A DNA stretch of 64,000 nucleotides. It comes from an uncultured Bacteroidales bacterium (GTDB taxonomy: Bacteria > Bacteroidota > Bacteroidia > Bacteroidales > UBA932). The translations under genes and the position numbers were made by a program. The first letter of the stretch is position 1. Each line of letters starts with the position of its first letter. Location of the stretch: NCBI GenBank assembly GCA_900321715.1, contig ONXC01000010.1, forward strand, positions 24,569 to 88,568, read 5' to 3'. Shown here one piece after another: positions 1 through 64,000 of this stretch. The notes below the pieces were generated by a model. The model made no database searches. It had not been told where the DNA came from and was given only the letters and a program-made list of their open reading frames with translations.

Positions 1-1536
1 GGCGTTGTTGGAGACAACCTTGGTGACGGTGATGTTCTCAAGGGATGAGATTTCAGTAAGGCGGGGCCATGCGGCGCCGTACTTCTTCTTGAGATTCCTG
101 AACCAGTCTATGGTGAATTCCGTGATATGCTCAAGGTGGTCCTTGACCTCCCTCATCTGGTCCTCGATAGCGTAAATCTTCTCATCCAGGGCCTTGGTGT
201 CAAACTTGGAGATCTTGCGCACCGGCTTTTCAACCAGTTTCAGGATGTCCTCCATCACGATGGGCCTGTGCAGGAGGTCCTGGTACTGGAGCATCTGGGA
301 CAGGATGTCCTGCAGCTGCTCTTCCCAGGTCTTCTGGTTCTGCTCCAGAACCTTGTAGATACGGTTTTCAAAGAAGATGCGCTCCAGGGAACTGTAATGC
401 CAGTCGTTCTCCAGTTCTCCAAGTTTCACCTCAAGTTCCGCCTTAAGGATGTCCCTTGTATGATAAGTGTCATACTCCAGGATCTCATCCACGGTAAGGA
501 ACACGGGCTTGTTCTCACGGATGACGCAGGCGTTGGGAGAGATTTTGGTCTCACACTCCGTAAAGGCATAGAGAGCGTCAATGGTCTTGTCGGGGGAGAC
601 ATCGGCCGGAAGATGGATGATAATCTCCACTTTGTCGGTGGTCATATCGTCAATCTTCTTGATGTTGATCTTCTTCTTCTCCTTGGCCTTGATAATGCTG
701 TCTATGATGCCCTGGGAGGTTTTTCCGTAGGGGATTTCAGTTATGGTGATGGTGCTCTTGTCCACTTTGTTGATGCGGGCGCGAACCTTTACCATACCTC
801 CGCGCTTGCCCTTGTTGTACTTTGAGCAGTCTGCGATGCCGCCGGTAGGGAAGTCCGGGAGAATCTCATAAGGCTCACCCTTCAGGATGGCGATGGAGGC
901 GTCTATGAGCTCGTTGAAATTGTGGGGCAGGATCTTGGAACTGAGACCGGCTGCAATGCCTTCAGTGCCTTGTGCAAGCAGCAGCGGGAAGCGCACTGGG
1001 AGTTCAGTTGGCTCCTGGTTACGGCCGTCGTAGGAAGTCATCCAGGGGGTTACCTTGGGATCAAAGACAACTTCCTTCGCAAACTTTGAGAGGCGGGCCT
1101 CAATGTAACGGGGCGCAGCATTGGAGTCTCCGGTAAGGATGTTACCCCAGTTACCCTGGCAGTCTATGAGGAGACCCTTCTGACCCAGCGTCACAAGGGC
1201 GCCAAGGATGGAGGCGTCTCCGTGGGGATGGTACTGCATGGCCTGGCCCACAATGTTGGCAACCTTTGTGTAGCGGCCGTCGTCCATTGTGGCCATAGTG
1301 TGCAGAACACGCCTCTGAACGGGCTTGAAGCCGTCTACGATGTGCGGCACGGCCCTGTCCAGGATGGTATATGAAGCGTAGTCCAGATACCACTCCTTGA
1401 ACATTCCGGAGAGCTTGTACTTGCGGCTGTCTCCGCCCAGGAGTTTATCAAATTTCCCGGACGCGGCAGCGTCTTCTCCAAGTTCCTCGTCTTCGTCTTC
1501 AGGTGCGTTTTTGATGTCGTCCCAATCGTCTGCCAT
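1..1536 (-). CDS. parC: DNA topoisomerase IV subunit A (ParC), 3' part beyond the window edge
   Basis: Breakage-reunion subunit of the type IIA topoisomerase that decatenates daughter chromosomes; it works as A2B2 with ParE. The visible 512 codons begin with an acidic N-terminal extension of about 25 residues. They continue with the winged-helix region around QRRVLH and the catalytic AAPRY motif, whose Tyr is near residue 144. The reading frame stays open to base 1, so the C-terminal part is off-window. The N-terminus and the LDDGRY-like segment (here MDDGRYTKVANIVG) resemble Bacteroidales ParC more than GyrA; assignment between the two is by family memory. It is the last visible gene of the exbB-tonB-rluB-era run, 10 nt after era. 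Confidence 0.93.
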   Translation of the reverse strand, partial: MADDWDDIKNAPEDEDEELGEDAAASGKFDKLLGGDSRKYKLSGMFKEWYLDYASYTILDRAVPHIVDGFKPVQRRVLHTMATMDDGRYTKVANIVGQAMQYHPHGDASILGALVTLGQKGLLIDCQGNWGNILTGDSNAAPRYIEARLSKFAKEVVFDPKVTPWMTSYDGRNQEPTELPVRFPLLLAQGTEGIAAGLSSKILPHNFNELIDASIAILKGEPYEILPDFPTGGIADCSKYNKGKRGGMVKVRARINKVDKSTITITEIPYGKTSQGIIDSIIKAKEKKKINIKKIDDMTTDKVEIIIHLPADVSPDKTIDALYAFTECETKISPNACVIRENKPVFLTVDEILEYDTYHTRDILKAELEVKLGELENDWHYSSLERIFFENRIYKVLEQNQKTWEEQLQDILSQMLQYQDLLHRPIVMEDILKLVEKPVRKISKFDTKALDEKIYAIEDQMREVKDHLEHITEFTIDWFRNLKKKYGAAWPRLTEISSLENITVTKVVSNNA

Positions 1537-1546
1537 AGGTTAAGCC

Positions 1547-2428
1547 TTAAAATTCATATCCAAACCGGCGGAGTTCCTTGCGGTCCTCCCTCCAGTCAGG
1601 GTCCACTTTTACAAATGTAGAGAGGAAGACCTTCTTCTGGAAGAAGTCCTCCATGTCTATGCGGGCCTCGGTGCCCACTTTCTTGAGCATGGCGCCTTTT
1701 TTGCCGATGATGATGCCCTTCTGGGACTCCCTCATAACATAGATTACGGCGCTTATCTCATAACGTTCCTCGCCTTCGTGGAAGGACTCTATCTCCACCT
1801 GGCAGCTATACGGAATCTCTTCCGAGTAGTTGAGGAAGATCTTCTCACGGATGATCTCCGATGCAAAGAAGCGGAGGTTCTTGTCCGTGAACTGGTCCTT
1901 GTCAAACCAGGCCGGGGCTTCCGGAAGCCTTGATGAAACGGCCTCCATGATGCTCTCAAGATTGAATTTCTCCTGGGCCGATGCCGGAATGACCTCTGCC
2001 TTGGGAAGCCTTTCCTTCCACCACTGCATGAGCTCCACCACCTTTTCCTGGGTGGAGAGATCAATCTTATTGAGCACAACCACAACGGGGCAGTCCACCT
2101 TGGAGAGCTTCTCAATGTATGCGTCGTTTTTATCGGCCTTCTCGACGGTGTCCGTCACGTAGAGGATAATATCGGCATCCCCTATTGCGGTGTCGACAAA
2201 CGAGAGCATGTTTTCCTGAAGCCTGTAGTTGGGCTTGAGGATGCCGGGGGTGTCGGAGTACACAATCTGGAAGTCTTCTCCGGAGACGATACCCATGATG
2301 CGGTAACGGGTGGTCTGGGCCTTTGCCGTCACAATTGAGAGCTTCTCACCCACAAGGGCGTTCATCAGCGTGGATTTGCCCACGTTGGGATTGCCGATGA
2401 TATTTACGAATCCTGCCCTGTGTGCCAT
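1547..2428 (-). CDS. era: GTPase Era
   Basis: Essential small GTPase that binds the 3' end of 16S rRNA and helps 30S subunit maturation. All G motifs are visible: the P-loop GNPNVGKS at residues 12-19, the DTPG motif near residue 59 and NKID near residue 119. A C-terminal KH domain (IIGKKGAMLKKVG) follows. At 293 aa it has the usual full length. Its ATG overlaps the rluB stop by 1 nt (TAATG), so translation is probably coupled to the upstream pseudouridine synthase gene, which also acts on ribosomal RNA. Confidence 0.97.
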   Translation of the reverse strand: MAHRAGFVNIIGNPNVGKSTLMNALVGEKLSIVTAKAQTTRYRIMGIVSGEDFQIVYSDTPGILKPNYRLQENMLSFVDTAIGDADIILYVTDTVEKADKNDAYIEKLSKVDCPVVVVLNKIDLSTQEKVVELMQWWKERLPKAEVIPASAQEKFNLESIMEAVSSRLPEAPAWFDKDQFTDKNLRFFASEIIREKIFLNYSEEIPYSCQVEIESFHEGEERYEISAVIYVMRESQKGIIIGKKGAMLKKVGTEARIDMEDFFQKKVFLSTFVKVDPDWREDRKELRRFGYEF

Positions 2429-3540
2429 TATACGTATGCTCCCATTTTGAGGATGTTCACCTCGCCCTCGGTGAGGTAACGCCAGTCGCTCTTCTTGAGG
2501 CCTTTCTTGGTGAGGCCGGCAAAGTACACGCGGTCAAGGGCGCGGACTTCGTAGCCCAGGGCCTCGAACATGCGGCGCACGATCCTGTTCTTTCCGGAGT
2601 GGATCTCAATGCCAAGCTGGCGGTGGTCGTGGGCGTCGATGTACTCAAGTTCATCGGCCTTTGTTACGCCGTCACTGAGCTCTACGCCTTCCAGGAGCTT
2701 CTCCTTGTCCTCTTCCTTGAGGGGGGAGTCCAGGACCACCTGGTAGATCTTTTTCTTGTTGTAGGAGGGGTGGGTGAGTTGTTCGGCCATCTCTCCGTCG
2801 TTGGTGAACATGAGGACGCCGGTGGTGTTCTTGTCCAGACGGCCAACGGGGAATACCCTGGTGGGGCAGCCCTTGAGGAGATCCATCACTGTTTTCTCTG
2901 CGTGAGGGTCGCTGGCGGTGGTGACATAGCCCTTGGGCTTGTTCATCACGATATAGACCTTCTCTTCACCCTTGAGGCGCTGTCCGTTGAAGCGGACGTC
3001 GTCAGTGAGGATGTTCACCTTGGTGCCAAGTTCCGTCACAACCTCTCCGTTCACGGTTACAACACCGCTCTGGATCATTGTATCGGCCTCCCTGCGGGAG
3101 CAGACGCCGGAATTGGCGATGAATTTGTTGAGGCGCACCACTTCCTTTATTTCGGTGGGGGCGGTGTCGTTGTCACTGTAATGGCCGTTCACCTGGGGCT
3201 TACGGCGAAGCATGGCGTCCATGCCTTCCTTGGCGCCGTCCCTCTTCTTGAAGGGATTGCCATATCCGGATCCGCTGCGGGAACTTCCGGGTTTTGAATA
3301 GCCGCTACGGGCCGATGAAGATCCGCCGCTTCTGCGCTCACCGTATGAGCTTCTTTCGGGGCGGCCGCCTTCACGGCGCTCTCCGTAAGGAGTACGCTCA
3401 TTGCGTCCTGCACCACGGCGCTCACCCTGCTGGGGTGCACCGTTTCTTCTTGCGGGACGGTCTCCGTCGGAGAAACTGCGGCTTGTAGAATAATCTGCTT
3501 TTGAAATGCGAGGCCTCTTGCCTCTTTTATTGTCTTCCAT
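2428..3540 (-). CDS. rluB: rRNA pseudouridine synthase, RluB/RsuA family, with a long RG-rich N-terminus
   Basis: Isomerises a uridine to pseudouridine in rRNA. An S4 RNA-binding domain starts near residue 136 (RLNKFIANSGVCSRREAD). The catalytic domain carries GRLDKNTTG with the nucleophile Asp236. The first about 110 residues are low complexity, rich in R, G, S and E, with repeated YGERR-type units; such basic tails are common in Bacteroidetes RluB-like proteins and probably bind RNA. Length is 370 aa against about 240-290 for the core family; the excess is the tail. The exact target uridine (RluB, E, F or RsuA type) cannot be told from sequence alone. Confidence 0.9.
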   Translation of the reverse strand: MEDNKRGKRPRISKADYSTSRSFSDGDRPARRNGAPQQGERRGAGRNERTPYGERREGGRPERSSYGERRSGGSSSARSGYSKPGSSRSGSGYGNPFKKRDGAKEGMDAMLRRKPQVNGHYSDNDTAPTEIKEVVRLNKFIANSGVCSRREADTMIQSGVVTVNGEVVTELGTKVNILTDDVRFNGQRLKGEEKVYIVMNKPKGYVTTASDPHAEKTVMDLLKGCPTRVFPVGRLDKNTTGVLMFTNDGEMAEQLTHPSYNKKKIYQVVLDSPLKEEDKEKLLEGVELSDGVTKADELEYIDAHDHRQLGIEIHSGKNRIVRRMFEALGYEVRALDRVYFAGLTKKGLKKSDWRYLTEGEVNILKMGAYV

Positions 3541-3566
3541 AATACACTACTTTACGACTCACGTCG

Positions 3567-4358
3567 TTACTTAAGTTTGAAAATATATGTGATGGTGCCG
3601 GTCTGGAGGGCCGGAGCATCAGCTTTCATGTTAAAGTGAGCCTTCATTGCGGCGTTACGGGCCGCGTTCCAAAGCTCCTTGTTTGTTACGGTGGTGCCTT
3701 CCGCGCCGGGGATGGCTTCCGTTACCTCTCCGTACTGGTTAACCTTGATCTGGACAACCACAATTCCTTCGGCCTGGATGCCGTAGGAGGGCTTGGGCAG
3801 TGATCCTACCACGGAGCGGCCCTGGAGGTGGGCGTTGGCCGATCCTTCCACTTTACCTTCCTTGGTGTTGCCGTCAGGCTGCCCGGCCTTGAAGCCTTCC
3901 GATGCCTCAGAGGCGCTGTGGGGCGCAGTGGCGCTGTTGTCCTTCCTGCTCATTCCGGGGAACGCGGCCCTGGGGTCTAGCTTGGGCTCTTCCTCCTGCT
4001 TGGGAGTGGGAACCTCCACGTCTCCAACGGGATCCGGCTTTGTGGCCGGCGTTACGTTTGGAACGGGATTCACGTGGGGTGATTCCGCTTTCTGGACCAG
4101 TTCCACTTCCTTTTGAAGGTCCACTTCCTCTGCCTGGGGCTGCCTGCCAACGCGTGTCTGGACGGGCTTTACCATCTCTTCCTCTTCCTCGAACTCTATC
4201 ACAAGGGAGGTGCGCTCCGGCGGCGGGGGATCAAGGTATGTGAGGCCGCTTGTAAGGCAAAGCACCAGCGCGGCGGCATGAACGCCCAGCGTAACCAGGA
4301 TGCCGGTCACGTTGGCGTTTTTCTCGCTCTTTTTCTGTGTGCGCTGGTATGGCTGCAT
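3567..4358 (-). CDS. TonB-family energy transducer
   Basis: Inner-membrane-anchored periplasmic protein that carries energy from ExbB/ExbD to outer-membrane receptors. One N-terminal membrane helix (about residues 17-38) is followed by a proline/glutamate/lysine-rich spacer with EFEEEEE. A TonB C-terminal domain lies at about 185-263 (GIVVVQIKVNQYGEV, then a terminal TGTITYIFKLK strand). It is 263 aa. It directly follows exbD (4-nt gap) and exbB, giving a complete exbB-exbD-tonB unit. The last strand lacks the classical YP motif of enteric TonB but matches the TonB-like proteins of Bacteroidetes. Confidence 0.88.
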   Translation of the reverse strand: MQPYQRTQKKSEKNANVTGILVTLGVHAAALVLCLTSGLTYLDPPPPERTSLVIEFEEEEEMVKPVQTRVGRQPQAEEVDLQKEVELVQKAESPHVNPVPNVTPATKPDPVGDVEVPTPKQEEEPKLDPRAAFPGMSRKDNSATAPHSASEASEGFKAGQPDGNTKEGKVEGSANAHLQGRSVVGSLPKPSYGIQAEGIVVVQIKVNQYGEVTEAIPGAEGTTVTNKELWNAARNAAMKAHFNMKADAPALQTGTITYIFKLK

Positions 4359-4362
4359 AGTG

Positions 4363-4773
4363 CTATTCCGGTTGCGTTGCCAGGATTACCTTATAGTGGT
4401 TCCTCTTTGCTATATTCATTACCTGGACCACCTCTCCCACAGGGACTGTCTGGTCACTGTAGATGGAGAAGGTAGGGTCTTCCTCTGCGGAAAGAAGGCC
4501 GATAAGCTCATCCTCCACATCCTGGAACTGGGTGGGCTCCTGGTCTCCGTTGATGTGGTAGGTGTAGGTCTGGTCTCCCCAGTCCTTGATGCTCACGCTC
4601 ACCGTTGCCTTTGCGTTCACCTGCCCGGTTGATTTAGGGAGGAGAAGCTTCAGGGCGTTGGGGTTAATGAGCGTAGAGGTCACAAGGAAGAAGATAAGAA
4701 GCAGAAACACGATATCAGTCATACTGGATACCGAGAACTGCGCGTCTACCTTTGTGTTTCTCTTCAGTGCCAT
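4363..4773 (-). CDS. exbD: Biopolymer transport protein ExbD
   Basis: Proton-channel subunit of the TonB motor. It has one N-terminal membrane helix containing the essential Asp in SSMTDIVFLLLIFFLV, followed by a periplasmic domain. 136 aa, normal length. Its start overlaps the exbB stop (TAATG) and its stop lies 4 nt before the tonB-like gene, so the three proteins should be made in step. Confidence 0.93.
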   Translation of the reverse strand: MALKRNTKVDAQFSVSSMTDIVFLLLIFFLVTSTLINPNALKLLLPKSTGQVNAKATVSVSIKDWGDQTYTYHINGDQEPTQFQDVEDELIGLLSAEEDPTFSIYSDQTVPVGEVVQVMNIAKRNHYKVILATQPE

Positions 4774-5504
4774 TACTTCTCAGATGCTGAGGGTTCGTTT
4801 ATCACGATGTCTATGAACTCCATGGTGGAGCTTTCCATCTGGTACACAAGGTCTCCCACCTTTCCGGTGAGCCAGTTGTAGCCGAAGTAAGCGATGATAC
4901 CCACGATGAGGCCGCCCACGGTGGTGAGCATAGCAGTGTAGATACCGCCGCTGAGGAGGGTGATGTCAATGTTGTTTCCGGCCTTGGACATATTGAAGAA
5001 GGCCTGGACCATACCCATCACGGTGCCAAGGAAACCAATCATAGGGGCGCCGCCGGCTATTGTTGCAAGGAGGGGAAGGCCCTTCTCAAGGCGTGCGACC
5101 TCTACGTTGCCGATGTTTTCTATGGCGCTCTGGATATCGGCCATGGGCCTGCCCATACGGTTGATGCCGGTCTCGATCATGCGGGCCACGGGGTTGTCGT
5201 ATTTACGGCAGAGGGTAACGGCGCTCTTGGTTTTGCCGTCTGTGATATAATCCCTGATGTCCTTCATGAAGTGGGGATCAATCTTGGATGCGTTCTTGAT
5301 GACCCACCATTTACGGCCTATAAGATAGATGGCAAGGATTGAGAGGGCAAGGAGGACCCACATGAGGGGACCGCCCATTGTGAACATTGAGAAAAGGCTC
5401 TCTGACATCTGCTGGGGCTCTGCGGCCACAGGAGCATCTGCTGCCTGATTGATGGCATCTGCAAGGGCCTCCAGGGTGTCTGCTTGAAGAAGATGGAATA
5501 GCAT
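4773..5504 (-). CDS. exbB: MotA/TolQ/ExbB proton channel protein
   Basis: Pentameric inner-membrane channel subunit that pairs with ExbD. Three membrane segments are visible: MWVLLALSILAIYLIG near residue 48, then two in the conserved C-terminal half around GFLGTVMGMVQAF and GGIYTAMLTTVGGLIVGIIAY. 243 aa. It is the first gene of the operon; a full Bacteroidetes promoter lies 38 nt upstream. A short N-terminal periplasmic stretch (about 40 aa) precedes the first helix. Confidence 0.93.
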   Translation of the reverse strand: MLFHLLQADTLEALADAINQAADAPVAAEPQQMSESLFSMFTMGGPLMWVLLALSILAIYLIGRKWWVIKNASKIDPHFMKDIRDYITDGKTKSAVTLCRKYDNPVARMIETGINRMGRPMADIQSAIENIGNVEVARLEKGLPLLATIAGGAPMIGFLGTVMGMVQAFFNMSKAGNNIDITLLSGGIYTAMLTTVGGLIVGIIAYFGYNWLTGKVGDLVYQMESSTMEFIDIVINEPSASEK

Positions 5505-5541
5505 ATCTTAGTACTTTGTTATATATTCTTTTATTAACCTG

Positions 5542-5572
5542 CAAAGATACTAAAAAAACTGCTTTGTTCCAA
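5542..5572 (-). promoter_or_regulatory. Promoter of the exbB-exbD-tonB-rluB-era-parC operon
   Basis: Read on the minus strand there is a TTG -33 element (5572-5570), a 20-nt spacer and a perfect -7 box TATCTTTG (5549-5542). This matches the primary sigma factor consensus of Bacteroidetes (TTTG, about 19-20 nt, TAnnTTTG). It leaves a leader of roughly 30 nt before the exbB ATG. Confidence 0.75.
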
Positions 5573-5633
5573 TAATGCTATTTGTCAAAAACCATAACCC
5601 CGCACGGAATGCGCAATTGTGCTCAGAATCTTC

Positions 5634-5664
5634 TTGTTAGTTTCTTTTTTTTTGCATACATTTG
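5634..5664 (+). promoter_or_regulatory. Promoter of the phosphoribosyltransferase-codB pair
   Basis: TTG at 5634-5636, a 20-nt T-rich spacer and the -7 box TACATTTG at 5657-5664. Transcription should start near 5669-5672, inside the inverted repeat that precedes the start codon. Confidence 0.72.
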
Positions 5665-5665
5665 T

Positions 5666-5695
5666 ATCCCGGTTAGCTCTTAATCGGGATTTTTT
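5666..5695 (+). promoter_or_regulatory. Hairpin plus T-run ending at the start codon: candidate attenuator
   Basis: ATCCCG (5666-5671) can pair with CGGGAT (5685-5690). The second arm runs into TTTTTT and then directly into the ATG at 5696. The short 5' leader is therefore almost entirely a terminator-like hairpin. That arrangement suggests premature termination or translation control of a nucleobase-salvage operon. The seven-nt T tract just before the -7 box region and the T run here also resemble sites of reiterative transcription in pyrimidine operons, but that is inference. Confidence 0.45.
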
Positions 5696-6784
5696 ATGTC
5701 CAAATACTTACAGGACGCGAGCCTCCGCTATGCAGGCTTGCTGGATGATACAAGTATATATCAGCTGCACTCAAGGCAGCTTTCAAACCGGTATTTCGTT
5801 CTAAGCAATGACGGGACCCGAAGGCTGATGGCCTTCCCTGAAGTTGTCGGCTATGATTCCTACCTGTCAATGCTTCCCGCCACCGTCGCCGCCCTCCGCC
5901 ATCTGTTTCCACAAGGCCAGGGCGGCGACGTTGATATACTCACTATCCTTCGCGGCGGCCTCAACTATCCCATAGAAGAGGCCTGCTACCGCTGCGGCAT
6001 AAGGGTGAGGGACATCCATTTCCTTTCCTGCGAAAGGATCATTGAAGACCATATCATCACCGGCCTTGAAATCAAATATGAGAAACTCCGCGTAAAGAAG
6101 GACTGCACTCTTGTGATTGGAGACATAATTGCCACCGGAGACACCCTAAGGCTATGTCTGGACCAGGTTGTAGACCGTTTCAGGCGGCGTGGCGGAAGTA
6201 TCCGGAAGATTGTCTTCTTCACAATCGGAGGCACCCGGGCCATAGAGCTCATGGAAGCCAAAAGGGAGGAGATCCGGAAGATTTTCCCGGAGTTCGAGGG
6301 CTTTGAATGCTTCTTCTACGAGGGCATCTTCACGGTGTATACCAGCCCTGGAGCTACCGGCATAAACGTCCCTGACATTGACTTTGGCTGGAAGGGTGGA
6401 GCCGTTTCACCTGAGTTCAGAAGGTTCGTCCTTGATCACCCCTACTCCATCCTTGAAAAGTGCATAATCTATGACGGCGGAGCGCGCCGCTATGAGATCC
6501 CTGTCCACTTCAGGGAGGCCCTGGAATACTGGGAAGGCGTCTGGGGCAGGGCCGATATTATCGATCCATCGGCCCTCGTTGGGGAAAAACTGGGCTACGA
6601 CAGCCCCTTAAGCTTCAAGGCCTGGCTTGAGCTGAACCACTTCAAGGACCTCAAAGACAGCACTCTGGAGCAGCTTTGGGCCGATGAAAAGGCCCTCCTT
6701 GAGAACGCCGCCGCCCTGTCACTTGAGACAATTGCCGGGCAGCGCATAAATGCAATCAACACAATACTACAGCAATATGAATAA
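5696..6784 (+). CDS. Phosphoribosyltransferase-fold protein of unknown substrate
   Basis: The N-terminal half looks like a type I phosphoribosyltransferase. ILRGGLN at residues 84-90 resembles the PRPP-contacting loop of uracil PRT, and IGDIIATGDTL at 141-151 is the 13-residue PRPP signature. The C-terminal about 130 residues match nothing I recognise. At 362 aa it is much longer than UPRT, APRT or OPRT (about 180-220). It overlaps a CodB-like permease by 8 nt, so the pair probably imports and activates a base (cytosine, uracil or a related compound). Substrate and even enzymatic activity are inferred. Confidence 0.65.
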   Translation: MSKYLQDASLRYAGLLDDTSIYQLHSRQLSNRYFVLSNDGTRRLMAFPEVVGYDSYLSMLPATVAALRHLFPQGQGGDVDILTILRGGLNYPIEEACYRCGIRVRDIHFLSCERIIEDHIITGLEIKYEKLRVKKDCTLVIGDIIATGDTLRLCLDQVVDRFRRRGGSIRKIVFFTIGGTRAIELMEAKREEIRKIFPEFEGFECFFYEGIFTVYTSPGATGINVPDIDFGWKGGAVSPEFRRFVLDHPYSILEKCIIYDGGARRYEIPVHFREALEYWEGVWGRADIIDPSALVGEKLGYDSPLSFKAWLELNHFKDLKDSTLEQLWADEKALLENAAALSLETIAGQRINAINTILQQYE

Positions 6785-8033
6785 GAACAAAGGAGCAGAC
6801 ATCGACTACACTAACAAGCCGGTGGACAAACAGGGACGCAAGAGCAACCTGAGTATGTTTATGGTAATGCTGGGCTTTACCTTCTTCAGCGCCAGCATGT
6901 GGGTGGGACAGCAGCTGGCCGCCGGCCTTGACTGGTGGGACTTCATCTGGGCCCTCCTCCTTGGCGGTCTTATCCTTGCGGCCTACACCGGCGCCCTGGG
7001 CTGGATTGGCGCAGAGAGCGGCCTCTCGCTGGATATGCTCTCCAGAAGGAGCTTTGGAACAAAGGGCAGCTGGCTTCCAAGCGCCATGATAAGCTTTACC
7101 CAGACCGGGTGGTTCGGCGTGGGCCTTGCGATGTTTGCCATTCCTGTGGCTAAGGAGCTCATGGGCCTTGAGGTCACCCCCGACAGCATGCCCTGGCAGG
7201 GATATGTGCTTGTGGGGGTTGCAGGCATCCTTATGACCGCAAGTGCATACTTCGGCATTAAGAGTCTTACCATTGTGAGCTACATAGCAGTTCCCGCCGT
7301 GGCAATCCTTGGTACCGTGGCAATGATACTGGCTATCCGGCACGGAGACGCCGGCCTTGTGGAGCAGTTTGCAAAGGGCTCCAAGGACCTTGGAATCATA
7401 GCCGGAGCCGGACTGGTTGTGGGTAGCTTCGTGTCCGGAGGCACGGCAACACCAAACTTCACCCGCTTTGCAAAGAGCGGAAAGGTGGGACTCATAATCA
7501 CCGTGATCGCATTCTTCCTTGGAAACAGCCTCATGTTCCTCTTTGGCGCTGTCTCAAGCATATACGTGGGCGGAAATGACATCTTTGAGGTGATGCTCAA
7601 CCTCAACCTCTTCTACCTTGCCGTGCTGGTCCTTGGCCTCAACATCTGGACCACTAATGACAATGCGCTTTACACCGCAGGCCTTGGCCTTTCCAACATC
7701 TTCGGCCTCAGCAAGAAGACCATGGTCATCATCTCCGGTATCATCGGCACTGTTGCCGCCGTATGGCTTTACTGGAACTTCTGCGGCTGGCTCAACGTCC
7801 TCAACTGCACCCTGCCGCCGGTGGGCATCATCCTTATCCTCCACTACTTTGCAAATCGCGGAAAGGAAGTCCCGGAAAAGCAGGTGGACTGGAGCGCAAT
7901 AGCAGGTGTTGTGTGCGGCGCCGTAGTGGCCAACCTCGTCCACTGGGGATTCGCCTCCATCAACGGTATGGCGGTTGCCGCTCTTTGCTGGGGAATCGGC
8001 CGTCTTATCAAGACTTCCATAAAGGACCGTTAA
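6777..8033 (+). CDS. Cytosine permease-like transporter (CodB, NCS1 family)
   Basis: Inner-membrane symporter of the nucleobase:cation family. About 12 hydrophobic segments are visible across 418 aa. Conserved CodB-type stretches include GFTFFSASMWVGQQLAAGL near the N-terminus, ISFTQTGWFGVGLAMFA, and LNIWTTNDNALYTAGLGLSN. I chose the ATG at 6777, which overlaps the upstream stop by 8 nt; a longer frame opens at 6750 but would sit inside the upstream gene. Co-transcription with a PRTase-like protein supports nucleobase salvage. Substrate choice between cytosine and other bases is not certain. Confidence 0.83.
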   Translation: MNKNKGADIDYTNKPVDKQGRKSNLSMFMVMLGFTFFSASMWVGQQLAAGLDWWDFIWALLLGGLILAAYTGALGWIGAESGLSLDMLSRRSFGTKGSWLPSAMISFTQTGWFGVGLAMFAIPVAKELMGLEVTPDSMPWQGYVLVGVAGILMTASAYFGIKSLTIVSYIAVPAVAILGTVAMILAIRHGDAGLVEQFAKGSKDLGIIAGAGLVVGSFVSGGTATPNFTRFAKSGKVGLIITVIAFFLGNSLMFLFGAVSSIYVGGNDIFEVMLNLNLFYLAVLVLGLNIWTTNDNALYTAGLGLSNIFGLSKKTMVIISGIIGTVAAVWLYWNFCGWLNVLNCTLPPVGIILILHYFANRGKEVPEKQVDWSAIAGVVCGAVVANLVHWGFASINGMAVAALCWGIGRLIKTSIKDR

Positions 8034-8060
8034 ACTTAAACGCTTGATTATACGCTAATT

Positions 8061-8102
8061 ATACAAATTACTCCCGTCAAATTTGATGGGAGTAATTTGT
8101 AT
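8061..8102. terminator. Bidirectional terminator between codB-like gene and batD-batE
   Basis: A 42-nt nearly perfect palindrome: 21-nt arms with a single G-T pair, centred at 8081/8082, the inner part being TCAAATTTGA. It sits between convergent genes (stops at 8033 and 8145). AT-rich outer stems supply a U-run in both directions. Confidence 0.8.
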
Positions 8103-8144
8103 AAAGCATTGATAATAGGCGACTTAGCGATCACGCCTGAGAAA

Positions 8145-10754
8145 CTATATAACTTCTACATCTGATGAGGGGAGCCAGCCCTGGCGGCCGTCGGCGAGTT
8201 CCACATTGGAGAAGCCGCCAACGTTGTCCAGGATGCGGACACGGGTGCCTTCGTGGAGGATGAAAAGGTCTTTTGCGCCTTCTGCGGCGGGGGAACTCTT
8301 GACGGAGGTCACGGGCCGCATCACAATGGCCTGGTCCTGGCGGAGGGCCTCGGTGCGCTGCCACTGGGCAAAATCCCAGCCAAGAAGCGCTACAAGAAGG
8401 AACGCAATACCCAAAAAGAAGCCAAGTTTACGCCTTCCCTGAGTGCTTCCAAGGAGGAAAAGCAGCACGCATGCAACCATTAGCGCAAAGCTCATAAGGC
8501 CTATCACAGCCCAGGCATTAGACGGCAGAAGGTAGCATATGGATCGGCCCCACTGCTCAAAGAAAATCTCCGGAACCTCATCTATGCGGTCCTGGGTGAG
8601 GGCGCGGGCATAATCCAGATTATACCTTACATCGGCATCAGAAGGGTCAAGCCTCAGGGCCCTTTCGTACCACAGGATAGCCGGGGCAATTTCCCCGCTC
8701 TTGAAATGGGCGTTTCCAAGGTTGTAGTACAGTTCCTTGGACATAAGGCCGGTGGCGCGGACATCTTCAAAGTCCTGAAGGGCCTTTGCATAGTCTCCTG
8801 CAGTATATGCTTCTATGCCGGAGTGCCAGAGGGAATCGGGGTAGGATTCAGCTGCCTTGGCACCGAACGGAATCAGAAGCAGGAGGGCAACAACGGCGGC
8901 GCCTGCCCCCGAAGAAGGTCTTTTCTTCATGGAAGAATCTATGGCCGTGATAAGGGAGACGGCCTGCTCATAATGTTTATTCATTGCATCGTGGCCGGCG
9001 CTGGGGGAGTAGCGGGCTTCCTCGCAGGCGGCAAGAAGGCCGGTAAAGTCATCGGCCACGCTCTGGGCCACACCGCCGGAAACAAGAGCTTCCGCTATGT
9101 TCTCCTTGTTTTGATCGGCCATATCCATAGCAAGTTTGTCGCCAACAAAGCCAAGGAGGGAGCGGTGAAGTTCCTCGTAGAAGGCCGTGTAGAGGTCCTT
9201 CCCAAGGAAGTCGTGGGCCTGGGCAAGGCGCTTCATCGCCTGCTTGGTGGCCTTGCGGTTACGGGAACCCACAATGTCTGCCCTTCGGGCGGCAACCTTA
9301 CGGAAGCCAAGCCAGAAGCCGCAGCCGGCAAGAAGCAGGAACACAAGGATTCCCCACCAGGCCTTTGAGTATACCAGGAAGCCGTTATCGGCCGATAAAT
9401 CCGTCTTTGTGCGAATGAAACGGATGTCCTCACCAAGGTTCTTGACACCCTTGCGGTCCACTACCAGAGTATTTCCTCCGGTGCTTTCCGGTGCCACGGA
9501 AGTTGCGGAACGGGCTACGGAAATGGGCAGCGCAGCCGATGAGACGGTCTCATACCTCCTGGCGTTGACATCGTAGTAAGAGAACTGCACGGGGCCCATG
9601 GTGAAGTCTCCGGGACTTCTTGGGATGAACGGGTATTCGAAGGTCTTGGAGCCGGAAGTTCCGCTCTTATCCGTGTTTACGCTTGTCTTGACGTCATACA
9701 CCTCAAAATCCGGCGGGAAGGCAATCTTGGGGGCCTCCACAAGGGCAATGTTACCCTTTCCGGTTACGGTCACAATGAGCGATGCTGCATCGTGGGTCTT
9801 GAGGGAATCCTTGCTCACGCGGGCGCTGACCTTGAACTGACCCACGCCGCCTGAAAAGCTTGCCGGAGCACCGGCCGGTAGGGCCGATACATGCAGCGAC
9901 CGCGCCGGAGTAGTAACCCTCTGGCGGGTGGTGACGTAGCCTGTCCCAAAGAAATCGTCAAACGGGGAGCCGGAGCTGCGGGGACGGCGGACATTCACCA
10001 GGCACACCACCTCTGCGGGCTCTATGGGCTGATCTCCGGACTTCTGGGGGATGATTATCCAGCGGCGAAGAACCGCGCTGTTGTACATCACGCCGTCCAC
10101 TTGTTCACGCTGGAACTCTATGTTTGAAGGTGCCTCCACTTCCTGGCTCCAGAAGCCCTTGAAGGAAGGGAACTTTGCGTTTTCAAAGCCTGCGAGGTTG
10201 GCCCTGTGGTAGATTTTTAGGGTGGCCGTGACGGGCTCTCCCACAACCACTGAATTGCGGCTGAGGGACAGTCTCATGAATATGTCGGAATCTCCGCGTG
10301 AGACCTGCTGGGTGTCGTCACGCGCGGCCTGACCGGGCGTCTGCTGGGATGAACCCTGCTGGGAGCCGCTTCCGCTGCCCACAACCTGAATCTGGACGGC
10401 CTTTGACTGGATCTGGGAGCCCTTTATGCGGGCAGTTGCCGGAGGCAGCGTGAAGGTTCCGGTCTTACGCGCCTGAAGGATGTAGGTGTAGGTGGTCTGG
10501 GATGTGCGGGTGGTTTTGCCGTTAATGATCTGGATGCTTGTGGAAGAGCCCTTCTGGGGGCCCCACACCACGGTGAAATCGTCTCCGGCTTCCCATTGGA
10601 AGTCACTGGGGGAGTTCTCTCCCTCCACCACGAAACCCACATTGAACCTTTCCTGAAGCTCAACTATATTGTGAACTTCCACGCGTATTGACGGCTGCGC
10701 CCACGCGGCAATGGCCACGAGGGCAGCGGCTATGATGCTTACAATCCTTTTCAT
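8145..10754 (-). CDS. BatD-BatE fusion protein (aerotolerance operon)
   Basis: Two Bat proteins in one 869-aa frame. Residues 1-608 are BatD: a signal peptide (to about residue 19), Ig-like oxygen-tolerance domains, a membrane helix near 470-490 and a cytoplasmic tail. Residues 609-869 are BatE: MKKRPSSG plus a hydrophobic stretch that looks like a retained signal peptide, TPR repeats around 635-715 (YYNLGNAHFKSGEIAPAILW), two membrane helices and a terminal SH3-like domain. The internal Met609 is at 8928-8930 and may still be used as a start. Last gene of the moxR-bat operon; Bat proteins are thought to help envelope integrity under oxidative stress. Confidence 0.86.
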   Translation of the reverse strand: MKRIVSIIAAALVAIAAWAQPSIRVEVHNIVELQERFNVGFVVEGENSPSDFQWEAGDDFTVVWGPQKGSSTSIQIINGKTTRTSQTTYTYILQARKTGTFTLPPATARIKGSQIQSKAVQIQVVGSGSGSQQGSSQQTPGQAARDDTQQVSRGDSDIFMRLSLSRNSVVVGEPVTATLKIYHRANLAGFENAKFPSFKGFWSQEVEAPSNIEFQREQVDGVMYNSAVLRRWIIIPQKSGDQPIEPAEVVCLVNVRRPRSSGSPFDDFFGTGYVTTRQRVTTPARSLHVSALPAGAPASFSGGVGQFKVSARVSKDSLKTHDAASLIVTVTGKGNIALVEAPKIAFPPDFEVYDVKTSVNTDKSGTSGSKTFEYPFIPRSPGDFTMGPVQFSYYDVNARRYETVSSAALPISVARSATSVAPESTGGNTLVVDRKGVKNLGEDIRFIRTKTDLSADNGFLVYSKAWWGILVFLLLAGCGFWLGFRKVAARRADIVGSRNRKATKQAMKRLAQAHDFLGKDLYTAFYEELHRSLLGFVGDKLAMDMADQNKENIAEALVSGGVAQSVADDFTGLLAACEEARYSPSAGHDAMNKHYEQAVSLITAIDSSMKKRPSSGAGAAVVALLLLIPFGAKAAESYPDSLWHSGIEAYTAGDYAKALQDFEDVRATGLMSKELYYNLGNAHFKSGEIAPAILWYERALRLDPSDADVRYNLDYARALTQDRIDEVPEIFFEQWGRSICYLLPSNAWAVIGLMSFALMVACVLLFLLGSTQGRRKLGFFLGIAFLLVALLGWDFAQWQRTEALRQDQAIVMRPVTSVKSSPAAEGAKDLFILHEGTRVRILDNVGGFSNVELADGRQGWLPSSDVEVI

Positions 10755-10755
10755 C

Positions 10756-11430
10756 CTACCAATTCTTTTCTTTCTGCCTTGACTTCAGGGCTGCGGCCTT
10801 TTTCTCATCTACCTTCTCCTGAGTCTGCTTTTCCTTTTCCTGTATGGCCTGGAGCAGCTGCTGGGCCTGCTGGGCCGATAATTCCTGCTGCTCCTGTTGC
10901 TGCTGCTGGTCCTGGTCTTTATTCTGATCCTGCTGATTCTGCTGCTGATCCTGATTTTGGTCCTGGTCCTGCTGGTCCTGATTATCCTGATTCTGATCCT
11001 GGCTCTGCTGCTGCTCCTGTTGCTGCTGCTCCATCAGTTTGTTACGGGCATAGATGTAATTCTCCTTGGCCTTAAGGTCTCCGGGATCCTGCAGGAGGCA
11101 CTCCTTGAAGGAGTCTACTGCCGTTTTCCAGTCCTCCTTTGCTATTGCAACGTCTCCACGGTTGAAGCATGCGGCGGCATCGGGATTCTCTATGCCATCC
11201 AGCATCTTGGCGGCCTCGTCAAAGCTTTCCTGGCGGTAAAGGTTGTTTGCCAGGTTGTATTTGGCCGCAACGGAGGAAGTGTCTTTGAGAAGGCCCTTGC
11301 GGTAGCTTATATCGGCCTCCCCATATTCTCCTTTACGGAACTCACGGTTGCCCTTCCTGAGGTCTGCTTTCTGACCCCAGGCGCTTACAGACGCCAGCGT
11401 GAGCAATATTATAAGTACTGACTTTCTCAT
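10756..11430 (-). CDS. batC: BatC, TPR protein with glutamine-rich tail
   Basis: 224-aa periplasmic protein: signal peptide to about residue 19 (ending SAWGQ), TPR repeats at about 25-130 (GNREFRKGEYGEADISYRKGL), then a Q/D/N-rich low-complexity tract at about 130-195, and a basic C-terminus. The tract comes from a CTG/CAG-like repeat and explains long antisense frames there. It lies between batB (4-nt overlap) and batD-batE (1-nt gap). TPRs probably scaffold contacts among the VWA proteins and BatD. Confidence 0.83.
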   Translation of the reverse strand: MRKSVLIILLTLASVSAWGQKADLRKGNREFRKGEYGEADISYRKGLLKDTSSVAAKYNLANNLYRQESFDEAAKMLDGIENPDAAACFNRGDVAIAKEDWKTAVDSFKECLLQDPGDLKAKENYIYARNKLMEQQQQEQQQSQDQNQDNQDQQDQDQNQDQQQNQQDQNKDQDQQQQQEQQELSAQQAQQLLQAIQEKEKQTQEKVDEKKAAALKSRQKEKNW

Positions 11431-12431
11431 ACCTCAAACAGTTTGCGGCGGGGTTTACGTGACCCTGTAACCATCTGGATCACAAAGCACAGAAGCGCAA
11501 GACCAAGGAAGTACATATACTGCTCGTCGTACTCCTCAAACACCACGCTTCCAAATTCCTCGTCCTCCATGCGGCGGATGTCGTCAATGATGGGATTGAG
11601 GCCGAATTCCTCTGTCCCGGCGTGAATGTACGCGCCGCCTCCGGCCGATGCTACCTTGCGGAGAGTCTCCTCATCCAGCTTTGTTACAACTATGTTTCCG
11701 TCCCTGTCCTTCATCAGGCCATCGGCCGTAGGAATGGGCTGGCCCTCGGCGGAGCCAACGCCAATTGTATAGACCTTTATTCCAAGATCGGCCGCTTCCT
11801 TTGCCGCGGCAATGGGGTCATCCTCGTGGTTCTCACCGTCCGAAATGACCACAATCACGCGGCTTTTTTCGCTCTGCGCGCTGAAACTCTTGATACACAG
11901 GTGTATAGCATCTCCAATGGCCGTTCCCTGGACGGGAATGGACCCCGTATCTATGGACCCGAGGAACATCTTGGCGCTGATATAGTCCGTGGTGACGGGC
12001 AGCTGTACAAAAGACGTTCCGGCAAAGATTACAAGGCCGATGCGGTCCTGCTGGAGTTTGTCCGTAAGGCGCGCTATGGCAAGTTTTGCCCTTTCCAGCC
12101 TATTGGGGGAATAATCCTGCGCAAGCATGGAATTGGAAACGTCCAGGGCAACCAGTATCTCAGCGCCCTTAGTCTTTTTCTCGGCCAGCCTGGCACCCGT
12201 CTGTGGCCTTGCAAGGCCGATAATGAGGAACATGAGGCCAAGGCAGAAGAAGGATATCCTTATCCAGCCTTTAGCGCGTGAGGCCGATGGCATGAGTTCC
12301 TTCACAAGAGCCTCATCTCCAAGGGCTTTCACCCTCCGTCCCCTGAGGTGCCGGAAGATTCCATATCCCACCAGGATGAGCGGGATAAGGATGAGAAGGT
12401 ACAGAAACTTGTAATTGGCAAATAGTAACAT
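11427..12431 (-). CDS. batB: BatB, membrane-anchored VWA protein
   Basis: 334 aa. Two N-terminal membrane helices, a von Willebrand A domain with the metal site DVSNS (near residue 94) plus the later TAIGDA and ISDGENHEDD segments, and a C-terminal membrane helix. Part of the aerotolerance operon; starts where batA ends (1-nt overlap). Works with MoxR as an AAA/VWA pair, by analogy with other MoxR systems. Confidence 0.88.
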   Translation of the reverse strand: MLLFANYKFLYLLILIPLILVGYGIFRHLRGRRVKALGDEALVKELMPSASRAKGWIRISFFCLGLMFLIIGLARPQTGARLAEKKTKGAEILVALDVSNSMLAQDYSPNRLERAKLAIARLTDKLQQDRIGLVIFAGTSFVQLPVTTDYISAKMFLGSIDTGSIPVQGTAIGDAIHLCIKSFSAQSEKSRVIVVISDGENHEDDPIAAAKEAADLGIKVYTIGVGSAEGQPIPTADGLMKDRDGNIVVTKLDEETLRKVASAGGGAYIHAGTEEFGLNPIIDDIRRMEDEEFGSVVFEEYDEQYMYFLGLALLCFVIQMVTGSRKPRRKLFEV

Positions 12432-13414
12432 TACGGCAGCCTCCTTAAAACTATGGCAATGAGTAGCCCGGCCAGAAGGCAGATGAGGGCTGCCAATGCG
12501 TAACCATGATACAGATCCTTGTAAACGGGGAATGAATCCACCGTGGTCCTGGTCTTTTCCATCTGGCCGATTTCCGCATAGATCTCTGCCAGCTTGGTGT
12601 TATCCGTGGCGCGGAAATACTTGCCTCCGGTGCCGTCTGCGATGCTTTGGAGAAGAGGCTCGTCAATTTCCACGGGGATGTTTCTAAGTTCTACGCCCCA
12701 CGGTGTCTGGACGGGGTAGGGGGCGGTGCCGTTTGCGCCAACACCAATGGTGTAAACCCTTATGCCATAGGTCTTGGCAATCTCCGATGCCATTGAAGGG
12801 TCTATCTCTCCCATGTTGTTAACGCCGTCCGTGAGGAGGATGATGACGCGGCTCTTGGCGTCTGAATCCTTCATTCGGGCCACGGCGGTAGCAAGGCCGT
12901 TTCCTATGGCGGTGCCGTCCTCAATTAGGTCTGTCTGGACCTCCTTCATGAGGTTTATGAGGGTGGCCCTGTCCGTTGTAAGCGGGCACTGGGTGTAACT
13001 CTCTCCGGCAAATACCACTATTCCCATACGGTCCGTGGGCCTCTGGGATATGAATTCTATTGCAATGTCCTTGGCTGCGCTGAGGCGGTCCGGGGTGAAA
13101 TCCCTGGCCAGCATGGACGTTGAGACGTCCATTGCAAACACTATGTCAATGCCCTCTGTGTCCACCTTTTCCACCTGGGTGGATGAGCGTGGACGGGCAA
13201 TGGCTACAACAAGCAGCACAAGCGCCGCTTCCTGAAGGACAAATGGGATGTGCCTTATCCATTCCAGCACACTCCTTCCTCCGGCGGTCCACTGACTGAG
13301 GCTGGAGACCCTCATATGGGGCTCCCGGTCCTTCAGCTCAACATAAAGGTACCGTCCCAGCAGCAGCACCGGAATGGCCAGCAGCCACAGAAGATATGGA
13401 TACTCAAAAAACAT
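12431..13414 (-). CDS. batA: BatA, membrane-anchored VWA protein
   Basis: 327 aa, paralogous to BatB next door. N-terminal helix (YLLWLLAIPVLLLG), a second helix near residue 60, VWA domain with metal-site DVSTS (near residue 97), TAIGNG and LLTDGVNNMG, and a C-terminal helix. The shared architecture of BatA and BatB and their 1-nt overlap suggest they form a hetero-complex at the inner membrane. Confidence 0.88.
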   Translation of the reverse strand: MFFEYPYLLWLLAIPVLLLGRYLYVELKDREPHMRVSSLSQWTAGGRSVLEWIRHIPFVLQEAALVLLVVAIARPRSSTQVEKVDTEGIDIVFAMDVSTSMLARDFTPDRLSAAKDIAIEFISQRPTDRMGIVVFAGESYTQCPLTTDRATLINLMKEVQTDLIEDGTAIGNGLATAVARMKDSDAKSRVIILLTDGVNNMGEIDPSMASEIAKTYGIRVYTIGVGANGTAPYPVQTPWGVELRNIPVEIDEPLLQSIADGTGGKYFRATDNTKLAEIYAEIGQMEKTRTTVDSFPVYKDLYHGYALAALICLLAGLLIAIVLRRLP

Positions 13415-14385
13415 TATTTATTCTCATTGACGGTTTTTCCGTCATTGCTTGCCTGATCGGCAATCTCCTGCTCATACGTTGTTGTCACAAACCTCACGGC
13501 AAGGGGAAGCACCTGGGCATTTTCCTCGTCGGTTGCCGTGAATTTGGCAAATTTCACAAAGTCTGACCGCTCAAATAGGTCTTTGAGGTCAATATAAAGC
13601 TCTTTTGAGAGATCTGTTTTCTTGAGGTCCTCAAAAATCTCGGCGGTGGTGGATTCCATGGCGTCCACACCATAGCGGGCGGCCATATATTCCCTGAGGG
13701 TGTCCGTTACGCCGGAATAGAATGCCTTCTGATGCTCCGGTTTCCAGAATTTGTCTCCGCGGAAAGAGTCCAGTTTACGGAGGGCCCTTATGTGGGCGGG
13801 CTCTGCGTTAAGCGCCTCTTCCTCAATCTTTTTGCGGCGCTTTACAAGCCAGTACACGAGCGCGGCTATGGCTCCTGCAATAAGGAGACCTCCGGCAACC
13901 CATGGAAAGACTTCCTTGAAAGTATAAGGGAACTTTATCTGGGGCTTTATGTCATTGGGCTGGAAGGATTCCATATCCACGGGAAGCTCCTTGATTTCAA
14001 GAGGTTCCGCGGCCTTGAACACAAGGGTGTCCTGGTCCAGAAGAACGGGGATGTCAGGAAGTTCAACGGTGCCGCCCATAAAGGACGCAAGGGTTAGATA
14101 TGCCTTTATGTCATATCTGGCGGGTGTTTCCTTTTTCTTTGAAACCCTTGTTGAATCCAGCTGCCATTCCTTTACAATCACAAGAGGGGAGTTTTCCTCA
14201 TCTTCCATCTTGAACTGCGGAAGGGCAAGGGGAGTGCCTTCAGTCACGTTCTCCAGAACCACGCCGTAGCGGATCTGGTCTGCGATGAGGATGGAATCCC
14301 TCTTCTGAACCTGCTCCACAAAGGCTTCCTGGGCCCCTGCGGCAAAAGGAACAAGCAAACTTAATATGAGGAGAATAAACTTCAT
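13414..14385 (-). CDS. Bat-operon membrane protein upstream of batA
   Basis: 323 aa. Signal peptide (to about residue 18), a periplasmic beta-rich domain (about 20-170), one membrane helix (VAGGLLIAGAIAALVYWLV, near 180) and a cytoplasmic tail with charged helices. This is the protein usually coded between the DUF58 gene and batA in Bacteroidetes; related in layout to DUF4381/BatD-like proteins. Function unknown beyond membership of the operon. It overlaps both neighbours. Confidence 0.75.
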   Translation of the reverse strand: MKFILLILSLLVPFAAGAQEAFVEQVQKRDSILIADQIRYGVVLENVTEGTPLALPQFKMEDEENSPLVIVKEWQLDSTRVSKKKETPARYDIKAYLTLASFMGGTVELPDIPVLLDQDTLVFKAAEPLEIKELPVDMESFQPNDIKPQIKFPYTFKEVFPWVAGGLLIAGAIAALVYWLVKRRKKIEEEALNAEPAHIRALRKLDSFRGDKFWKPEHQKAFYSGVTDTLREYMAARYGVDAMESTTAEIFEDLKKTDLSKELYIDLKDLFERSDFVKFAKFTATDEENAQVLPLAVRFVTTTYEQEIADQASNDGKTVNENK

Positions 14386-15262
14386 TTTCCTTGAAACAGT
14401 GTAATGAGTCCTTTTACAAAGTCCTGGTCCGTGCTTATGTCCACGTGCCCTACCTTGTAGCGGATGAAGAGTTTATCGGCCCCCAGTGTAGCAGTGCTGA
14501 ACCACTTGGAATATGCTTCACGGGTGGCCCTGGAGCCGGTGTTGATCCAGCGCGAGGCGCCGGATTCCGCGTCCTTGGCATGCACAAGGCCAACGTTGGG
14601 GAGCACCTTCTCGCGGGGGTCCGTGACCCTTATGACGGAGATATCGTGGCGGTTTACGGCTACTTTGAGTGCGTCCTCGTAGCGGGGAGTAGCATCGGCC
14701 TTCACATCCAGCATATCACTGAGGATGAAGGCGGTGCACTTTTTCTTGATGGCGCCGGTAAGGTAGCGGAGCGCTTCCCCTATGTCTGTGCCGTTGTGCT
14801 GGGGCTCATATTCCAGGATTTCACGTATGATCCTGAGGAAATGCGTGCGGCCCTTTGCCGGCGGGATGAATTTCTCCACCCTGTCACTGAACAGGATGCA
14901 GCCCACTTTGTCGTTGTTGAGGATGGCGCTGAAGGCAAGGGTTGCGGCAATTTCCGCAATCTGCTCACGCTTTGTCTTTACCGCCGTTCCAAAAAGGCCG
15001 CTCCGGGACACGTCCACCATCAGTACCACGGTGAGTTCACGCTCCTCCTCAAACACTTTCACGTAGGGCGCGCTCATACGCGCCGTCACGTTCCAGTCCA
15101 TGGAGCGGACGTCGTCTCCGTAGCTGTACTCCCTAACCTCGCTGAAGGCCATACCACGCCCCTTGAAGGCAGAGTGGTACTCTCCGGCAAAGATCTGGTG
15201 GCTGAGAGCCTTTGTCCGGATCTCAATCTTGCGGACCTTCTTTATGAGTTCTTCAGGTGTCA

Positions 15263-15263
<1 letters not shown>
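14382..15263 (-). CDS. DUF58 protein of the MoxR-Bat operon
   Basis: 293 aa soluble VWA-like protein. DUF58 core YSYGDDVRSMDWNVTARMS at about residues 47-65, followed by a VWA-type strand and metal motif DVSRSG. Ends overlap by 4 nt with the next gene and 1 nt with moxR. In MoxR clusters DUF58 proteins are the first partners of the ATPase; here it probably links MoxR to BatA/B. Confidence 0.88.
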
Positions 15264-16255
<992 letters not shown>

Positions 16256-16264
16256 ATAAAATGT

Positions 16265-16272
16265 TAAATTTG
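16265..16272 (+). promoter_or_regulatory. -7 box TAAATTTG immediately before truA
   Basis: Matches TAnnTTTG. Only 3 nt separate it from the ATG at 16276, so the transcript would be leaderless or nearly so. No convincing -33 element 19-20 nt upstream. Confidence 0.4.
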
Positions 16273-16275
16273 CAT

Positions 16276-17181
16276 ATGCGTTATTCAATCTGTCTCTCAT
16301 ATAATGGGGCCGATTTCTGCGGCTGGCAGATCCAGCCCTCCGCTCCGTCTGTGCAGGCAGCCCTTGAAGGGGCTCTTTCCCGCCTTCTGGGCGGCCCCGT
16401 TGCCGTTACCGGCGCCGGCCGCACAGACACCGCCGTGAATGCCGTGGGCTACATTGCCCACTTTGATTTTGGCGGTCCCCTGCCATTTGAGACATCAGAT
16501 TTTATCTACAAATTAAATGCCATTCTGCCCCGTTCAGTAGTGGTTCATGAGGTCATTCCGGTGCCCGATGATTTCCATGCCCGCTTTGGCGCCCGCCGCC
16601 GTGAATATACCTACTTCATTCACAGGCAAAAAGACCCTTTCGTGGCCCCCTGGAGCTGGCAGTGCGGTTATCCCGCCCTGGATTTTGATGCAATGAATGA
16701 GGCCTGCAAGTACCTTCTTGGCACCCACGACTTCTCCTGCTTTGAAAAAACCGGCACAGACAACAAAACCTCCATCTGCACCGTCTTCGACGCCTTCTGG
16801 AAGCCCTACACCCCGTCACATCTCCAGGTAATGTGTTCAGAGGCAGGAGGCACAGGTGCGGGGGACTCCGTTCCGCTTCGCTCCACTCCGGCCCCTCCCA
16901 CTGCCTGCGGCAGCGGGCCCCTCCCCCTACCCTTGTGCGGGGGTGCACAAGCCCCCGCACCTGTGCCTCCTGCCTCTGAGCTCTCCTACTGGTACTTCCG
17001 CATTGCGGCAGACAGGTTCCTGCGGAACATGGTACGTGCTACGGTTGGGTCACTGATAGAGGTGGGCCGGGGGAAACATCGGCCCGAATGGATTGCGGAA
17101 CTCATTGAGAGCGGCACGCGCGGAGATGCCGGCGAATCCGTCCCCGGAAACGCCCTATTCCTGAACAAAGTCCTGTATTAG
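16276..17181 (+). CDS. truA: tRNA pseudouridine synthase A, carrying an in-frame palindromic insert
   Basis: Makes pseudouridine at positions 38-40 of tRNA anticodon arms. The catalytic Asp lies in GAGRTDTAVNA, and SCFEKTGTDNKT and RFLRNMVRATVGSLIEVG are further TruA motifs. I prefer the ATG at 16276 (MRYSICLSYNG) over 16261. At 301 aa it is about 45 residues longer than usual. The excess is one Pro/Ala/Gly-rich block between the FWKPYTPSHLQVM strand and YWYFRIAADRF, coded by the palindromic element at 16837-16979. The frame is intact through it, so the enzyme is probably functional with a surface loop. Confidence 0.93.
   Translation: MRYSICLSYNGADFCGWQIQPSAPSVQAALEGALSRLLGGPVAVTGAGRTDTAVNAVGYIAHFDFGGPLPFETSDFIYKLNAILPRSVVVHEVIPVPDDFHARFGARRREYTYFIHRQKDPFVAPWSWQCGYPALDFDAMNEACKYLLGTHDFSCFEKTGTDNKTSICTVFDAFWKPYTPSHLQVMCSEAGGTGAGDSVPLRSTPAPPTACGSGPLPLPLCGGAQAPAPVPPASELSYWYFRIAADRFLRNMVRATVGSLIEVGRGKHRPEWIAELIESGTRGDAGESVPGNALFLNKVLY
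16837..16979. repeat. Palindromic element inserted in frame in truA
   Basis: Perfect 28-bp inverted arms at 16837-16864 and 16952-16979 enclose an 87-nt core. The core holds smaller hairpins, CTGCC(16901-16905)/GGCAG(16909-16913) and CTTGTGC(16932-16938)/GCACAAG(16945-16951), and the C-rich words GGCCCCTCCCA and GGGCCCCTCCC. The core matches the element in metG (28491-28603) and codes the shared peptide words PAPPxA and GPLPL, but the outer arms of the two elements are unrelated. Confidence 0.85.
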
Positions 17182-17182
17182 G

Positions 17183-18433
17183 CTACCAGATGGATTTTGA
17201 GCTGCTCTCGGCGGCGTCCTGTAACTCTTTGGGGACGTTTACGTAGAAATCAAAGCCGGAACGCTCTTCAATGGCGTCTATTGTAGTGATGCCCTGGGAA
17301 TAACTCATTCCCTTGTGGCTCTCGTTGGTGAAGATATATGCACATCCCTTTGCGGCAGTCATATCCCCGGAAGTGTTGAAACTGCACTTCATAAGGAGTT
17401 TATAAAAGTGGCTGGGGCAGGGGACGCCACTAATGGTTTTGCCATCTTCATAGAGCAGTCCCACAACCACGTACAGGGTGTCACTTCCGGAGGGAGCGTT
17501 CTTCACCACGGCATTTTCCAGGCTGTTCCATACACCGTCATTGAACTGGGTCTGATATTGGAGAGCCTGGTTGGTGTAGTAGAAAGTCTGGTTGTTGGCA
17601 TCGTCGCAGGTCTGGCGGTAATTGGAGGCTACCAGATGGCCACGGCTGTAACCGCTGCTGGAGAAGCAGCTCTGCCAGGATGAAGGTATGCCGGGATCTT
17701 CTTTCCAGCTGTTTGATCGGCCGGCACCGTTGTCAGGGTAAGCGCTGCTGTGCATCACGAAGGCGTCCCACAGCGGGGCCTTCTTTTCCTTGTCTATGAG
17801 GGCAGTCCAGTTGCGGTATATCTTTCCGTTATACTTGTAGGTATGGGTAACCACCATCTGGTTGCTGTTGGTGGTCTCATAGTTGTACCATTTTGTGCCG
17901 CCGCTGCGTTCCGGTCCGGAGCCGCTGCAGGCATCTGTGCTCTTAAGGCTTATTGCCGGAATCTCATAGCCGCCAAGGTACTGGAGGCCGGAAACTGGCT
18001 GGGGATTGTCCTGAGGGAGCTCCTCTTCCCCTCCGGTTGTGGTGAATGACTGCACGCCGCCTTCAATATCCACATAATTGCCGCTGGCACTGTCCATCAC
18101 AGTTACATACGCCTTGAAGAAATACGTCTTTCCGGGCTCAAGACTGGAAATGGTGGCAGAGAAATCGGCGGTCTGGTCAGAACTGCTGTTAAGGCCAAGC
18201 TGTTCTGTCATGGAGGACTCAGAAGTTCCCCAGTAAAAACCGTGGTCTCGGACTTCTGTTGTGACTCCGGAATATCGGCCAGAAAGAATGGCCGATGTGT
18301 TTGTAATCTCGGAGGCTTTCCAGGTGACCACTTTCACGGCTTCCTGGTTCTGGGGCTGCTGCGCCTGGGTGCAGGAGGCGGCGGCAATCCATACGGCCAG
18401 GATAACAGGGAACTTTTTCATGAGACCTTTCAT
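17183..18433 (-). CDS. Secreted DNA/RNA non-specific endonuclease, lipoprotein
   Basis: 416 aa. Lipoprotein signal with AAASC lipobox (Cys near residue 21), a fibronectin-III-like domain at about 35-130 (TNTSAILSGRY, LEPGKTYFFKAYV), then a nuclease domain. The nuclease motif is SRGHLVAS, with the general-base His, and the metal-binding Asn lies in the following NNQTFYYTNQ segment; the usual first residue D of DRGH is S here. Probably exposed outside the inner membrane, degrading nucleic acids for nutrients or defence. Next to a second nuclease (4-nt gap) downstream of glyA, and convergent with truA with 1 nt between stops. Confidence 0.83.
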   Translation of the reverse strand: MKGLMKKFPVILAVWIAAASCTQAQQPQNQEAVKVVTWKASEITNTSAILSGRYSGVTTEVRDHGFYWGTSESSMTEQLGLNSSSDQTADFSATISSLEPGKTYFFKAYVTVMDSASGNYVDIEGGVQSFTTTGGEEELPQDNPQPVSGLQYLGGYEIPAISLKSTDACSGSGPERSGGTKWYNYETTNSNQMVVTHTYKYNGKIYRNWTALIDKEKKAPLWDAFVMHSSAYPDNGAGRSNSWKEDPGIPSSWQSCFSSSGYSRGHLVASNYRQTCDDANNQTFYYTNQALQYQTQFNDGVWNSLENAVVKNAPSGSDTLYVVVGLLYEDGKTISGVPCPSHFYKLLMKCSFNTSGDMTAAKGCAYIFTNESHKGMSYSQGITTIDAIEERSGFDFYVNVPKELQDAAESSSKSIW

Positions 18434-18437
18434 ATGG

Positions 18438-20390
18438 TTACTTGTTAGAGGCGGTTACATTCCAGTCTGAAGGGTCATAGGCGGCCTTGGGCGCATTAGG
18501 AACGTTGGGGAAGAAAGTGAGGCCGGTGAGCTGTTCCAGTTCACTCACGCTCATGAGGTCTTCCTCGTAAACATAACGCTTGCCGGTAGAGTACTTTCCG
18601 GAGCCTTTAAGCTTGTCTATGGCCGATTTAAGGTCGTTGGTATGGGGACGCACCACTGCTACGCACTGAAGTTCATCTGCCGTGCAGCTTGAGATCACCT
18701 TTCCGGTGTTTCCGTCCTTTGTGCGCAGAAGTACATAGTAGAACATGGTGGGACGCACCACGTCATCCCTTCCGCCAAAACTTATTGTAGCAGGTTCTAC
18801 GGTATATCCCCAGCCCTTGCTTTCATATTTTTCGAAGTATGTGCCGATAACCTCGAAGAGGGTGTCCTGGCAAACTTGGTCGTCTACCCAGTCTTCCACG
18901 GTATTCCAACCGCCGCCGCCGGTGTTGAAGCCGCTGCTCAGCTGAGGGGCTATGTTGGAATAATAGAAGACCTGCTCATTGGTAAGCCTTGAGGCAAGGC
19001 GCTCGGCCGATCCCAGCATGTGCCCCTTGTTGCATCCGCCACCGGTGGATTTGGACTTGTACTGGATGTCCGAGGGCATCTTGGGATCCTGCTTGTAGGC
19101 ATCTGTCCTGTCTACGTTCTTCTGGGCATACATGCTGTGCCTTGGCGCGGCAATCCACAGCGGGCAGTGATACGTTGCGCTGTAGCAGGCCGTATAGTTG
19201 CGGGCTTTGCCGCCACCGGGGCCGTCAATGTCTGTGTAATGCCATGAGTAGTACTGGGTCCTGTCATGGGCATTTACAAGGTAATCCCTGTCACGGTCCA
19301 GATGCATTACCGGAAGCTCCGTCCACTGGGGTACGCCTGACGGGGGAGCCTCGGGTGCCAGGGTTTCAAAGCTGCGGGTGCTTCCGTAGAAGTACTTGAT
19401 GTTGTCTCCGTCCTGGAGCACCACGTATGCCCTGTACCAGTAAACTGTGCTGGGCGTGAGGTCCATGAGGTTCTCCTTGAAGGAAGCGGCCACGTAGGAT
19501 GCCTGGAGGGTGTTTCCAAGGTCTTCCGTGGTGCCCCATTCAAAGCCTGCTTCACGGATGGAGGCGTTGGCGTTGAGGAAGGACCCGTTGAGCGTTGCCA
19601 TGTGGGCGGTCCTGGGGGAAGCCTCTCCGGTGGTTATCTCAACGCTCAATTCCTTCTCTTCTTCCTCTCCCGGGCCGATTACAGTTCCGCTGGATTCGCT
19701 CCTCCTGTACAGAGTGATTGATTCCTGGCTGTACTCATATGATGCAAAACGAGGACGGGAAGCGTTGTATTCTATGCATCGGCTATACTGTCCAACATTC
19801 CAGAGGCACATTTCTCCATCGTCAAAATCGGGGTCCCAGAGGTAGGCGTCACCGGTTGCGGTGCTGCTTTTCCATAGCTGGTTGGCGTTTTCCTCCACGC
19901 CAAGGTACCCGAATCCGCTGAAAAAGATGGTGTAGAAACTGTCTTGATGGAGCAGGGTGACCTTGTAGGGGTCCATGATTTCTGCCGGGAAAGTGCCGTC
20001 CTCTGAGAGATCGGCCCTGAAATCCTTCTTGTTTTCCGGGCCGCCTACAGGGACTGCGTATGAGGTGCCGTAGGAGTCGTCTCCCCATTCTCCCATCACG
20101 AAGATGCCTTCAGATGTCTCTGCGGTGATGACATACTCTCCGGCCCAGTCGTCAAGGGCTTCTGTGACTTTGACATAACGGATTACGGAAGGGTCCTCTC
20201 CGGGTGTATCACCGGGATCATCACCAGGTGTGTCACCGGGGTCTTCGCCTGGCTTCTCACCGGGGTCTTCGCCTGGATCTTCCGCAGGCGTTTCACTTTC
20301 TTCGGGCTTATTGTCTTCAGTTTTGGGCGATGGCGCACAGGCGCTGATGGCAACAGCCAGCGTGGATATCAGCAGGTATTTTAATTTCAT
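18438..20390 (-). CDS. Large secreted DNA/RNA non-specific endonuclease, lipoprotein
   Basis: 650 aa. Lipobox ISAC (Cys18) is followed by a tether of about 30 residues made of PGEDPG/PGDTPG repeats. An N-terminal beta-rich domain spans about 70-225, a fibronectin-III-like domain about 250-345 (RTAHMATLNGSFLN), and the nuclease domain the rest. The nuclease signature reads CNKGHMLGSAERL, keeping Gly-His, with FYYSNIAPQ carrying the metal-site Asn. Paralogous in layout to the nuclease immediately downstream. The Pro-Gly-Asp tether would hold it off the membrane. Confidence 0.82.
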   Translation of the reverse strand: MKLKYLLISTLAVAISACAPSPKTEDNKPEESETPAEDPGEDPGEKPGEDPGDTPGDDPGDTPGEDPSVIRYVKVTEALDDWAGEYVITAETSEGIFVMGEWGDDSYGTSYAVPVGGPENKKDFRADLSEDGTFPAEIMDPYKVTLLHQDSFYTIFFSGFGYLGVEENANQLWKSSTATGDAYLWDPDFDDGEMCLWNVGQYSRCIEYNASRPRFASYEYSQESITLYRRSESSGTVIGPGEEEEKELSVEITTGEASPRTAHMATLNGSFLNANASIREAGFEWGTTEDLGNTLQASYVAASFKENLMDLTPSTVYWYRAYVVLQDGDNIKYFYGSTRSFETLAPEAPPSGVPQWTELPVMHLDRDRDYLVNAHDRTQYYSWHYTDIDGPGGGKARNYTACYSATYHCPLWIAAPRHSMYAQKNVDRTDAYKQDPKMPSDIQYKSKSTGGGCNKGHMLGSAERLASRLTNEQVFYYSNIAPQLSSGFNTGGGGWNTVEDWVDDQVCQDTLFEVIGTYFEKYESKGWGYTVEPATISFGGRDDVVRPTMFYYVLLRTKDGNTGKVISSCTADELQCVAVVRPHTNDLKSAIDKLKGSGKYSTGKRYVYEEDLMSVSELEQLTGLTFFPNVPNAPKAAYDPSDWNVTASNK

Positions 20391-20395
20391 CTAGT

Positions 20396-21739
20396 CTAGT
20401 ATCTGTTCAGTGGACGGCCGGCGGTCATCATGTTCACCTTGCGGCGGACCTCGTCAAGGACCATCTTGTGGGCTATACGCTCTGCGGTCTGCTGCTCAGT
20501 GGGCTCCTTGGCGGTGATGGCGTCAAAGTGGTCCGAAGCGCTCTGGAGAACGGTGTCTATGAGGTCCACGATGGTCTTCATATCCTTTTCCTCAAAGCCA
20601 CGGGAGGTGACTGCAGGGGTGCCTACGCGGAGGCCGCTGGTTGCAAAGGCGCTGCGGGTGTCGAAGGGCACCATGTTCTTGTTCACGGTAATATCGGCCC
20701 TTACAAGTTCCTTTTCAGCCACGCGGCCGGTGAGGTTGGGGAATTTTCCCCTTAAGTCAATGAGCATGAGGTGGTTGTCGGTGCCGCCGGAGATGATCTT
20801 GTAACCTTTGCCGATAAACTCCCGGCACATGGCTGCGGCGTTGGCAATTACCTGCTTCTGGTACTCCACATATTCCGGCTGGGCGGCCTCCCAGAAGGCC
20901 ACTGCCTTGGCGGCGATGACATGCTCCAGCGGACCTCCCTGGATGCCGGGGAAGACGGCGGAGTTGAGGATGGCGCTCATCATTTTTACCTCTCCCTTTG
21001 GAGTTGTGAGGCCCCAGGGATTCTCAAAGTCCTTGCCCATGAGGATGATGCCGCCGCGGGGACCGCGGAGGGTCTTATGGGTGGTGGAAGTAACTATGTG
21101 GGCGTATTTTACGGGGTTCTTGAGGAGACCTGCGGCAATGAGGCCGGCGGTGTGGGCCATGTCAATCCAGAGGATGGCGCCCACTTTGTCGGCAATCTTT
21201 CTCATGCGCTCGTAGTCCCATTCGCGGGAATAGGCCGATGCTCCGCCGATTATGAGCTTGGGTTTACACTCAAGGGCTTTACGCTCCATTTCGTCGTAGT
21301 CTACGCGGCCGGTTTCCGGGTTCAGGCCATAAGCTACGGGATGGTAGAGGATGCCGCTGGCGTTTACGGGGCTGCCGTGTGTGAGATGACCGCCCATTGA
21401 GAGATCCAGGCCCATGAAGGTGTCTCCGGGTTTCAGGATGGCCATGGTTACGGCCATGTTTGCCTGCGCACCGGAATGGGGCTGGACATTGGCGTATTCT
21501 GCGTCGTAGAGGGCCTTCACGCGGTCAATTGCAAGCTGCTCAATCTTGTCCACTACCTCGCAGCCGCCGTAATAGCGTTTGCCGGGATAGCCTTCTGCGT
21601 ATTTATTGGTGCATACGGAGCCCATTGCAGAAAGGACTTCGTCGGTTACATAGTTTTCAGACGCAATGAGTTCAAGCCCTGCGGCCTGACGCTCCTGCTC
21701 CTTCTTGATCAACTCAAATAGTTGTATGTCTTTTTTCAT
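20396..21739 (-). CDS. glyA: Serine hydroxymethyltransferase
   Basis: PLP enzyme converting serine and tetrahydrofolate to glycine and methylene-THF. Visible motifs: substrate-site [22 protein letters not shown], the PLP lysine in [14 protein letters not shown], and the C-terminal TRGFEEKDM. 447 aa, slightly longer than typical (about 420) at the C-terminus. A -7 box lies 21 nt upstream. Two nuclease genes follow 5 nt downstream in the same direction. Confidence 0.97.
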
Positions 21740-21760
21740 GTGGTTTTTGTTATTGGTCTA

Positions 21761-21768
21761 CAAATATA
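21761..21768 (-). promoter_or_regulatory. -7 box TATATTTG of glyA
   Basis: Perfect TAnnTTTG on the minus strand, 21 nt before the glyA ATG. -33 element not evident. Back-to-back with the trmH-like -7 box 24 nt away. Confidence 0.55.
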
Positions 21769-21791
21769 GTCATAATTATTGGGAAAAACTT

Positions 21792-21799
21792 TAACTTTG
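21792..21799 (+). promoter_or_regulatory. -7 box TAACTTTG of the SpoU methyltransferase gene
   Basis: Matches TAnnTTTG and lies 5 nt before the GTG start at 21805, where transcription itself should begin, implying a leaderless mRNA. Confidence 0.5.
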
Positions 21800-21804
21800 C
21801 TCCC

Positions 21805-22344
21805 GTGAAAGACAGAAAACTTCTAAACAGGGAACTGGGCCGGATATCGGCCAGTGAATACCGTACTGTAAGGCCCTCCAGCGGCATTGTGCTGGTGCTG
21901 GACAACGTCCGCAGCGCCCATAATGTGGGCAGCGCCTTCCGCACGTCGGATGCCTTCGGCGTGGATAAGGTCTATCTTTGCGGGATATGCCCCGTGCCGC
22001 CATCGGCAGAACTAAGGAAAGTGGCCCTTGGCGCAGAGGTAGTTGTGCCGTCGGAGCACGTGGATGATGCCGTGGACCTGGTCCACCGCCTTCAGGCCGA
22101 TGGCTACACCGTCATTGCCGTGGAACAGACTGTGAATTCCGTCAAACTGGATGCCTTCCACCGTGCCCCCGGCGCCAAGTACGCCCTTGTCTTTGGTAAT
22201 GAGGTTGAAGGCGTGCAGCAGTCCGTTGTGGATGCCTGCGACTTTTCCCTTGAAATTCCCCAGCAGGGCACCAAACACTCCCTCAACGTCTCCGTCTCCG
22301 TGGGCGTGGTCCTGTGGGGTCTGATTAGCGTAGAATGTAAATAG
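21805..22344 (+). CDS. SpoU/TrmH-family 2'-O-ribose RNA methyltransferase
   Basis: 179-aa SPOUT (trefoil-knot) methyltransferase using SAM. The three SpoU motifs are clear: NVRSAHNVGSAFRTSDAFG, ALVFGNEVEGV and IPQQGTKHSLNVSVSVGVVLW. It lacks the N-terminal substrate-binding domain of RlmB. The start codon is GTG; upstream in-frame sequence gives no better choice and matches with relatives begin here. Target (tRNA position 18 or an rRNA site) not determinable. Confidence 0.9.
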   Translation: MKDRKLLNRELGRISASEYRTVRPSSGIVLVLDNVRSAHNVGSAFRTSDAFGVDKVYLCGICPVPPSAELRKVALGAEVVVPSEHVDDAVDLVHRLQADGYTVIAVEQTVNSVKLDAFHRAPGAKYALVFGNEVEGVQQSVVDACDFSLEIPQQGTKHSLNVSVSVGVVLWGLISVECK

Positions 22345-22366
22345 CTGATAATTAGTAAGATAAGCA

Positions 22367-22398
22367 AAAACCCCTATGCATATTTACATAGGGGTTTT
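22367..22398. terminator. Bidirectional terminator
   Basis: 12-bp perfect stem AAAACCCCTATG (22367-22378) and CATAGGGGTTTT (22387-22398) with an 8-nt loop, lying between convergent stops at 22344 and 22443. Runs of A and T on each side fit rho-independent termination in both directions. Confidence 0.85.
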
Positions 22399-22442
22399 CT
22401 GCTAAATTACTGATACTCAGTAGATTCCATTCAACGCGATGC

Positions 22443-23705
22443 TTAGTCCAGCGAGTGGATTGCCAGGCCGCTGCGGAGCTTGGGCTCGAACCAGGTGGTC
22501 TTGGGAGGCATGATGTTGCCGGTATCGGCAATATTTATGAGCTGGTCCATTGAAACGGGATACAGCGCAAAGGCCACCTTCATTTCTCCGGAGTCTACGC
22601 GGCGGGAAAGCTCTCCAAGGCCGCGGATACCGCCAACAAAGTCTATCCTCTTGTCTGTGCGGAGGTCCTTGATTCCAAGGATCTTGTCAAGGACAAGGTT
22701 ACTTAGGATAGTGACGTCAAGAACGCCGATAGGATCTTCGTCATTGTACCTTCCGGGCTTTGCCGTAAGGCTGTACCACTTGTCTCCAAGATACATTGAG
22801 AAATTATGAAGGCCGATAGGGGCATACGGCTTTGCCGGACGCCCGCAGCGGGGCTTGGTGGCGACGGCTACATCGAAATCCTCCTCCAGTGCCTTCAGGA
22901 ACTCTTCCTCCGAAAGGCCGTTCAGGTCCTTCACCACACGGTTATAATCAATGATTGCGAGGTGACTTTGAGGGAAGCACACTGCCATGAAGTAGTTGTA
23001 CTCCTCATTTCCCGTGTGGTGAGGATTCTGAGCTTTCTTTTCTGCGCCTACGCGTGCGGCAGCGGCGGTACGGTGGTGACCATCGGCCACATAGAAGGCG
23101 TCTATGTCATTTGTGAAGATTTCAGTGATACGCTTGATTACTGCGTCGTCCGAAATTACCCAGAAGGTGTGGGTGAACTTGTTCTCGTCCACAAACTTGT
23201 ATTCCGGCTTTCCGGCTGCGGCATTGGCCACAATCTTGTTGAGTTCATCGTTGTCCTTGTAGGCAAAGAACACGGGCTCGATATTGGCGTTCTGGATACG
23301 GACATGGACCATTCGGTCGTCTTCCTTGTCCTTGCGGGTGAGTTCATGCTTCTTGATGATGCCCTGGGCGTAGTCATCCGTGTGGGCGCAGAGGACAAGA
23401 CCGTACTGGGTACGTTTTCCCATGGTCTGGGCATACACATAGTATTTCTCCTTGTCCTCACGGACCAGCCAGCCGCGCTCTTTCCAGGCCTTGAAATTCT
23501 CCACGGCTTTGTCGTAGGTGCGTTGCTCGTGCTCACCGGCAATGGGATTGAAGTCTATTTCCGGCTTTGTGATATGCAGGAGGCTCTTTTCTCCGGCCAT
23601 AGCCAGTGCTTCCTCAGAGTTAAGGACATCGTAGGGCGGAGCCGCTACTTCAGTGACCAGGTTCTTGGGCGGGCGTATTGCCGCAAAGGGTTTTACACGT
23701 ACCAT
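22443..23705 (-). CDS. DUF1015 protein in the serine biosynthesis operon
   Basis: 420 aa, soluble. Family features: APPYDVLNSEEA near residue 22, and YVADGHHRTAAAA at about 205-217. The DGHHR word resembles the DGxxR motif of the ParB/sulfiredoxin-like fold, which includes free-serine kinases (SerK/SbnI); relation by motif only. It follows serA by 1 nt and serC before that, so a role in serine metabolism is likely (serine kinase, phosphoserine handling or control). No experimental function is known to me. Confidence 0.8.
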   Translation of the reverse strand: MVRVKPFAAIRPPKNLVTEVAAPPYDVLNSEEALAMAGEKSLLHITKPEIDFNPIAGEHEQRTYDKAVENFKAWKERGWLVREDKEKYYVYAQTMGKRTQYGLVLCAHTDDYAQGIIKKHELTRKDKEDDRMVHVRIQNANIEPVFFAYKDNDELNKIVANAAAGKPEYKFVDENKFTHTFWVISDDAVIKRITEIFTNDIDAFYVADGHHRTAAAARVGAEKKAQNPHHTGNEEYNYFMAVCFPQSHLAIIDYNRVVKDLNGLSEEEFLKALEEDFDVAVATKPRCGRPAKPYAPIGLHNFSMYLGDKWYSLTAKPGRYNDEDPIGVLDVTILSNLVLDKILGIKDLRTDKRIDFVGGIRGLGELSRRVDSGEMKVAFALYPVSMDQLINIADTGNIMPPKTTWFEPKLRSGLAIHSLD

Positions 23706-23706
23706 A

Positions 23707-24627
23707 TTACTTGTTTACTTGGAATTTACGGTTGCCGGTTGCGAAGAAGTCCACAATCTGGCGGGCGGCGGCAAGGCCGGCGTTCACGTTTGCCTCGGCG
23801 GTCTGGGCACCCATCTTCTTGGGAGTTGCAAAGACGCGGTATCCGAAGTTCTTGGTGAGGCGGTCGTAGTTGTCCGGCATAACGTCCGTGACATATTTGA
23901 GGTCTTCGCGCTCTGAAAGTGCCTGGAACAGGCCGTCTTCATCGATGACTTCCTTACGTGCTGTGTTCACAAGGGTAGCGCCCTTTGGCATACGCATTAT
24001 AAGGTCATAGCCGATGCTCTTAATGGTGGAAGGAAGGGCCGGGATATGGATTGAAAGGTAATCGGCCGATGCATAAAGCTCTTCCACGGAATGGACGGGC
24101 TGGGCGCCGCCGGAGATAATCTGCTCATCCGTAAGGAAGGGGTCCAGGGCCGATATTTCCATCCCCAGGGCCTTTGCCTTCTGGCCCACCAGACGGCCCA
24201 CGTTTCCGTAGGCCTGGACACCAAGGCGCTTGCCCTGGAGCTCTGAGCCAGTTGCGGGAGTAAAGTGGGTGCGGGCCATGAAGATCATAAGGCCAAGTGC
24301 AAGTTCTGCCACGGCATTTGAGTTCTGGCCGGGGGTGTTCATCACAACCACGCCGTGGGCGGTTGCTGCCTCAAGGTCCACGTTGTCAAATCCGGCTCCT
24401 GCGCGCACCACGATCTTCAGTTTGGGAGCGGCGTCAAGTACCTCTGCGGTCACTTTGTCGGAGCGGATGATGAGGGCCTCGGCGTCTGCGACTGCAGCCA
24501 CAAGATCCTTCTGCTCCGGATACTTTTCAAGTTTTACAACCTCATGGCCTGCGGCCTTGAGGATATCTTCAATGCCTTTTACAGCTGCCGCTGCAAAGGG
24601 CTTCTGGGTTGCTAATAATACTTTCAT
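23707..24627 (-). CDS. serA: D-3-phosphoglycerate dehydrogenase, short type
   Basis: First step of serine synthesis: 3-phosphoglycerate to 3-phosphohydroxypyruvate with NAD. 306 aa, without the C-terminal ACT or intervening domains, so not feedback-inhibited by that route. NAD-binding VQAYGNVGRLVGQKAKALG near residue 145 and active-site NTARKEVIDEDGL. The region that in most relatives reads PHIGG with the catalytic His reads TPKKMGAQT here, which I recall as typical of Bacteroidetes SerA. Start overlaps the serC stop by 1 nt. Confidence 0.92.
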   Translation of the reverse strand: MKVLLATQKPFAAAAVKGIEDILKAAGHEVVKLEKYPEQKDLVAAVADAEALIIRSDKVTAEVLDAAPKLKIVVRAGAGFDNVDLEAATAHGVVVMNTPGQNSNAVAELALGLMIFMARTHFTPATGSELQGKRLGVQAYGNVGRLVGQKAKALGMEISALDPFLTDEQIISGGAQPVHSVEELYASADYLSIHIPALPSTIKSIGYDLIMRMPKGATLVNTARKEVIDEDGLFQALSEREDLKYVTDVMPDNYDRLTKNFGYRVFATPKKMGAQTAEANVNAGLAAARQIVDFFATGNRKFQVNK

Positions 24628-25703
24628 TATTTATGAAGTTTTTCAAATTCCTGCATGCAGTCTACAAGTGCCTGGACGTCTTCCACGGTGCAGGCGTTGT
24701 ACAGGGAGGCGCGGAAACCGCCTACGCTGCGGTGGCCCTTGATGCCCACCATGCCGCGTTCCTTGGCAAAGGCAAAGAAGGGATCGAAGATGTCCTCGTG
24801 GCCTTCTGAAGGCACAAAGCATACGTTCATGAGGGAACGGTCCTCCTTAGCTGCAGTGCCAACGAACAGGCTGTTGCGGTCAATCTCATTATATAGAAGA
24901 TCGGCCTTCTTCTGATTGATCTTCTGGATGGCCTCCACGCCGCCCATGGACTTGATCCACTTGAGGGTTTCCTTCATCACGAAGATGTTGAAAACGGGAG
25001 GAGTGTTGAACATTGAGAGCTTGTCAATGTGGGTGCGGTAATCCAGCATCGTGGGGATGTGGCGGGTTACGCGGCCAAGGGAATCCTTCCTGATAATTGC
25101 GAATATGACGCCTGCAGGACCCACGTTCTTCTGGGCGCCGCCGTAGATGAGGTCATACTTACTGACATCCACAGGACGGGACATGATGTCCGATGACATA
25201 TCGGCAATAAGGGGACAGGGGACGTCAAGGTCCTCTTTTATCTCCGTACCGTAGATTGTGTTGTTGGTGGTGATGTGCAGATAATCAAGGTCTGCGGGGA
25301 CATCAAATCCCTTGGGGATATAGGTGTAGTTCTTGTCCTTGGAGCAGGCTATTGCATAGGCGTCTCCTATGCCCTGGGCCTCTACAAGGGCCTTGTGAGC
25401 CCATACGCCGGTGTCCAGGTATGCGGCCTTCTTCTCAAGGTAGTTCATTGCCACATAGAGGAACTGCAGGGAGGCGCCACCGCCAAGGAAAACTACCTCA
25501 TGGGTATCCGGGATATTGAGGAGCTCCTTCCAGAGGGCGCGGGTTTCATCCATTACGGCATCCCACTCCTTGGTGCGGTGAGAGATTGATATGAGGCTGA
25601 TTCCGGTACCGCTAAAATCCTTCAGGGCCTCAATTGCATTGTCAATGGCAACCTGCGGAAGAAGGCAGGGGCCAGCATTGAAAACATGAACTTTCTTGGA
25701 CAT
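24627..25703 (-). CDS. serC: Phosphoserine aminotransferase
   Basis: PLP enzyme, second step of serine synthesis; also serves PLP synthesis in many bacteria. 358 aa from the ATG at 25703 ([16 protein letters not shown]); the frame extends 13 codons further up but that part crosses the leader. Motifs: FNAGPCLLP, the PLP lysine in [13 protein letters not shown], and the C-terminal [11 protein letters not shown]. First gene of serC-serA-DUF1015. Confidence 0.96.
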
Positions 25704-25739
25704 ATTATTTAGGTTATATTCTGTATTAATTATGGTTTT

Positions 25740-25747
25740 CAAAGTTA
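25740..25747 (-). promoter_or_regulatory. -7 box TAACTTTG of the serC operon
   Basis: Perfect TAnnTTTG, about 36 nt before the serC ATG, between the stop of the upstream IMPACT gene and serC. The -33 region would fall in the IMPACT stop codon. Confidence 0.5.
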
Positions 25748-25767
25748 CGGATTATTATTGTGAAAAC

Positions 25768-26367
25768 CTATATTTCTTTCAATTCTGCAATCCCAAAAAG
25801 TCTTTCCTTAAAACTCTCATCCTGGGCAAGGCGTACGCGCGTGACAAGTGAGCACTTCTCTCCAAAGTCCTGACCGCTCTGGGGAAGGTCCATGTCCTTG
25901 AGCACCTTCATTACGGCGTTCATGCTCATGTAATCGAAGGAAATCCTGTAGTTCCGTCCCGCAATCTTTGGAACCACGGTGGCGGCCGAGAGGGCATCGG
26001 CCGTAGAAGTCTTGTAGGCGCGGATGAGCCCGGGGATACCCAGTTTGATGCCGCCGAAATAGCGCACCACCACCACCAGGACGTCGCTCAGCTCCAGGGA
26101 ATCTATCTGCCCCAGGATGGGCCTGCCGGCGCTTCCGGAAGGCTCTCCGTCATCTGAAGCCCTCCAAACATCTCCTTTAAGGCCGATACGGTATGCGTAG
26201 CAGTGATGCCGGGCGTCGTGGTACTCTTTGCGCAGGGATGCCACGATCTCCTTCACCTCTTCCTCCGTTTCCACGGGATACGCAAGCGCGATGAAGCGGG
26301 ACCCGTTGTCCTTGAAAAGGCCCTCCGACGGCGCGGCTATGGACTTATATGAATCCTGAATTTCCAC
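25768..26367 (-). CDS. yigZ: IMPACT/YigZ family protein
   Basis: About 199 aa. N-terminal UPF0029 domain with DARHHCYAYRIG (near residue 45), ASDDGEPSGSAGRPIL and VVRYFGGIKLG, followed by a ferredoxin-like C-terminal domain. Family linked to translation control and stress in eukaryotes; bacterial role unclear. The open frame reaches 26403, but relatives begin at the equivalent of the GTG at 26367 (VEIQDSYKSIAAPSEG), so I take that start. Confidence 0.85.
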   Translation of the reverse strand: MEIQDSYKSIAAPSEGLFKDNGSRFIALAYPVETEEEVKEIVASLRKEYHDARHHCYAYRIGLKGDVWRASDDGEPSGSAGRPILGQIDSLELSDVLVVVVRYFGGIKLGIPGLIRAYKTSTADALSAATVVPKIAGRNYRISFDYMSMNAVMKVLKDMDLPQSGQDFGEKCSLVTRVRLAQDESFKERLFGIAELKEI

Positions 26368-26422
26368 AACAACGAAAATAATATATTTCGATAAAAATTG
26401 CAATTAAACAAGGAAAAAGAAT

Positions 26423-26430
26423 TACCTTTG
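26423..26430 (+). promoter_or_regulatory. -7 box TACCTTTG upstream of the acidic protein and miaA
   Basis: Matches TAnnTTTG. A TTG at 26398-26400 gives a spacer of 22 nt, a little long. It would leave a leader of about 110 nt that contains the GC-rich double hairpin. Confidence 0.45.
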
Positions 26431-26439
26431 TATATAAGT

Positions 26440-26511
26440 CCCTCCCCCGAGGGGAGGGGTTTCGGGAGGGGGTAACGTAAACAGTCGCAGGGTGGGCTTG
26501 CGCGTTTACGT
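26440..26511. repeat. GC-rich double-hairpin element in a 5' leader
   Basis: CCCTCCCC (26440-26447) pairs with GGGGAGGG (26451-26458), followed by another G-rich run, then ACGTAAAC (26475-26482) pairing with GTTTACGT (26504-26511). The rest of the 179-nt gap between the two genes shows nothing else. C-rich words recall the cores inside truA and metG, but similarity is weak. Could be a mobile palindrome or a regulatory leader. Confidence 0.5.
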
Positions 26512-26546
26512 GATGAGGTTGTTTTTTTTGATGACGGTTTAACTGT

Positions 26547-27092
26547 ATGGTTTTTAAGATTCGCGTTACCCTTGCGGGTATTAAAGGCTTTTATCGCCTA
26601 TATCATGTCAACGGCGCCACAACGCTGTACGACATCCATAAGCAGCTTCGCAGTGACCTGGAGTTCGCCCAGGATCAGATAATAATGTTCAAGGCCCTGG
26701 ACGTGACGGGTGGCGTAGTTGCCCGCTACGGCCTCTTTGACCTTGGCAGCGGCACCGTAGACCGCATAACGCTTGAAGACACCGTCAAGGCCGGCACGGA
26801 CAGCATGGTGTACTTCTATGACGTCACCAACAAGAAGAGCGTCATCCTCACCGTAGAGGGTGAAGCGGAAGGTGAGCGCGTCACGGGCCTTGTCCTCAAG
26901 GAATCCAAAGGTCCCAATCCCATAGAGTTTGAAAACGGCTACGTGGCCTACGAGGACCTCCCTGAGCGTCAGCGTTATCTCCCCGGGGAAGAACCGGAAG
27001 ACGACGATGATGACTTTGATGATGAGGAGGAAGAGGATGATGAGGACGACGACGAAGACGGCAAGGAAATCTTTGACGAGGGTGAGGAGTAG
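26547..27092 (+). CDS. pRiA4b ORF-3-like protein with acidic tail
   Basis: 181 aa. The first about 115 residues fit the plasmid pRiA4b ORF-3 / IS1096 passenger-like fold seen singly in many Bacteroidetes chromosomes: TTLYDIHKQLRSDLEF and MVYFYDVTNKKSVILTVE. The last about 40 residues are almost all Asp and Glu. Function unknown; despite the family name no transposon surrounds it. Its TAG overlaps the GTG of miaA by 1 nt, so the pair is an operon. Confidence 0.68.
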   Translation: MVFKIRVTLAGIKGFYRLYHVNGATTLYDIHKQLRSDLEFAQDQIIMFKALDVTGGVVARYGLFDLGSGTVDRITLEDTVKAGTDSMVYFYDVTNKKSVILTVEGEAEGERVTGLVLKESKGPNPIEFENGYVAYEDLPERQRYLPGEEPEDDDDDFDDEEEEDDEDDDEDGKEIFDEGEE

Positions 27093-27952
27093 TGCCGCAC
27101 AGGGTTGAGATAATACTGGGCCCCACCGGCGTGGGTAAAAGTGCCTACGCCATCAAACGTGCCCTGGAGGTAGGCTCACCCGTCATAAACTGCGATTCCC
27201 GGCAAATATATAAGGAACTGTGCATCGGCACGGCGGCCCCCTCGCGTAGGGACATGGCCACCGTGAAGCACTACTTCACCCGCTGCATTCCCATCACGCG
27301 CAACTATACCGCCGGAATTTATGAGGCCGATGCCCTGGCCCTTGTGAACAAGCTGTTTGATCAGGGCCACGAAACCCTTGTGATGTGCGGCGGTTCAATG
27401 ATGTACATAGATGCCTTCTGCTACGGCCTTGACGATTTTCCGGAGGTCCCGCTGCAGCTGCGCCAGCACCTTATGGAGTGCCTCCGTGAGGACGGCGTGG
27501 AGTCCCTTGCAGCGCAGCTCAAGGAACTGGACCCCGTCTCCTATGAGGAACTGGACCTTTCAAACGGTCAGCGTGTCATAAGGGCCCTGGAGGTGAGTAT
27601 GTACACAGGTCAGCCGTTCTCTTCCTTCAAGACCAGAAGCTTCAAGGAAAGGGACTTCGAAATTGTTAAAATCGGCCTTGAAAGGCCCAGGGAAGAGCTT
27701 TATGACCGCATCAACCAGCGGGTTCTCCAGATGATGCGCCGAGGCCTTGAGGCCGAGGCCCGCCGTATGCTTCCATACCGTGACCTTCCCGCCCTCCAGA
27801 CTGTTGGCTATAAGGAAATGTTCGACTACTTTGATGGCGTCACAGACCGTGAAGAAGCCGTCCGCCGCATCCAGGTGAACACCCGCCACTACGCCAAGCG
27901 CCAGCTTACCTGGTGGCGCCGGGACAACACTATCCAGTGGATGAACGTTTAA
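27092..27952 (+). CDS. miaA: tRNA dimethylallyltransferase
   Basis: Adds the isopentenyl group to A37 of tRNAs reading UNN codons. 286 aa. P-loop [11 protein letters not shown] (residues 10-20), [17 protein letters not shown], and [12 protein letters not shown] all match. GTG start, coupled to the upstream stop (TAGTG). The 3' end overlaps the convergent metG stop by 4 nt. Confidence 0.95.
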
Positions 27953-30234
27953 CCTATCTGGGCGCCGTTCACAACGGCTTCCTCAGGGGTGATGAAGCGC
28001 ATCTTGCCGTCACCCTGCTTTGCCATAAGGATCATACCCTTTGACTCTATGCCGCGGATCACGCGGGGAGCGAGGTTTGCAAGGATGCAGATCTGCTTAC
28101 CCACCATGTCTTCCGGTGAATAGTACTCTGCAATGCCGGACACAATTGTGCGCTGGTCAATGCCCGTGTCAATTGTGAGTTTGAGGAGTTTATCCGTCTT
28201 GGGAACGCGTTCTGCGGCAAGAACCGTTGCCGTGCGGATATCCATTGCGCCAAACTGCTCAAAGGTAACCTCAGGCTTTTGAGGCTCAATCTTCTTTGCG
28301 GCTTCTGCAGCGGCCTTTGCGGCCTCGGCCTCCTCACGGGCCTTCTTGATGGCCTCCAGCCTTGCAATCTGGGCCTCTACCTCTGCATCCTCAATCTTAC
28401 GGAACAGCAGCACCGCCTCTCCAATCTGGTGCCCGGCCGGCAGCAGTTCTGCGTTACCCAGCATGTCCCATGACAGGATGATTGAGCCAGCGGCAGTGGT
28501 GTGCAAATCCGTGGCCACCCTCGGCCCCGTAAGAGGGAGGGGCCCATCGCTTGCGATGGGAGGGGCCGGAGCGACAGCGGAGGCGATTTGCACACCACTG
28601 CCGTTGGCGTGGACCGTGTGCACGGCCTTGCCTTCATCGGCCTTGTAGAAATTGACGGTAGGAGTGCCTTCGCCGGCGCGGTAGTCCCATCCGGCGTTTA
28701 CGCCAACGCGGAGAATGTCGCGAAGCTTCTGGGCGCTGAAGGGGGTGAACGGCTCAAAGGCAATGGCAAGATCGGCACAAATCTGAAGGCAGGTGTAAAG
28801 GATGGAGGCGCAGCGGTCCATGTCTTCCTTTGCAACCTTCCAGGGCTCCATGTCGGAGATGTATTTGTTGCCTATACGCGCCATGTTCATAGCCTCCTTC
28901 AGGGCCTCCCTGAAGTGGAAGGTCTCAATGTACTTCTCAAGGGCTTCACGGCAGGGCTTAAGGGCCTCAAGAGTCTCTGCATCAATTGCTTCCGGTTTCT
29001 TGTTCTGAGGTACTGCGCCGCCAAAGTACTTATGGGTGAGCACCACGGCGCGGTTCACGAAGTTTCCAAAGACGGCAAGGAGTTCAGAGTTGTTGCGGCT
29101 CTGGAAGTCCTTCCAGGTGAAGTCGTTGTCCTTGGTTTCGGGGGCATTGGCGGTGAGGACATAACGCATGACGTCCTCGCAGCCCGGGAACTGCTCCTCA
29201 TATTCATTAACCCAAACAGCCCAGTTGCGGGAAGTGGAAATCTTGTCACCTTCAAGGTTAAGGAACTCATTGGAAGGGACATTGTCCGGAAGGATATAAG
29301 TACCTTCGGCCTTCAGCATTGAAGGGAACACGATGCAGTGGAAAACAATATTATCCTTGCCGATAAAATGCACCAGACGCGTCTCAGGGTCTTTCCACCA
29401 CTTCTCCCAGCTCTGAGGCAGGAGTTCCTGGGTGTTTGAAATATAGCCGATGGGGGCGTCGAACCACACATAGAGGACCTTTCCCTCTGCGCCATCTACC
29501 GGAACGGGAACGCCCCAGTCAAGGTCACGGGTGACGGCACGGGGCTGGAGGCCGCCGTCCAGCCAGCTCTTGCACTGGCCGTAAACGTTGGTTTTCCACT
29601 CCTTGTGCTGCTCCAGGATCCAGTCACGGAGCCAGGGTTCATACTTGTCAAGGGGCAGATACCAGTGCTTGGTCTTCTTCTTCACGGGAGTTGAACCGCT
29701 TAACTTGGATTTAGGGTCCAGAAGTTCTTCCGGGGAAAGGGTGCTGCCGCATTTCTCGCACTGGTCACCATAGGCGTGGGGATTGCCGCATTTGGGGCAG
29801 GTACCCTCTATGAGACGGTCCGTGAGGAACATGTGGGCCTGCTCGTCATAGAGCTGCTCACTTTCCTGAGTGATGAAATCGGCCTGGTCATAAAGCTTAC
29901 GGAAGAACTCGGAGGCGTTCTTTGCGTGAACCTCCGATGATGTGCGGGAATAGATGTCAAAATTGATTCCGAGGCCCGTGAAGGCGTCCTTCATTATCTT
30001 GTGGTACTTGTCCACAATGTCCTGGGGAGTTACGCCCTGGTCCTTGGCCTTGATGGTGATGGGCACGCCGTGTTCATCTGAGCCGCACACAAACACCACG
30101 TCTTCCCCGCGCATTCGGAGATAACGCACATAGATGTCTCCGGGGATGTAGGCACCGGCAAGATGGCCGATATGTACGGGACCGTTGGCATAGGGGAGTG
30201 CGCAGGTCACCAGGGTTCTTTTGTAACTGCTCAT
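27949..30234 (-). CDS. metG: Methionyl-tRNA synthetase with an in-frame palindromic insert
   Basis: 761 aa class I synthetase. HIGH-like signature [11 protein letters not shown] (residues 22 onward), zinc knuckle with [18 protein letters not shown], and KISTS in [13 protein letters not shown]. It carries a C-terminal tRNA-binding (EMAP-like) domain from about residue 665 ([15 protein letters not shown]). Between the anticodon-binding domain and [20 protein letters not shown] there are about 40 extra Pro/Ala/Gly-rich residues coded by the palindromic element at 28491-28603. The frame is intact. Start overlaps the dnaG stop (ATGA). Confidence 0.95.
28491..28603. repeat. Palindromic element inserted in frame in metG
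   Basis: Perfect 19-bp arms at 28491-28509 and 28585-28603 enclose a 75-nt core with its own hairpin CCCATCGC (28543-28550)/GCGATGGG (28553-28560). In the metG sense the core carries CGGCCCCTCCCA and GGGCCCCTCCCTCT, matching the truA element base for base over these stretches and coding PAPPIA and GPLPL. Arms differ completely from those in truA. Confidence 0.85.
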
Positions 30235-32201
30235 TTCTTTATTCTTCCTAGTTTTATGTTGATAGTCTTCTTGAGGGCGTTTACGCTGCTCAGTTCACTG
30301 AGAAGCTGGTTTGCCTCTTCCGGGGTTGCCTGTGCCAGGCGGCGGTTTATATCGGCCTGCTTTGCCTGCAGGCGTTTGTCGTGGTAAGCAAGGATGGCGC
30401 GGGGCACATAGGTTACCAGCCAGGAATCCGTAGTGGTGAGGGCGTCGGAGAAGTTATGGACGGTGAGTTCATACTTTTCCTCGGCAAGGTCTGCCACCAC
30501 GCCGGCAACCGTGCGGTCTTCACCGTTTAGGAGGGAACGCACTATGCTGTCCTGGTCCAGGCCTTCGTCGTAGAGGGCGAAATATGCGTTGTAGGCTGCC
30601 TGAAAGGCAGGGTTAGAGAACGCGGCGCTGTCTCCGGTGAGGGCGGAGTCTATGAATTCCGCCACTGTCTGGGAACCGTCAGGGTTATAGAACTCCGAGT
30701 CTGTTTCAAACTTGAGTTCCGAGCATCCGTGCCTGAGGATGAATCCCAAAAGTTCACGCTCGGATGGCTCTGTTATATTGCCGATTCTTGGCGCTGCGGC
30801 TTGAGATGGCCGATCGGTGTCGGTCATGACGTGTTCCTCACGACCCTGACCGTCGGCCTGTCCTCTGCCGTCATGCCCGGCCCGACCGGACATCTCCTTC
30901 CGGGCGTTCTCCCGGGTTTTCCGCACGCGGTCCTGGATTATATCGGCCTCAATGCCAAAGCGGCGGGCAACGGTGTCCACGTATACCTGGCGCTTGATGG
31001 CATCAGGGATATCGGCCACGGTATCTGCTATCTCGTTTATTAGGTTGGCCTTCTTGAGGGGGTCGTCGCCGGCTTCTGAAAGCAGAAGGTCTGTCTTGAA
31101 AGCAATGCCGTCCTGCTCATGGGACTCAATGAATTCCTGGATCTCCTCCAGCGTGTGCTTACGGGAGAATGAATCAGGGTCATCGCCGTCCGGGAGGAAC
31201 ACAACCTTGGGGTTCATGCCTTCCTTGAGGATAAGGCCGATAGCCCTCAGCGCTGCGTGGAGGCCAGCCTTATCACCGTCGTACATGATGGTGATGTTCT
31301 CCGTGAAGCGCTTGATGAGGCGGATCTGCTCTTCCGTGAGGGAAGTGCCGCAGGAAGCCACTACGTTGGTGATGCCCATCTGGTGCATCATCACAACGTC
31401 CACGTTGCCTTCTACAAGGATGCAGCGGTCCTGCTTTGCTATCTCGCTCTTTGCAAGATAGATTCCAAGGAGGTTTTTGCTCTTTATGTAAATCTCCGTT
31501 TCCGGGGAGTTTACGTATTTTGCGGGGTTGTCACTCTTGAGGGTACGGCCGCTGTAGGCAATCACGCGCCCGCTCACGGAGTGGATGGGGAACATCACCC
31601 TCTCACGGAACTTGTCAATGAGGGTGCCGTCTTCCTGCTGGATGGCAAGACCTGCTGCCACAAGGAATTCGTCCTTGTAACCGGCTGCACGGGCGGCCTC
31701 CACAAAGGTGGCCTTACCGGACGGAGCCCAGCCAAGGCTCCACTTTTCAATGGTGGCGTCCTCTATTCCGCGCTCACGGTAATAGCGGTAACCAACAGCG
31801 CGGCCTTCTCCGGTCTTGAGTTGGTCTTGGAAGAACTGACGGGCAAATTCAGATACCGCCATCAGGCTCTCATGGCGCTGGCGGGCAGCAATCTGTTCTG
31901 CGGTCTCTTCCTCTTCCTTTACCTCAATATTGTATTTCTTTGCAAGATAGCGGAGGGCTTCAGGGTACGTGAGATGGTCATAATCCATAAGGAAACCCAC
32001 GGCGCTTCCTGCCTTGCCGCAGCCGAAGCACTTGTAGATACCCCTTGACGGGGTTACGTGGAATGACGGGGTTTTCTCATTGTGGAACGGACAGCAGGCC
32101 ACATAGCTGGACCCGCGGCGCTTAAGCGTCACGAAATCCCCTATAACCTCCTCTACCCGGGCGGTGTCAAGGATGAGGTCTACCGTTTCCTTAGGAATCA
32201 T
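30231..32201 (-). CDS. dnaG: DNA primase
   Basis: Synthesises RNA primers at the replication fork. 656 aa: N-terminal zinc ribbon ([24 protein letters not shown]), TOPRIM/RNA polymerase core with [11 protein letters not shown] and YDGDKAG, and a C-terminal helicase-binding domain. Around residues 450-490 there is a low-complexity Gly/Arg/Asp/Gln linker that is longer than in E. coli. Overlaps both neighbours by 4 nt in a three-gene operon (small membrane protein, dnaG, metG). Confidence 0.96.
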
Positions 32202-32497
32202 TCCTTTGTATAATCCACTTCTTTGGCATCTGACAGGTTGGTGATGGTTACCTTGCCATCATCTGCGGGGGCCTGGGTGGTGGGTCCGTCCTTAGGGGCC
32301 TCAGGAGCCTTGTAATGCTTCTCCTGCCACAGGGCCTTTGCCTGGAAATAGGCGTCACGCCCATACCAGAACGCTCCAAGCGCTCCAATAATGAATGCAA
32401 ATATGCTGTGCCTTGTAAGTATCCAGATCGCCAGGGCTACAAAGATTATGTCCTTTGCAAGCCTCAGCCACCTATTGTTATATCCAATATTCATCAT
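32198..32497 (-). CDS. Small membrane protein of unknown function upstream of dnaG
   Basis: About 99 aa from the ATG at 32497 (MMNIGYNNRWLRLAKD). Two hydrophobic segments near residues 17-32 and 34-48, then a charged, Pro/Ala-rich cytoplasmic or periplasmic tail. Not recognised. A perfect -7 box sits only 6 nt before the ATG, so the longer frame to 32533 is unlikely to be translated. Stop overlaps the dnaG ATG by 4 nt. Confidence 0.65.
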   Translation of the reverse strand: MMNIGYNNRWLRLAKDIIFVALAIWILTRHSIFAFIIGALGAFWYGRDAYFQAKALWQEKHYKAPEAPKDGPTTQAPADDGKVTITNLSDAKEVDYTKE

Positions 32498-32503
32498 AGC
32501 CCA

Positions 32504-32511
32504 CAAAGATA
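32504..32511 (-). promoter_or_regulatory. -7 box TATCTTTG of the dnaG-metG operon
   Basis: Perfect TAnnTTTG on the minus strand, 6 nt before the first ATG of the small membrane protein gene; implies transcription starts at or next to the start codon. Confidence 0.55.
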
Positions 32512-32601
32512 CAAAAATCCTGCGAGAATCCATGCCGATGACATATTGTCATATGTTTGCCGCTTAATGTGTGATCAAAACAGCCGCCCACTCCAGTTGC
32601 T

Positions 32602-32700
32602 GGGCCGCTGGTAACCTAAAAACGCCCCTTTCCCGGTAACGGGCTGCCCTTTGGGCCGCTGGTAACCTAAAAGAGGCTGTTTTACGGTAATTAGCTGCCC
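32602..32700 (+). repeat. 99-bp intergenic repeat, copy 1 (downstream of recQ)
   Basis: Nearly identical (3 mismatches in 99) to 36299-36397 in opposite orientation. Each copy is two related units of about 50 nt, both starting with GGGCCGCTGGTAACCTAAAA and ending around GCTGCCC; here they start at 32602 and 32653. Occupies most of the gap 32512-32710, which otherwise shows nothing. One end lies 10 nt from the recQ stop. Confidence 0.85.
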
Positions 32701-32710
32701 ACGGCGGGCA

Positions 32711-34909
32711 CTAATTAGCTACTTCGCAGAGGAATTTCAGCCTTACCAGGCGAATTTCGATATCCTCGTAATCGGCCGATAATTCCGCGCGGGCATCGGC
32801 CAGAGAATCCGATGCAGCGTCATTCTTGAACCAGTCGTAGAGCTCCTGAACCACATCAGGATCAAGGTTTTCTGAAATATAATATCCAAGATTGAGCCTT
32901 GTGCCGGTGCTCACAATAGCCTCCATTTCAGTGAGGAGCTGGTCCATGTCAAGGTCCTTGGCACGGGCTATGTCTTCCAGAGGGAGTTTACGGTCAATGG
33001 ACTGGATTATATAAACCTTGTTGCCGGATTTGGACGCCACGCTCTTGACCACAAAATCGTCTGGTCTTTCAATCTCATTCTCCTCTACATACTTGCCTAT
33101 GAGGTCTATGAACGGCTGGCCGAACTTCCGGGCCTTGCCCTCTCCCACGCCCTGGCACTTTTCCGAGAGTTCCTTGAGGGTAAGCGGATAGACTATGGTC
33201 ATATCCTCCAGGGAAGGGTCACTGAACACCACCCATGGCTGGACCCTCATCTTGCGGGCAACGTCCTTGCGGAGGTCCTTGAGCATGGCAAGGAGGGTCT
33301 GGTCCCCGCCGCCACCACCGCGGACTGCCGCGGCGTCTTCTTCATCGTCGTCCTCACCTTCGGAGAATGTGCGGTCCTCAACCAGCATGAGTTCCTTTGG
33401 ATGCATATAGAACTCAAGTCCGGCGTCTGTCACTGAAATGAGGCCGTAGTTCTCAATGTCCTTTTCAAGGAAATGGAGTATGAGGCCCTGATGGATTACA
33501 GCAGCCCAGAAGCGCTGGTCATGGTCCTTGCCGGCGCCAAACAGGGGAAGCTGGTCATGCTGATAAGACTTTATGAGTGCACTGGCCTCCCCGGCAAGGA
33601 TGCCGGTAAGGTGTTCCAGTTTGAAATGCTCCTTGAGGGACTCTATGAGTTCAATGACAAGGCACATCTCCTCATGGCCGTCAAAGCGCACCTTGGGATG
33701 CAGGCAGTTGTCACAGGCGCCGCAGTTATCCTGAGTGTAATCCTCTCCAAAATAGTTCAGGAGGAGTTTACGGCGGCACTGGCTGGACTCGGCATAGGCA
33801 ACAGTCTCTTTCAGGAGCTGCTTGCCGATCTCCTGCTCTGCTACAGGCTTTCCCTGCATGAACTTCTCCAGTTTCTGGATGTCCTTGTAGCTGTAATATG
33901 TGATGCAGGTGCCTTCCTGGCCGTCTCGGCCGGCGCGGCCGGTTTCCTGATAATAGCCCTCTATGCTCTTGGGGATGTCATAGTGGATGACAAAGCGGAC
34001 GTTCTGCTTGTCTATGCCCATGCCAAAGGCGATGGTGGCAACAATGACGTCTATCTCCTCCATCAGGAACTTATCCTGGTTATCGGCCCTTGTCTTTGCG
34101 TCCAGACCGGCATGGTACGGGAGAGCCCTGATGCCGTTTATGGCAAGGAGCTGGGCCAGTTCCTCCACCTTCTTGCGGCTGAGGCAGTAGATGATGCCGC
34201 TCTTGCCGGGATTCTGGCGGATAAAACGGATTATGTCCTTTTCAGGTTCCACCTTGTCCCTTACCTCATAATATAGGTTGGGCCGATTGAAGGAGCTCTT
34301 GAAAATGGTGGCGTCCTGGATGCGGAGGTTCTTGAGGATATCGGACTGGACCTTGGGCGTTGCCGTTGCGGTAAGGGCAATAACCGGGGCCGGCTGGATT
34401 ATGTCTATGATGGAGCGGATCTTGCGGTATTCCGGACGGAAATCATGGCCCCATTCTGATATGCAGTGGGCTTCATCCACTGCGTAGAAGGATATCTTGA
34501 TACTTTTGAGAAGGGCAATATTCTCTTCCTTTGTAAGGGATTCCGGAGCAACGTAAAGGAGCTTTGTAACGCCCCTCAGGAGGTCTTCCTGAACCTGGGC
34601 TATCTCTACCCGGCTAAGGGAAGAATTAAGGAAATGCGCAATGCCTTCCTCAGAGGATTCAAATCCGCGGATGGCATCTACCTGATTCTTCATCAGGGCA
34701 ATAAGCGGGGATATGACAATTGCGGTGCCTTCCATCACCAGGGCAGGCATCTGGTAGCAAAGGGACTTGCCGCCGCCGGTGGGCATGAGCACAAAAGCGT
34801 TCCCGCCTTCAATCAGATGGGTGATGATATCAAGCTGATCACCCTTGAAGGCATCCCAACCGAAGAAAGTCTTCAGCTTTGAGTGAAGGATATTGGGATC
34901 TATTGGCAT
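32711..34909 (-). CDS. recQ: ATP-dependent DNA helicase RecQ
   Basis: 3'-5' helicase acting in recombination and fork repair. 732 aa. Walker A MPTGGGKSLCYQMPA, DEAH in VDEAHCISEWGHDFRPEY, motif VI QETGRAGRDGQ, the zinc-binding Cys set in SQCRRKLLLNYFGE...NCGACDNC, a winged-helix RQC region and an extended C-terminal HRDC region. A short Asp/Glu-rich insertion (EGEDDDEEDAA) precedes the winged-helix linker. I start at the ATG at 34909 (MPIDPNILHSKL); the longer frame begins with TTG. Confidence 0.95.
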   Translation of the reverse strand: MPIDPNILHSKLKTFFGWDAFKGDQLDIITHLIEGGNAFVLMPTGGGKSLCYQMPALVMEGTAIVISPLIALMKNQVDAIRGFESSEEGIAHFLNSSLSRVEIAQVQEDLLRGVTKLLYVAPESLTKEENIALLKSIKISFYAVDEAHCISEWGHDFRPEYRKIRSIIDIIQPAPVIALTATATPKVQSDILKNLRIQDATIFKSSFNRPNLYYEVRDKVEPEKDIIRFIRQNPGKSGIIYCLSRKKVEELAQLLAINGIRALPYHAGLDAKTRADNQDKFLMEEIDVIVATIAFGMGIDKQNVRFVIHYDIPKSIEGYYQETGRAGRDGQEGTCITYYSYKDIQKLEKFMQGKPVAEQEIGKQLLKETVAYAESSQCRRKLLLNYFGEDYTQDNCGACDNCLHPKVRFDGHEEMCLVIELIESLKEHFKLEHLTGILAGEASALIKSYQHDQLPLFGAGKDHDQRFWAAVIHQGLILHFLEKDIENYGLISVTDAGLEFYMHPKELMLVEDRTFSEGEDDDEEDAAAVRGGGGGDQTLLAMLKDLRKDVARKMRVQPWVVFSDPSLEDMTIVYPLTLKELSEKCQGVGEGKARKFGQPFIDLIGKYVEENEIERPDDFVVKSVASKSGNKVYIIQSIDRKLPLEDIARAKDLDMDQLLTEMEAIVSTGTRLNLGYYISENLDPDVVQELYDWFKNDAASDSLADARAELSADYEDIEIRLVRLKFLCEVAN

Positions 34910-35032
34910 TTGCCTTGTCAATGTGGTTGCATAAAATTAGTCACAAAAAATGTAAAAAACAAATATTTTTGCAGTTCAGCGCCTATTTTTACCACTCGTC
35001 GTAATAATCTATGAATTGTTCCAAAAGTTTTG

Positions 35033-35040
35033 TATATTTG
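35033..35040 (+). promoter_or_regulatory. -7 box TATATTTG of the FKBP lipoprotein gene
   Basis: Perfect TAnnTTTG. Leader of about 55 nt follows and holds a small inverted repeat TGAGC/GCTCA around 35045-35062. The remainder of the recQ-fkpA divergent gap (34910-35099) is AT-rich with no further signals I trust. Confidence 0.55.
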
Positions 35041-35099
35041 CAGGTTGAGCGCATGAAAGCTCACAATTTTTGAATTTTAACTTAAAAACAATTGATAAA

Positions 35100-35843
35100 A
35101 TGAAGATTTCTAAGATTCTTGCCATCGCCGGCGCAGCCGCTATGCTGATGGCCTGCGGTTCTCCCAAGGTGGAGGGCTCAAAGGAAGTTCGCGACCTTCT
35201 CCCTAACAAGGGCCAGATCGACACCGCTTCTTACCTCCTTGGCGTTAACTTCGGTCTTGTCATGACCCAGAACGGCTTCGGTGAGCTCAATATGGCCCAG
35301 GTGAAAAAGGGTATGAATGACGCTCTGAAGGCCAAAGAAGGTGAGCCCATGGACTCCGTATTCGTAAAGCAGTTCAAGATTGATCCTTCAACCATGAACA
35401 TGGTCCTCAACGAGTTCCTCCGCAAGCGCACCGCTTACGAAGGCGCCCTGAACAAGGAAAAAGGTGATGCTTTCCGCAAGGATTTCTATGTGAAGAACAG
35501 CGCAGACTCCACCGCTTCCGGTATCGTTTACCTCATCCAGGACAGCGGCTCAGAGGTCAAGGCTGTTTCTGACCGTGACACCGTGAAGGTTAACTATCGC
35601 GGCACCCTCATTGACGGTAAGGAGTTTGACGCCAACGAAGGCATCGAGTTCTCTCTCAACCGCGTTATCCGTGGCTGGACAGAGGGTATGAAGCTTGTTG
35701 GTGAAGGTGGCAAGATCACCCTCGTGATTCCTGCAAACCTTGCTTACGGTGAGCGTGGTCCCCGTAACATCGGCCCCAACTCCACCCTTATCTTTGACGT
35801 AGACCTCCTTGAGGTTCACCCTTACGTAGAGAAAGAGAAATAG
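35100..35843 (+). CDS. FKBP-type peptidyl-prolyl isomerase, lipoprotein
   Basis: 247 aa from the ATG at 35100 (MKISKILAIAGAAAMLMACG). Lipobox LMAC, N-terminal dimerisation helices (about 30-130), then an FKBP domain from about 145 with DTVKVNYRGTLIDGKEFDA, VIRGWTEGMKLVGEGGK and IPANLAYGERG. Fold helper in the periplasm, like FkpA/Mip. Two nucleotides separate it from the DUF3127 gene. Confidence 0.92.
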   Translation: MKISKILAIAGAAAMLMACGSPKVEGSKEVRDLLPNKGQIDTASYLLGVNFGLVMTQNGFGELNMAQVKKGMNDALKAKEGEPMDSVFVKQFKIDPSTMNMVLNEFLRKRTAYEGALNKEKGDAFRKDFYVKNSADSTASGIVYLIQDSGSEVKAVSDRDTVKVNYRGTLIDGKEFDANEGIEFSLNRVIRGWTEGMKLVGEGGKITLVIPANLAYGERGPRNIGPNSTLIFDVDLLEVHPYVEKEK

Positions 35844-35844
35844 T

Positions 35845-36255
35845 ATGGCACTAGAACTGGAAGGAACGCTGAGGCACAAACTGGCTTCGCAGCAGGGAAC
35901 ATCGGCCCGCGGCGCCTGGGCAAAACAGGAGTTCATCCTGGAATACCCTGACGGCAACTTCACCGCACAGGCATGTTTCACTGCATTTGGCCAGGACAAG
36001 GTGGCAGAACTGGACAAGTACCAGATTGGAGACCGTATCCGGATCTCCTTCAACATCAGAAGCCGCGAATACAACGGCCGCTGGTACAATGACCTCCAGA
36101 TCTGGCGCATTGCTCCGGCCGGCCAGCCAACGGCAGCACCCGCTGCACCTCAGGTTCACGCCGCTCCGGCTCCGGCCCCGGCGTTTGATGAGGCCCCGGC
36201 TCCAACCCTGGACGACATGCCGGGGGACAGCCCGGAAGAAGACCTTCCGTTCTGA
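35845..36255 (+). CDS. DUF3127 protein (OB-fold-like)
   Basis: 136 aa. Core of about 85 residues (ALELEGTLRHKL, WAKQEFILEYPDGNF, ISFNIRSREYNGRWYNDLQIWRI) typical of DUF3127, thought to be an OB-fold like single-stranded DNA-binding proteins. The tail is Pro/Ala-rich and ends in the acidic EEDLPF, strikingly similar to the acidic tip of SSB that recruits partner proteins. Function unproven. Followed by a strong terminator. Confidence 0.82.
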   Translation: MALELEGTLRHKLASQQGTSARGAWAKQEFILEYPDGNFTAQACFTAFGQDKVAELDKYQIGDRIRISFNIRSREYNGRWYNDLQIWRIAPAGQPTAAPAAPQVHAAPAPAPAFDEAPAPTLDDMPGDSPEEDLPF

Positions 36256-36262
36256 ATCTTTA

Positions 36263-36290
36263 GGGTGACCGTTTTGGTCACCCTTTTTTT
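36263..36290 (+). terminator. Rho-independent terminator after DUF3127
   Basis: Perfect 8-bp stem GGGTGACC (36263-36270)/GGTCACCC (36276-36283) with a 5-nt loop and a run of seven T. Confidence 0.9.
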
Positions 36291-36298
36291 GTCCGATA

Positions 36299-36397
36299 GG
36301 GCAGCTAATTACCGTAAAACAGCCTCTTTTAGGTTACCAGCGGCCCAAAGGGCAGCCCGTTACCGGAAAAGGGGCATTTTTAGGTTACCAGCGGTCC
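36299..36397 (-). repeat. 99-bp intergenic repeat, copy 2 (downstream of DUF3127)
   Basis: Inverted relative to copy 1 at 32602-32700, with 3 mismatches, all in the half farther from DUF3127. Lies between the DUF3127 terminator and the stop of the convergent M16 protease gene. Like copy 1, its GGGCAGCTAATTACCG end faces the preceding gene's stop. Confidence 0.85.
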
Positions 36398-36404
36398 GGA
36401 AGGG

Positions 36405-37655
36405 TTAAAGATATATTAAGGAAGATAGGTTGTCCGGAGAGAACAGCCTTATAGCCATGGCCTGGAGCTGCTCTGCGGTTATGGCGTCAATTATGCTGCG
36501 GGTCCTGGCCGATGTCATGACTTCACCCCATGCAAGCATACTCTTTCCAAGTGACAGGCACTGGGCCTCGCCGGCTTCGGAGCTTATAGCAAGCTGCCCC
36601 AAAAGCTGTTTCCGGTAAGCTTTGAGGCGTGCGTCCGTGAGCGGTTTGTCCCGAAGCCCGGCAAGAATCTTATCAATGGCTTTCATGCAGTTGTCAAGAT
36701 TTGGTTTGTCACAGCCAAAGGATATGGCAACCACCCCAGTGTCGGCATACTGGGTATAATTGCACTCAATCCCGTACACCCATCCGCGTCTTTCACGGAG
36801 CTCGGCGTTCAAAAGCGAATTTGACGCCGGCCCGCCAAGGATATTACAGAGCATTGCCGCGATGAGCCTGTCCGGCATCTCATACAGCGACGGCGCCAGA
36901 CCTCCAATCACGGCATTAACCTCATGGTTGTGCTTGTCAAGGACCTTGCCAAAACAGACAGGGGAGACCTTTTCCGGAGCATTTGCCCGGACAGGGTTGC
37001 GAAGCAACGCGGAGGAAAAGGTCTTCCCTGTCTGTCTTAAAACAACCCTTTCAAGCTTCTGAAGGTCTATATCGGCCACAACGGAAAGGGCCATGCGGGA
37101 GGGAATGAACTTCTCCCGGACAAAGCGGCGGAGCATATCCGGCTTTATCTTTTTGACAGAGGCCGATGTCCCGAGAATTGGCGTTGACAGCGGGTGGCCT
37201 TCAAAGAGCATAGACTCGAACTTGTCATAGACGTCCTCTGCGGGGTTGTCCTTGTAGGAGATAATCTCGTCAAGCACAACGCCGCGCTCTGTCTCAATCT
37301 CATCCTCCGGGAAAACGGAGTCCGTGGCAAGTTCAAAAAGAAGGCCGATAGCCTTGGGGAGATCCTCCCTCAGGACGGTTGCGTGAAGCACTATCTCCTC
37401 CTTGGTGGTAAAGGCGTTCAGCTCCCCGCCAAGGCGGTCGAGGTATGAACTTATCACCTTGGCGCTCTTACGGGACGTGCCCCTGAATATGTTGTGCTCA
37501 GTAAAATGGGCTATTCCGGCGGGAAAACCGGCTTCGTCGCGCGTGCCGGCGCCTATGGAGAGGGCGCACCAGGAAACCTGGCCGGAAGACCTTCTTAGGG
37601 CATATTTAACACCGGAAGGCGCCGTGCCGCACCTTATCTTTTCTCCGCCAGCCAT
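36405..37655 (-). CDS. M16 family zinc peptidase (single-domain pair)
   Basis: 416 aa. The inverted zinc motif HFTEH near residue 47 and the distal Glu in ETERGVVLDEI, about 76 residues later, fit M16 (pitrilysin/MPP-type) peptidases. A second M16-like half follows. The length corresponds to the small bacterial dimeric type. Start lies inside the 3' end of the TonB-like gene (22-nt overlap). Whether the product is cytoplasmic is suggested by the lack of a signal peptide. Confidence 0.88.
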   Translation of the reverse strand: MAGGEKIRCGTAPSGVKYALRRSSGQVSWCALSIGAGTRDEAGFPAGIAHFTEHNIFRGTSRKSAKVISSYLDRLGGELNAFTTKEEIVLHATVLREDLPKAIGLLFELATDSVFPEDEIETERGVVLDEIISYKDNPAEDVYDKFESMLFEGHPLSTPILGTSASVKKIKPDMLRRFVREKFIPSRMALSVVADIDLQKLERVVLRQTGKTFSSALLRNPVRANAPEKVSPVCFGKVLDKHNHEVNAVIGGLAPSLYEMPDRLIAAMLCNILGGPASNSLLNAELRERRGWVYGIECNYTQYADTGVVAISFGCDKPNLDNCMKAIDKILAGLRDKPLTDARLKAYRKQLLGQLAISSEAGEAQCLSLGKSMLAWGEVMTSARTRSIIDAITAEQLQAMAIRLFSPDNLSSLIYL

Positions 37656-39061
37656 TTGATGTCAGATAGAAGGAATCCGGCCATACTGCGGGGCCTGATC
37701 CTGTGACGTGAAATATAGAAGAGTTCAAGGGTGTCGGCCTTGAAAAGAAGCTGATAGCTATATGATGCGGCCGATGGATCCACCGGCGCGATGGAGTAGC
37801 TTACAAGTGTGTTCACAGGTGCTTCCACAAAGACTTCATCGGCCTTTGAGGCATCACAGAGGATGAAATCCATGTCCATGAATTTCAAAAGGTCCTGGTC
37901 CTTGACGGAAAGGGACACGTCTTCCCGGGCCATGTAGATTGTCATCATGCGGCCCCATTTGGCGTAATTGGCGTTGAACCATTTGTCCGGGGCATAGGCC
38001 GTTTTCTCGCTCTCCATTGCCGCAAGGGTGTAGTCCTGGATGGCCTTTACAAGGGCCCCAAGGTAAACAAGCTCACGGCCGGAGCTGTCGTCGGCGGGAG
38101 CAAGGGGAAGGGAAATAACCTCATGATTCTCACCCTTCAGGAGGCTGAGGAACAGGAGTCCCGGCTCTTTCTCGCCCTTGAACTTGAAAGCCCGGATGGT
38201 AAGGAAATAGTAGTCCTTGGAGCCTTTCAGGGCCTCAAACTCCTCCTGGGTGCAGAATTCAAAGGCCGATGCACTCCAGAGGCTCACCACCTCCTGCCTG
38301 AGGGCGCTCTGGAGGAAGACATCTTCCGGGATAACCACCTTTGTGACCTTGTCCTGGAAATCCGATAATTCGTATGTAATTGTGCCCATCTGGCGGGCGG
38401 GGGCCTCCGGTGAAGCGTTGAACTTGGAGAGTCTGGCGGCGCGTACGGCAAACGTGCGTATGCAGTTATCCGTGGCCGATATCTTCTCATCCACCTTGGC
38501 GTTTACCACGTCTCCCTGGTTGTTGACGGTGATTATGACCGTAACCTCTCCGGCACCGTAACAGCGGTATGCCGGTATGGGAAGGCGGGTGGCCTTGCGG
38601 CCGTCAAGGCTCCATGAAAGCACGGATGGGCCGCTGTAAGGCCTTACCTCCTCCTGCTTCTTTGGATCATCCTTCTTTATGGGCTCTACGGCTATCTCCT
38701 CAACTTCCTGAGGACGCTCCTGCCCATCCTTCAATTCCTGGGCCAGGCGCTCCGCTTCCTTGTAAAGTTCATCGGCATCAGTGCCTCTGTCATCCTTGAG
38801 GGCACTCCTTTCAACCGTAACGTTGCGTACCGGTACTCCGGCAGCGGCTATCATCTCCTCAAGCTGCTCAGCGGCGCTCTTCAGGAGTTCCTCCTTCTTC
38901 TGAAGTTCCTCCAGTTCCTCCTGCTTTGTGAAATCCAGGACAAAGCTGTTCTCCTTCTGGACCTCCATTCCTATCCGCACCAGAAGCAATACGATAATCA
39001 CCGCGAGATGGATGCTCACGGTGATGTAAATACCTGCTTTCTGGTCCGGAGTCAGTTTCAT
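37634..39061 (-). CDS. TonB-like protein fused to an unrecognised C-terminal domain
   Basis: 475 aa. Residues 1-235 look like a TonB-family envelope protein: membrane helix at about 9-30, Glu/Lys-rich coiled region with KKEELLKSAAEQLEE, then a TonB-type domain (YGAGEVTVIITVNNQGDVVNAKV ... MGTITYELSDF). Residues about 240-475 (from VVIPEDVFLQSALRQEV) form a further domain with no signal peptide that I cannot assign, apparently joined where a separate protein could start. Overlaps udk (ATGA) upstream and M16 downstream. Confidence 0.7.
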   Translation of the reverse strand: MKLTPDQKAGIYITVSIHLAVIIVLLLVRIGMEVQKENSFVLDFTKQEELEELQKKEELLKSAAEQLEEMIAAAGVPVRNVTVERSALKDDRGTDADELYKEAERLAQELKDGQERPQEVEEIAVEPIKKDDPKKQEEVRPYSGPSVLSWSLDGRKATRLPIPAYRCYGAGEVTVIITVNNQGDVVNAKVDEKISATDNCIRTFAVRAARLSKFNASPEAPARQMGTITYELSDFQDKVTKVVIPEDVFLQSALRQEVVSLWSASAFEFCTQEEFEALKGSKDYYFLTIRAFKFKGEKEPGLLFLSLLKGENHEVISLPLAPADDSSGRELVYLGALVKAIQDYTLAAMESEKTAYAPDKWFNANYAKWGRMMTIYMAREDVSLSVKDQDLLKFMDMDFILCDASKADEVFVEAPVNTLVSYSIAPVDPSAASYSYQLLFKADTLELFYISRHRIRPRSMAGFLLSDIKWLAEKR

Positions 39062-39690
39062 TTCTTGGTGCGGCGTTTCCTTTGGTGGAGGGCCTTCTCA
39101 ATGGTATTTGAGATTATGTCAATGGCCACTTTGTTGTGGCCGCCCTGAGGCACTATAACATCGGCATAACGCTTGGAGGGCTCAATGAACTGGAGGTGCA
39201 TGGGCTTCACTGTGTCGCAGTAGTGCTCTATGGCCGTTTCTATGGTGCGGCCGCGCTCTGCTATGTCGCGGACCATGATTCTGAGGACCCTGTCGTCGTC
39301 ATCGGCGTCTACAAAGATCTTGATGTTCATCTGGTCACGGAGCTCCTTGCAGGTGAAGATGAGGATTCCTTCAATAATAATTACCTCTGCGGGCTCCACG
39401 GTGATGGTTTCCGTTGTGGAACGGGAGCAGGTGATGTAGGAGTACACCGGCTGCTCTATGGTCTTTCCTGCCTTGAGCTCACGGATTTGCTGGCACATCA
39501 GTTTCCAGTCAATTGCGTCCGGATGGTCGAAGTTGATGTTCTTGCGTTCCTCCGGCGGCACGTGACTGGAGTCCTTGTAATAGGAATCCTGGGGGATGAC
39601 TACTACGCGTCCCTGAAGTTGTTCCGTGATTGCGCGGACAACGGTTGTCTTTCCTGAGCCGGAGCCTCCGGCGATACCGATGACTAACAT
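39058..39690 (-). CDS. udk: Uridine kinase
   Basis: Phosphorylates uridine and cytidine to UMP/CMP (salvage). 210 aa. P-loop GIAGGSGSGKTT (residues 5-16), QDSYYKD, NFDHPDAIDW, and EGILIF. Lies 3 nt after asnS and overlaps the TonB-like gene by 4 nt. It would act on nucleosides taken up by the cell, which fits the scavenging genes elsewhere in the window. Confidence 0.95.
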   Translation of the reverse strand: MLVIGIAGGSGSGKTTVVRAITEQLQGRVVVIPQDSYYKDSSHVPPEERKNINFDHPDAIDWKLMCQQIRELKAGKTIEQPVYSYITCSRSTTETITVEPAEVIIIEGILIFTCKELRDQMNIKIFVDADDDDRVLRIMVRDIAERGRTIETAIEHYCDTVKPMHLQFIEPSKRYADVIVPQGGHNKVAIDIISNTIEKALHQRKRRTKK

Positions 39691-39693
39691 ATG

Positions 39694-41097
39694 CTAGAAT
39701 TCTGCGTTTTTAGGAGTTCTGGGGAAGGGGATGACGTCACGGATGTTGGCCATGCCGGTTACAAAGAGGAGGAGCCTCTCGAAACCAAGGCCGAATCCGG
39801 AGTGGGGGACTGAGCCGTAGCGGCGGGTGTCGATGTACCACTCCAGGTTCTTGCGGGACATTCCAAGTTCGTCGATGCGGGTTTCCAGTTTCTGGAGATC
39901 GGCCTCCCTTTCAGAGCCGCCGATGATTTCTCCAATCTTGGGGAAGAGGACATCCATTCCGCGAACGGTGCGGCCGTCCGGGTTCTGCTTCATGTAGAAG
40001 GCCTTGATGTCCTTGGGGAAGTCTATGAGGATGACGGGCTTCTGGAAGTGTTTTTCTACCAGATAACGCTCATGTTCACTCTGGAAGTCCGTGCCCCAGT
40101 GGACGGGATACTCAAACTTGACGCCGTCTGCAATGGCCTTTTCAAGGATTTCCACGGCCTCCGTGTAGGTGACCTTCTGGAAGGGGATGCCAAGGACGCC
40201 CTGCATGCGCTCTATGAGGCCTTCATCGTATTTCTGGTTCAGGAACTTGAGGTCGTCCATGCAGTTGTCAAGGGCGTACTGTACAAGGTATTTCACAAAT
40301 TCTTCGGCCAGGGCCATGTTGTCATTGATGTCGTAGAAGGCCATTTCAGGCTCGATCATCCAGAATTCCGCAAGGTGACGGGGAGTGTTGGAATTCTCTG
40401 CGCGGAAAGTGGGGCCGAAGGTGTAGATTTCACCAACAGCGGTGGCCCCAAGCTCACCTTCCAGCTGACCGGAAACGGTTAGGGATGTCTTCTTCCCAAA
40501 GAAGTCCTTGGAGAAGTCTACATCGCCCTTCTTGTCCAGGGGGATGTTCTTAAGGTCCATGGTTGTTACCTGGAACATGTCTCCTGCGCCTTCGGCATCG
40601 GATTCTGTGATGAGCGGGGTGTGGAGATACACGAAGCCCTTCTCGTTGAAGAACTTGTGGATGGCGAAGGCCATGGCGTTGCGGATGCGGAGGACTGCCC
40701 CGAAGGTGTTGGTCCTGAGGCGCATATGCGCAACGCTACGGAGGAACTCAAGGGTGGTGTCCTTCTTCTGGAGGGGGAAGCGCATGGGGTCGCATTCTCC
40801 AAGCACTTCAATTTCCTTTGCCTGGATTTCTACGTGCTGGCCGCTTCCCACGGATTCTACAAGATCTCCCTTTACGGAAAGGGATGCTCCGGTGGTGATG
40901 CGCTTAATCAGTTCCTCGTCAAAGAGCTCCGTGTTTGCTACAATCTGGATGTTATTGATGGTGGAACCGTCGTTGAGGGCGATGAACTTCACCTGTTTGT
41001 TTCCTCTCTTAGTGCGTACCCATCCTTTGGCAAGCACTTCCACGCCCGGCTCCATTGCAAGCAGAGCCTTGATTTTGGTTCTTTTCAAGCTTTCCAT
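39694..41097 (-). CDS. asnS: Asparaginyl-tRNA synthetase
   Basis: 467 aa class IIb synthetase with an N-terminal OB anticodon-binding domain ([22 protein letters not shown]) and catalytic motifs 2 ([25 protein letters not shown]) and 3 ([15 protein letters not shown]). I use the ATG at 41097 ([10 protein letters not shown]), which gives the exact family length; an ATG at 41112 lies 7 nt after the -7 box and is also possible. First gene of asnS-udk-TonB-like-M16. Confidence 0.96.
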
Positions 41098-41119
41098 ACA
41101 ATCTTTTTGCATTATCACG

Positions 41120-41150
41120 CAAATATAGCATTTTCCCCTCACCTTAGCAA
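41120..41150 (-). promoter_or_regulatory. Promoter of the asnS operon
   Basis: Read on the minus strand: TTG (41150-41148), a 20-nt spacer, then -7 box TATATTTG (41127-41120). The -33 element lies within the T-run of the preceding gene's terminator, so the two signals share bases. Confidence 0.75.
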
Positions 41151-41181
41151 AAAAAACAGCCTCCCGGCGATGGGAGGCTGT
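41149..41181 (-). terminator. Terminator of the riboside-utilisation operon
   Basis: Perfect 10-bp stem (ACAGCCTCCC at 41156-41165 with GGGAGGCTGT at 41172-41181 on the plus strand) followed on the minus strand by eight T. Follows the stop at 41201 and ends the long run of genes that begins with rbsK. Confidence 0.9.
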
Positions 41182-41200
41182 GAAATGGAAGTGTGAGATC

Positions 41201-42079
41201 TTACTGAATCTTCTCGCAAACAAACTCGTATTTGTCATCCTCACCCATAGTGGAAGGATCGGCCTCATACTTCTCCTTGGTGTCATAGAGCTTGAGCTCA
41301 ACCTTTACGCAACCATTTGCGTCAACATCCAGGGGATAGTAAGCAAGCTTTGCAGCATATTCCTGCTTGACCTCGGTCTTGTCATCGCTCACAACACCAT
41401 ACCACCAGGCGGTGCGCATTACGGATACGGATGCGCGGCCAACCAGACCGGTCTCATAGAACCAACGCTTTACCTTTACGTCCTCGTCCCACTCACCGTG
41501 GATACCGGCGGCGTTAGGCTGGCTGTAATAGGTGTGCATCTTCTTGCGCCAGCCCTTTGCGGTGGTCTGTTCTGATACCTGCTCCTCAATGCCGACGCGG
41601 CCCCACCATTCGATGTTGCCTTCTTCGTCAATAACCTGAACGGTGTTGATCTTGTCCTCTACTTTTGCAGTGAGGAGGAAGTTATTGGCATCGTAGGTGC
41701 ATTCAATCTTGGTCTTCTCACTGAGTTCAGTCTTTCCAGCCTGCTCAATCTTGGTAGCAAGTTTCTTGTCATTGACGGTAATGGTAGCGATAGGCTTGTT
41801 GTCGGCCTTTTCATCAACTACAGAAACGGTGTTGCCTTCCCATTTGAAAGCATAGGTGCTGTACACTTCACCATCATATCCAAGATCTACTTTGGATACG
41901 GTGCCATCGGCATTCCATGTGTAAGCATAGAAATCTTTGCCGTGAGTGTAGCTCTTTACACGGTAGGTGGGTTTGGCAATGCCCTTCTCGCCTTCGTCGT
42001 CGACAGCGTTGTTTTTCTTCTGGCAAGAAATTGTTGTCAGTGCCAGAACTGCCATCAGTGCAAATAATACTTTTTTCAT
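41201..42079 (-). CDS. DUF4595-like lipoprotein at the end of the locus
   Basis: 292 aa. Lipobox TISC (Cys19), then beta-rich sequence with repeated [19 protein letters not shown] and [11 protein letters not shown] units that recall the RHS-like strands of DUF4595 lipoproteins of Bacteroidetes. Probably a surface or periplasmic glycan/nutrient-binding accessory; function unknown. Last gene of the operon, 21 nt after the esterase gene and before a strong terminator. Confidence 0.65.
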
Positions 42080-42100
42080 AATGGTTTAATAATTAAAGGG

Positions 42101-43645
42101 TTAATAATAAAAATATGATTTAATGGAATTAAAACTAGACACGATATTGTATGCGGGATCGTCAGAAGCCTGGATGATCCTATATTCAAACTTTGCCCCT
42201 TTGCTTTTACAGGCATTGTAAAGAGCGTTCATTCCCATATAGTTGGAGTCATCTTCTGTACCACAGAAGTAGATATCCTGATCTTTTACCACATTGAACG
42301 TCTCTCCAACGGCAGGGTTGATGTAGTAGCTGCGTTTGAAGGTGGCGGAAGGAAGGACTAGAGCCTCGGCGGCGCCTTCTCCATAACCGAGAACCAGCTT
42401 TTTGTTGTTAGGGTACTTGGCATCCCAATACTCCATCCATTGTGTGAGTGACTTTTGGGACACGTCGCAGGGAAGCATCACGTAACCGTTCTCAAATCTT
42501 GGATCATATATGGCCGAAGACATAATACCATCCAGGACAGAAGGCGTGAGTTCATTCTTATGAACAATTAAAAGCGCTGTCCCTGTACCTTTTGCAATGT
42601 ATTTTGGTGATGTAAATACACCGTCCTCATTCTTGTCTATATTAACATCGGGATTATTATCGGAGTTATTATTTGGACTCCAGATGTTATTCCCGTTCAT
42701 ATAGTAGTCGAACATCGGGAGAACCTCGTGAAGGGCGGGATTCCATACTGAAGAGGAGTGACCGCCGTCCACCACGCGGTACTCGTGATCATAACCATTG
42801 TCACGCATCACGCAGTGTAGTTCATCATTCGCGTAAAGGAGATTCTTTTCATCATCTCCGCAGATCAGATACCAGTGAACGGTAGAAAGCTGCTCCTTGT
42901 TCTGGGCATTGAAATAATGGATGGGACAGTGCTGTTTGTAATATTCAGTGATTCGGCCTTCTCCCCTTTGTCCTACACCGCCGAATATGATGCCCCACTG
43001 GTTCTCCCAGCCGCTCTGGGACTCTTCCATATACTGCCAGTCCGTGCGTACGGACATTGACAGGGGAGCGCTGCACTCGAAGACTTCCGGGTGCTTTTCG
43101 GCCAGGGCAATGGTGCCGAAACCGCCCATCGAGTATCCGGTGACGGAACGGTGCTGCTTGTCCGGAATAGTCCTGTAATTCTTGTCAATAAGCGGGATAA
43201 GTTCATTGACGAACATATCCATATAGTTGTATGACCCGTCGTAGAAATTGCAGTAGTAACTGGAAAAGCCCTGAGGATATACATAGATCATCTTACTCAG
43301 ACCTGCTGATTCCAGCGATTTGATTTCCGAGTTGGCGTGGAGATAGCTTCCGTTCCAGGAGTTGTTGTTGTCTCCAAGGCCGTGAAGCATATACACTACG
43401 CTGTAACGGGTTTCAGTGTCCTTGTCATAATCGGCCGGAAGAAAAACGGAATACAGGACTCGTTCTCCAAGTATTTCACTTCTCAGCAACAAGTCTTTGA
43501 CATATCTGGTATCTGTCACTACCGGAGTTTCAGGGGTAACATCCGGCTCTTTCTCTTTTTCCTTCTGCGGCTGCTGTTGGGGTGCATTGCAGGAGGCCGC
43601 CATCATAATGGTGGCAAGTAGTATGATAAGATTGTTACTCAGCAT
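42101..43645 (-). CDS. Esterase lipoprotein with a second, degenerate hydrolase-like domain
   Basis: 514 aa from the ATG at 43645 (an adjacent ATG at 43648 is equivalent). Lipobox MMAASC. Residues about 50-300 are an esterase D/Fes-type alpha/beta hydrolase: VYMLHGLGDNNNSW, nucleophile elbow GYSMGGFG, and GGHSSSVW with the catalytic His. After an Asn/Asp-rich linker, the C-terminal part repeats a hydrolase-like pattern, but its elbow reads GYGEGAA with Glu in place of Ser. The start overlaps the preceding gene's stop. Probably removes acyl groups from the locus substrate. Confidence 0.78.
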   Translation of the reverse strand: MLSNNLIILLATIMMAASCNAPQQQPQKEKEKEPDVTPETPVVTDTRYVKDLLLRSEILGERVLYSVFLPADYDKDTETRYSVVYMLHGLGDNNNSWNGSYLHANSEIKSLESAGLSKMIYVYPQGFSSYYCNFYDGSYNYMDMFVNELIPLIDKNYRTIPDKQHRSVTGYSMGGFGTIALAEKHPEVFECSAPLSMSVRTDWQYMEESQSGWENQWGIIFGGVGQRGEGRITEYYKQHCPIHYFNAQNKEQLSTVHWYLICGDDEKNLLYANDELHCVMRDNGYDHEYRVVDGGHSSSVWNPALHEVLPMFDYYMNGNNIWSPNNNSDNNPDVNIDKNEDGVFTSPKYIAKGTGTALLIVHKNELTPSVLDGIMSSAIYDPRFENGYVMLPCDVSQKSLTQWMEYWDAKYPNNKKLVLGYGEGAAEALVLPSATFKRSYYINPAVGETFNVVKDQDIYFCGTEDDSNYMGMNALYNACKSKGAKFEYRIIQASDDPAYNIVSSFNSIKSYFYY

Positions 43646-45134
43646 CATATACAACCATTTCAGAAGCATAAAGTTCATAATCCGGATGAGGATTGTTGAG
43701 GCGGAGGGTAAGCGTATGCTGCCCGCTGCCAAAACAGTAGGCGCTGAAGACTTCGTACTTCCGTTTGATATAATCAACCGGCATGGTAAAGGTTTCCAGT
43801 TCAGTGCCGTCCAGAATGGCCGTGACAGAGGCAATATAACTGTCGTCTGCGTGGCCGGTTTTCCGGACGCTGCCTTGCACTACGATGCTGTTGCCGTTGA
43901 AGGAAAAACTGGCCGATGATGTGAATGCCTTCTTAAGCACTCTCTTTTCCACGGGCTTTATCCCTTCAAAGCACTGCTCGTAGCGGACGGGCTGTGGTTT
44001 CTCAACATTAAATAAGATGCCGTTATCCCCTGATTCGTTGCACTGGAGGATGAGATTGTAGTTTTCCTGACAAACCTGGTCAAGGCTGAGGGAAGTATAA
44101 GGGAAGGGAATGTCCTTTATCTTTTCCGCGCCCTTTTTCCAGTAATCGGGGATGGCGTCGTAGCCGTACATCACGCCAAGGATACCGGCGGCAGATGCCG
44201 GGTTGCAGTCGGAGTCATTGCCGCAGCGGGTGCTTATATCCATGGTCTTCAGGAAATCTCCCTCTCCGTAAAGAAGGCCGATAACAACGAACGCGGAGTT
44301 GATTGTGGCGTCAATGTTGAAGCCATTCCAGACGCCTTCAGGGCAGCCTACATCATTGGCGTGGCGGTTTGTAACCTCAAACCAGCACTGCTTCCAGTCC
44401 TTGGGATACTTCTTCCAGAACTTGATGCAATCGGCAATGGTGCTGTGGAACTTTGTTCCTTCCGGGATGGTCTTGAGGGCCTCCGTCACAATTGTGGGGA
44501 TATCGTTGCAGACATAAGCAAGGCAGTACATGGCGCCAATGTAAACGCCTCCGTACCAGCCGTCTCCGTAGTTCATGATGTGGCCGATCCTGTCGCTGAG
44601 TTCAGAGGCTTTGTTTGCCTGACCGGGATAGAGCATCCCTATGAAATCGGCCTCAATCTGGAAGTCTATGTCATCGGCATGCGGATTATGCTTCCAATGC
44701 CCGCTTTCGGGGGCGCCTCGTCCGTTGAGGATGTTGTAGCGGGCCGCCTGGTTTGCGTGCCAGAGCTTGTAATCGGCATTTGCAAAAGCATTTGCGTATG
44801 AATCCACGGGCGCATCCAGGCCCTCCTTGAGCATGGTTTCCATGAAGGTGAGGTCCATATACACGTCATCGTACAGGCCGGGATCCTCTATGTAGGTGTC
44901 GTAGATGTAGTCGTCGTACCAGGGAATAGGGATTTCTTCCATTATGATGCCACCCTTGTACTTGAACTCCGTGGGCCCGCCGTAGGTGCAGCCAATGGTT
45001 TGGCCGTACCAGCCGCCCTTGATCTTGTCCATCAGGGTGGCATTGTCCAGGCTTACGGTTTCCCCGTACGGCACCTTTGCCGTGCAAGCCGTGAGGAGCA
45101 GGATTGCACTAATTATGGTAATACGTATCTTCAT
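43635..45134 (-). CDS. ADP-ribosylglycohydrolase family lipoprotein 3
   Basis: 499 aa. Lipobox LTAC (Cys17). DraG/ARH-like metal-site motifs: MDKIKGGWYGQTIG near residue 35, YDDVYMDLTFMETM and RCGNDSDCNPASAAGILG. Such enzymes cleave the N- or O-glycosidic bond to ADP-ribose or related ribosides using two metal ions. A beta-sandwich-like C-terminal domain (about 390-499) follows. Closest in the window to the next gene upstream, with which it overlaps by 26 nt. Lipidation implies work outside the cytoplasm, unlike DraG. Confidence 0.85.
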   Translation of the reverse strand: MKIRITIISAILLLTACTAKVPYGETVSLDNATLMDKIKGGWYGQTIGCTYGGPTEFKYKGGIIMEEIPIPWYDDYIYDTYIEDPGLYDDVYMDLTFMETMLKEGLDAPVDSYANAFANADYKLWHANQAARYNILNGRGAPESGHWKHNPHADDIDFQIEADFIGMLYPGQANKASELSDRIGHIMNYGDGWYGGVYIGAMYCLAYVCNDIPTIVTEALKTIPEGTKFHSTIADCIKFWKKYPKDWKQCWFEVTNRHANDVGCPEGVWNGFNIDATINSAFVVIGLLYGEGDFLKTMDISTRCGNDSDCNPASAAGILGVMYGYDAIPDYWKKGAEKIKDIPFPYTSLSLDQVCQENYNLILQCNESGDNGILFNVEKPQPVRYEQCFEGIKPVEKRVLKKAFTSSASFSFNGNSIVVQGSVRKTGHADDSYIASVTAILDGTELETFTMPVDYIKRKYEVFSAYCFGSGQHTLTLRLNNPHPDYELYASEMVVYDAE

Positions 45135-46719
45135 TCTGTTTTTCGCTGTAGTATTCTATGGCGTTGATCCTTATGAGGTAGGTGTCCGGTTTGGGGTTGC
45201 GCCAGATGAGCTTCACATTGTGGCGGCCTTCTTCCATACAGTATTTCCATGCTGGTTCAAGCTTGCGGGATGTGCCCTTCATCGGGAGGATGGAAACCTG
45301 GTCCAGGGCTCCGTCTATCCACACTTCAATTTCTGCCACATAAGGGTCTCCTTCCTCGGCCATTGCAAACACCTCTGAGCCCACGTGCTTTTTGGCAACT
45401 CTCTGCGCATAGTCTTCCGTGATGCCCCTGAGGCATACCAGGTTGCCCCAGATCACAAAGCCGTTGCCCCAGAAATCAAACTCATAGACGTCCTTGAGCC
45501 ACGCGTCTTTCTGGTCCCTCATCAGGGGATAGGTGTTTACAAAGTTCTGCTCCAGGGGAAGTACTTCCGGCTTTGCAACAGGGATTATCACATCGGCCTC
45601 ACTCACCTTTCCGCCGTTCTTGGCAATGAGCTGAAGGGCGTGGTTGAAGGAGTATTGGCTGCCCTTTGCAAGGGACACGTCCGTGCCTTCAAAGTCCAGG
45701 TCCCAGATTTCCATCACGGGATCCTTCCAGAAGGCGGGCATATTCTCAAGGCCGCACACAACGCCAAGGACACCGCCCACGGTGGCAGGGTTGCAGTCTG
45801 AATCCTGGCCGCAACGGGTGGCAATCTCCATAGACTTTCCAAAGTCTCCGCCGCCGTACAGAAGGCCGATGGTGACGTATGCGCTGTTGAGCTTGGCGTC
45901 TATGTCAAAACTAAGGCCCACTCCCTTGGGGCAGCCAGTATCGGCCCCCCATTTCTTGAGAAGCTCAAACCATGTAGCCTTCCAGTCGGAGGGATACTTT
46001 TTGTGCCAGGCGCGTACGTCGTTGATGCACTGCCAGAATGTGCTTTCCTGAGGGATGGCCTCAAGAGCCATGTTCACAATCCTGGCTGGGTCTGATTCCA
46101 CGAAAGCGGCGCTGTACAGGCCGGCGACATAGGCTCCGCCGTAGAAGCCGTCACCGCTGTTCATGATGTGGCCCACGCGGTTTGCGATGTCCAGGGCTTC
46201 CGGAAGCATGCCGGGAGCCATCAGGCCCACGAAATCGGCCTCAATCTGGAAGTCAAGGTCGTCGGCGTGGGGGTTGTTGAGCCAGTTGCCGGATTCCGGC
46301 GGCATTATACCCTGACGCACGTTATAGCGTCCTGCCTGGTTGGCGTGGGCAAGGTGATAGGGAGCGTATGCAAAGCGGAGCGCGAGGGCTTCCGATGTGG
46401 CATCCAGACCCAACTGCTCAAAGGCCTCGGCAAAGGTGAGGTCATTATAGACGTCGTCAAAGAGGCCGGGCTTGCGGTCCCACCAGTGCTTAACGTAGCC
46501 TTCACCCCAGCCTATGGGAATCTCTTCCGGGATAATGGTCCCGCAGAATTTGAACTCCGTGGGGGCGCCATACACAACGCCTATGGTCTGACCTGCCCAT
46601 CCGCCCTTGATCTTGTCCATCAGGGCATCCTTGGAAAGGGTGACTGACTCCGGAGCCTTTGGAGTGGCGCAGGCGGCAAGAACCAGCGTGAGGAGTGCTA
46701 TGATGCTACTTCGCCTCAT
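45109..46719 (-). CDS. ADP-ribosylglycohydrolase family lipoprotein 2
   Basis: 536 aa. Lipobox LAAC (Cys17). Same plan as the neighbouring paralogue: MDKIKGGWAGQTIG, FDDVYNDLTFAEAF, RCGQDSDCNPATVGGVLG, then a C-terminal beta-rich domain. The near-identical motif spacing of genes 2 and 3 points to local duplication; differences elsewhere suggest distinct substrates (for example base, phosphate or protein-linked ribosides). Confidence 0.85.
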   Translation of the reverse strand: MRRSSIIALLTLVLAACATPKAPESVTLSKDALMDKIKGGWAGQTIGVVYGAPTEFKFCGTIIPEEIPIGWGEGYVKHWWDRKPGLFDDVYNDLTFAEAFEQLGLDATSEALALRFAYAPYHLAHANQAGRYNVRQGIMPPESGNWLNNPHADDLDFQIEADFVGLMAPGMLPEALDIANRVGHIMNSGDGFYGGAYVAGLYSAAFVESDPARIVNMALEAIPQESTFWQCINDVRAWHKKYPSDWKATWFELLKKWGADTGCPKGVGLSFDIDAKLNSAYVTIGLLYGGGDFGKSMEIATRCGQDSDCNPATVGGVLGVVCGLENMPAFWKDPVMEIWDLDFEGTDVSLAKGSQYSFNHALQLIAKNGGKVSEADVIIPVAKPEVLPLEQNFVNTYPLMRDQKDAWLKDVYEFDFWGNGFVIWGNLVCLRGITEDYAQRVAKKHVGSEVFAMAEEGDPYVAEIEVWIDGALDQVSILPMKGTSRKLEPAWKYCMEEGRHNVKLIWRNPKPDTYLIRINAIEYYSEKQNEDTYYHN

Positions 46720-48469
46720 AAACCTTTAATTCTGTTATGGAAATGAAGGCCGATACAGCCTTGGTGTACTTGTGCCAGTGGATAAGGACTGCGTCGTCTC
46801 CTATAATGCGAATTGCCGTTGTTGTGACCTTGGGGAAGGTGAACACGAACTCTGCGTTGTGCGGCTGGAAGAAAACTTCGTCAGAGTAGGGAAGGGCGGG
46901 TGTTACTGTTGCCTCGATGGGCACCCAGTTACCATCCTCATCCAGATATTCCGGATGCATGTTGCTGTACCATCCGCCGAATTCCTCAAGGGGACCGTAG
47001 TGGAATGAGATCATATCAGTTGTTATGGGCTCATTCCAGCGGTAGCCGAAAAAGTCGCGTTTGGGAGCGTTTGACTTCTCTCCAAGTGAGTAGAATGCTG
47101 CTCCGGGGCCGCTCTCCACACCGTCGTTGATTACATCCACGGTGTAGGCGCGGTAGGTGACAGGGATGGTGAGCCAGCAGGAATCCAGCGTGGCGCGGTC
47201 TGTCTGACGGGTAGCGGCAAGGATTTCCGCGGCTTCAGGGGCCAGGTTGCGGCCACTGGGGGCTGGAAGTTCAAACAGGGCTGCCGCCTCCTTTGCAGGA
47301 GTGAAGCGGGCCTTGCGGTTGATGGTATAGATCTTTTCTCCGTTTTCCTCACGTACCTTTCCGCCACGTGCAAGGATGTTCTTTTCGGCAAGAACCACCG
47401 TTCGCTCTATGAGGTCCTCGATGGAGGCATCGGGCATATCGTAACGGGTTACGTTGATGTAGCGGTCGTTGAAGGGCTTAGTCCAGTGCTCGAAAGGCAT
47501 TGCACGGTCCAGCGGAACGCCCTCTATGCCGTTGATGACGCCAAGCAGGCCGCACATAGTGGCAGTCTGGTTGTCGCAGTCAAAGCCAAGGGCGCAGCCG
47601 ATGAGGAGGGTTTCCTCTATGTCTCCGTTGCCGTAAAGCAGCGAGAGTATGCCCATGGCGCCGTTGAGGTCTGCGTTCCAGATGCTCCTGGTGATGTCCG
47701 GCTCATTGAAATAGAGTTCATCGGCAATCACCTTGCGGGCTGCCTTCCAGTTGTCGGGATACTGCTGGTGAAGCGCTATGCACTCATCAATAATCTTGCG
47801 GAAGCGGTCCTTCTTGGGGAGATACTCCTTTGCGTGCCTGATGAGGGTGGGGATATCCTTTTCAAAGAAGGCCTCGGAATACATTGCTCCGTATACCACG
47901 GTAGGTGACACGGCCCAGTCGTCGGAGGTGATGCGGGCTGCCCAGTCTGAGATGCCGGCGGCATAGGCGGGCATTCCGGGGGCGGTATAGGCCCAGATCT
48001 CATTGATGAGCTGGGGATCTATCTGGAACCAGTGGGGGTTGTACTGCTTGCTGCCGGTGAGTGGAGGGGTGAAGCCATAGTGCATCAGGCCAAGGGCTGC
48101 GCGGTTTGCCAGCCACACCCTGTCACGGATGTGGTACATCCAGTGCTCACGTACCTGTGCATAGGTAGGATCAACGCCGTTTTTCTCCATCATAAGAAGA
48201 TAGAGATACTCCACGTCTGTGTCGTCGTCAGAGAATGCTCCGTCTACGGCTTCCATCTTGCGCATTGCCTTGTTGAATACAAAGGGGCCTTCACCGGGCT
48301 CGTCCACAAACTTGTTTTCATATTCAAGTCCGTAGATGTTGCCCACCATCTGGCCGATCCAGGCTCCGGCAATCTTGTCCTTAAGCTCCGTGCGGGTAAT
48401 CTCCATCGGCTTTTGGGCGCAGGAGGCAAGAGCCAGAAGGCAAAGGAATATGAGTGCTGAGCGTTTCAT
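46706..48469 (-). CDS. ADP-ribosylglycohydrolase family lipoprotein 1
   Basis: 587 aa from the ATG at 48469 (the frame opens at a TTG two codons earlier). Lipobox LASC. Family motifs DKIAGAWIGQMVG, FSDDDTDVEYLYL (the classical DDT metal site) and CALGFDCDNQTATMCGLLG. A C-terminal beta-sandwich carrier-like domain follows (about 430-587). More distant from the other two. Lies 2 nt after the susD stop, so it is probably the key hydrolase linked to the importer. Confidence 0.87.
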   Translation of the reverse strand: MKRSALIFLCLLALASCAQKPMEITRTELKDKIAGAWIGQMVGNIYGLEYENKFVDEPGEGPFVFNKAMRKMEAVDGAFSDDDTDVEYLYLLMMEKNGVDPTYAQVREHWMYHIRDRVWLANRAALGLMHYGFTPPLTGSKQYNPHWFQIDPQLINEIWAYTAPGMPAYAAGISDWAARITSDDWAVSPTVVYGAMYSEAFFEKDIPTLIRHAKEYLPKKDRFRKIIDECIALHQQYPDNWKAARKVIADELYFNEPDITRSIWNADLNGAMGILSLLYGNGDIEETLLIGCALGFDCDNQTATMCGLLGVINGIEGVPLDRAMPFEHWTKPFNDRYINVTRYDMPDASIEDLIERTVVLAEKNILARGGKVREENGEKIYTINRKARFTPAKEAAALFELPAPSGRNLAPEAAEILAATRQTDRATLDSCWLTIPVTYRAYTVDVINDGVESGPGAAFYSLGEKSNAPKRDFFGYRWNEPITTDMISFHYGPLEEFGGWYSNMHPEYLDEDGNWVPIEATVTPALPYSDEVFFQPHNAEFVFTFPKVTTTAIRIIGDDAVLIHWHKYTKAVSAFISITELKVYEAK

Positions 48470-48471
48470 AA

Positions 48472-50022
48472 TCAATATCCGGGATTCTGGGGATTAAGAT
48501 TGGGGTTAGCGCTGCGCTTGTCCTCAGGAATAGGAAGGAGGATGTGTCCGGGATCTGAATCGGCCGGTTTTGCCCACCAGGCTTCCAGATACTTGTCAAA
48601 GCGTACAAGGTCGTTATGGACCCAGCCTTCAAGGGCCATCTCTTTCTGGCGCTCCTCAAAGAAGCTGTCCAGATTGAGGTCTGCTGCGGCGATGGGAGCA
48701 AGACCCGCACGGGTGCGGATTTGCTGGAATTCGGGAACAGCTGCAGCATCAACTGCCTTGTTATCACGAAGGAGGCACTCTACATACATCAGAACAACAT
48801 CGGCATAACGCATCAGGATGAAGTCGTTCTCCATATCCACGCTGTAGGAGGTGAGGCTGCCGTCTGTCTGATAGGGCCACTTGATGAAACGGGCGCCTTC
48901 CATACGGTCAAGACCTCTTCCGAAGTGATCTTCAGGAATGGGGGTGTCAAGAAGGCTGTATGGAAGTTTGATGGGTTTGCCTTGGGCATCAAGGTCGTCA
49001 ACCATCACTCGCTGGCCGTTTGAATCGTAGATGTCTCCAAATAACCAAGTGTCGGTTTTACGTGTGTCATTGGCATCATATCTGGCCATAAAGTCAGGTT
49101 GTCCCATATGGGTGCCGTTCCACGTGCCTGCGGTGATGTTGTAGGCGGGGAAAATATCCTCGTTCAGGGTGAGAACAAAAGGATAGAAGGTATGGGAAGT
49201 ATAAATACTGCTATAGGGTATAGCAAGAATGGCTTCTGTTGAACCTTCGTTATGTATTGCAAAGTTCTGTGCGTAAGTAGGCGTCAGATGGAAGTGACCG
49301 CTGTTCATAATAGCTTCGCACTGCTCCTTTGCCTTTGCCCATTGTTCCGTTCCGGTGTAAACCTTTGCGTTGAGATAAAGTTTTGCCAGCATAAAACGGG
49401 CGACATCCTGCGTTACACGGCCGTATGTCTTGGTCGTGGGAGTGTCTTCCAGAAATTCCAGATTTGTTAGCAACTCCTGCTCCATCCAAGTGTACATCTC
49501 TGAACGGGATTTTACCTCTGGAAGGGTTGTAACGGTTTTGTCGATGGAGAACGGAACTTTGCCCCAGAGGTCAACAGCCATAAAATAGTAGTAAACCCTC
49601 AGAACCTTGCACTCTGCGATATTCTGTTTTACCATCGGGCTTTGTTCAAGCTTCTCAAGCTCATAAATTGCATCGTTACAGGCCGATATTCCGTTGAAGC
49701 AGAAATCCCAGCCGGTTCCGACAAGTTTATTGCTGGTGGTGATGTTATGGGTCTGGAGTTCAGTATAACGGGCTTCGCCCCAGTGCTTGTCATACGATTT
49801 GGGGACGGCGAGTTCATTGCCTAACTGAAGGACAAGAGTCCAATAACTCTGCTCTTCTCCCCAGTTCTGCAATTTGGTATAGGGACGGGAGGTATACTGA
49901 GCGATGACCTCGTCGTGCTTCATAAACTCTTCCTTGGAGATCTGGGAATAGAGTTGCTCGTCCAGGTTGGTGCAGGCGGTCATTGCCAGCACTGCAAATG
50001 CTATGGTGACAATCTTTTTCAT
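48472..50022 (-). CDS. susD: SusD/RagB-family nutrient-binding lipoprotein
   Basis: 516 aa surface lipoprotein forming the lid of the SusC channel. Lipobox MTAC (Cys17), helical TPR-like body with SWYFNG-type segments (GISACNDAIYELEKL, LRVYYYFMAVDLWGKVPF), and the C-terminal ERQKEMALEGWVHNDLVRF motif. 4 nt downstream of susC. Ligand not predictable; neighbours suggest nucleosides or ADP-ribosides. Confidence 0.94.
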   Translation of the reverse strand: MKKIVTIAFAVLAMTACTNLDEQLYSQISKEEFMKHDEVIAQYTSRPYTKLQNWGEEQSYWTLVLQLGNELAVPKSYDKHWGEARYTELQTHNITTSNKLVGTGWDFCFNGISACNDAIYELEKLEQSPMVKQNIAECKVLRVYYYFMAVDLWGKVPFSIDKTVTTLPEVKSRSEMYTWMEQELLTNLEFLEDTPTTKTYGRVTQDVARFMLAKLYLNAKVYTGTEQWAKAKEQCEAIMNSGHFHLTPTYAQNFAIHNEGSTEAILAIPYSSIYTSHTFYPFVLTLNEDIFPAYNITAGTWNGTHMGQPDFMARYDANDTRKTDTWLFGDIYDSNGQRVMVDDLDAQGKPIKLPYSLLDTPIPEDHFGRGLDRMEGARFIKWPYQTDGSLTSYSVDMENDFILMRYADVVLMYVECLLRDNKAVDAAAVPEFQQIRTRAGLAPIAAADLNLDSFFEERQKEMALEGWVHNDLVRFDKYLEAWWAKPADSDPGHILLPIPEDKRSANPNLNPQNPGY

Positions 50023-50026
50023 ACTC

Positions 50027-52927
50027 TTAGAACTTTACGGTGGCACCAAGGGTGAACATACGGGTGCGGGGATAATAGCTTGTTCCCTCGATACCCGGGG
50101 TAAGGCCGGAAAGCTGAACTTCGGGGTCTACGCCGGTGTAACCGGTGATGCAAAGCAGGTTCTGTCCTACCAGATATACGCGTATCCCCTTTACGAATCT
50201 GTTTTTCCAGGGAACATCATACGAGAAGGTGACATTGTCAAGTTTTACGTATGTGGCGTCTTCAAGAGTACGGCTGGAATATACCACCTTTCCGGTGTAT
50301 TCCGTATAATTGAGCCAGGAAGCCAGGACGTTCTTTACGCCCATCTCAGAGATATTCTCATACAGGGCCCTGAGCTGGTTGAAGGCCTTGCCTCCAAAGG
50401 AGCCGCGGATGGTGGCGCTGAGAGAGAAAGGACCGTAAGTGAGAGTATTGCTCCAGCCAAGGGTGAAGTCCGGGTATGCAGATCCAAGATTTACCCATTC
50501 GTTCTGGTCAATATTCTTGAGCTTCTGGTTACCGTCTCCGGAGAACTTGGTGAAGAGTGGTCCGTAGAAGGTACCGATGCTTTCTCCTTCAATAAGCCTC
50601 TGGCAGTTTGCTCCAAGAGGAGTGTTGAGCCAGCCGATGCGGTATTCCTGTCCCTGGAACTCCTCATTGGTGAAGGAGATGAGTTTGTTGCGGTTCATTG
50701 AGAACACGATGGAGGTGTTCCAGGTGAAGTTTTTGGTCTTCACGGGATCACCCCACAGGGTAATTTCCAAACCGGTGTTGGAGATAGCTCCCACGTTGGT
50801 GAAGTACTTCTCATAATCGTACGGAGGAACAGGAACCTTATAGTTGTAAAGAAGGTTGCTGGTGAGGCGGTAGTAGTAATCTATGGTGCCGCCTGCGCGC
50901 CCGTTAAGGAATGAGAAGTCCAGACCTACGTTCCATTCGCTCTTCTTCTCCCACTGGAGATCAGGGTTGGCGTTGCTTGATGGAGCGTATGAGTTGGACC
51001 ACTTGCCGTCATAGTAGAAATATCCGACGGGCTCTACCCTCAGGATAGACTTGTAGTTGGCAAAATCCTGGTTGCCGGTCATACCAAAGCCGGCGCGGAG
51101 CTTGAGCTCGTCTATCCAGGTGATATTCTTCATAAAAGGCTCTTCAGTGATGCGCCAGCCAAGGCTTACGGCGGGGAAGAGGGCCCACTTGTTGTTTACG
51201 CCAAAACGTGAAGAACCGTCGTAACGCAGGGAGACGGAAGCCATATACTTTTCGGCATAATTGTACATTACGCGGCCGAAGAATGCGATGTAGCGGCTTC
51301 CCTCACGGTTGGAAGACATATCTGCCTTGCCGTCCTTGATGGCGCTACCGGCACCCATATTGTTGGTTTGGAAATAGTCCAGGTCAAATCCGTAGTTGGA
51401 CATATAGTTGCTGCGGGAACTAAGTTCCTGGAAAGCATAGCCGGCAACGGCCTGGACGTGATGGTTTCCAAACACGTTACTGTACTGGAGAGTACTTTCA
51501 AACTGGATGTCGCTGTCAAGCTCGTTGGAAATCTCTGCGATACCTTTCTTTCCACTCTCTCCGGGATAATTCCTGGTGCGGTAATCTCGGTTTTCATAGC
51601 GTTCTACGCTGTAGCTCACAAAGTTGTCCCATTTGAGGCCCTTCACCGGGAGAATATTGAGGGTAGCACGGCCGTTTACGCCGATGTCGTCAATCTCAGT
51701 GTTGGAGTCGCGCTCGTTGAGCATTGCCACAGGGTTGTAGTAATCCATTGACTCGCTTTGGGTGAAATAACCTCCTCTGCCATTCTCGTCATATACCGGT
51801 TCAGTGGGGTTGTGAAAGAAGGCCTGACGGAAAATGCCCATACGGGCGCCCTTGTACTGACGCTTTACATAGTTTAGGTTAACGTCAAAATTGAGCCAGC
51901 CCTCAAGGGCTTCCTGACGGATATTGCTCTTGATGAGGTATTTGTTGGCATCGTTCTTCTTGAGGATACCCTGGTTCTGCTCCACATTGATGACAGTACG
52001 GTGGCTGAATTTGTCTGAGCCGCCGGATATTGCCAGGTTGTGCTTGTGGCTAACCGGAGTACGGGTGACTTCCTTGAACCAGTCGGTATCATATCCATAA
52101 AGTTTATTCTTATTGGCGGGCAGATACTCGTTGATGGTATTGGTAAACTGCTCGGCATTCATAGGTACGGCCCTTGAGCGCACGGTTTGTACGGTAACCT
52201 GGCCGTCATATTCCACATTGGTGTGGCCCGCGCGTGCGCGCTTTGTAGTAATAATGATAACGCCGTTGGTGCCGCGGGTACCGTAGATGGCGGCTGCGGA
52301 ACCATCTTTCAGGACGTCGATTGACTCAACCTCCTGGAAGTTGATGCTGCGGATATCGGCACCCACTACACCGTCAATGATGATGAGCGGGCCCTGGCCT
52401 GCGCTGAGGGTGTTGGTGCCTCGGAGCAGGATTTCGTAGGATGCGGTGGGGTCTCCGCCGTTGGGGTTGGTGACGCTGAGGCCGGCCACCTTGCCCTGGA
52501 GCATACCCGCTGCCGATGTGAATGAACCCTTGTCAAAGTCTTCGGCCTTTAGGCTTACCACTGATCCGGTGACTTCCTTCTTGGTGGTGGTGCCGTAACC
52601 GATGGCTACGGACTCTTTAAGCAGAGTGGCCTCTGAAGGGTTTAACTGGATATTGTACTGTGTAGCGTCACCCACGGTGAAACTACCGTCGTCATAACCT
52701 AGATAGGAAACTGTTACCACAGCTCCGCTTTTGGCGCTCACGGAAAAGGCTCCGTCTACGTCTGTGATTGCGTAGGCGTTTGTCCCGCTTACAACCAAGG
52801 TTGCGCCAGGGAGGGCGTCACCTCGCTCGTCTGTGACCTTTCCCGTCACAGTTTTTGTCTGTGCGAAAGCTGCAACCCCGATAAGCATCAGGGCGGCAGC
52901 TGTAAGGAATTTATGTATATTACTCAT
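50027..52927 (-). CDS. susC: SusC/RagA-family TonB-dependent outer-membrane transporter
   Basis: 966 aa. Signal peptide, N-terminal carboxypeptidase-like domain (about 24-105, GKVTDERGDALPGATLVV), plug with LLRGTNTLSAGQGPLIIIDG and GSAAAIYGTRGTNGVIIITTK, then a 22-strand barrel ending TLGATVKF. Works with SusD and with TonB/ExbBD. The gene contains none of the GGCCGAT heptamers that dot the rest of the window. Confidence 0.96.
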   Translation of the reverse strand: MSNIHKFLTAAALMLIGVAAFAQTKTVTGKVTDERGDALPGATLVVSGTNAYAITDVDGAFSVSAKSGAVVTVSYLGYDDGSFTVGDATQYNIQLNPSEATLLKESVAIGYGTTTKKEVTGSVVSLKAEDFDKGSFTSAAGMLQGKVAGLSVTNPNGGDPTASYEILLRGTNTLSAGQGPLIIIDGVVGADIRSINFQEVESIDVLKDGSAAAIYGTRGTNGVIIITTKRARAGHTNVEYDGQVTVQTVRSRAVPMNAEQFTNTINEYLPANKNKLYGYDTDWFKEVTRTPVSHKHNLAISGGSDKFSHRTVINVEQNQGILKKNDANKYLIKSNIRQEALEGWLNFDVNLNYVKRQYKGARMGIFRQAFFHNPTEPVYDENGRGGYFTQSESMDYYNPVAMLNERDSNTEIDDIGVNGRATLNILPVKGLKWDNFVSYSVERYENRDYRTRNYPGESGKKGIAEISNELDSDIQFESTLQYSNVFGNHHVQAVAGYAFQELSSRSNYMSNYGFDLDYFQTNNMGAGSAIKDGKADMSSNREGSRYIAFFGRVMYNYAEKYMASVSLRYDGSSRFGVNNKWALFPAVSLGWRITEEPFMKNITWIDELKLRAGFGMTGNQDFANYKSILRVEPVGYFYYDGKWSNSYAPSSNANPDLQWEKKSEWNVGLDFSFLNGRAGGTIDYYYRLTSNLLYNYKVPVPPYDYEKYFTNVGAISNTGLEITLWGDPVKTKNFTWNTSIVFSMNRNKLISFTNEEFQGQEYRIGWLNTPLGANCQRLIEGESIGTFYGPLFTKFSGDGNQKLKNIDQNEWVNLGSAYPDFTLGWSNTLTYGPFSLSATIRGSFGGKAFNQLRALYENISEMGVKNVLASWLNYTEYTGKVVYSSRTLEDATYVKLDNVTFSYDVPWKNRFVKGIRVYLVGQNLLCITGYTGVDPEVQLSGLTPGIEGTSYYPRTRMFTLGATVKF

Positions 52928-52939
52928 ATTGGCTTGTTT

Positions 52940-53953
52940 TTACATTCCGGCTATGACAATGCAGGACAGACCGGCAAGGAAGAGGCCGAACATAAGGGCA
53001 AGGAGGCCGTAGACACCCTTGCTGGCCCCCTTGAACTCCTTCCAGATGAATACGCCCCAGATGGCGGCGATCATGGGAGCGCCCTGACCAAGGGCGTAGG
53101 AAACGGCTGCGCCGGCTTCTCCGGCCGATATATAGTTGAGGGATGTACCAAGTGCCCAGATGGCGCCTCCAAGCATACCCACAAGGTGAGTTTTGAAGTT
53201 ACCCTTGAAATACTGGGCGTAGGTGACTGGCTCTCCCACGAAGGGTTTTTTCATCACTATGGTGTTCACGATGAAGTTACTCAGGAACACGCCCAGAGCG
53301 AATATCACCATTGCGGTGTAAGGGGTGAGTTTTCCGGCTGCGGGATTGTGGAAATCGGCCAGATCAACTCCATTATATACAAGAGCGCTGAAGAAGGACA
53401 TGATAAGGCCTGCAAGAACTGCCAGGATGATGCCCTTGCGGTTCTGTTTGGGGTCTCTTTGTTCATTGGAAACCTTTCCGGAAGCGATGCCGTTGCAGAT
53501 GACGGCTGCAACAACCAGAGCTACGCCAAGCCACAGGAGGCCGGTGTTCTGGCCTGCGACGGGATGGAGGAGGAGATTGTTCAGGACACCCATCACAAGG
53601 GCGATGCCTACGCCAAGAGGGAAGGCTACGGCAAGGCCTGCGATTGATGTGGATGCACTCAGAAGTATGTTGGAAACGTTGAATACCACGGCGCCAAGGA
53701 GCACCCAGCCGATACTTGACCAATTGGCCTGGGCAATATCCTGCAGGAAGGGACGTCCTTCACTGCCGATACTTCCTGCGGTGAAGGCAAGAAGCAGGGA
53801 GAAGAGGACCATGCCGATTACGTAGTCCCAGTAGAACAGTTCATAGCGCCAACTTTTTGCGGCCAGTTTCTGGGTGTTGCCCCAGGAACCCCAGCAAAGC
53901 ATAGTGATGAAGCAGAAAATGACTGCAAGAGAGTAACTGCCAACGATAAACAT
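52940..53953 (-). CDS. GRP-family sugar permease, probably ribose
   Basis: 337 aa inner-membrane protein with about 10 hydrophobic helices. The GRP/DMT layout is shown by FCFITMLCWGSWGNTQKLA at the N-terminus and FPLGVGIALVMGVLNN. Members include RbsU and GlcU, and a similar permease occurs in the Bacteroides thetaiotaomicron ribose locus. Between rbsK (21 nt) and susC (12 nt). Substrate inferred from the ribokinase. Confidence 0.85.
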   Translation of the reverse strand: MFIVGSYSLAVIFCFITMLCWGSWGNTQKLAAKSWRYELFYWDYVIGMVLFSLLLAFTAGSIGSEGRPFLQDIAQANWSSIGWVLLGAVVFNVSNILLSASTSIAGLAVAFPLGVGIALVMGVLNNLLLHPVAGQNTGLLWLGVALVVAAVICNGIASGKVSNEQRDPKQNRKGIILAVLAGLIMSFFSALVYNGVDLADFHNPAAGKLTPYTAMVIFALGVFLSNFIVNTIVMKKPFVGEPVTYAQYFKGNFKTHLVGMLGGAIWALGTSLNYISAGEAGAAVSYALGQGAPMIAAIWGVFIWKEFKGASKGVYGLLALMFGLFLAGLSCIVIAGM

Positions 53954-53974
53954 AGTCTTATGGTTTTTTAATTA

Positions 53975-54874
53975 TTATAAATCTTTACGGTAAGGGATGG
54001 CGTTCTGTGCTCCCATCTTCTGGACAGTAAGGGCCGATGCCGCGCAGGCGAACTCTGCGGCCTCCTTGAGGGATTTTCCTTCGGAGATGGCTACGCAGAG
54101 GGCACCGCAGAAGGTGTCTCCGGCGGCAGTGGTGTCTACGGCCTTCACTTTATGGGCGGGGACGAAGACGGACGGACCGCCCTCGCAGATGAGTGCGCCC
54201 TTGCTGCCCATAGTGACGATGAGTTTCCCAACCCCCTTTGCCTGCATGGCCTTTGCGGCGGCCTGAGCTTCTTCCTGAGAGGTTACAGGCATACCGCTGA
54301 AGGTGGAAAGCTCCGTTTCATTGGGGATGAAAAGGTCTATGTTACGGAAGATCTCTTCCGGGAGGGGGCAGGCGGGTGCGGGATTGAGGACCACGGTCTT
54401 TCCGGCCTGGTGCGCAATCTTTGCAGCCTTGAGGACGGAAGGGATAGGGCTCTCCAGCTGAAGGAGAAGGATATCACAACTTTCAAGGTCCTTTCGTGAT
54501 TTCTCGATATCATCTTCCGTGAGGTCTCCGTTTGCTCCGGATGCAACTACTATGCAGTTCTCTGCGTGGGAATCCACATAGATAAGTGCTACGCCCGAGG
54601 GAAGCTCTGAGCGGAGGATGCCGGATGTGTCCAGACCTTCTTTCTCATACTGTGCTATGGAATTGTCCCCGAACATGTCCTTTCCCACCTTGCAGATGAA
54701 CTTGACCTTACCGCCAAGCCTCTGGGCGGCCACTGCCTGATTTGCGCCTTTTCCGCCGGCGCCCATTGTGAAAACGCCTCCCAGGACGGTTTCACCGGGA
54801 CGGGGAAGTTCCGCGGTCTTTGCGGTCATATCCGTATTACTGCTGCCTATGACCAGAATAGTTTTTGGGCTCAT
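53975..54874 (-). CDS. rbsK: Ribokinase
   Basis: PfkB-family kinase making ribose-5-phosphate. 299 aa. N-terminal SSNTDMTAKTAELPRPGETVLG and GGKGANQAVAAQRLG, C-terminal anion-hole motif DTTAAGDTFCGAL. First gene of the operon; a LacI-type operator and a -7 box precede it. Its presence identifies ribose as a likely end product of the glycohydrolases downstream. Confidence 0.93.
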   Translation of the reverse strand: MSPKTILVIGSSNTDMTAKTAELPRPGETVLGGVFTMGAGGKGANQAVAAQRLGGKVKFICKVGKDMFGDNSIAQYEKEGLDTSGILRSELPSGVALIYVDSHAENCIVVASGANGDLTEDDIEKSRKDLESCDILLLQLESPIPSVLKAAKIAHQAGKTVVLNPAPACPLPEEIFRNIDLFIPNETELSTFSGMPVTSQEEAQAAAKAMQAKGVGKLIVTMGSKGALICEGGPSVFVPAHKVKAVDTTAAGDTFCGALCVAISEGKSLKEAAEFACAASALTVQKMGAQNAIPYRKDL

Positions 54875-54904
54875 ATTTCTAGTGTTATTTTGTGCTCAAA
54901 TTTT

Positions 54905-54920
54905 GCGCAAACGATTGCGC
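54905..54920. promoter_or_regulatory. LacI-family operator between rbsK and its regulator
   Basis: GCGCAAACGATTGCGC: perfect 6-bp arms (GCGCAA/TTGCGC) around a central ACGA, the usual shape of a LacI-family site with a central CG. It lies 9 nt downstream of the rbsK -7 box, over the expected transcription start, so binding should repress the operon. Confidence 0.72.
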
Positions 54921-54929
54921 TATCCTAAA

Positions 54930-54937
54930 CAAATATA
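54930..54937 (-). promoter_or_regulatory. -7 box TATATTTG of the rbsK operon
   Basis: Perfect TAnnTTTG on the minus strand, upstream of the operator. No good -33 match 19-20 nt away. Confidence 0.55.
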
Positions 54938-54991
54938 ATAAAAAATTTTTAGGTTGTTTCGGCATGTTTCAAAAAAATGCATAAAAGTGTG

Positions 54992-54999
54992 TATCTTTG
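54992..54999 (+). promoter_or_regulatory. -7 box TATCTTTG of the LacI-family gene
   Basis: Perfect TAnnTTTG, 17 nt before the ATG; a TTTC at 54967-54970 could be a weak -33 element. Confidence 0.6.
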
Positions 55000-55016
55000 G
55001 GGGAAATTTTTAACAA

Positions 55017-56030
55017 ATGGGCCACAAAAACACACTCCTTACCGTTTCGGAACAAACCGGATACTCTGTATCGACGGTTTCAAGGGTGCTTTCAGGCAAG
55101 GCGCGTAAATATAGGATCAGCAGGGAAGCGGAAGAAAAGATTACGGCCGAGGCTGAAAGGCTTAACTATCAGCCCAATCTCATTGCACAGACCCTGAGGA
55201 CCCAGCAGTCAAAGACTATCGGCCTTCTTATTCCCTCCGTGGATAATCCTTTCTTTGCTACGCTTTCCGGTATTATTATAGGTATTCTAAACGCCAAGGG
55301 CTATCATACCCTTCTGGCCGATTCCCGTGAGTCCGGGAAGGATGAGATCCAGGAACTCAGGATGTTCATGAGCCGCAGCGTTGACGGAATTATCTGTATA
55401 CCGGCATCATCTACGCCGGATTTCCATGAGCAGGTGAGTTCCCAAATCCCTATGGTGCTTGTAGACCGTCACTTTAAGAGTACCTCACTGTCTTATGTCT
55501 GTACGGATAATTACGCGGGAGCCAGAATGGCTACAGAGTACCTTCTGAGCAAAGGGTATAAGAGCATCCTGGCCATTCAGGGCGTACCGGATTCAATGCC
55601 CAACAGGGAGCGTGTAAGGGGATTCAAGGATGCAATAGGCGTTCACGGAGTGGCGTATAGTGTGGTAGGAGACGCTTTTTCCGTGGAGAACGGCAAGAGG
55701 GAAGTGCTGAACGCTTTTTCTGGCGCTCAGAAACAATTTGATTCCGTGTTTGCATTCAGTTCAACTATCCTCCTCGGGGCAATTGATTCTCTGAGGCGTC
55801 TTGGACTCAGGCCGGGGAAGGATGTGGGTATTATTTCTTATGACAACAACGGCTTCCTGGATTTTATGGATCCAGCCGTCACAAGGGTGGAGCAGCCTCT
55901 GAGGGAAGCCGGTCAGATTGCCGTAGATACATTGTTTGAGATCATGGGCGCCCGCCGTGCCGGTCATCCGGATCCTCCCTCACGCCAGATCCTGATTCCA
56001 CCTACGCTGGTGGTCCGCGGGAGCTGCTGA
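55017..56030 (+). CDS. LacI-family transcriptional regulator of the riboside locus
   Basis: 337 aa. N-terminal helix-turn-helix LTVSEQTGYSVSTVSRVLSG (residues 8-27) and hinge LNYQPNLIAQTLRTQQS. The sugar-binding core has IGLLIPSVDNPFFA and ends VTRVEQPLREAGQIAVDTL. Divergent from rbsK across a 142-nt gap that carries the operator. Probably senses ribose or a phosphorylated derivative. The 3' end overlaps a convergent gene by 51 nt. Confidence 0.93.
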   Translation: MGHKNTLLTVSEQTGYSVSTVSRVLSGKARKYRISREAEEKITAEAERLNYQPNLIAQTLRTQQSKTIGLLIPSVDNPFFATLSGIIIGILNAKGYHTLLADSRESGKDEIQELRMFMSRSVDGIICIPASSTPDFHEQVSSQIPMVLVDRHFKSTSLSYVCTDNYAGARMATEYLLSKGYKSILAIQGVPDSMPNRERVRGFKDAIGVHGVAYSVVGDAFSVENGKREVLNAFSGAQKQFDSVFAFSSTILLGAIDSLRRLGLRPGKDVGIISYDNNGFLDFMDPAVTRVEQPLREAGQIAVDTLFEIMGARRAGHPDPPSRQILIPPTLVVRGSC

Positions 56031-56468
56031 CAGCATTGCAAGGTAAATCTCCCGTTTGTCACGGTCCGTGTTTTTGAGAAGCTGGATGAGCTGGCTCCTT
56101 CTTGCGCTTACTCTTTTACCGGAACTCAGGTTTGAGAACCTGGCGGTCAGATAATCCGGAAAACCTGCTGCACTATAGCAGAAGATTGCGATATCCTCTT
56201 TGATCAGGTACGGGAAGTCATTTTTTAGTGCTCCAAGGATGCCGTCCATTTGCTTGTCCAGCTCTCTTTGGAGATGTCCTGTACTCCGGTAACTGCCAAA
56301 GCGCCGGACGCATAGTGCAGAATAGATATTCATCAAATTTTTCGGGATCACAAGAACACCTGAATCAATATCTTTCAGAAGAATAGTGAGGATAAGACCT
56401 GCGAAGTAGTATCTGCTGCGGAAACGGTGCAGATTTTCTAGCATTTGTTTAGTTTGGGAATTGTTCAT
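55980..56468 (-). CDS. Small helical protein of unknown function
   Basis: About 162 aa from the ATG at 56468 (MNNSQTKQMLENLHRF). Predicted mostly helical; the C-terminal stretch with IAIFCYSAAGFPDYLTARF...RKSRL-like pattern (here RVSARRSQLIQLL) recalls the tail region of Bacteroidetes regulator/sensor proteins, but I cannot name a family. It converges on the LacI gene and overlaps it by 51 nt, so its C-terminus is coded antisense to LacI. A -7 box and a palindrome precede it. Confidence 0.5.
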   Translation of the reverse strand: MNNSQTKQMLENLHRFRSRYYFAGLILTILLKDIDSGVLVIPKNLMNIYSALCVRRFGSYRSTGHLQRELDKQMDGILGALKNDFPYLIKEDIAIFCYSAAGFPDYLTARFSNLSSGKRVSARRSQLIQLLKNTDRDKREIYLAMLSAAPADHQRRWNQDLA

Positions 56469-56497
56469 TTTTGCGGAAAAATTAGGCCGCAAAAATA
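56468..56497 (-). promoter_or_regulatory. Palindrome overlapping a -7 box before the small helical protein
   Basis: TTTTTGCGG (56468-56476) and CCGCAAAAA (56487-56495) form perfect 9-bp arms with a 10-nt gap. The distal arm overlaps a -7 box TATTTTTG (56497-56490 on the minus strand) and the proximal arm touches the ATG. Possible autoregulatory operator. The rest of the gap to 56681 shows nothing I can support. Confidence 0.4.
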
Positions 56498-56681
56498 GAT
56501 TTGCCCATAAAGATAAGGAAAAATGGACGTGCTTATTTCGTCCCTCGGTAAGTCCCTGAGATTTAGTAAATTGTCTGGTTGTGTCAAACTGTTATATCCT
56601 AAAAACCCTACTACAATCCCTTCTGAGGCCGTTTTTGTTGGGACAAAAAATGCACGGAACACGTCATTTGTAGGTGAAAAA

Positions 56682-56711
56682 ACAGAGGGTGGCCATTTGG
56701 CCACCCTCTGT
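56682..56711 (-). terminator. Terminator of the second exbB-exbD operon
   Basis: 14-bp perfect stem (56682-56695 with 56698-56711, containing GGGTGGCCA/TGGCCACCC) with a 2-nt gap at its centre, followed on the minus strand by a run of six T. Lies 21 nt after the stop at 56733. Confidence 0.9.
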
Positions 56712-56732
56712 GAAAATAGCGATGTAAGACCC

Positions 56733-57206
56733 TTAGTCTTTGGCCGGCTTACGCGCGGCGTACATGATCTTAAGGGCGGAGCAGCGACGCAGCTCCTGTT
56801 TTACATCGGAAACGATACCCATACGGACATCCTGGTCTACCCTGAGGTTTACGGTCATGAGGGACCTCTCAGCTTCTGACATGGCATCACGCTCTGCAGC
56901 GATGAAGTCACGGATGTCGGACACTGTTTTGAAAGAGTCGTTGAGCTGGATACGGGCGTCGGTACCGTACATTGCCTGATACTGCAGGGTGGGGCTACCG
57001 ATGTTGATATTGGCGCTCAGGTCTTTTCTCTCCAGTTTAGCTACCTCTGATGCAACGGGCATGGTGACTTTCACCTTTTGCTCGGTTTCACGCATCTGGG
57101 TGGTAACCATGAAGAAGAACAGGAGCATGAACACGATATCGGAGAGGGAGTTGGACGATGCCTGGGGGACTTCCTTCTTATTACTGGAACTTCCGAATTT
57201 TGACAT
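56733..57206 (-). CDS. ExbD/TolR-like protein (second set)
   Basis: 157 aa. Single membrane helix with the essential Asp in SNSLSDIVFMLLFFFMV near residue 23, then a periplasmic domain with VNLRVDQDVRMGIVSDVKQEL. Last gene of a four-gene unit with a second ExbD-like protein, a small membrane protein and an ExbB. Confidence 0.88.
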   Translation of the reverse strand: MSKFGSSSNKKEVPQASSNSLSDIVFMLLFFFMVTTQMRETEQKVKVTMPVASEVAKLERKDLSANINIGSPTLQYQAMYGTDARIQLNDSFKTVSDIRDFIAAERDAMSEAERSLMTVNLRVDQDVRMGIVSDVKQELRRCSALKIMYAARKPAKD

Positions 57207-57218
57207 AACTTTTACCTC

Positions 57219-57785
57219 CTATTTTTTACCGGTATCCTTAGGCTCTGCTTCAGAAATATTCTGAGGTACGGCCTTCTTTACTATATCCTGCTGTTCCTCG
57301 GAGAGGCGGGAGAACTTCTTGCCGAATTCCCTGTAGGCGAAATCGTCTCTCAGTTCGTTGACGGCTTTCACCAACTCATTCTGTACTGCAATATATGCCT
57401 GGTAACTGGTACCACGGTCATTCTGCAGGGAAATGACGCCCTTGGAAACGTTGTAGGTTTTGCCTTCGATTTCCTTGGGTTCCTTTTCAGGAAGGTTGGG
57501 GTCATTTGAAGGGTTGGTGAGGAACTCCTTGATCTTGTCTTTCAGCATTGAGATGTCCATGGCTTCGCTACCGGCAAACAGTTTATCGGCAGAGTTGATT
57601 CTGACGATGATGATGTTACGGCGGTTCACCTTCTGGTCCTGGGCCTGCTGGGCATCCGGGATGGGGGGAAGGCGGCGCTGCAAGCCGGACTGGTCTCCCA
57701 TGGTTGTAGTCATGAGGAAGTAGCACAGCAGCAGGAACGCGATATCAGCCGTGGAACCGATTGCTTGGAAATTTCTTCTTGCCAT
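57219..57785 (-). CDS. ExbD/TolR-like protein, longer form
   Basis: 188 aa. Membrane helix with Asp in GSTADIAFLLLCYFLMTT near residue 14, then a periplasmic domain with an insertion (about 85-120) before VISLQNDRGTSYQAYIAVQNEL. Forms a tandem pair with the shorter ExbD downstream (12-nt gap); such two-ExbD sets are common in Bacteroidetes and may power TonB or another envelope motor. Confidence 0.88.
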   Translation of the reverse strand: MARRNFQAIGSTADIAFLLLCYFLMTTTMGDQSGLQRRLPPIPDAQQAQDQKVNRRNIIIVRINSADKLFAGSEAMDISMLKDKIKEFLTNPSNDPNLPEKEPKEIEGKTYNVSKGVISLQNDRGTSYQAYIAVQNELVKAVNELRDDFAYREFGKKFSRLSEEQQDIVKKAVPQNISEAEPKDTGKK

Positions 57786-57793
57786 GGTTTACT

Positions 57794-58240
57794 TTACTTT
57801 TTGTTGCGTATGGTCATCCAGACCTCACCGAAGATGATGGAAAGGATTGCTACTCCACCAACGAGGTATGCGAGGTTGAGGATGGTGTCGGTCATCTTGA
57901 GTTCAGAGGCGCTGGGCAGTTTGGCACCAGAATATCCCACGGCGGGTGCACCGGATGCCACAAGGTAGCAGAGGCCGAACAGTACGGCTGCGGCTACGAG
58001 GGCGATACCGATTTTAATGAGACCCTTGGGATTTGTGGTGGCAGTTACATAAAGGCCCACGCAAATCACGGAAACAAGAGCGATTCCAAGGACGATGTAT
58101 GCCCAGCCCAGAAGGACGTTGGTGGCAGCACCGTCATTGGCCTCGAATCCCGTCAAAGACCCCCAGACCAGGACGCCGATGCTCAGGATCATGAGGACCC
58201 AGAGAACAATCTTGATTATTTTAGCGTATTTCTGGTTCAT
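57794..58240 (-). CDS. Four-helix membrane protein in the exbB-exbD operon
   Basis: 148 aa, four hydrophobic segments (about 10-26, 42-65, 75-93, 120-140). I do not recognise a named family, but a small polytopic protein at this position between exbB and exbD genes is recurrent in Bacteroidales. Probably an accessory of the motor complex. Gaps of 8 nt and 24 nt to its neighbours. Confidence 0.72.
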   Translation of the reverse strand: MNQKYAKIIKIVLWVLMILSIGVLVWGSLTGFEANDGAATNVLLGWAYIVLGIALVSVICVGLYVTATTNPKGLIKIGIALVAAAVLFGLCYLVASGAPAVGYSGAKLPSASELKMTDTILNLAYLVGGVAILSIIFGEVWMTIRNKK

Positions 58241-58264
58241 TTTTCTGGTATTAAAGGGGTTTGA

Positions 58265-59056
58265 CTACTTCTTGTTGTATTTAACCATGGTGTCCACGAA
58301 GCGGATGGAAGAGTCTTCCATATCGATGGACAGGGAGTCGATCTTTGCGATGATGTAGTTGTAGAAGATCTGGAGAATCATAGCTACGATGAGACCGCCC
58401 ACAGTGGTGATGAGGGCCACCTTCATACCGCCGGCAACAACGTTAGGTGAGATATCACCTGCAGCCTGGATGGCGTCGAAGGCCTGGATCATACCGATAA
58501 CGGTACCAAGGAATCCCAGTGAAGGAGCGATGGAAATGAATAGGCCGATCCAGCTGAGACCGTTCTCCATGAGGCTCATCTGAACGCCGCCGTAGGAGAC
58601 GATGGTCTTTTCAACTACGTCGATACCCTGGTCTGCGCGGAGGAGACCCTGGTAGAAGATGCTGGCCACAGGACCGCGGGTTTCACGGCAAACCTTCTTG
58701 GCTTCTTCGATACCGCCTTTTTCAAGAGCAGCCTCCACGTTCTCGAGGAGCTTGGTGGTGTTGGTCTTGGAGAAAGCAAGATAGAGGATACGCTCGATAG
58801 CAAGAGCCATACCCAGAATCAGGCAGATGATGATGAGGGACATGAAGCCTGCGCCACCCTCGATGAACTTGGTCTTGAGGGCCTGGTGTAGAGGAACTTC
58901 TTCTCCGGAACCGGCAAACAGGTCTACGACCTCTTCGGCCTCTTCGACCTGTTCCTGAGCGGCGACGGGAGCGTTAGCCTCGTCCTGGGCGGAAGCGATG
59001 GAAGCAGTGAAGGTCACGAGACCGGCTACTGCCAAAAACATGAAAAACTTTTTCAT
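58265..59056 (-). CDS. MotA/TolQ/ExbB protein with signal peptide and acidic spacer
   Basis: 263 aa. An N-terminal signal-like segment (ending SIASAQ near residue 23) and an acidic stretch precede the three ExbB helices: MSLIIICLILGMALAIERI, IGLFISIAPSLGFLGTVIGM and VALITTVGGLIVAMILQI. First gene of the second motor operon. The 96-nt gap upstream (59057-59152) has no promoter I can defend. Confidence 0.9.
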   Translation of the reverse strand: MKKFFMFLAVAGLVTFTASIASAQDEANAPVAAQEQVEEAEEVVDLFAGSGEEVPLHQALKTKFIEGGAGFMSLIIICLILGMALAIERILYLAFSKTNTTKLLENVEAALEKGGIEEAKKVCRETRGPVASIFYQGLLRADQGIDVVEKTIVSYGGVQMSLMENGLSWIGLFISIAPSLGFLGTVIGMIQAFDAIQAAGDISPNVVAGGMKVALITTVGGLIVAMILQIFYNYIIAKIDSLSIDMEDSSIRFVDTMVKYNKK

Positions 59057-59152
59057 AATCGTTTTTGAGTTGTTAATTATAAGTTGAATTAGTTTGTAGT
59101 ATTTTCACTTTTGCCCGGCAATTTAGTCATTTTTCTTGAAAACGCCAAAGAT

Positions 59153-60178
59153 TTATGCCGTTATTTCTCCGCAAATGTCTTTTTCCAGCATCTCTTTTAC
59201 CCACTGGTTGTTGTCTGAGCACCCCATAAGGTAGAACAGTTTTCCAAGGGCTGCCTCGGTGGTTATGTCCATCCCGGAGAGCACTCCGCAGTTCTTGAGA
59301 GTTGCGCCGGTGGCATACAGATTCATGTTCACAGTGCCGGATTTACACTGGGTTACGTTAAGAAGGATCTTGCCCAGGTGGTCGGCCTCCCTTATTATAT
59401 CAAGAAACCAGTCCTTTGAGATGGCGTTGCCGGAACCGTATGTTTCAAGGATACATGCGCGGATTTCAGGGGCGCAGAGAGAGTGGCGCGCCACAGCCGG
59501 GGTGATTCCGGGATGAATCTTCAGGATGGACACCCTGCAGTCAAGGTGGGTCTGGACTTTAAGGGTATGGGCCGATGGCTTCCGTATTATGTCGGAGTTG
59601 TAGCGGATGTTGATACCGGCCTGGGCCAGCGGCGGAAGGTTGGGGGATGCGAAGGCGTTGAAGGCCTCTGCGCTGTATTTTGTCGAGCGGTTGCCGCGAA
59701 GGAGCCTGGAATCGAAGAAAATGGCTACCTCCGGTACCTCGGCGCTGCCATCGGCCTTCTTTGCCGATGCTATCTCTACCGCCGCGATGAGGTTTTCCTT
59801 GCCATCCGTGCGGGGGACGCCTATTGGAAGCTGGCTTCCGGTGAAGATGACAGGCTTTGAGAGACCTTCCAGCATGAAACTCAGGGCCGATGCACTGTAG
59901 GCCATGGTGTCCGTGCCGTGAAGGATCACGAAGCCGTCGTAGTCGTCATACCTTTCGTGGATGAGCTCTGCAAGGTTCACCCAGAGGGCGGGCTCCACGT
60001 CCGAGGAGTCAATCAGGGGATTGAAGGTGTAGGAGTCTATCCTCACCTGGAACTTGTTCAGCTCCGGGACCTCCTCCTTGATCTGGGAGAAGTCAAAGGG
60101 CTTGAGGGTCCCGTCCTGGGGGTCCTCCTTCATGCCGATGGTGCCGCCTGTGTAAATGACTAATACTGCCGATTTCAT
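59153..60178 (-). CDS. ansA: Type I L-asparaginase
   Basis: 341 aa cytoplasmic-type asparaginase hydrolysing Asn to Asp and ammonia. Active-site threonines in VIYTGGTIGM (residue 12 region) and VILHGTDTMAYSASAL (near 88). No signal peptide. Stop-start overlap of 4 nt with tatD upstream. Confidence 0.93.
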   Translation of the reverse strand: MKSAVLVIYTGGTIGMKEDPQDGTLKPFDFSQIKEEVPELNKFQVRIDSYTFNPLIDSSDVEPALWVNLAELIHERYDDYDGFVILHGTDTMAYSASALSFMLEGLSKPVIFTGSQLPIGVPRTDGKENLIAAVEIASAKKADGSAEVPEVAIFFDSRLLRGNRSTKYSAEAFNAFASPNLPPLAQAGINIRYNSDIIRKPSAHTLKVQTHLDCRVSILKIHPGITPAVARHSLCAPEIRACILETYGSGNAISKDWFLDIIREADHLGKILLNVTQCKSGTVNMNLYATGATLKNCGVLSGMDITTEAALGKLFYLMGCSDNNQWVKEMLEKDICGEITA

Positions 60179-60936
60179 ATGTTAAACAGTCTTTCTGCGT
60201 TCTCTGTGGTTATCCTTTCGCATTCCTCCCGCGTGAGGCCCTTGACCTCCGCGACCTTTTGGGCGATGAGCGGGAGGTATGAACTCTCATTGCGCTCCCC
60301 GCGGTGTGGGACCGGAGCAAGATAGGGGGCGTCTGTCTCCAGAAGGATGTGGTGCAAAGGTATTCTGGCTACGGTTCCGGCCAGCTTTGAGTTCTTGAAA
60401 GTGATTACTCCGCCAATTCCCACTGACCAGTCTCCGTAGCGGTTTGCCTCCTCATACACCTCATAGCTACCGCTGAAGCAGTGGAGGTTGCCCCTTAGGT
60501 TAAGGTGGCGGCAGTCCTTGAAGATTGTCAGGAGGTCCTCCCACGCATCCCTGAGGTGAATGTTCACCGGAAGGTTCCTCTGGGCCGCCAGTTCCAGTTG
60601 CAGCCTCAGGACCTCCTTCTGCTCCTTCTCAAACTCCCTTCCCTCGTGATAATCAAGGCCTATTTCCCCGATTGCCACCACTCCTGTTATGCCGTGGACC
60701 AGGTCCAGCTCATAGCGCCAGTTATCGGCCGTAACGGAACCGGGGTACAGCCCCGCCATCTGGAACAGGACGCCGGGGTGGCGAAGGCCGATTTCCCACA
60801 TGCGGGGGCGCTCCGTGGAGTCTACATCGGCCTGAATCATTTTCCCCACCCCGGCGTCCAGAGCACGCTGGATGGCGGCCTCTGCGTCGGGCAGCAGCCA
60901 GTCGTCGTAGAAGTGGGTATGCGTGTCTACCAGCAT
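60175..60936 (-). CDS. tatD: TatD-family metal-dependent deoxyribonuclease
   Basis: 253 aa TIM-barrel hydrolase with 3'-5' DNase/RNase activity in studied members. Metal ligands: DTHTHF at the N-terminus, GEIGLDYH, NIHLRDA, LHCFSGS and ETDAPYL. I start at the ATG at 60936 (MLVDTHTH); the open frame begins at a GTG that overlaps the -7 box and is unlikely. Confidence 0.94.
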   Translation of the reverse strand: MLVDTHTHFYDDWLLPDAEAAIQRALDAGVGKMIQADVDSTERPRMWEIGLRHPGVLFQMAGLYPGSVTADNWRYELDLVHGITGVVAIGEIGLDYHEGREFEKEQKEVLRLQLELAAQRNLPVNIHLRDAWEDLLTIFKDCRHLNLRGNLHCFSGSYEVYEEANRYGDWSVGIGGVITFKNSKLAGTVARIPLHHILLETDAPYLAPVPHRGERNESSYLPLIAQKVAEVKGLTREECERITTENAERLFNI

Positions 60937-60941
60937 ATCCA

Positions 60942-60949
60942 CAAAGATA
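60942..60949 (-). promoter_or_regulatory. -7 box TATCTTTG of tatD-ansA
   Basis: Perfect TAnnTTTG ending 5 nt before the tatD ATG, so the mRNA should begin at about the start codon. Confidence 0.55.
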
Positions 60950-60959
60950 CAAAAAAACT

Positions 60960-61640
60960 TTAGTCCCTGATCAAAGAGATGGGAATTCTGACACCAACCG
61001 CAAGGTTGTTTATCCTGGCTTTCCGGTTCAGGCCGTACTCGTTGCAGTACTCTTTGTCAAAGGGGAAACCCCAGTCTCCCTCGTATCGGGCAAAGATGAT
61101 GAAACGGTCTCCAATGGGCCAGAAATGGAAGCTGAAACCCGTTTCAAGGGCATATCCGAGGAATAAGCCCAGTGCGTCCATTCCTGCTTTCTCCGATGCT
61201 CCCGGGACAAGTACCTTGCTGCCATCGGCCTCTATCCTTTGCGCAAGGAAATTGCCACCAAAGTTGAAGTACGCACCCACATACCAGAATGCCACAAACG
61301 GGTACCAGTTGAAGCCCATATCTAAATGGATGGCGTGGATGTTGTGTGACGGCGGCGCGGTGGGATGCTCCTCCGTAGCAACGCCGGTGAAGCTTTTTTG
61401 CTGATACAGAAGATGCAGGCCGATATCGAGATGCTTGTTCATCGGCCCTTCAAAACTGATTCCGCCAAAGGGATGCCAGGCTCCAACAGCGCGGCCGTCG
61501 AATTTATTGACCTGGTTCAGGGACGCTCCGCCTTCGACGCTCAGGGCTTTCATCGGGCGGCGGTATTGGATAACGGTCTGGGCGCTGGCTATGGGCATTG
61601 CCACGGCCAGCAGCAGGAGAGCTATTATTGTCTTTTTCAT
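60960..61640 (-). CDS. Outer-membrane beta-barrel-like protein
   Basis: 226 aa with a signal peptide (to about residue 20, ASAQ). Alternating-residue strands such as IGLHLLYQQKSF, LDMGFNWYPFVAFWYVGAYF and a C-terminal VGVRIPISLIRD suggest an eight-strand barrel. Family not recognised. Overlaps the upstream gene by 4 nt, so the two probably work together in the envelope. Confidence 0.65.
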   Translation of the reverse strand: MKKTIIALLLLAVAMPIASAQTVIQYRRPMKALSVEGGASLNQVNKFDGRAVGAWHPFGGISFEGPMNKHLDIGLHLLYQQKSFTGVATEEHPTAPPSHNIHAIHLDMGFNWYPFVAFWYVGAYFNFGGNFLAQRIEADGSKVLVPGASEKAGMDALGLFLGYALETGFSFHFWPIGDRFIIFARYEGDWGFPFDKEYCNEYGLNRKARINNLAVGVRIPISLIRD

Positions 61641-62455
61641 TTCCTGTTCACTAAGATGCTTCTCATTTGGCCGTCAAGGTCAAACACAATGTAACGGTCC
61701 TTGTCCTCGCAGACAATGCCTTCGTCCGTGATGCGCACGTCCTCGAATTCATCCACAATAAGGCGGGAATTGCCGTTCCATATGCTCCATTTCATCTTGT
61801 CTCCGTCCTTCACGCCCAGGGCGTAGACCAGGCCTTTACCGTTCCTCTGGCCCAGAGCCTGATATGCGTCGTATTCAAACGGAACAATCTTTTTGGTGTG
61901 CTTGCCGGTAGCGTCCAGAACGCCAACCCTGTTGTGCTTGTTCATTGCGATGACGGCGCTCATATCAAAGATCTTGAGGTCCTTGTAGATGGGCGGAATC
62001 GTCCACCAGCGGGTGTTGTTGCCGAATACGCCCACTCCGCCGTGCTTGCCGTTTCGGCCCACTATATTGCGGCCGTTCTGGTCTCCGGGGCGGATTGCGT
62101 CGTACTGCTGCATTGAGCCGGAGTAATATGCGTCAATGCTCTGGTCCAGGGCTGCGCCAAGGGCTTCTCCCGCGGCATAACTCATAGATTGTATGGCCGA
62201 TGACAGGGCAGGGTCGATGACTGAACTTGAGCTGCGGCTGGAGCTGCTGGAGCTTGATGAGTTGCCAGAGTCGCCGTGGACGTAAGGGCAGTCACTCCGG
62301 TGGGTTTCTCCTTTCTCATAGTCTATCAATTTGCAGTGTAAGCAGTACTCGGCCACTATCTTGGCCTCTGGGACCGGCGGCACCTGGGCTGGGAGTTCTG
62401 TCCAGGCCAGCATGCCTGCCATTAGCAATAAGACAATAGGAAACTGTTTATTCAT
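61637..62455 (-). CDS. Secreted WG-repeat-like protein with Cys-rich N-terminus and Ser tract
   Basis: 272 aa. Signal peptide (to about residue 24), then YCLHCKLIDYEKGETHRSDCPY, a C-x2-C ... C arrangement with His that could bind metal, a Ser-only tract (about 65-78), and a C-terminal part with repeated IAMNKHNRVGVLDATGK / YALGVKDGDKMKWSIW strands like WG-repeat proteins. Function unknown. Operon with the beta-barrel protein. Confidence 0.6.
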   Translation of the reverse strand: MNKQFPIVLLLMAGMLAWTELPAQVPPVPEAKIVAEYCLHCKLIDYEKGETHRSDCPYVHGDSGNSSSSSSSSRSSSSVIDPALSSAIQSMSYAAGEALGAALDQSIDAYYSGSMQQYDAIRPGDQNGRNIVGRNGKHGGVGVFGNNTRWWTIPPIYKDLKIFDMSAVIAMNKHNRVGVLDATGKHTKKIVPFEYDAYQALGQRNGKGLVYALGVKDGDKMKWSIWNGNSRLIVDEFEDVRITDEGIVCEDKDRYIVFDLDGQMRSILVNRK

Positions 62456-62471
62456 AGCGGTTCATTTTTGG

Positions 62472-62479
62472 CAAAGGTA
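62472..62479 (-). promoter_or_regulatory. -7 box TACCTTTG of the WG-like/barrel pair
   Basis: Matches TAnnTTTG, 16 nt before the ATG at 62455. A small inverted repeat GTGGCG/CGCCAC lies just upstream at about 62501-62517. Confidence 0.5.
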
Positions 62480-62557
62480 TCCTTTTTTGCAATTAGCCTT
62501 GTGGCGGATTTCGCCACAGGGCGGGGGCTATATGCTCTTGTCTTTGTATGCTGGGGT

Positions 62558-62733
62558 GGACCAGGTCCACGGCATCAGTGGACCAGGTCCAGCCATAATC
62601 TGGACTAGGTGCTATTTTACCCCTTGGACCAGGTCCACCGACTGTGCCTTCTACGGCATTCTGGGGCACACTGCCTGGACTAGGTCCACCACCTGTAATT
62701 GTACCTCGTCCAAAAAAGCTTTGGACCAGGTCC
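62558..62733. repeat. Left REP array next to the RAYT gene
   Basis: Copies of the palindromic 11-mer GGACCAGGTCC start at 62558, 62580, 62626 and 62723; a one-base variant (GGACTAGGTCC) starts at 62677; degenerate copies start at 62602 and 62701. Successive steps are 22, 22, 24, 51, 24 and 22 nt. The last copy ends 3 nt before the RAYT stop. Confidence 0.88.
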
Positions 62734-62736
62734 GGC

Positions 62737-63645
62737 TCATGGCTTTTTGATGGCCTTTTTGACATCTTCCCGGTCAAGGCCGATAACCCTTGCCAGTTGA
62801 TTCACCGTAGTCTTGCGGGTGCGCCACAGGTAGGGGAGGATTCGCTTTTTCTTTTCGGTCGTGAGTTGGCCGATATCCGTTTTGAACCAGCGGTCTACTA
62901 TATCGGCCACAACCTTGTAAAACTCACTGTCCGGCAGTATACGCCTTGGAGCCTCCACCAGAGTTTCCTCCATCTCGGCGGTGTTGACGCCCCCGACCAT
63001 CCTGAGCCAGAAAGCCTGGTCATGGTTAAAGACCTGTTCCAAATAGTCAACGTCGCAGAACGATTCTGGAATCAGTTCCCCATAGCCGTCAACCTCCCAT
63101 TTCACATCTTTAAGGTCTTCACGTGAATGCATTATCCTGTCCTGCTCCCTGCGAGTGTACTTGTTTACGGGGATTCCGCCGGTCTTTTTGCCGGAAAACA
63201 TGGCTCTGTAGCCGCTCCATCGGTAAGTGTCGATGGGACTCCCGTTATCGGCCGCATTGCGGGGGATGTAGGCCAGAGCATTTCTCACATAGGAATCGTT
63301 GTCCAGAAGGATAGCCTGGACGTCTACATTTTTCAGCAGTTTTTTCTCCCGATACTTGGTATGTATCCACTGGGCGTATATACGCTTCAATTCTTCAGCG
63401 AATTCGCATGCTTCTACATACGATTTGGCAAGTACGGCAATATGGCAATGGTTAGATACGGCGGCATAGATGATAACAATGACATTCTTGCGGTGGGAGC
63501 AGATGGCGATGTATTTGACAAGTACACCGTAGTCCTCCTCATCACGGCAGAGTATGGCTGTTTTAAGCCCCTTCATGCTTATGTGATAAGGCTGGACATT
63601 GGCTTGTTCGCCGGAGGGGAGTGTGCGAAGAACGATTCTTTTCAT
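62737..63645 (-). CDS. REP-associated tyrosine transposase (RAYT, Y1/HUH type)
   Basis: 302 aa from the ATG at 63645 (an ATG four codons earlier at 63657 is also open). HUH motif NHCHIAV (His70 and His72 in the longer frame), catalytic Tyr130 in LAYIPRN, and the RAYT-typical YRWSGYRAMF. C-terminal helix-turn-helix-like region (TTVNQLARVIGLDREDVKKAI). Such enzymes nick single-stranded REP hairpins. It is flanked on both sides by arrays of GGACCAGGTCC. The gene contains four GGCCGAT heptamers, so it has probably been in this genome for a long time. Confidence 0.88.
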   Translation of the reverse strand: MKRIVLRTLPSGEQANVQPYHISMKGLKTAILCRDEEDYGVLVKYIAICSHRKNVIVIIYAAVSNHCHIAVLAKSYVEACEFAEELKRIYAQWIHTKYREKKLLKNVDVQAILLDNDSYVRNALAYIPRNAADNGSPIDTYRWSGYRAMFSGKKTGGIPVNKYTRREQDRIMHSREDLKDVKWEVDGYGELIPESFCDVDYLEQVFNHDQAFWLRMVGGVNTAEMEETLVEAPRRILPDSEFYKVVADIVDRWFKTDIGQLTTEKKKRILPYLWRTRKTTVNQLARVIGLDREDVKKAIKKP

Positions 63646-63657
63646 AGGCGTATTCAA

Positions 63658-64000
63658 TTAGTTGCTTGATTATATGATTGTTAAAGAGGATTATTATTTT
63701 ATGGGTGGTGGACCTGGTCCACGAAGGCCTTGGACCAGGTCCAGGGGGAATTTGGCCGAGGTGTGGCTGATTTTTGGCCTTGGTGTGGCCGATATTTGGC
63801 CGCGGTGTGATTCTGTGTGGTGGACCAGGTCCACCGAGTGTGGCTCTGGGGTACTTGTGGGGCATGGTGGCTGGACCAGGTCCAAGGGGTGAAATGGCAC
63901 CACGTCCAAAAAGTGGCTGGACCAGGTCCGCGAAGGCCCTGGACCAGGTCCACTGTGTATAGTCCAACGTACTTGCAACGTACTTGAATGGCATAGAGCC
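63658..64000. repeat. Right REP array; otherwise non-coding to the window edge
   Basis: Strong copies of GGACC(A/T)GGTCC start at 63710, 63732, 63822, 63873, 63919 and 63941. Weaker GGCC..GGTGT copies start at 63754, 63776 and 63798, and a degenerate one at 63897. Steps are 22, 22, 22, 22, 24, 51, 24, 22, 22 nt. 63658-63709 is AT-rich and probably contains the RAYT promoter. After the array a direct repeat CAACGTACTTG occurs twice (63964-63985). Open frames here are repeat-coded (WTRS, GPGP words) and not credible genes. Confidence 0.82.

What the first reader, a model, noticed from the sequence alone, without database searches (positions are those of the whole stretch)
1..64000. Heptamer GGCCGAT/ATCGGCC about ten-fold over-represented on both strands
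Reading the whole window I counted about 113 occurrences, split almost evenly between ATCGGCC (56) and GGCCGAT (57) on the plus strand. Uniform chance predicts about 8, and GC bias raises this only slightly. Copies lie in genes of both directions and in some gaps, sometimes as the full palindrome ATCGGCCGAT (9384, 24060, 32771). The density, about one per 570 bp, is like DNA uptake sequences or the cyanobacterial HIP1 palindrome. The lack of strand bias argues against Chi- or KOPS-like polarity.
Basis: partly seen in the sequence, partly recalled or inferred. Interest (0 to 1): 0.82.

Follow-up and report, generated by a model that had tools for sequence, protein, structure and literature searches.

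The report
Genome-filling DNA heptamer in rumen Bacteroidales
A seven-letter DNA word, GGCCGAT, fills about half of the main places in this rumen bacterium's genes where the protein code would allow it, and some close relatives use slightly different versions of the word, which suggests that an unknown molecule reads it as a genome-wide mark.

Summary
GGCCGAT/ATCGGCC occurs 114 times in the window (57 per strand) against 10.4 in dinucleotide shuffles; in coding DNA 109 against 14.2 in codon shuffles. The genome has 3279 copies in 2.04 Mb. The word is enriched in all six codon frames and in gaps without strand bias, so it acts at DNA level. It fills 571 of 1153 synonymous opportunities (G077, without the motif: 29 of 289), or 461 of 588 where the flanking base already fits, with little dependence on the next copy's distance. 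A clade of rumen Bacteroidales largely shares it; one subclade shows none. One close relative also uses GGCCGAA, partly at the same sites. The core CGA is avoided elsewhere. None of five methyltransferase families searched tracks it. A secretion/pilus ATPase match passes the cut-off in 1 of 24 genomes. My searches of open-licence papers found no report of it.

The parts
1..64000 (.). 114 copies of GGCCGAT/ATCGGCC (57 + / 57 -), scattered over the whole window, nearly all in genes of both directions and a few in gaps
   Evidence: all positions listed
9387..9396 (.). overlapping inverted pair ATCGGCCGAT
24061..24070 (.). overlapping inverted pair ATCGGCCGAT
32771..32780 (.). overlapping inverted pair ATCGGCCGAT
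40001..44000 (.). motif-poor bin (3 copies) with relatively frequent CGA, possibly more recently acquired DNA
   Evidence: the acquisition is an inference
48001..52000 (.). motif-poor bin (3 copies) covering part of a SusC-type receptor gene
56001..60000 (.). motif-poor bin (4 copies) with the highest CGA share of the window (0.207)

Best explanation
KGCCGAT is a genome-wide self signature read by an unidentified sequence-specific DNA-binding factor. My preferred mechanism works like a DNA uptake sequence. A surface or periplasmic DNA receptor, independent of type IV pili and feeding ComEC, would prefer short fragments that carry KGCCGAT. Transformation then copies such fragments into the genome, and each copy is favoured on its own until a large share of the places that the protein code allows is filled. 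Changes in the receptor create dialects (KGCCGAT to KGCCGAW), and loss of the receptor lets the signature decay. Shown: the enrichment, its DNA-level and largely site-by-site nature, the high filling, the distribution over a clade with one subclade without it, the dialect shift partly at the same sites, and a match to the ComEC domain in nearly all genomes searched.
For: Enriched in all six codon frames (616 against about 77 expected) and in gaps (19 against 1.4). Sharp dependence of synonymous codon choice on the neighbouring base; 571 of 1153 synonymous opportunities filled, against 29 of 289 in G077. Asymmetric word with no strand bias. Dialects that differ by one letter: GGCCGAA in G061, 3128 copies against 582 for the reversed word, beside 1702 GGCCGAT. 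In-place switching: of 39 aligned window sites, L068 keeps 7 and has GGCCGAA by a single change at 11. Co-occurrence of two one-letter dialects in one genome has a precedent in Simonsiella muelleri (PMC3630211, passages). ComEC domain match in 24 of 25 genomes. Bacteroidota can transform with ComEC, DprA, ComF, RecA and proteins of unknown function (PMC8459023, abstract). None of five methyltransferase families tracks the motif.
Against: No uptake was observed, and no receptor was found. ComEC is equally present in genomes without the motif, so it does not discriminate; in 16 of 25 rows of that call the matched stretch holds a stop codon, which in G000 lies at the very end of the match (other genomes not checked). 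A PF00437 match passes the cut-off in only 1 of 24 genomes, and that one (G016) lacks the motif. Occupancy is nearly flat with distance to the next copy, although fragment-level uptake should give diminishing returns; this fits only if fragments are short, about 100 bases. Motif sites are not clearly better conserved than similar words: against L001, L037 and L003 0.75-0.78 versus 0.64-0.70, but against L002 0.73 versus 0.79, and in the distant motif-bearing L078 and L014 0.32 and 0.39 versus 0.35 and 0.43. The avoidance of CGA elsewhere is not predicted by an uptake model.
Confidence: 0.36

Rival explanations
1. Binding site of an intracellular chromosome protein (nucleoid, segregation or repair factor). 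Benefit grows with each bound site, so weak selection per site (about 2Nes = 3.4 from the 82% to 12% contrast, my calculation) fills permitted positions, and CGA outside the site is removed as a decoy.
For: Largely site-by-site occupancy and random spacing; CGA core avoided elsewhere in the strongest genomes; density of 1.30-2.35 per kb over 17 stretches; no strand bias.
Against: I know of no chromosome protein with a sharp 7-base site every 0.6 kb (recall). CGA avoidance is weak (0.81-0.82) in G063 and G066, which still have the motif, so decoy removal is not tightly tied to the motif. No candidate gene found.
Confidence: 0.25
2. Directional repair or gene conversion: a sequence-specific nuclease or mismatch-correction enzyme resolves heteroduplexes in favour of KGCCGAT and against CGA in other contexts, so the motif is a by-product with no function of its own.
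For: Many one-letter neighbours that contain CGA are depleted while the motif is 8-fold up (GACCGAT 4 against 31.5, GGTCGAT 8 against 43.8); of 64 XXXCGAT words only GGCCGAT and TGCCGAT exceed expectation; filling is largely site by site.
Against: Lost CGA at fourfold sites goes to A and G rather than T, so it is not simple deamination. Neighbours without CGA that change the protein are not depleted (GGCCCAT 1.41, GGCCTAT 0.97, GGCCAAT 0.82). Dialects are not explained without a changing enzyme. No enzyme identified.
Confidence: 0.2
3. HIP1-like signature tied to DNA methylation of KGCCGAT.
For: HIP1 and alternate HIPs in cyanobacteria go with cognate methyltransferases and reach about one per 1000 bases (PMC4390886, abstract and part 1 of section 3.4). 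G000 carries a type IIG enzyme of 927 aa, a class with asymmetric sites of 6-7 bases (recall).
Against: Among 13 genomes that I class as motif-rich, matches over the Pfam cut-off: PF00145 in 4 of the 11 searched, PF01555 1 of 13, PF02384 4 of 13, PF07669 6 of 13, PF02086 2 of 13. For PF07669, 11 of 13 have a match at E up to 0.001, many of them weak ones in frames of about 300-340 aa that also occur in G016 and G077, which lack the motif. G062 has no match to any of the five. The type IIG enzyme is in 9 of 31 genomes (4 of the 13 motif-rich), including G091 and G092, whose loci L069 and L070 show no motif signal. The word is not a palindrome. Incomplete genomes weaken each single absence.
Confidence: 0.12
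4. Codon-pair or translation effect.
For: Most copies sit in three reading frames, as Ala-Asp, Ser-Ala and Ile-Gly.
Against: Enriched in gaps (19 against 1.4) and in all six frames; sense and antisense copies 297 and 319; 8-fold over shuffles that keep protein and codon use.
Confidence: 0.02
5. Chi- or KOPS-like polar site.
For: Similar length; genome-wide.
Against: 57 and 57 in the window; no heterogeneity of strand over 17 stretches (p = 0.99); adjacent copies share orientation in 277 of 631. No closed chromosome was available.
Confidence: 0.03

Closest known systems
DNA uptake sequence (DUS) dialects of Neisseriaceae
   Same: Asymmetric word on both strands, thousands of copies, dialects that differ by single letters, two dialects in one genome (PMC3630211, passages); here too the distribution follows a clade.
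   Different: Seven letters rather than 10-12; a PF00437 match over the cut-off in only 1 of 24 genomes, which speaks against a ComP-type reader; CGA core avoided elsewhere; uptake untested.
Uptake signal sequence (USS) of Pasteurellaceae
   Same: Short asymmetric word, about one per kb, both strands (recall; PMC5217627 gives about 1300 copies in Haemophilus influenzae, passage).
   Different: USS pairs often form terminators in H. influenzae (PMC5217627). Here adjacent copies 7-59 bases apart are inverted in 28 of 37 pairs in G000 (p = 0.003) but only in 23 of 39 in 20 other loci (p = 0.34), so inverted pairing is not established. A type IV minor pilin is the predicted reader there (PMC12616744, search listing).
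HIP1 and alternate HIPs of cyanobacteria
   Same: Highly iterated word at a similar density, replaced by other words in some relatives (PMC4390886, abstract).
   Different: HIPs are palindromes with cognate methyltransferases; here the word is asymmetric and none of five methyltransferase families tracks it.

Membership tests
DUS/ComP uptake system | asymmetric iterated word, both strands, far above codon-aware chance | tested here: met
DUS/ComP uptake system | dialects differing by single letters between related species | tested here: met
   (G061)
DUS/ComP uptake system | type IV pilus machinery carrying the ComP reader | tested here: not met
   PF00437 over the cut-off in 1 of 24 genomes (G016, without the motif); 21 others have only matches of about 18-21 bits, below the cut-off; pilins not searched
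DUS/ComP uptake system | sequence-biased DNA uptake | not testable with these tools
   needs a cultured strain
natural competence in general | ComEC channel | tested here: met
   domain match in 24 of 25 genomes, also in genomes without the motif; whole-gene architecture not examined
natural competence in general | DprA, ComF, RecA | not tested
   no searches left
HIP1-type iterated palindrome | palindromic unit | tested here: not met
   11 of 631 adjacent pairs form ATCGGCCGAT; flanks of the heptamer nearly free
HIP1-type iterated palindrome | cognate methyltransferase where the word abounds | tested here: not met
   five families in 22-24 genomes and one type IIG enzyme in 31; incomplete genomes limit this
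Chi / KOPS | strand polarity | tested here: not met
   no closed chromosome available

The most novel reading that the evidence does not exclude
A self-recognition code in Bacteroidota that I did not find described. A reader unrelated to type IV pilins and to the known DNA methyltransferase families has driven its heptamer into about half of the synonymous opportunities of the genome while the core trinucleotide CGA was purged from other contexts, and relatives have moved to other dialects (KGCCGAW in G061, KGTCTAT in the more distant G080).
Probability: 0.4. Interest if true: 0.86.

Novelty: new variant of a known kind. Interest (0 to 1): 0.75.

Why it matters
Uptake-type signatures are known to me only from Neisseriaceae and Pasteurellaceae (recall), and HIPs from cyanobacteria. 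A densely filled, dialect-forming signature in rumen Bacteroidales, with a pilus-type ATPase in only 1 of 24 genomes and no tracking methyltransferase among five families, would mean a new reader. The filling of synonymous positions gives a quantitative handle on the force per site, and the subclade without the signature and the dialect shift give natural contrasts for finding the gene. It also shapes codon use: 193 of 567 TCG serine codons (34%) in the G000 sample lie inside the motif, against 2 of 238 in G077.

Tried and rejected
Chance, GC and codon use: rejected. Palindrome as the unit: rejected. Mobile repeat: flanks not conserved. Density-dependent need for one site per fragment: not supported by near-flat occupancy (36 of 53 filled when another copy lies within 50 bases, 425 of 535 otherwise; but 0.73, 0.60 and 0.57 with 6, 7 and 8 copies within 1 kb, n = 44, 20 and 7). 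Deamination as the cause of CGA loss: not supported. The correlation of CGA avoidance with motif strength over 72 loci (Spearman -0.71) does not survive tree-aware pairing (5 independent pairs, CGA going the same way in 0.9 on average), so I do not claim that the two are one process. CRISPR arrays in L020 and L005, as a route to phages: they are tandem hairpin-like repeats. Raw counts against the reversed word as evidence for relatives: unreliable (G003). GTCGATG as a dialect in L043-L048 and kin: only 2-3-fold, left open. On re-reading I corrected two of my own statements: filling is about half, not four fifths, when the flanking base may also change, and close inverted pairs are in excess in G000, though not in other loci.

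L081 was in the sample (395,351 bases) and left out by oversight from later calls on G000 (375,351 bases). Opportunities within 2500 bases of a stretch end were left out. Loci under 9000 bases (8 of 80) were left out. Overlapping loci were thinned. The tree has 75 rows, of which 68 bear a motif state.
Full report
Observation. GGCCGAT/ATCGGCC occurs 114 times in 64 kb, 57 per strand, against 10.4 in dinucleotide shuffles. Shuffling synonymous codons among genes, which keeps every protein and the codon use, gives 14.2 (maximum 23 of 200 shuffles) where 109 are seen. The genome has 3279 copies in 2.04 Mb, one per 624 bases, against 226 for the reversed word. Density is 1.30 to 2.35 per kb over 17 stretches. 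Strand use shows no heterogeneity (p = 0.99). Spacing is close to random (CV 1.03, 631 gaps).

It acts at DNA level. In the window plus 16 stretches (352,590 coding bases) the motif is above expectation in all six frame and orientation classes: 117/34.5, 9/1.0, 193/4.3, 29/0.9, 7/3.4 and 261/33.4. In 14.7 kb of gaps there are 19 against 1.4. The word is sharp. Of 21 one-letter neighbours only TGCCGAT (3.0) and GGCCGAA (1.7) are clearly enriched (1.6 and 1.2 in the pooled low-motif genomes), several others are modestly above 1, and the neighbours together are not in excess (1093 against 1168).

It is densely filled. Ala-Asp is encoded GCC-GAT in 261 of 317 cases after G and 104 of 149 after T, but in 13 of 109 after C and 6 of 43 after A. 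Ser-Ala is TCG-GCC in 193 of 277 cases after A and in 5 of 201 after C. Ile-Gly is ATC-GGC in 117 of 149 cases before C and in 32 of 169 before G. In G077, a genome without the motif, Ala-Asp is GCC-GAT in 12 of 56 cases after G, 16 of 79 after C, 16 of 36 after T and 0 of 16 after A, and Ser-Ala is TCG-GCC in 2 of 23 after A. Of 588 opportunities with the right flanking base, 461 (78%) are filled. The share hardly depends on the distance to the nearest other copy: 0.68 under 50 bases, 0.76 to 0.83 from 50 to 1600 bases, Spearman p = 0.18; two opportunities beyond 1600 bases were both empty, and the share falls to 0.57-0.73 with 6 to 8 copies within 1 kb. Because the flanking base is itself often free, that share is conditional. 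When every synonymous change is allowed in these three frames, 571 of 1153 (50%) are filled, against 29 of 289 (10%) in G077. So the force acts largely site by site. If the 82% to 12% contrast reflects selection, it corresponds to about 2Nes = 3.4 per site (my calculation).

Relatives. A metG search brought 80 loci, nearly all from rumen Bacteroidales MAGs by their titles. I recall the genus as GTDB Cryptobacteroides, which no call tested. On a quick metG tree (FastTree, 75 rows) most members of a large clade share the motif (5 state changes over 68 scored rows). The nested rows L069 and L070 lack it, and the codon-context assay agrees there (Ala-Asp as GCC-GAT 3 of 27 after G, 7 of 41 after C, pooled with L041 and two small loci). 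L068, the next branch outside the closest sisters, shows a dialect. Its genome G061 has 3128 GGCCGAA (control 582) beside 1702 GGCCGAT (control 217). Ala-Glu is GCC-GAA in 53 of 60 cases after G and Ser-Ala is TCG-GCC in 49 of 61 after T. GGCCGAA is also raised, less strongly, in others (for example G099, home of L015: 2126 against 709). At 39 window sites aligned to L068, 7 are kept, 11 have become GGCCGAA by the single change, 5 show another single change and 16 differ in several positions. The closer sisters L001 and L037 keep 31 of 40 each; similar control words are kept at 0.65 and 0.70 there, and in the distant L078 and L014 motif sites are kept slightly less often than controls. So single sites turn over, and the signature is kept as a whole. 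Other relatives use T and G equally at position 1 (G066 and kin). The more distant G080 favours KGTCTAT (Val-Tyr as GTC-TAT in 46 of 57 cases after T and 29 of 41 after G, but also 16 of 25 after C). Of 18 further same-genus genomes sampled, GGCCGAT stands out in G028 and weakly in G005, and no comparable word does in the other 16.

CGA avoidance. In G000 the trinucleotide CGA/TCG is at 0.42 of the codon-shuffle expectation, and TCGA at 0.22. Of 64 words XXXCGAT only GGCCGAT (7.96) and TGCCGAT (3.00) exceed 1. The avoidance is seen in coding DNA on both strands and more weakly in gaps (0.62, against 0.75-0.91 in groups without the motif; motif-bearing groups range from 0.55 to 1.05). It is weak in G063 and G066, which have the motif, and strong in L035 and L036, which hardly do. 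The link over loci does not survive tree-aware pairing, so it may be a separate trait that meets the motif in this lineage.

Who reads it? Five DNA methyltransferase families were searched in 22 to 24 genomes. None passes its cut-off in more than 6 of the 13 genomes that I class as motif-rich (G000, G028, G061-G064, G066, G067, G069-G073; G071 and G072 not searched for PF00145; G065, G068, G074 not searched). The type IIG enzyme of G000 is in 9 of 31 genomes, some only as fragments, including two without the motif signal. A ComEC domain match is in 24 of 25 genomes with and without the motif. PF00437 passes the cut-off in 1 of 24. Riemerella, also of the Bacteroidota, transforms with ComEC, DprA, ComF, RecA and proteins of unknown function (PMC8459023, abstract), so uptake without type IV pili is plausible here (inference).

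Verdict. The asymmetric word, lack of strand polarity, one-letter dialects, in-place switching, distribution by clade and absence in a nested subclade are most like uptake sequences. The near-flat occupancy and the CGA avoidance fit a site-by-site intracellular process at least as well, so my confidence in uptake is moderate. A search for the heptamer as a printed word found no paper, and searches joining uptake sequences with Bacteroidales (no paper) or Bacteroidetes (three papers, none on this by title and abstract start) found no report. These cover open-licence papers only.

Noticed in passing
window 1-64000 and G000 stretches L082-L097: CGA/TCG avoided to 0.42 of expectation (TCGA 0.22) except inside KGCCGAT; present to varying degree in many relatives and possibly a separate trait.
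   Followed up: partly
G086: L065, L153, L220-L226: A different genome signature: the palindrome CATATG with little flank preference (GCATATG 101 against 17 in coding DNA, all six frames).
   Followed up: partly
G080: L073, L133-L136, L227-L232 and small loci: KGTCTAT favoured (TGTCTATG 52 against 8.9), apparently a distant dialect or an independent signature.
   Followed up: partly
window 22074-22084, 60696-60706 and 62558-63951: Palindrome GGACCWGGTCC at 12 places, 10 of them between 62.5 and 64.0 kb, partly as tandem units of about 22 bases.
   Followed up: no
L005:1215-1403, L005:3656-3842, L020:3158-3310, L020:7052-7519: Tandem units of 51-63 bases with inverted-repeat ends; in L005 most of them enclose ATCGGCC or GGCCGAA.
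   Followed up: no
G053 (same order, another family): GGCCGAT 240 + 234 against 16 + 18 for the reversed word; not tested against codon use.
   Followed up: no
G000:C20:114809-117589 and homologues in G091, G079: Type IIG restriction-methylation enzyme with a conserved N-terminal half (75-82% identity) and a diverged C-terminal half (50-55%), as expected if the specificity part varies.
   Followed up: no
window and L082-L097: Adjacent motif copies 7-59 bases apart are inverted in 28 of 37 pairs (p = 0.003) in G000, not so in 20 other loci (23 of 39).
   Followed up: partly
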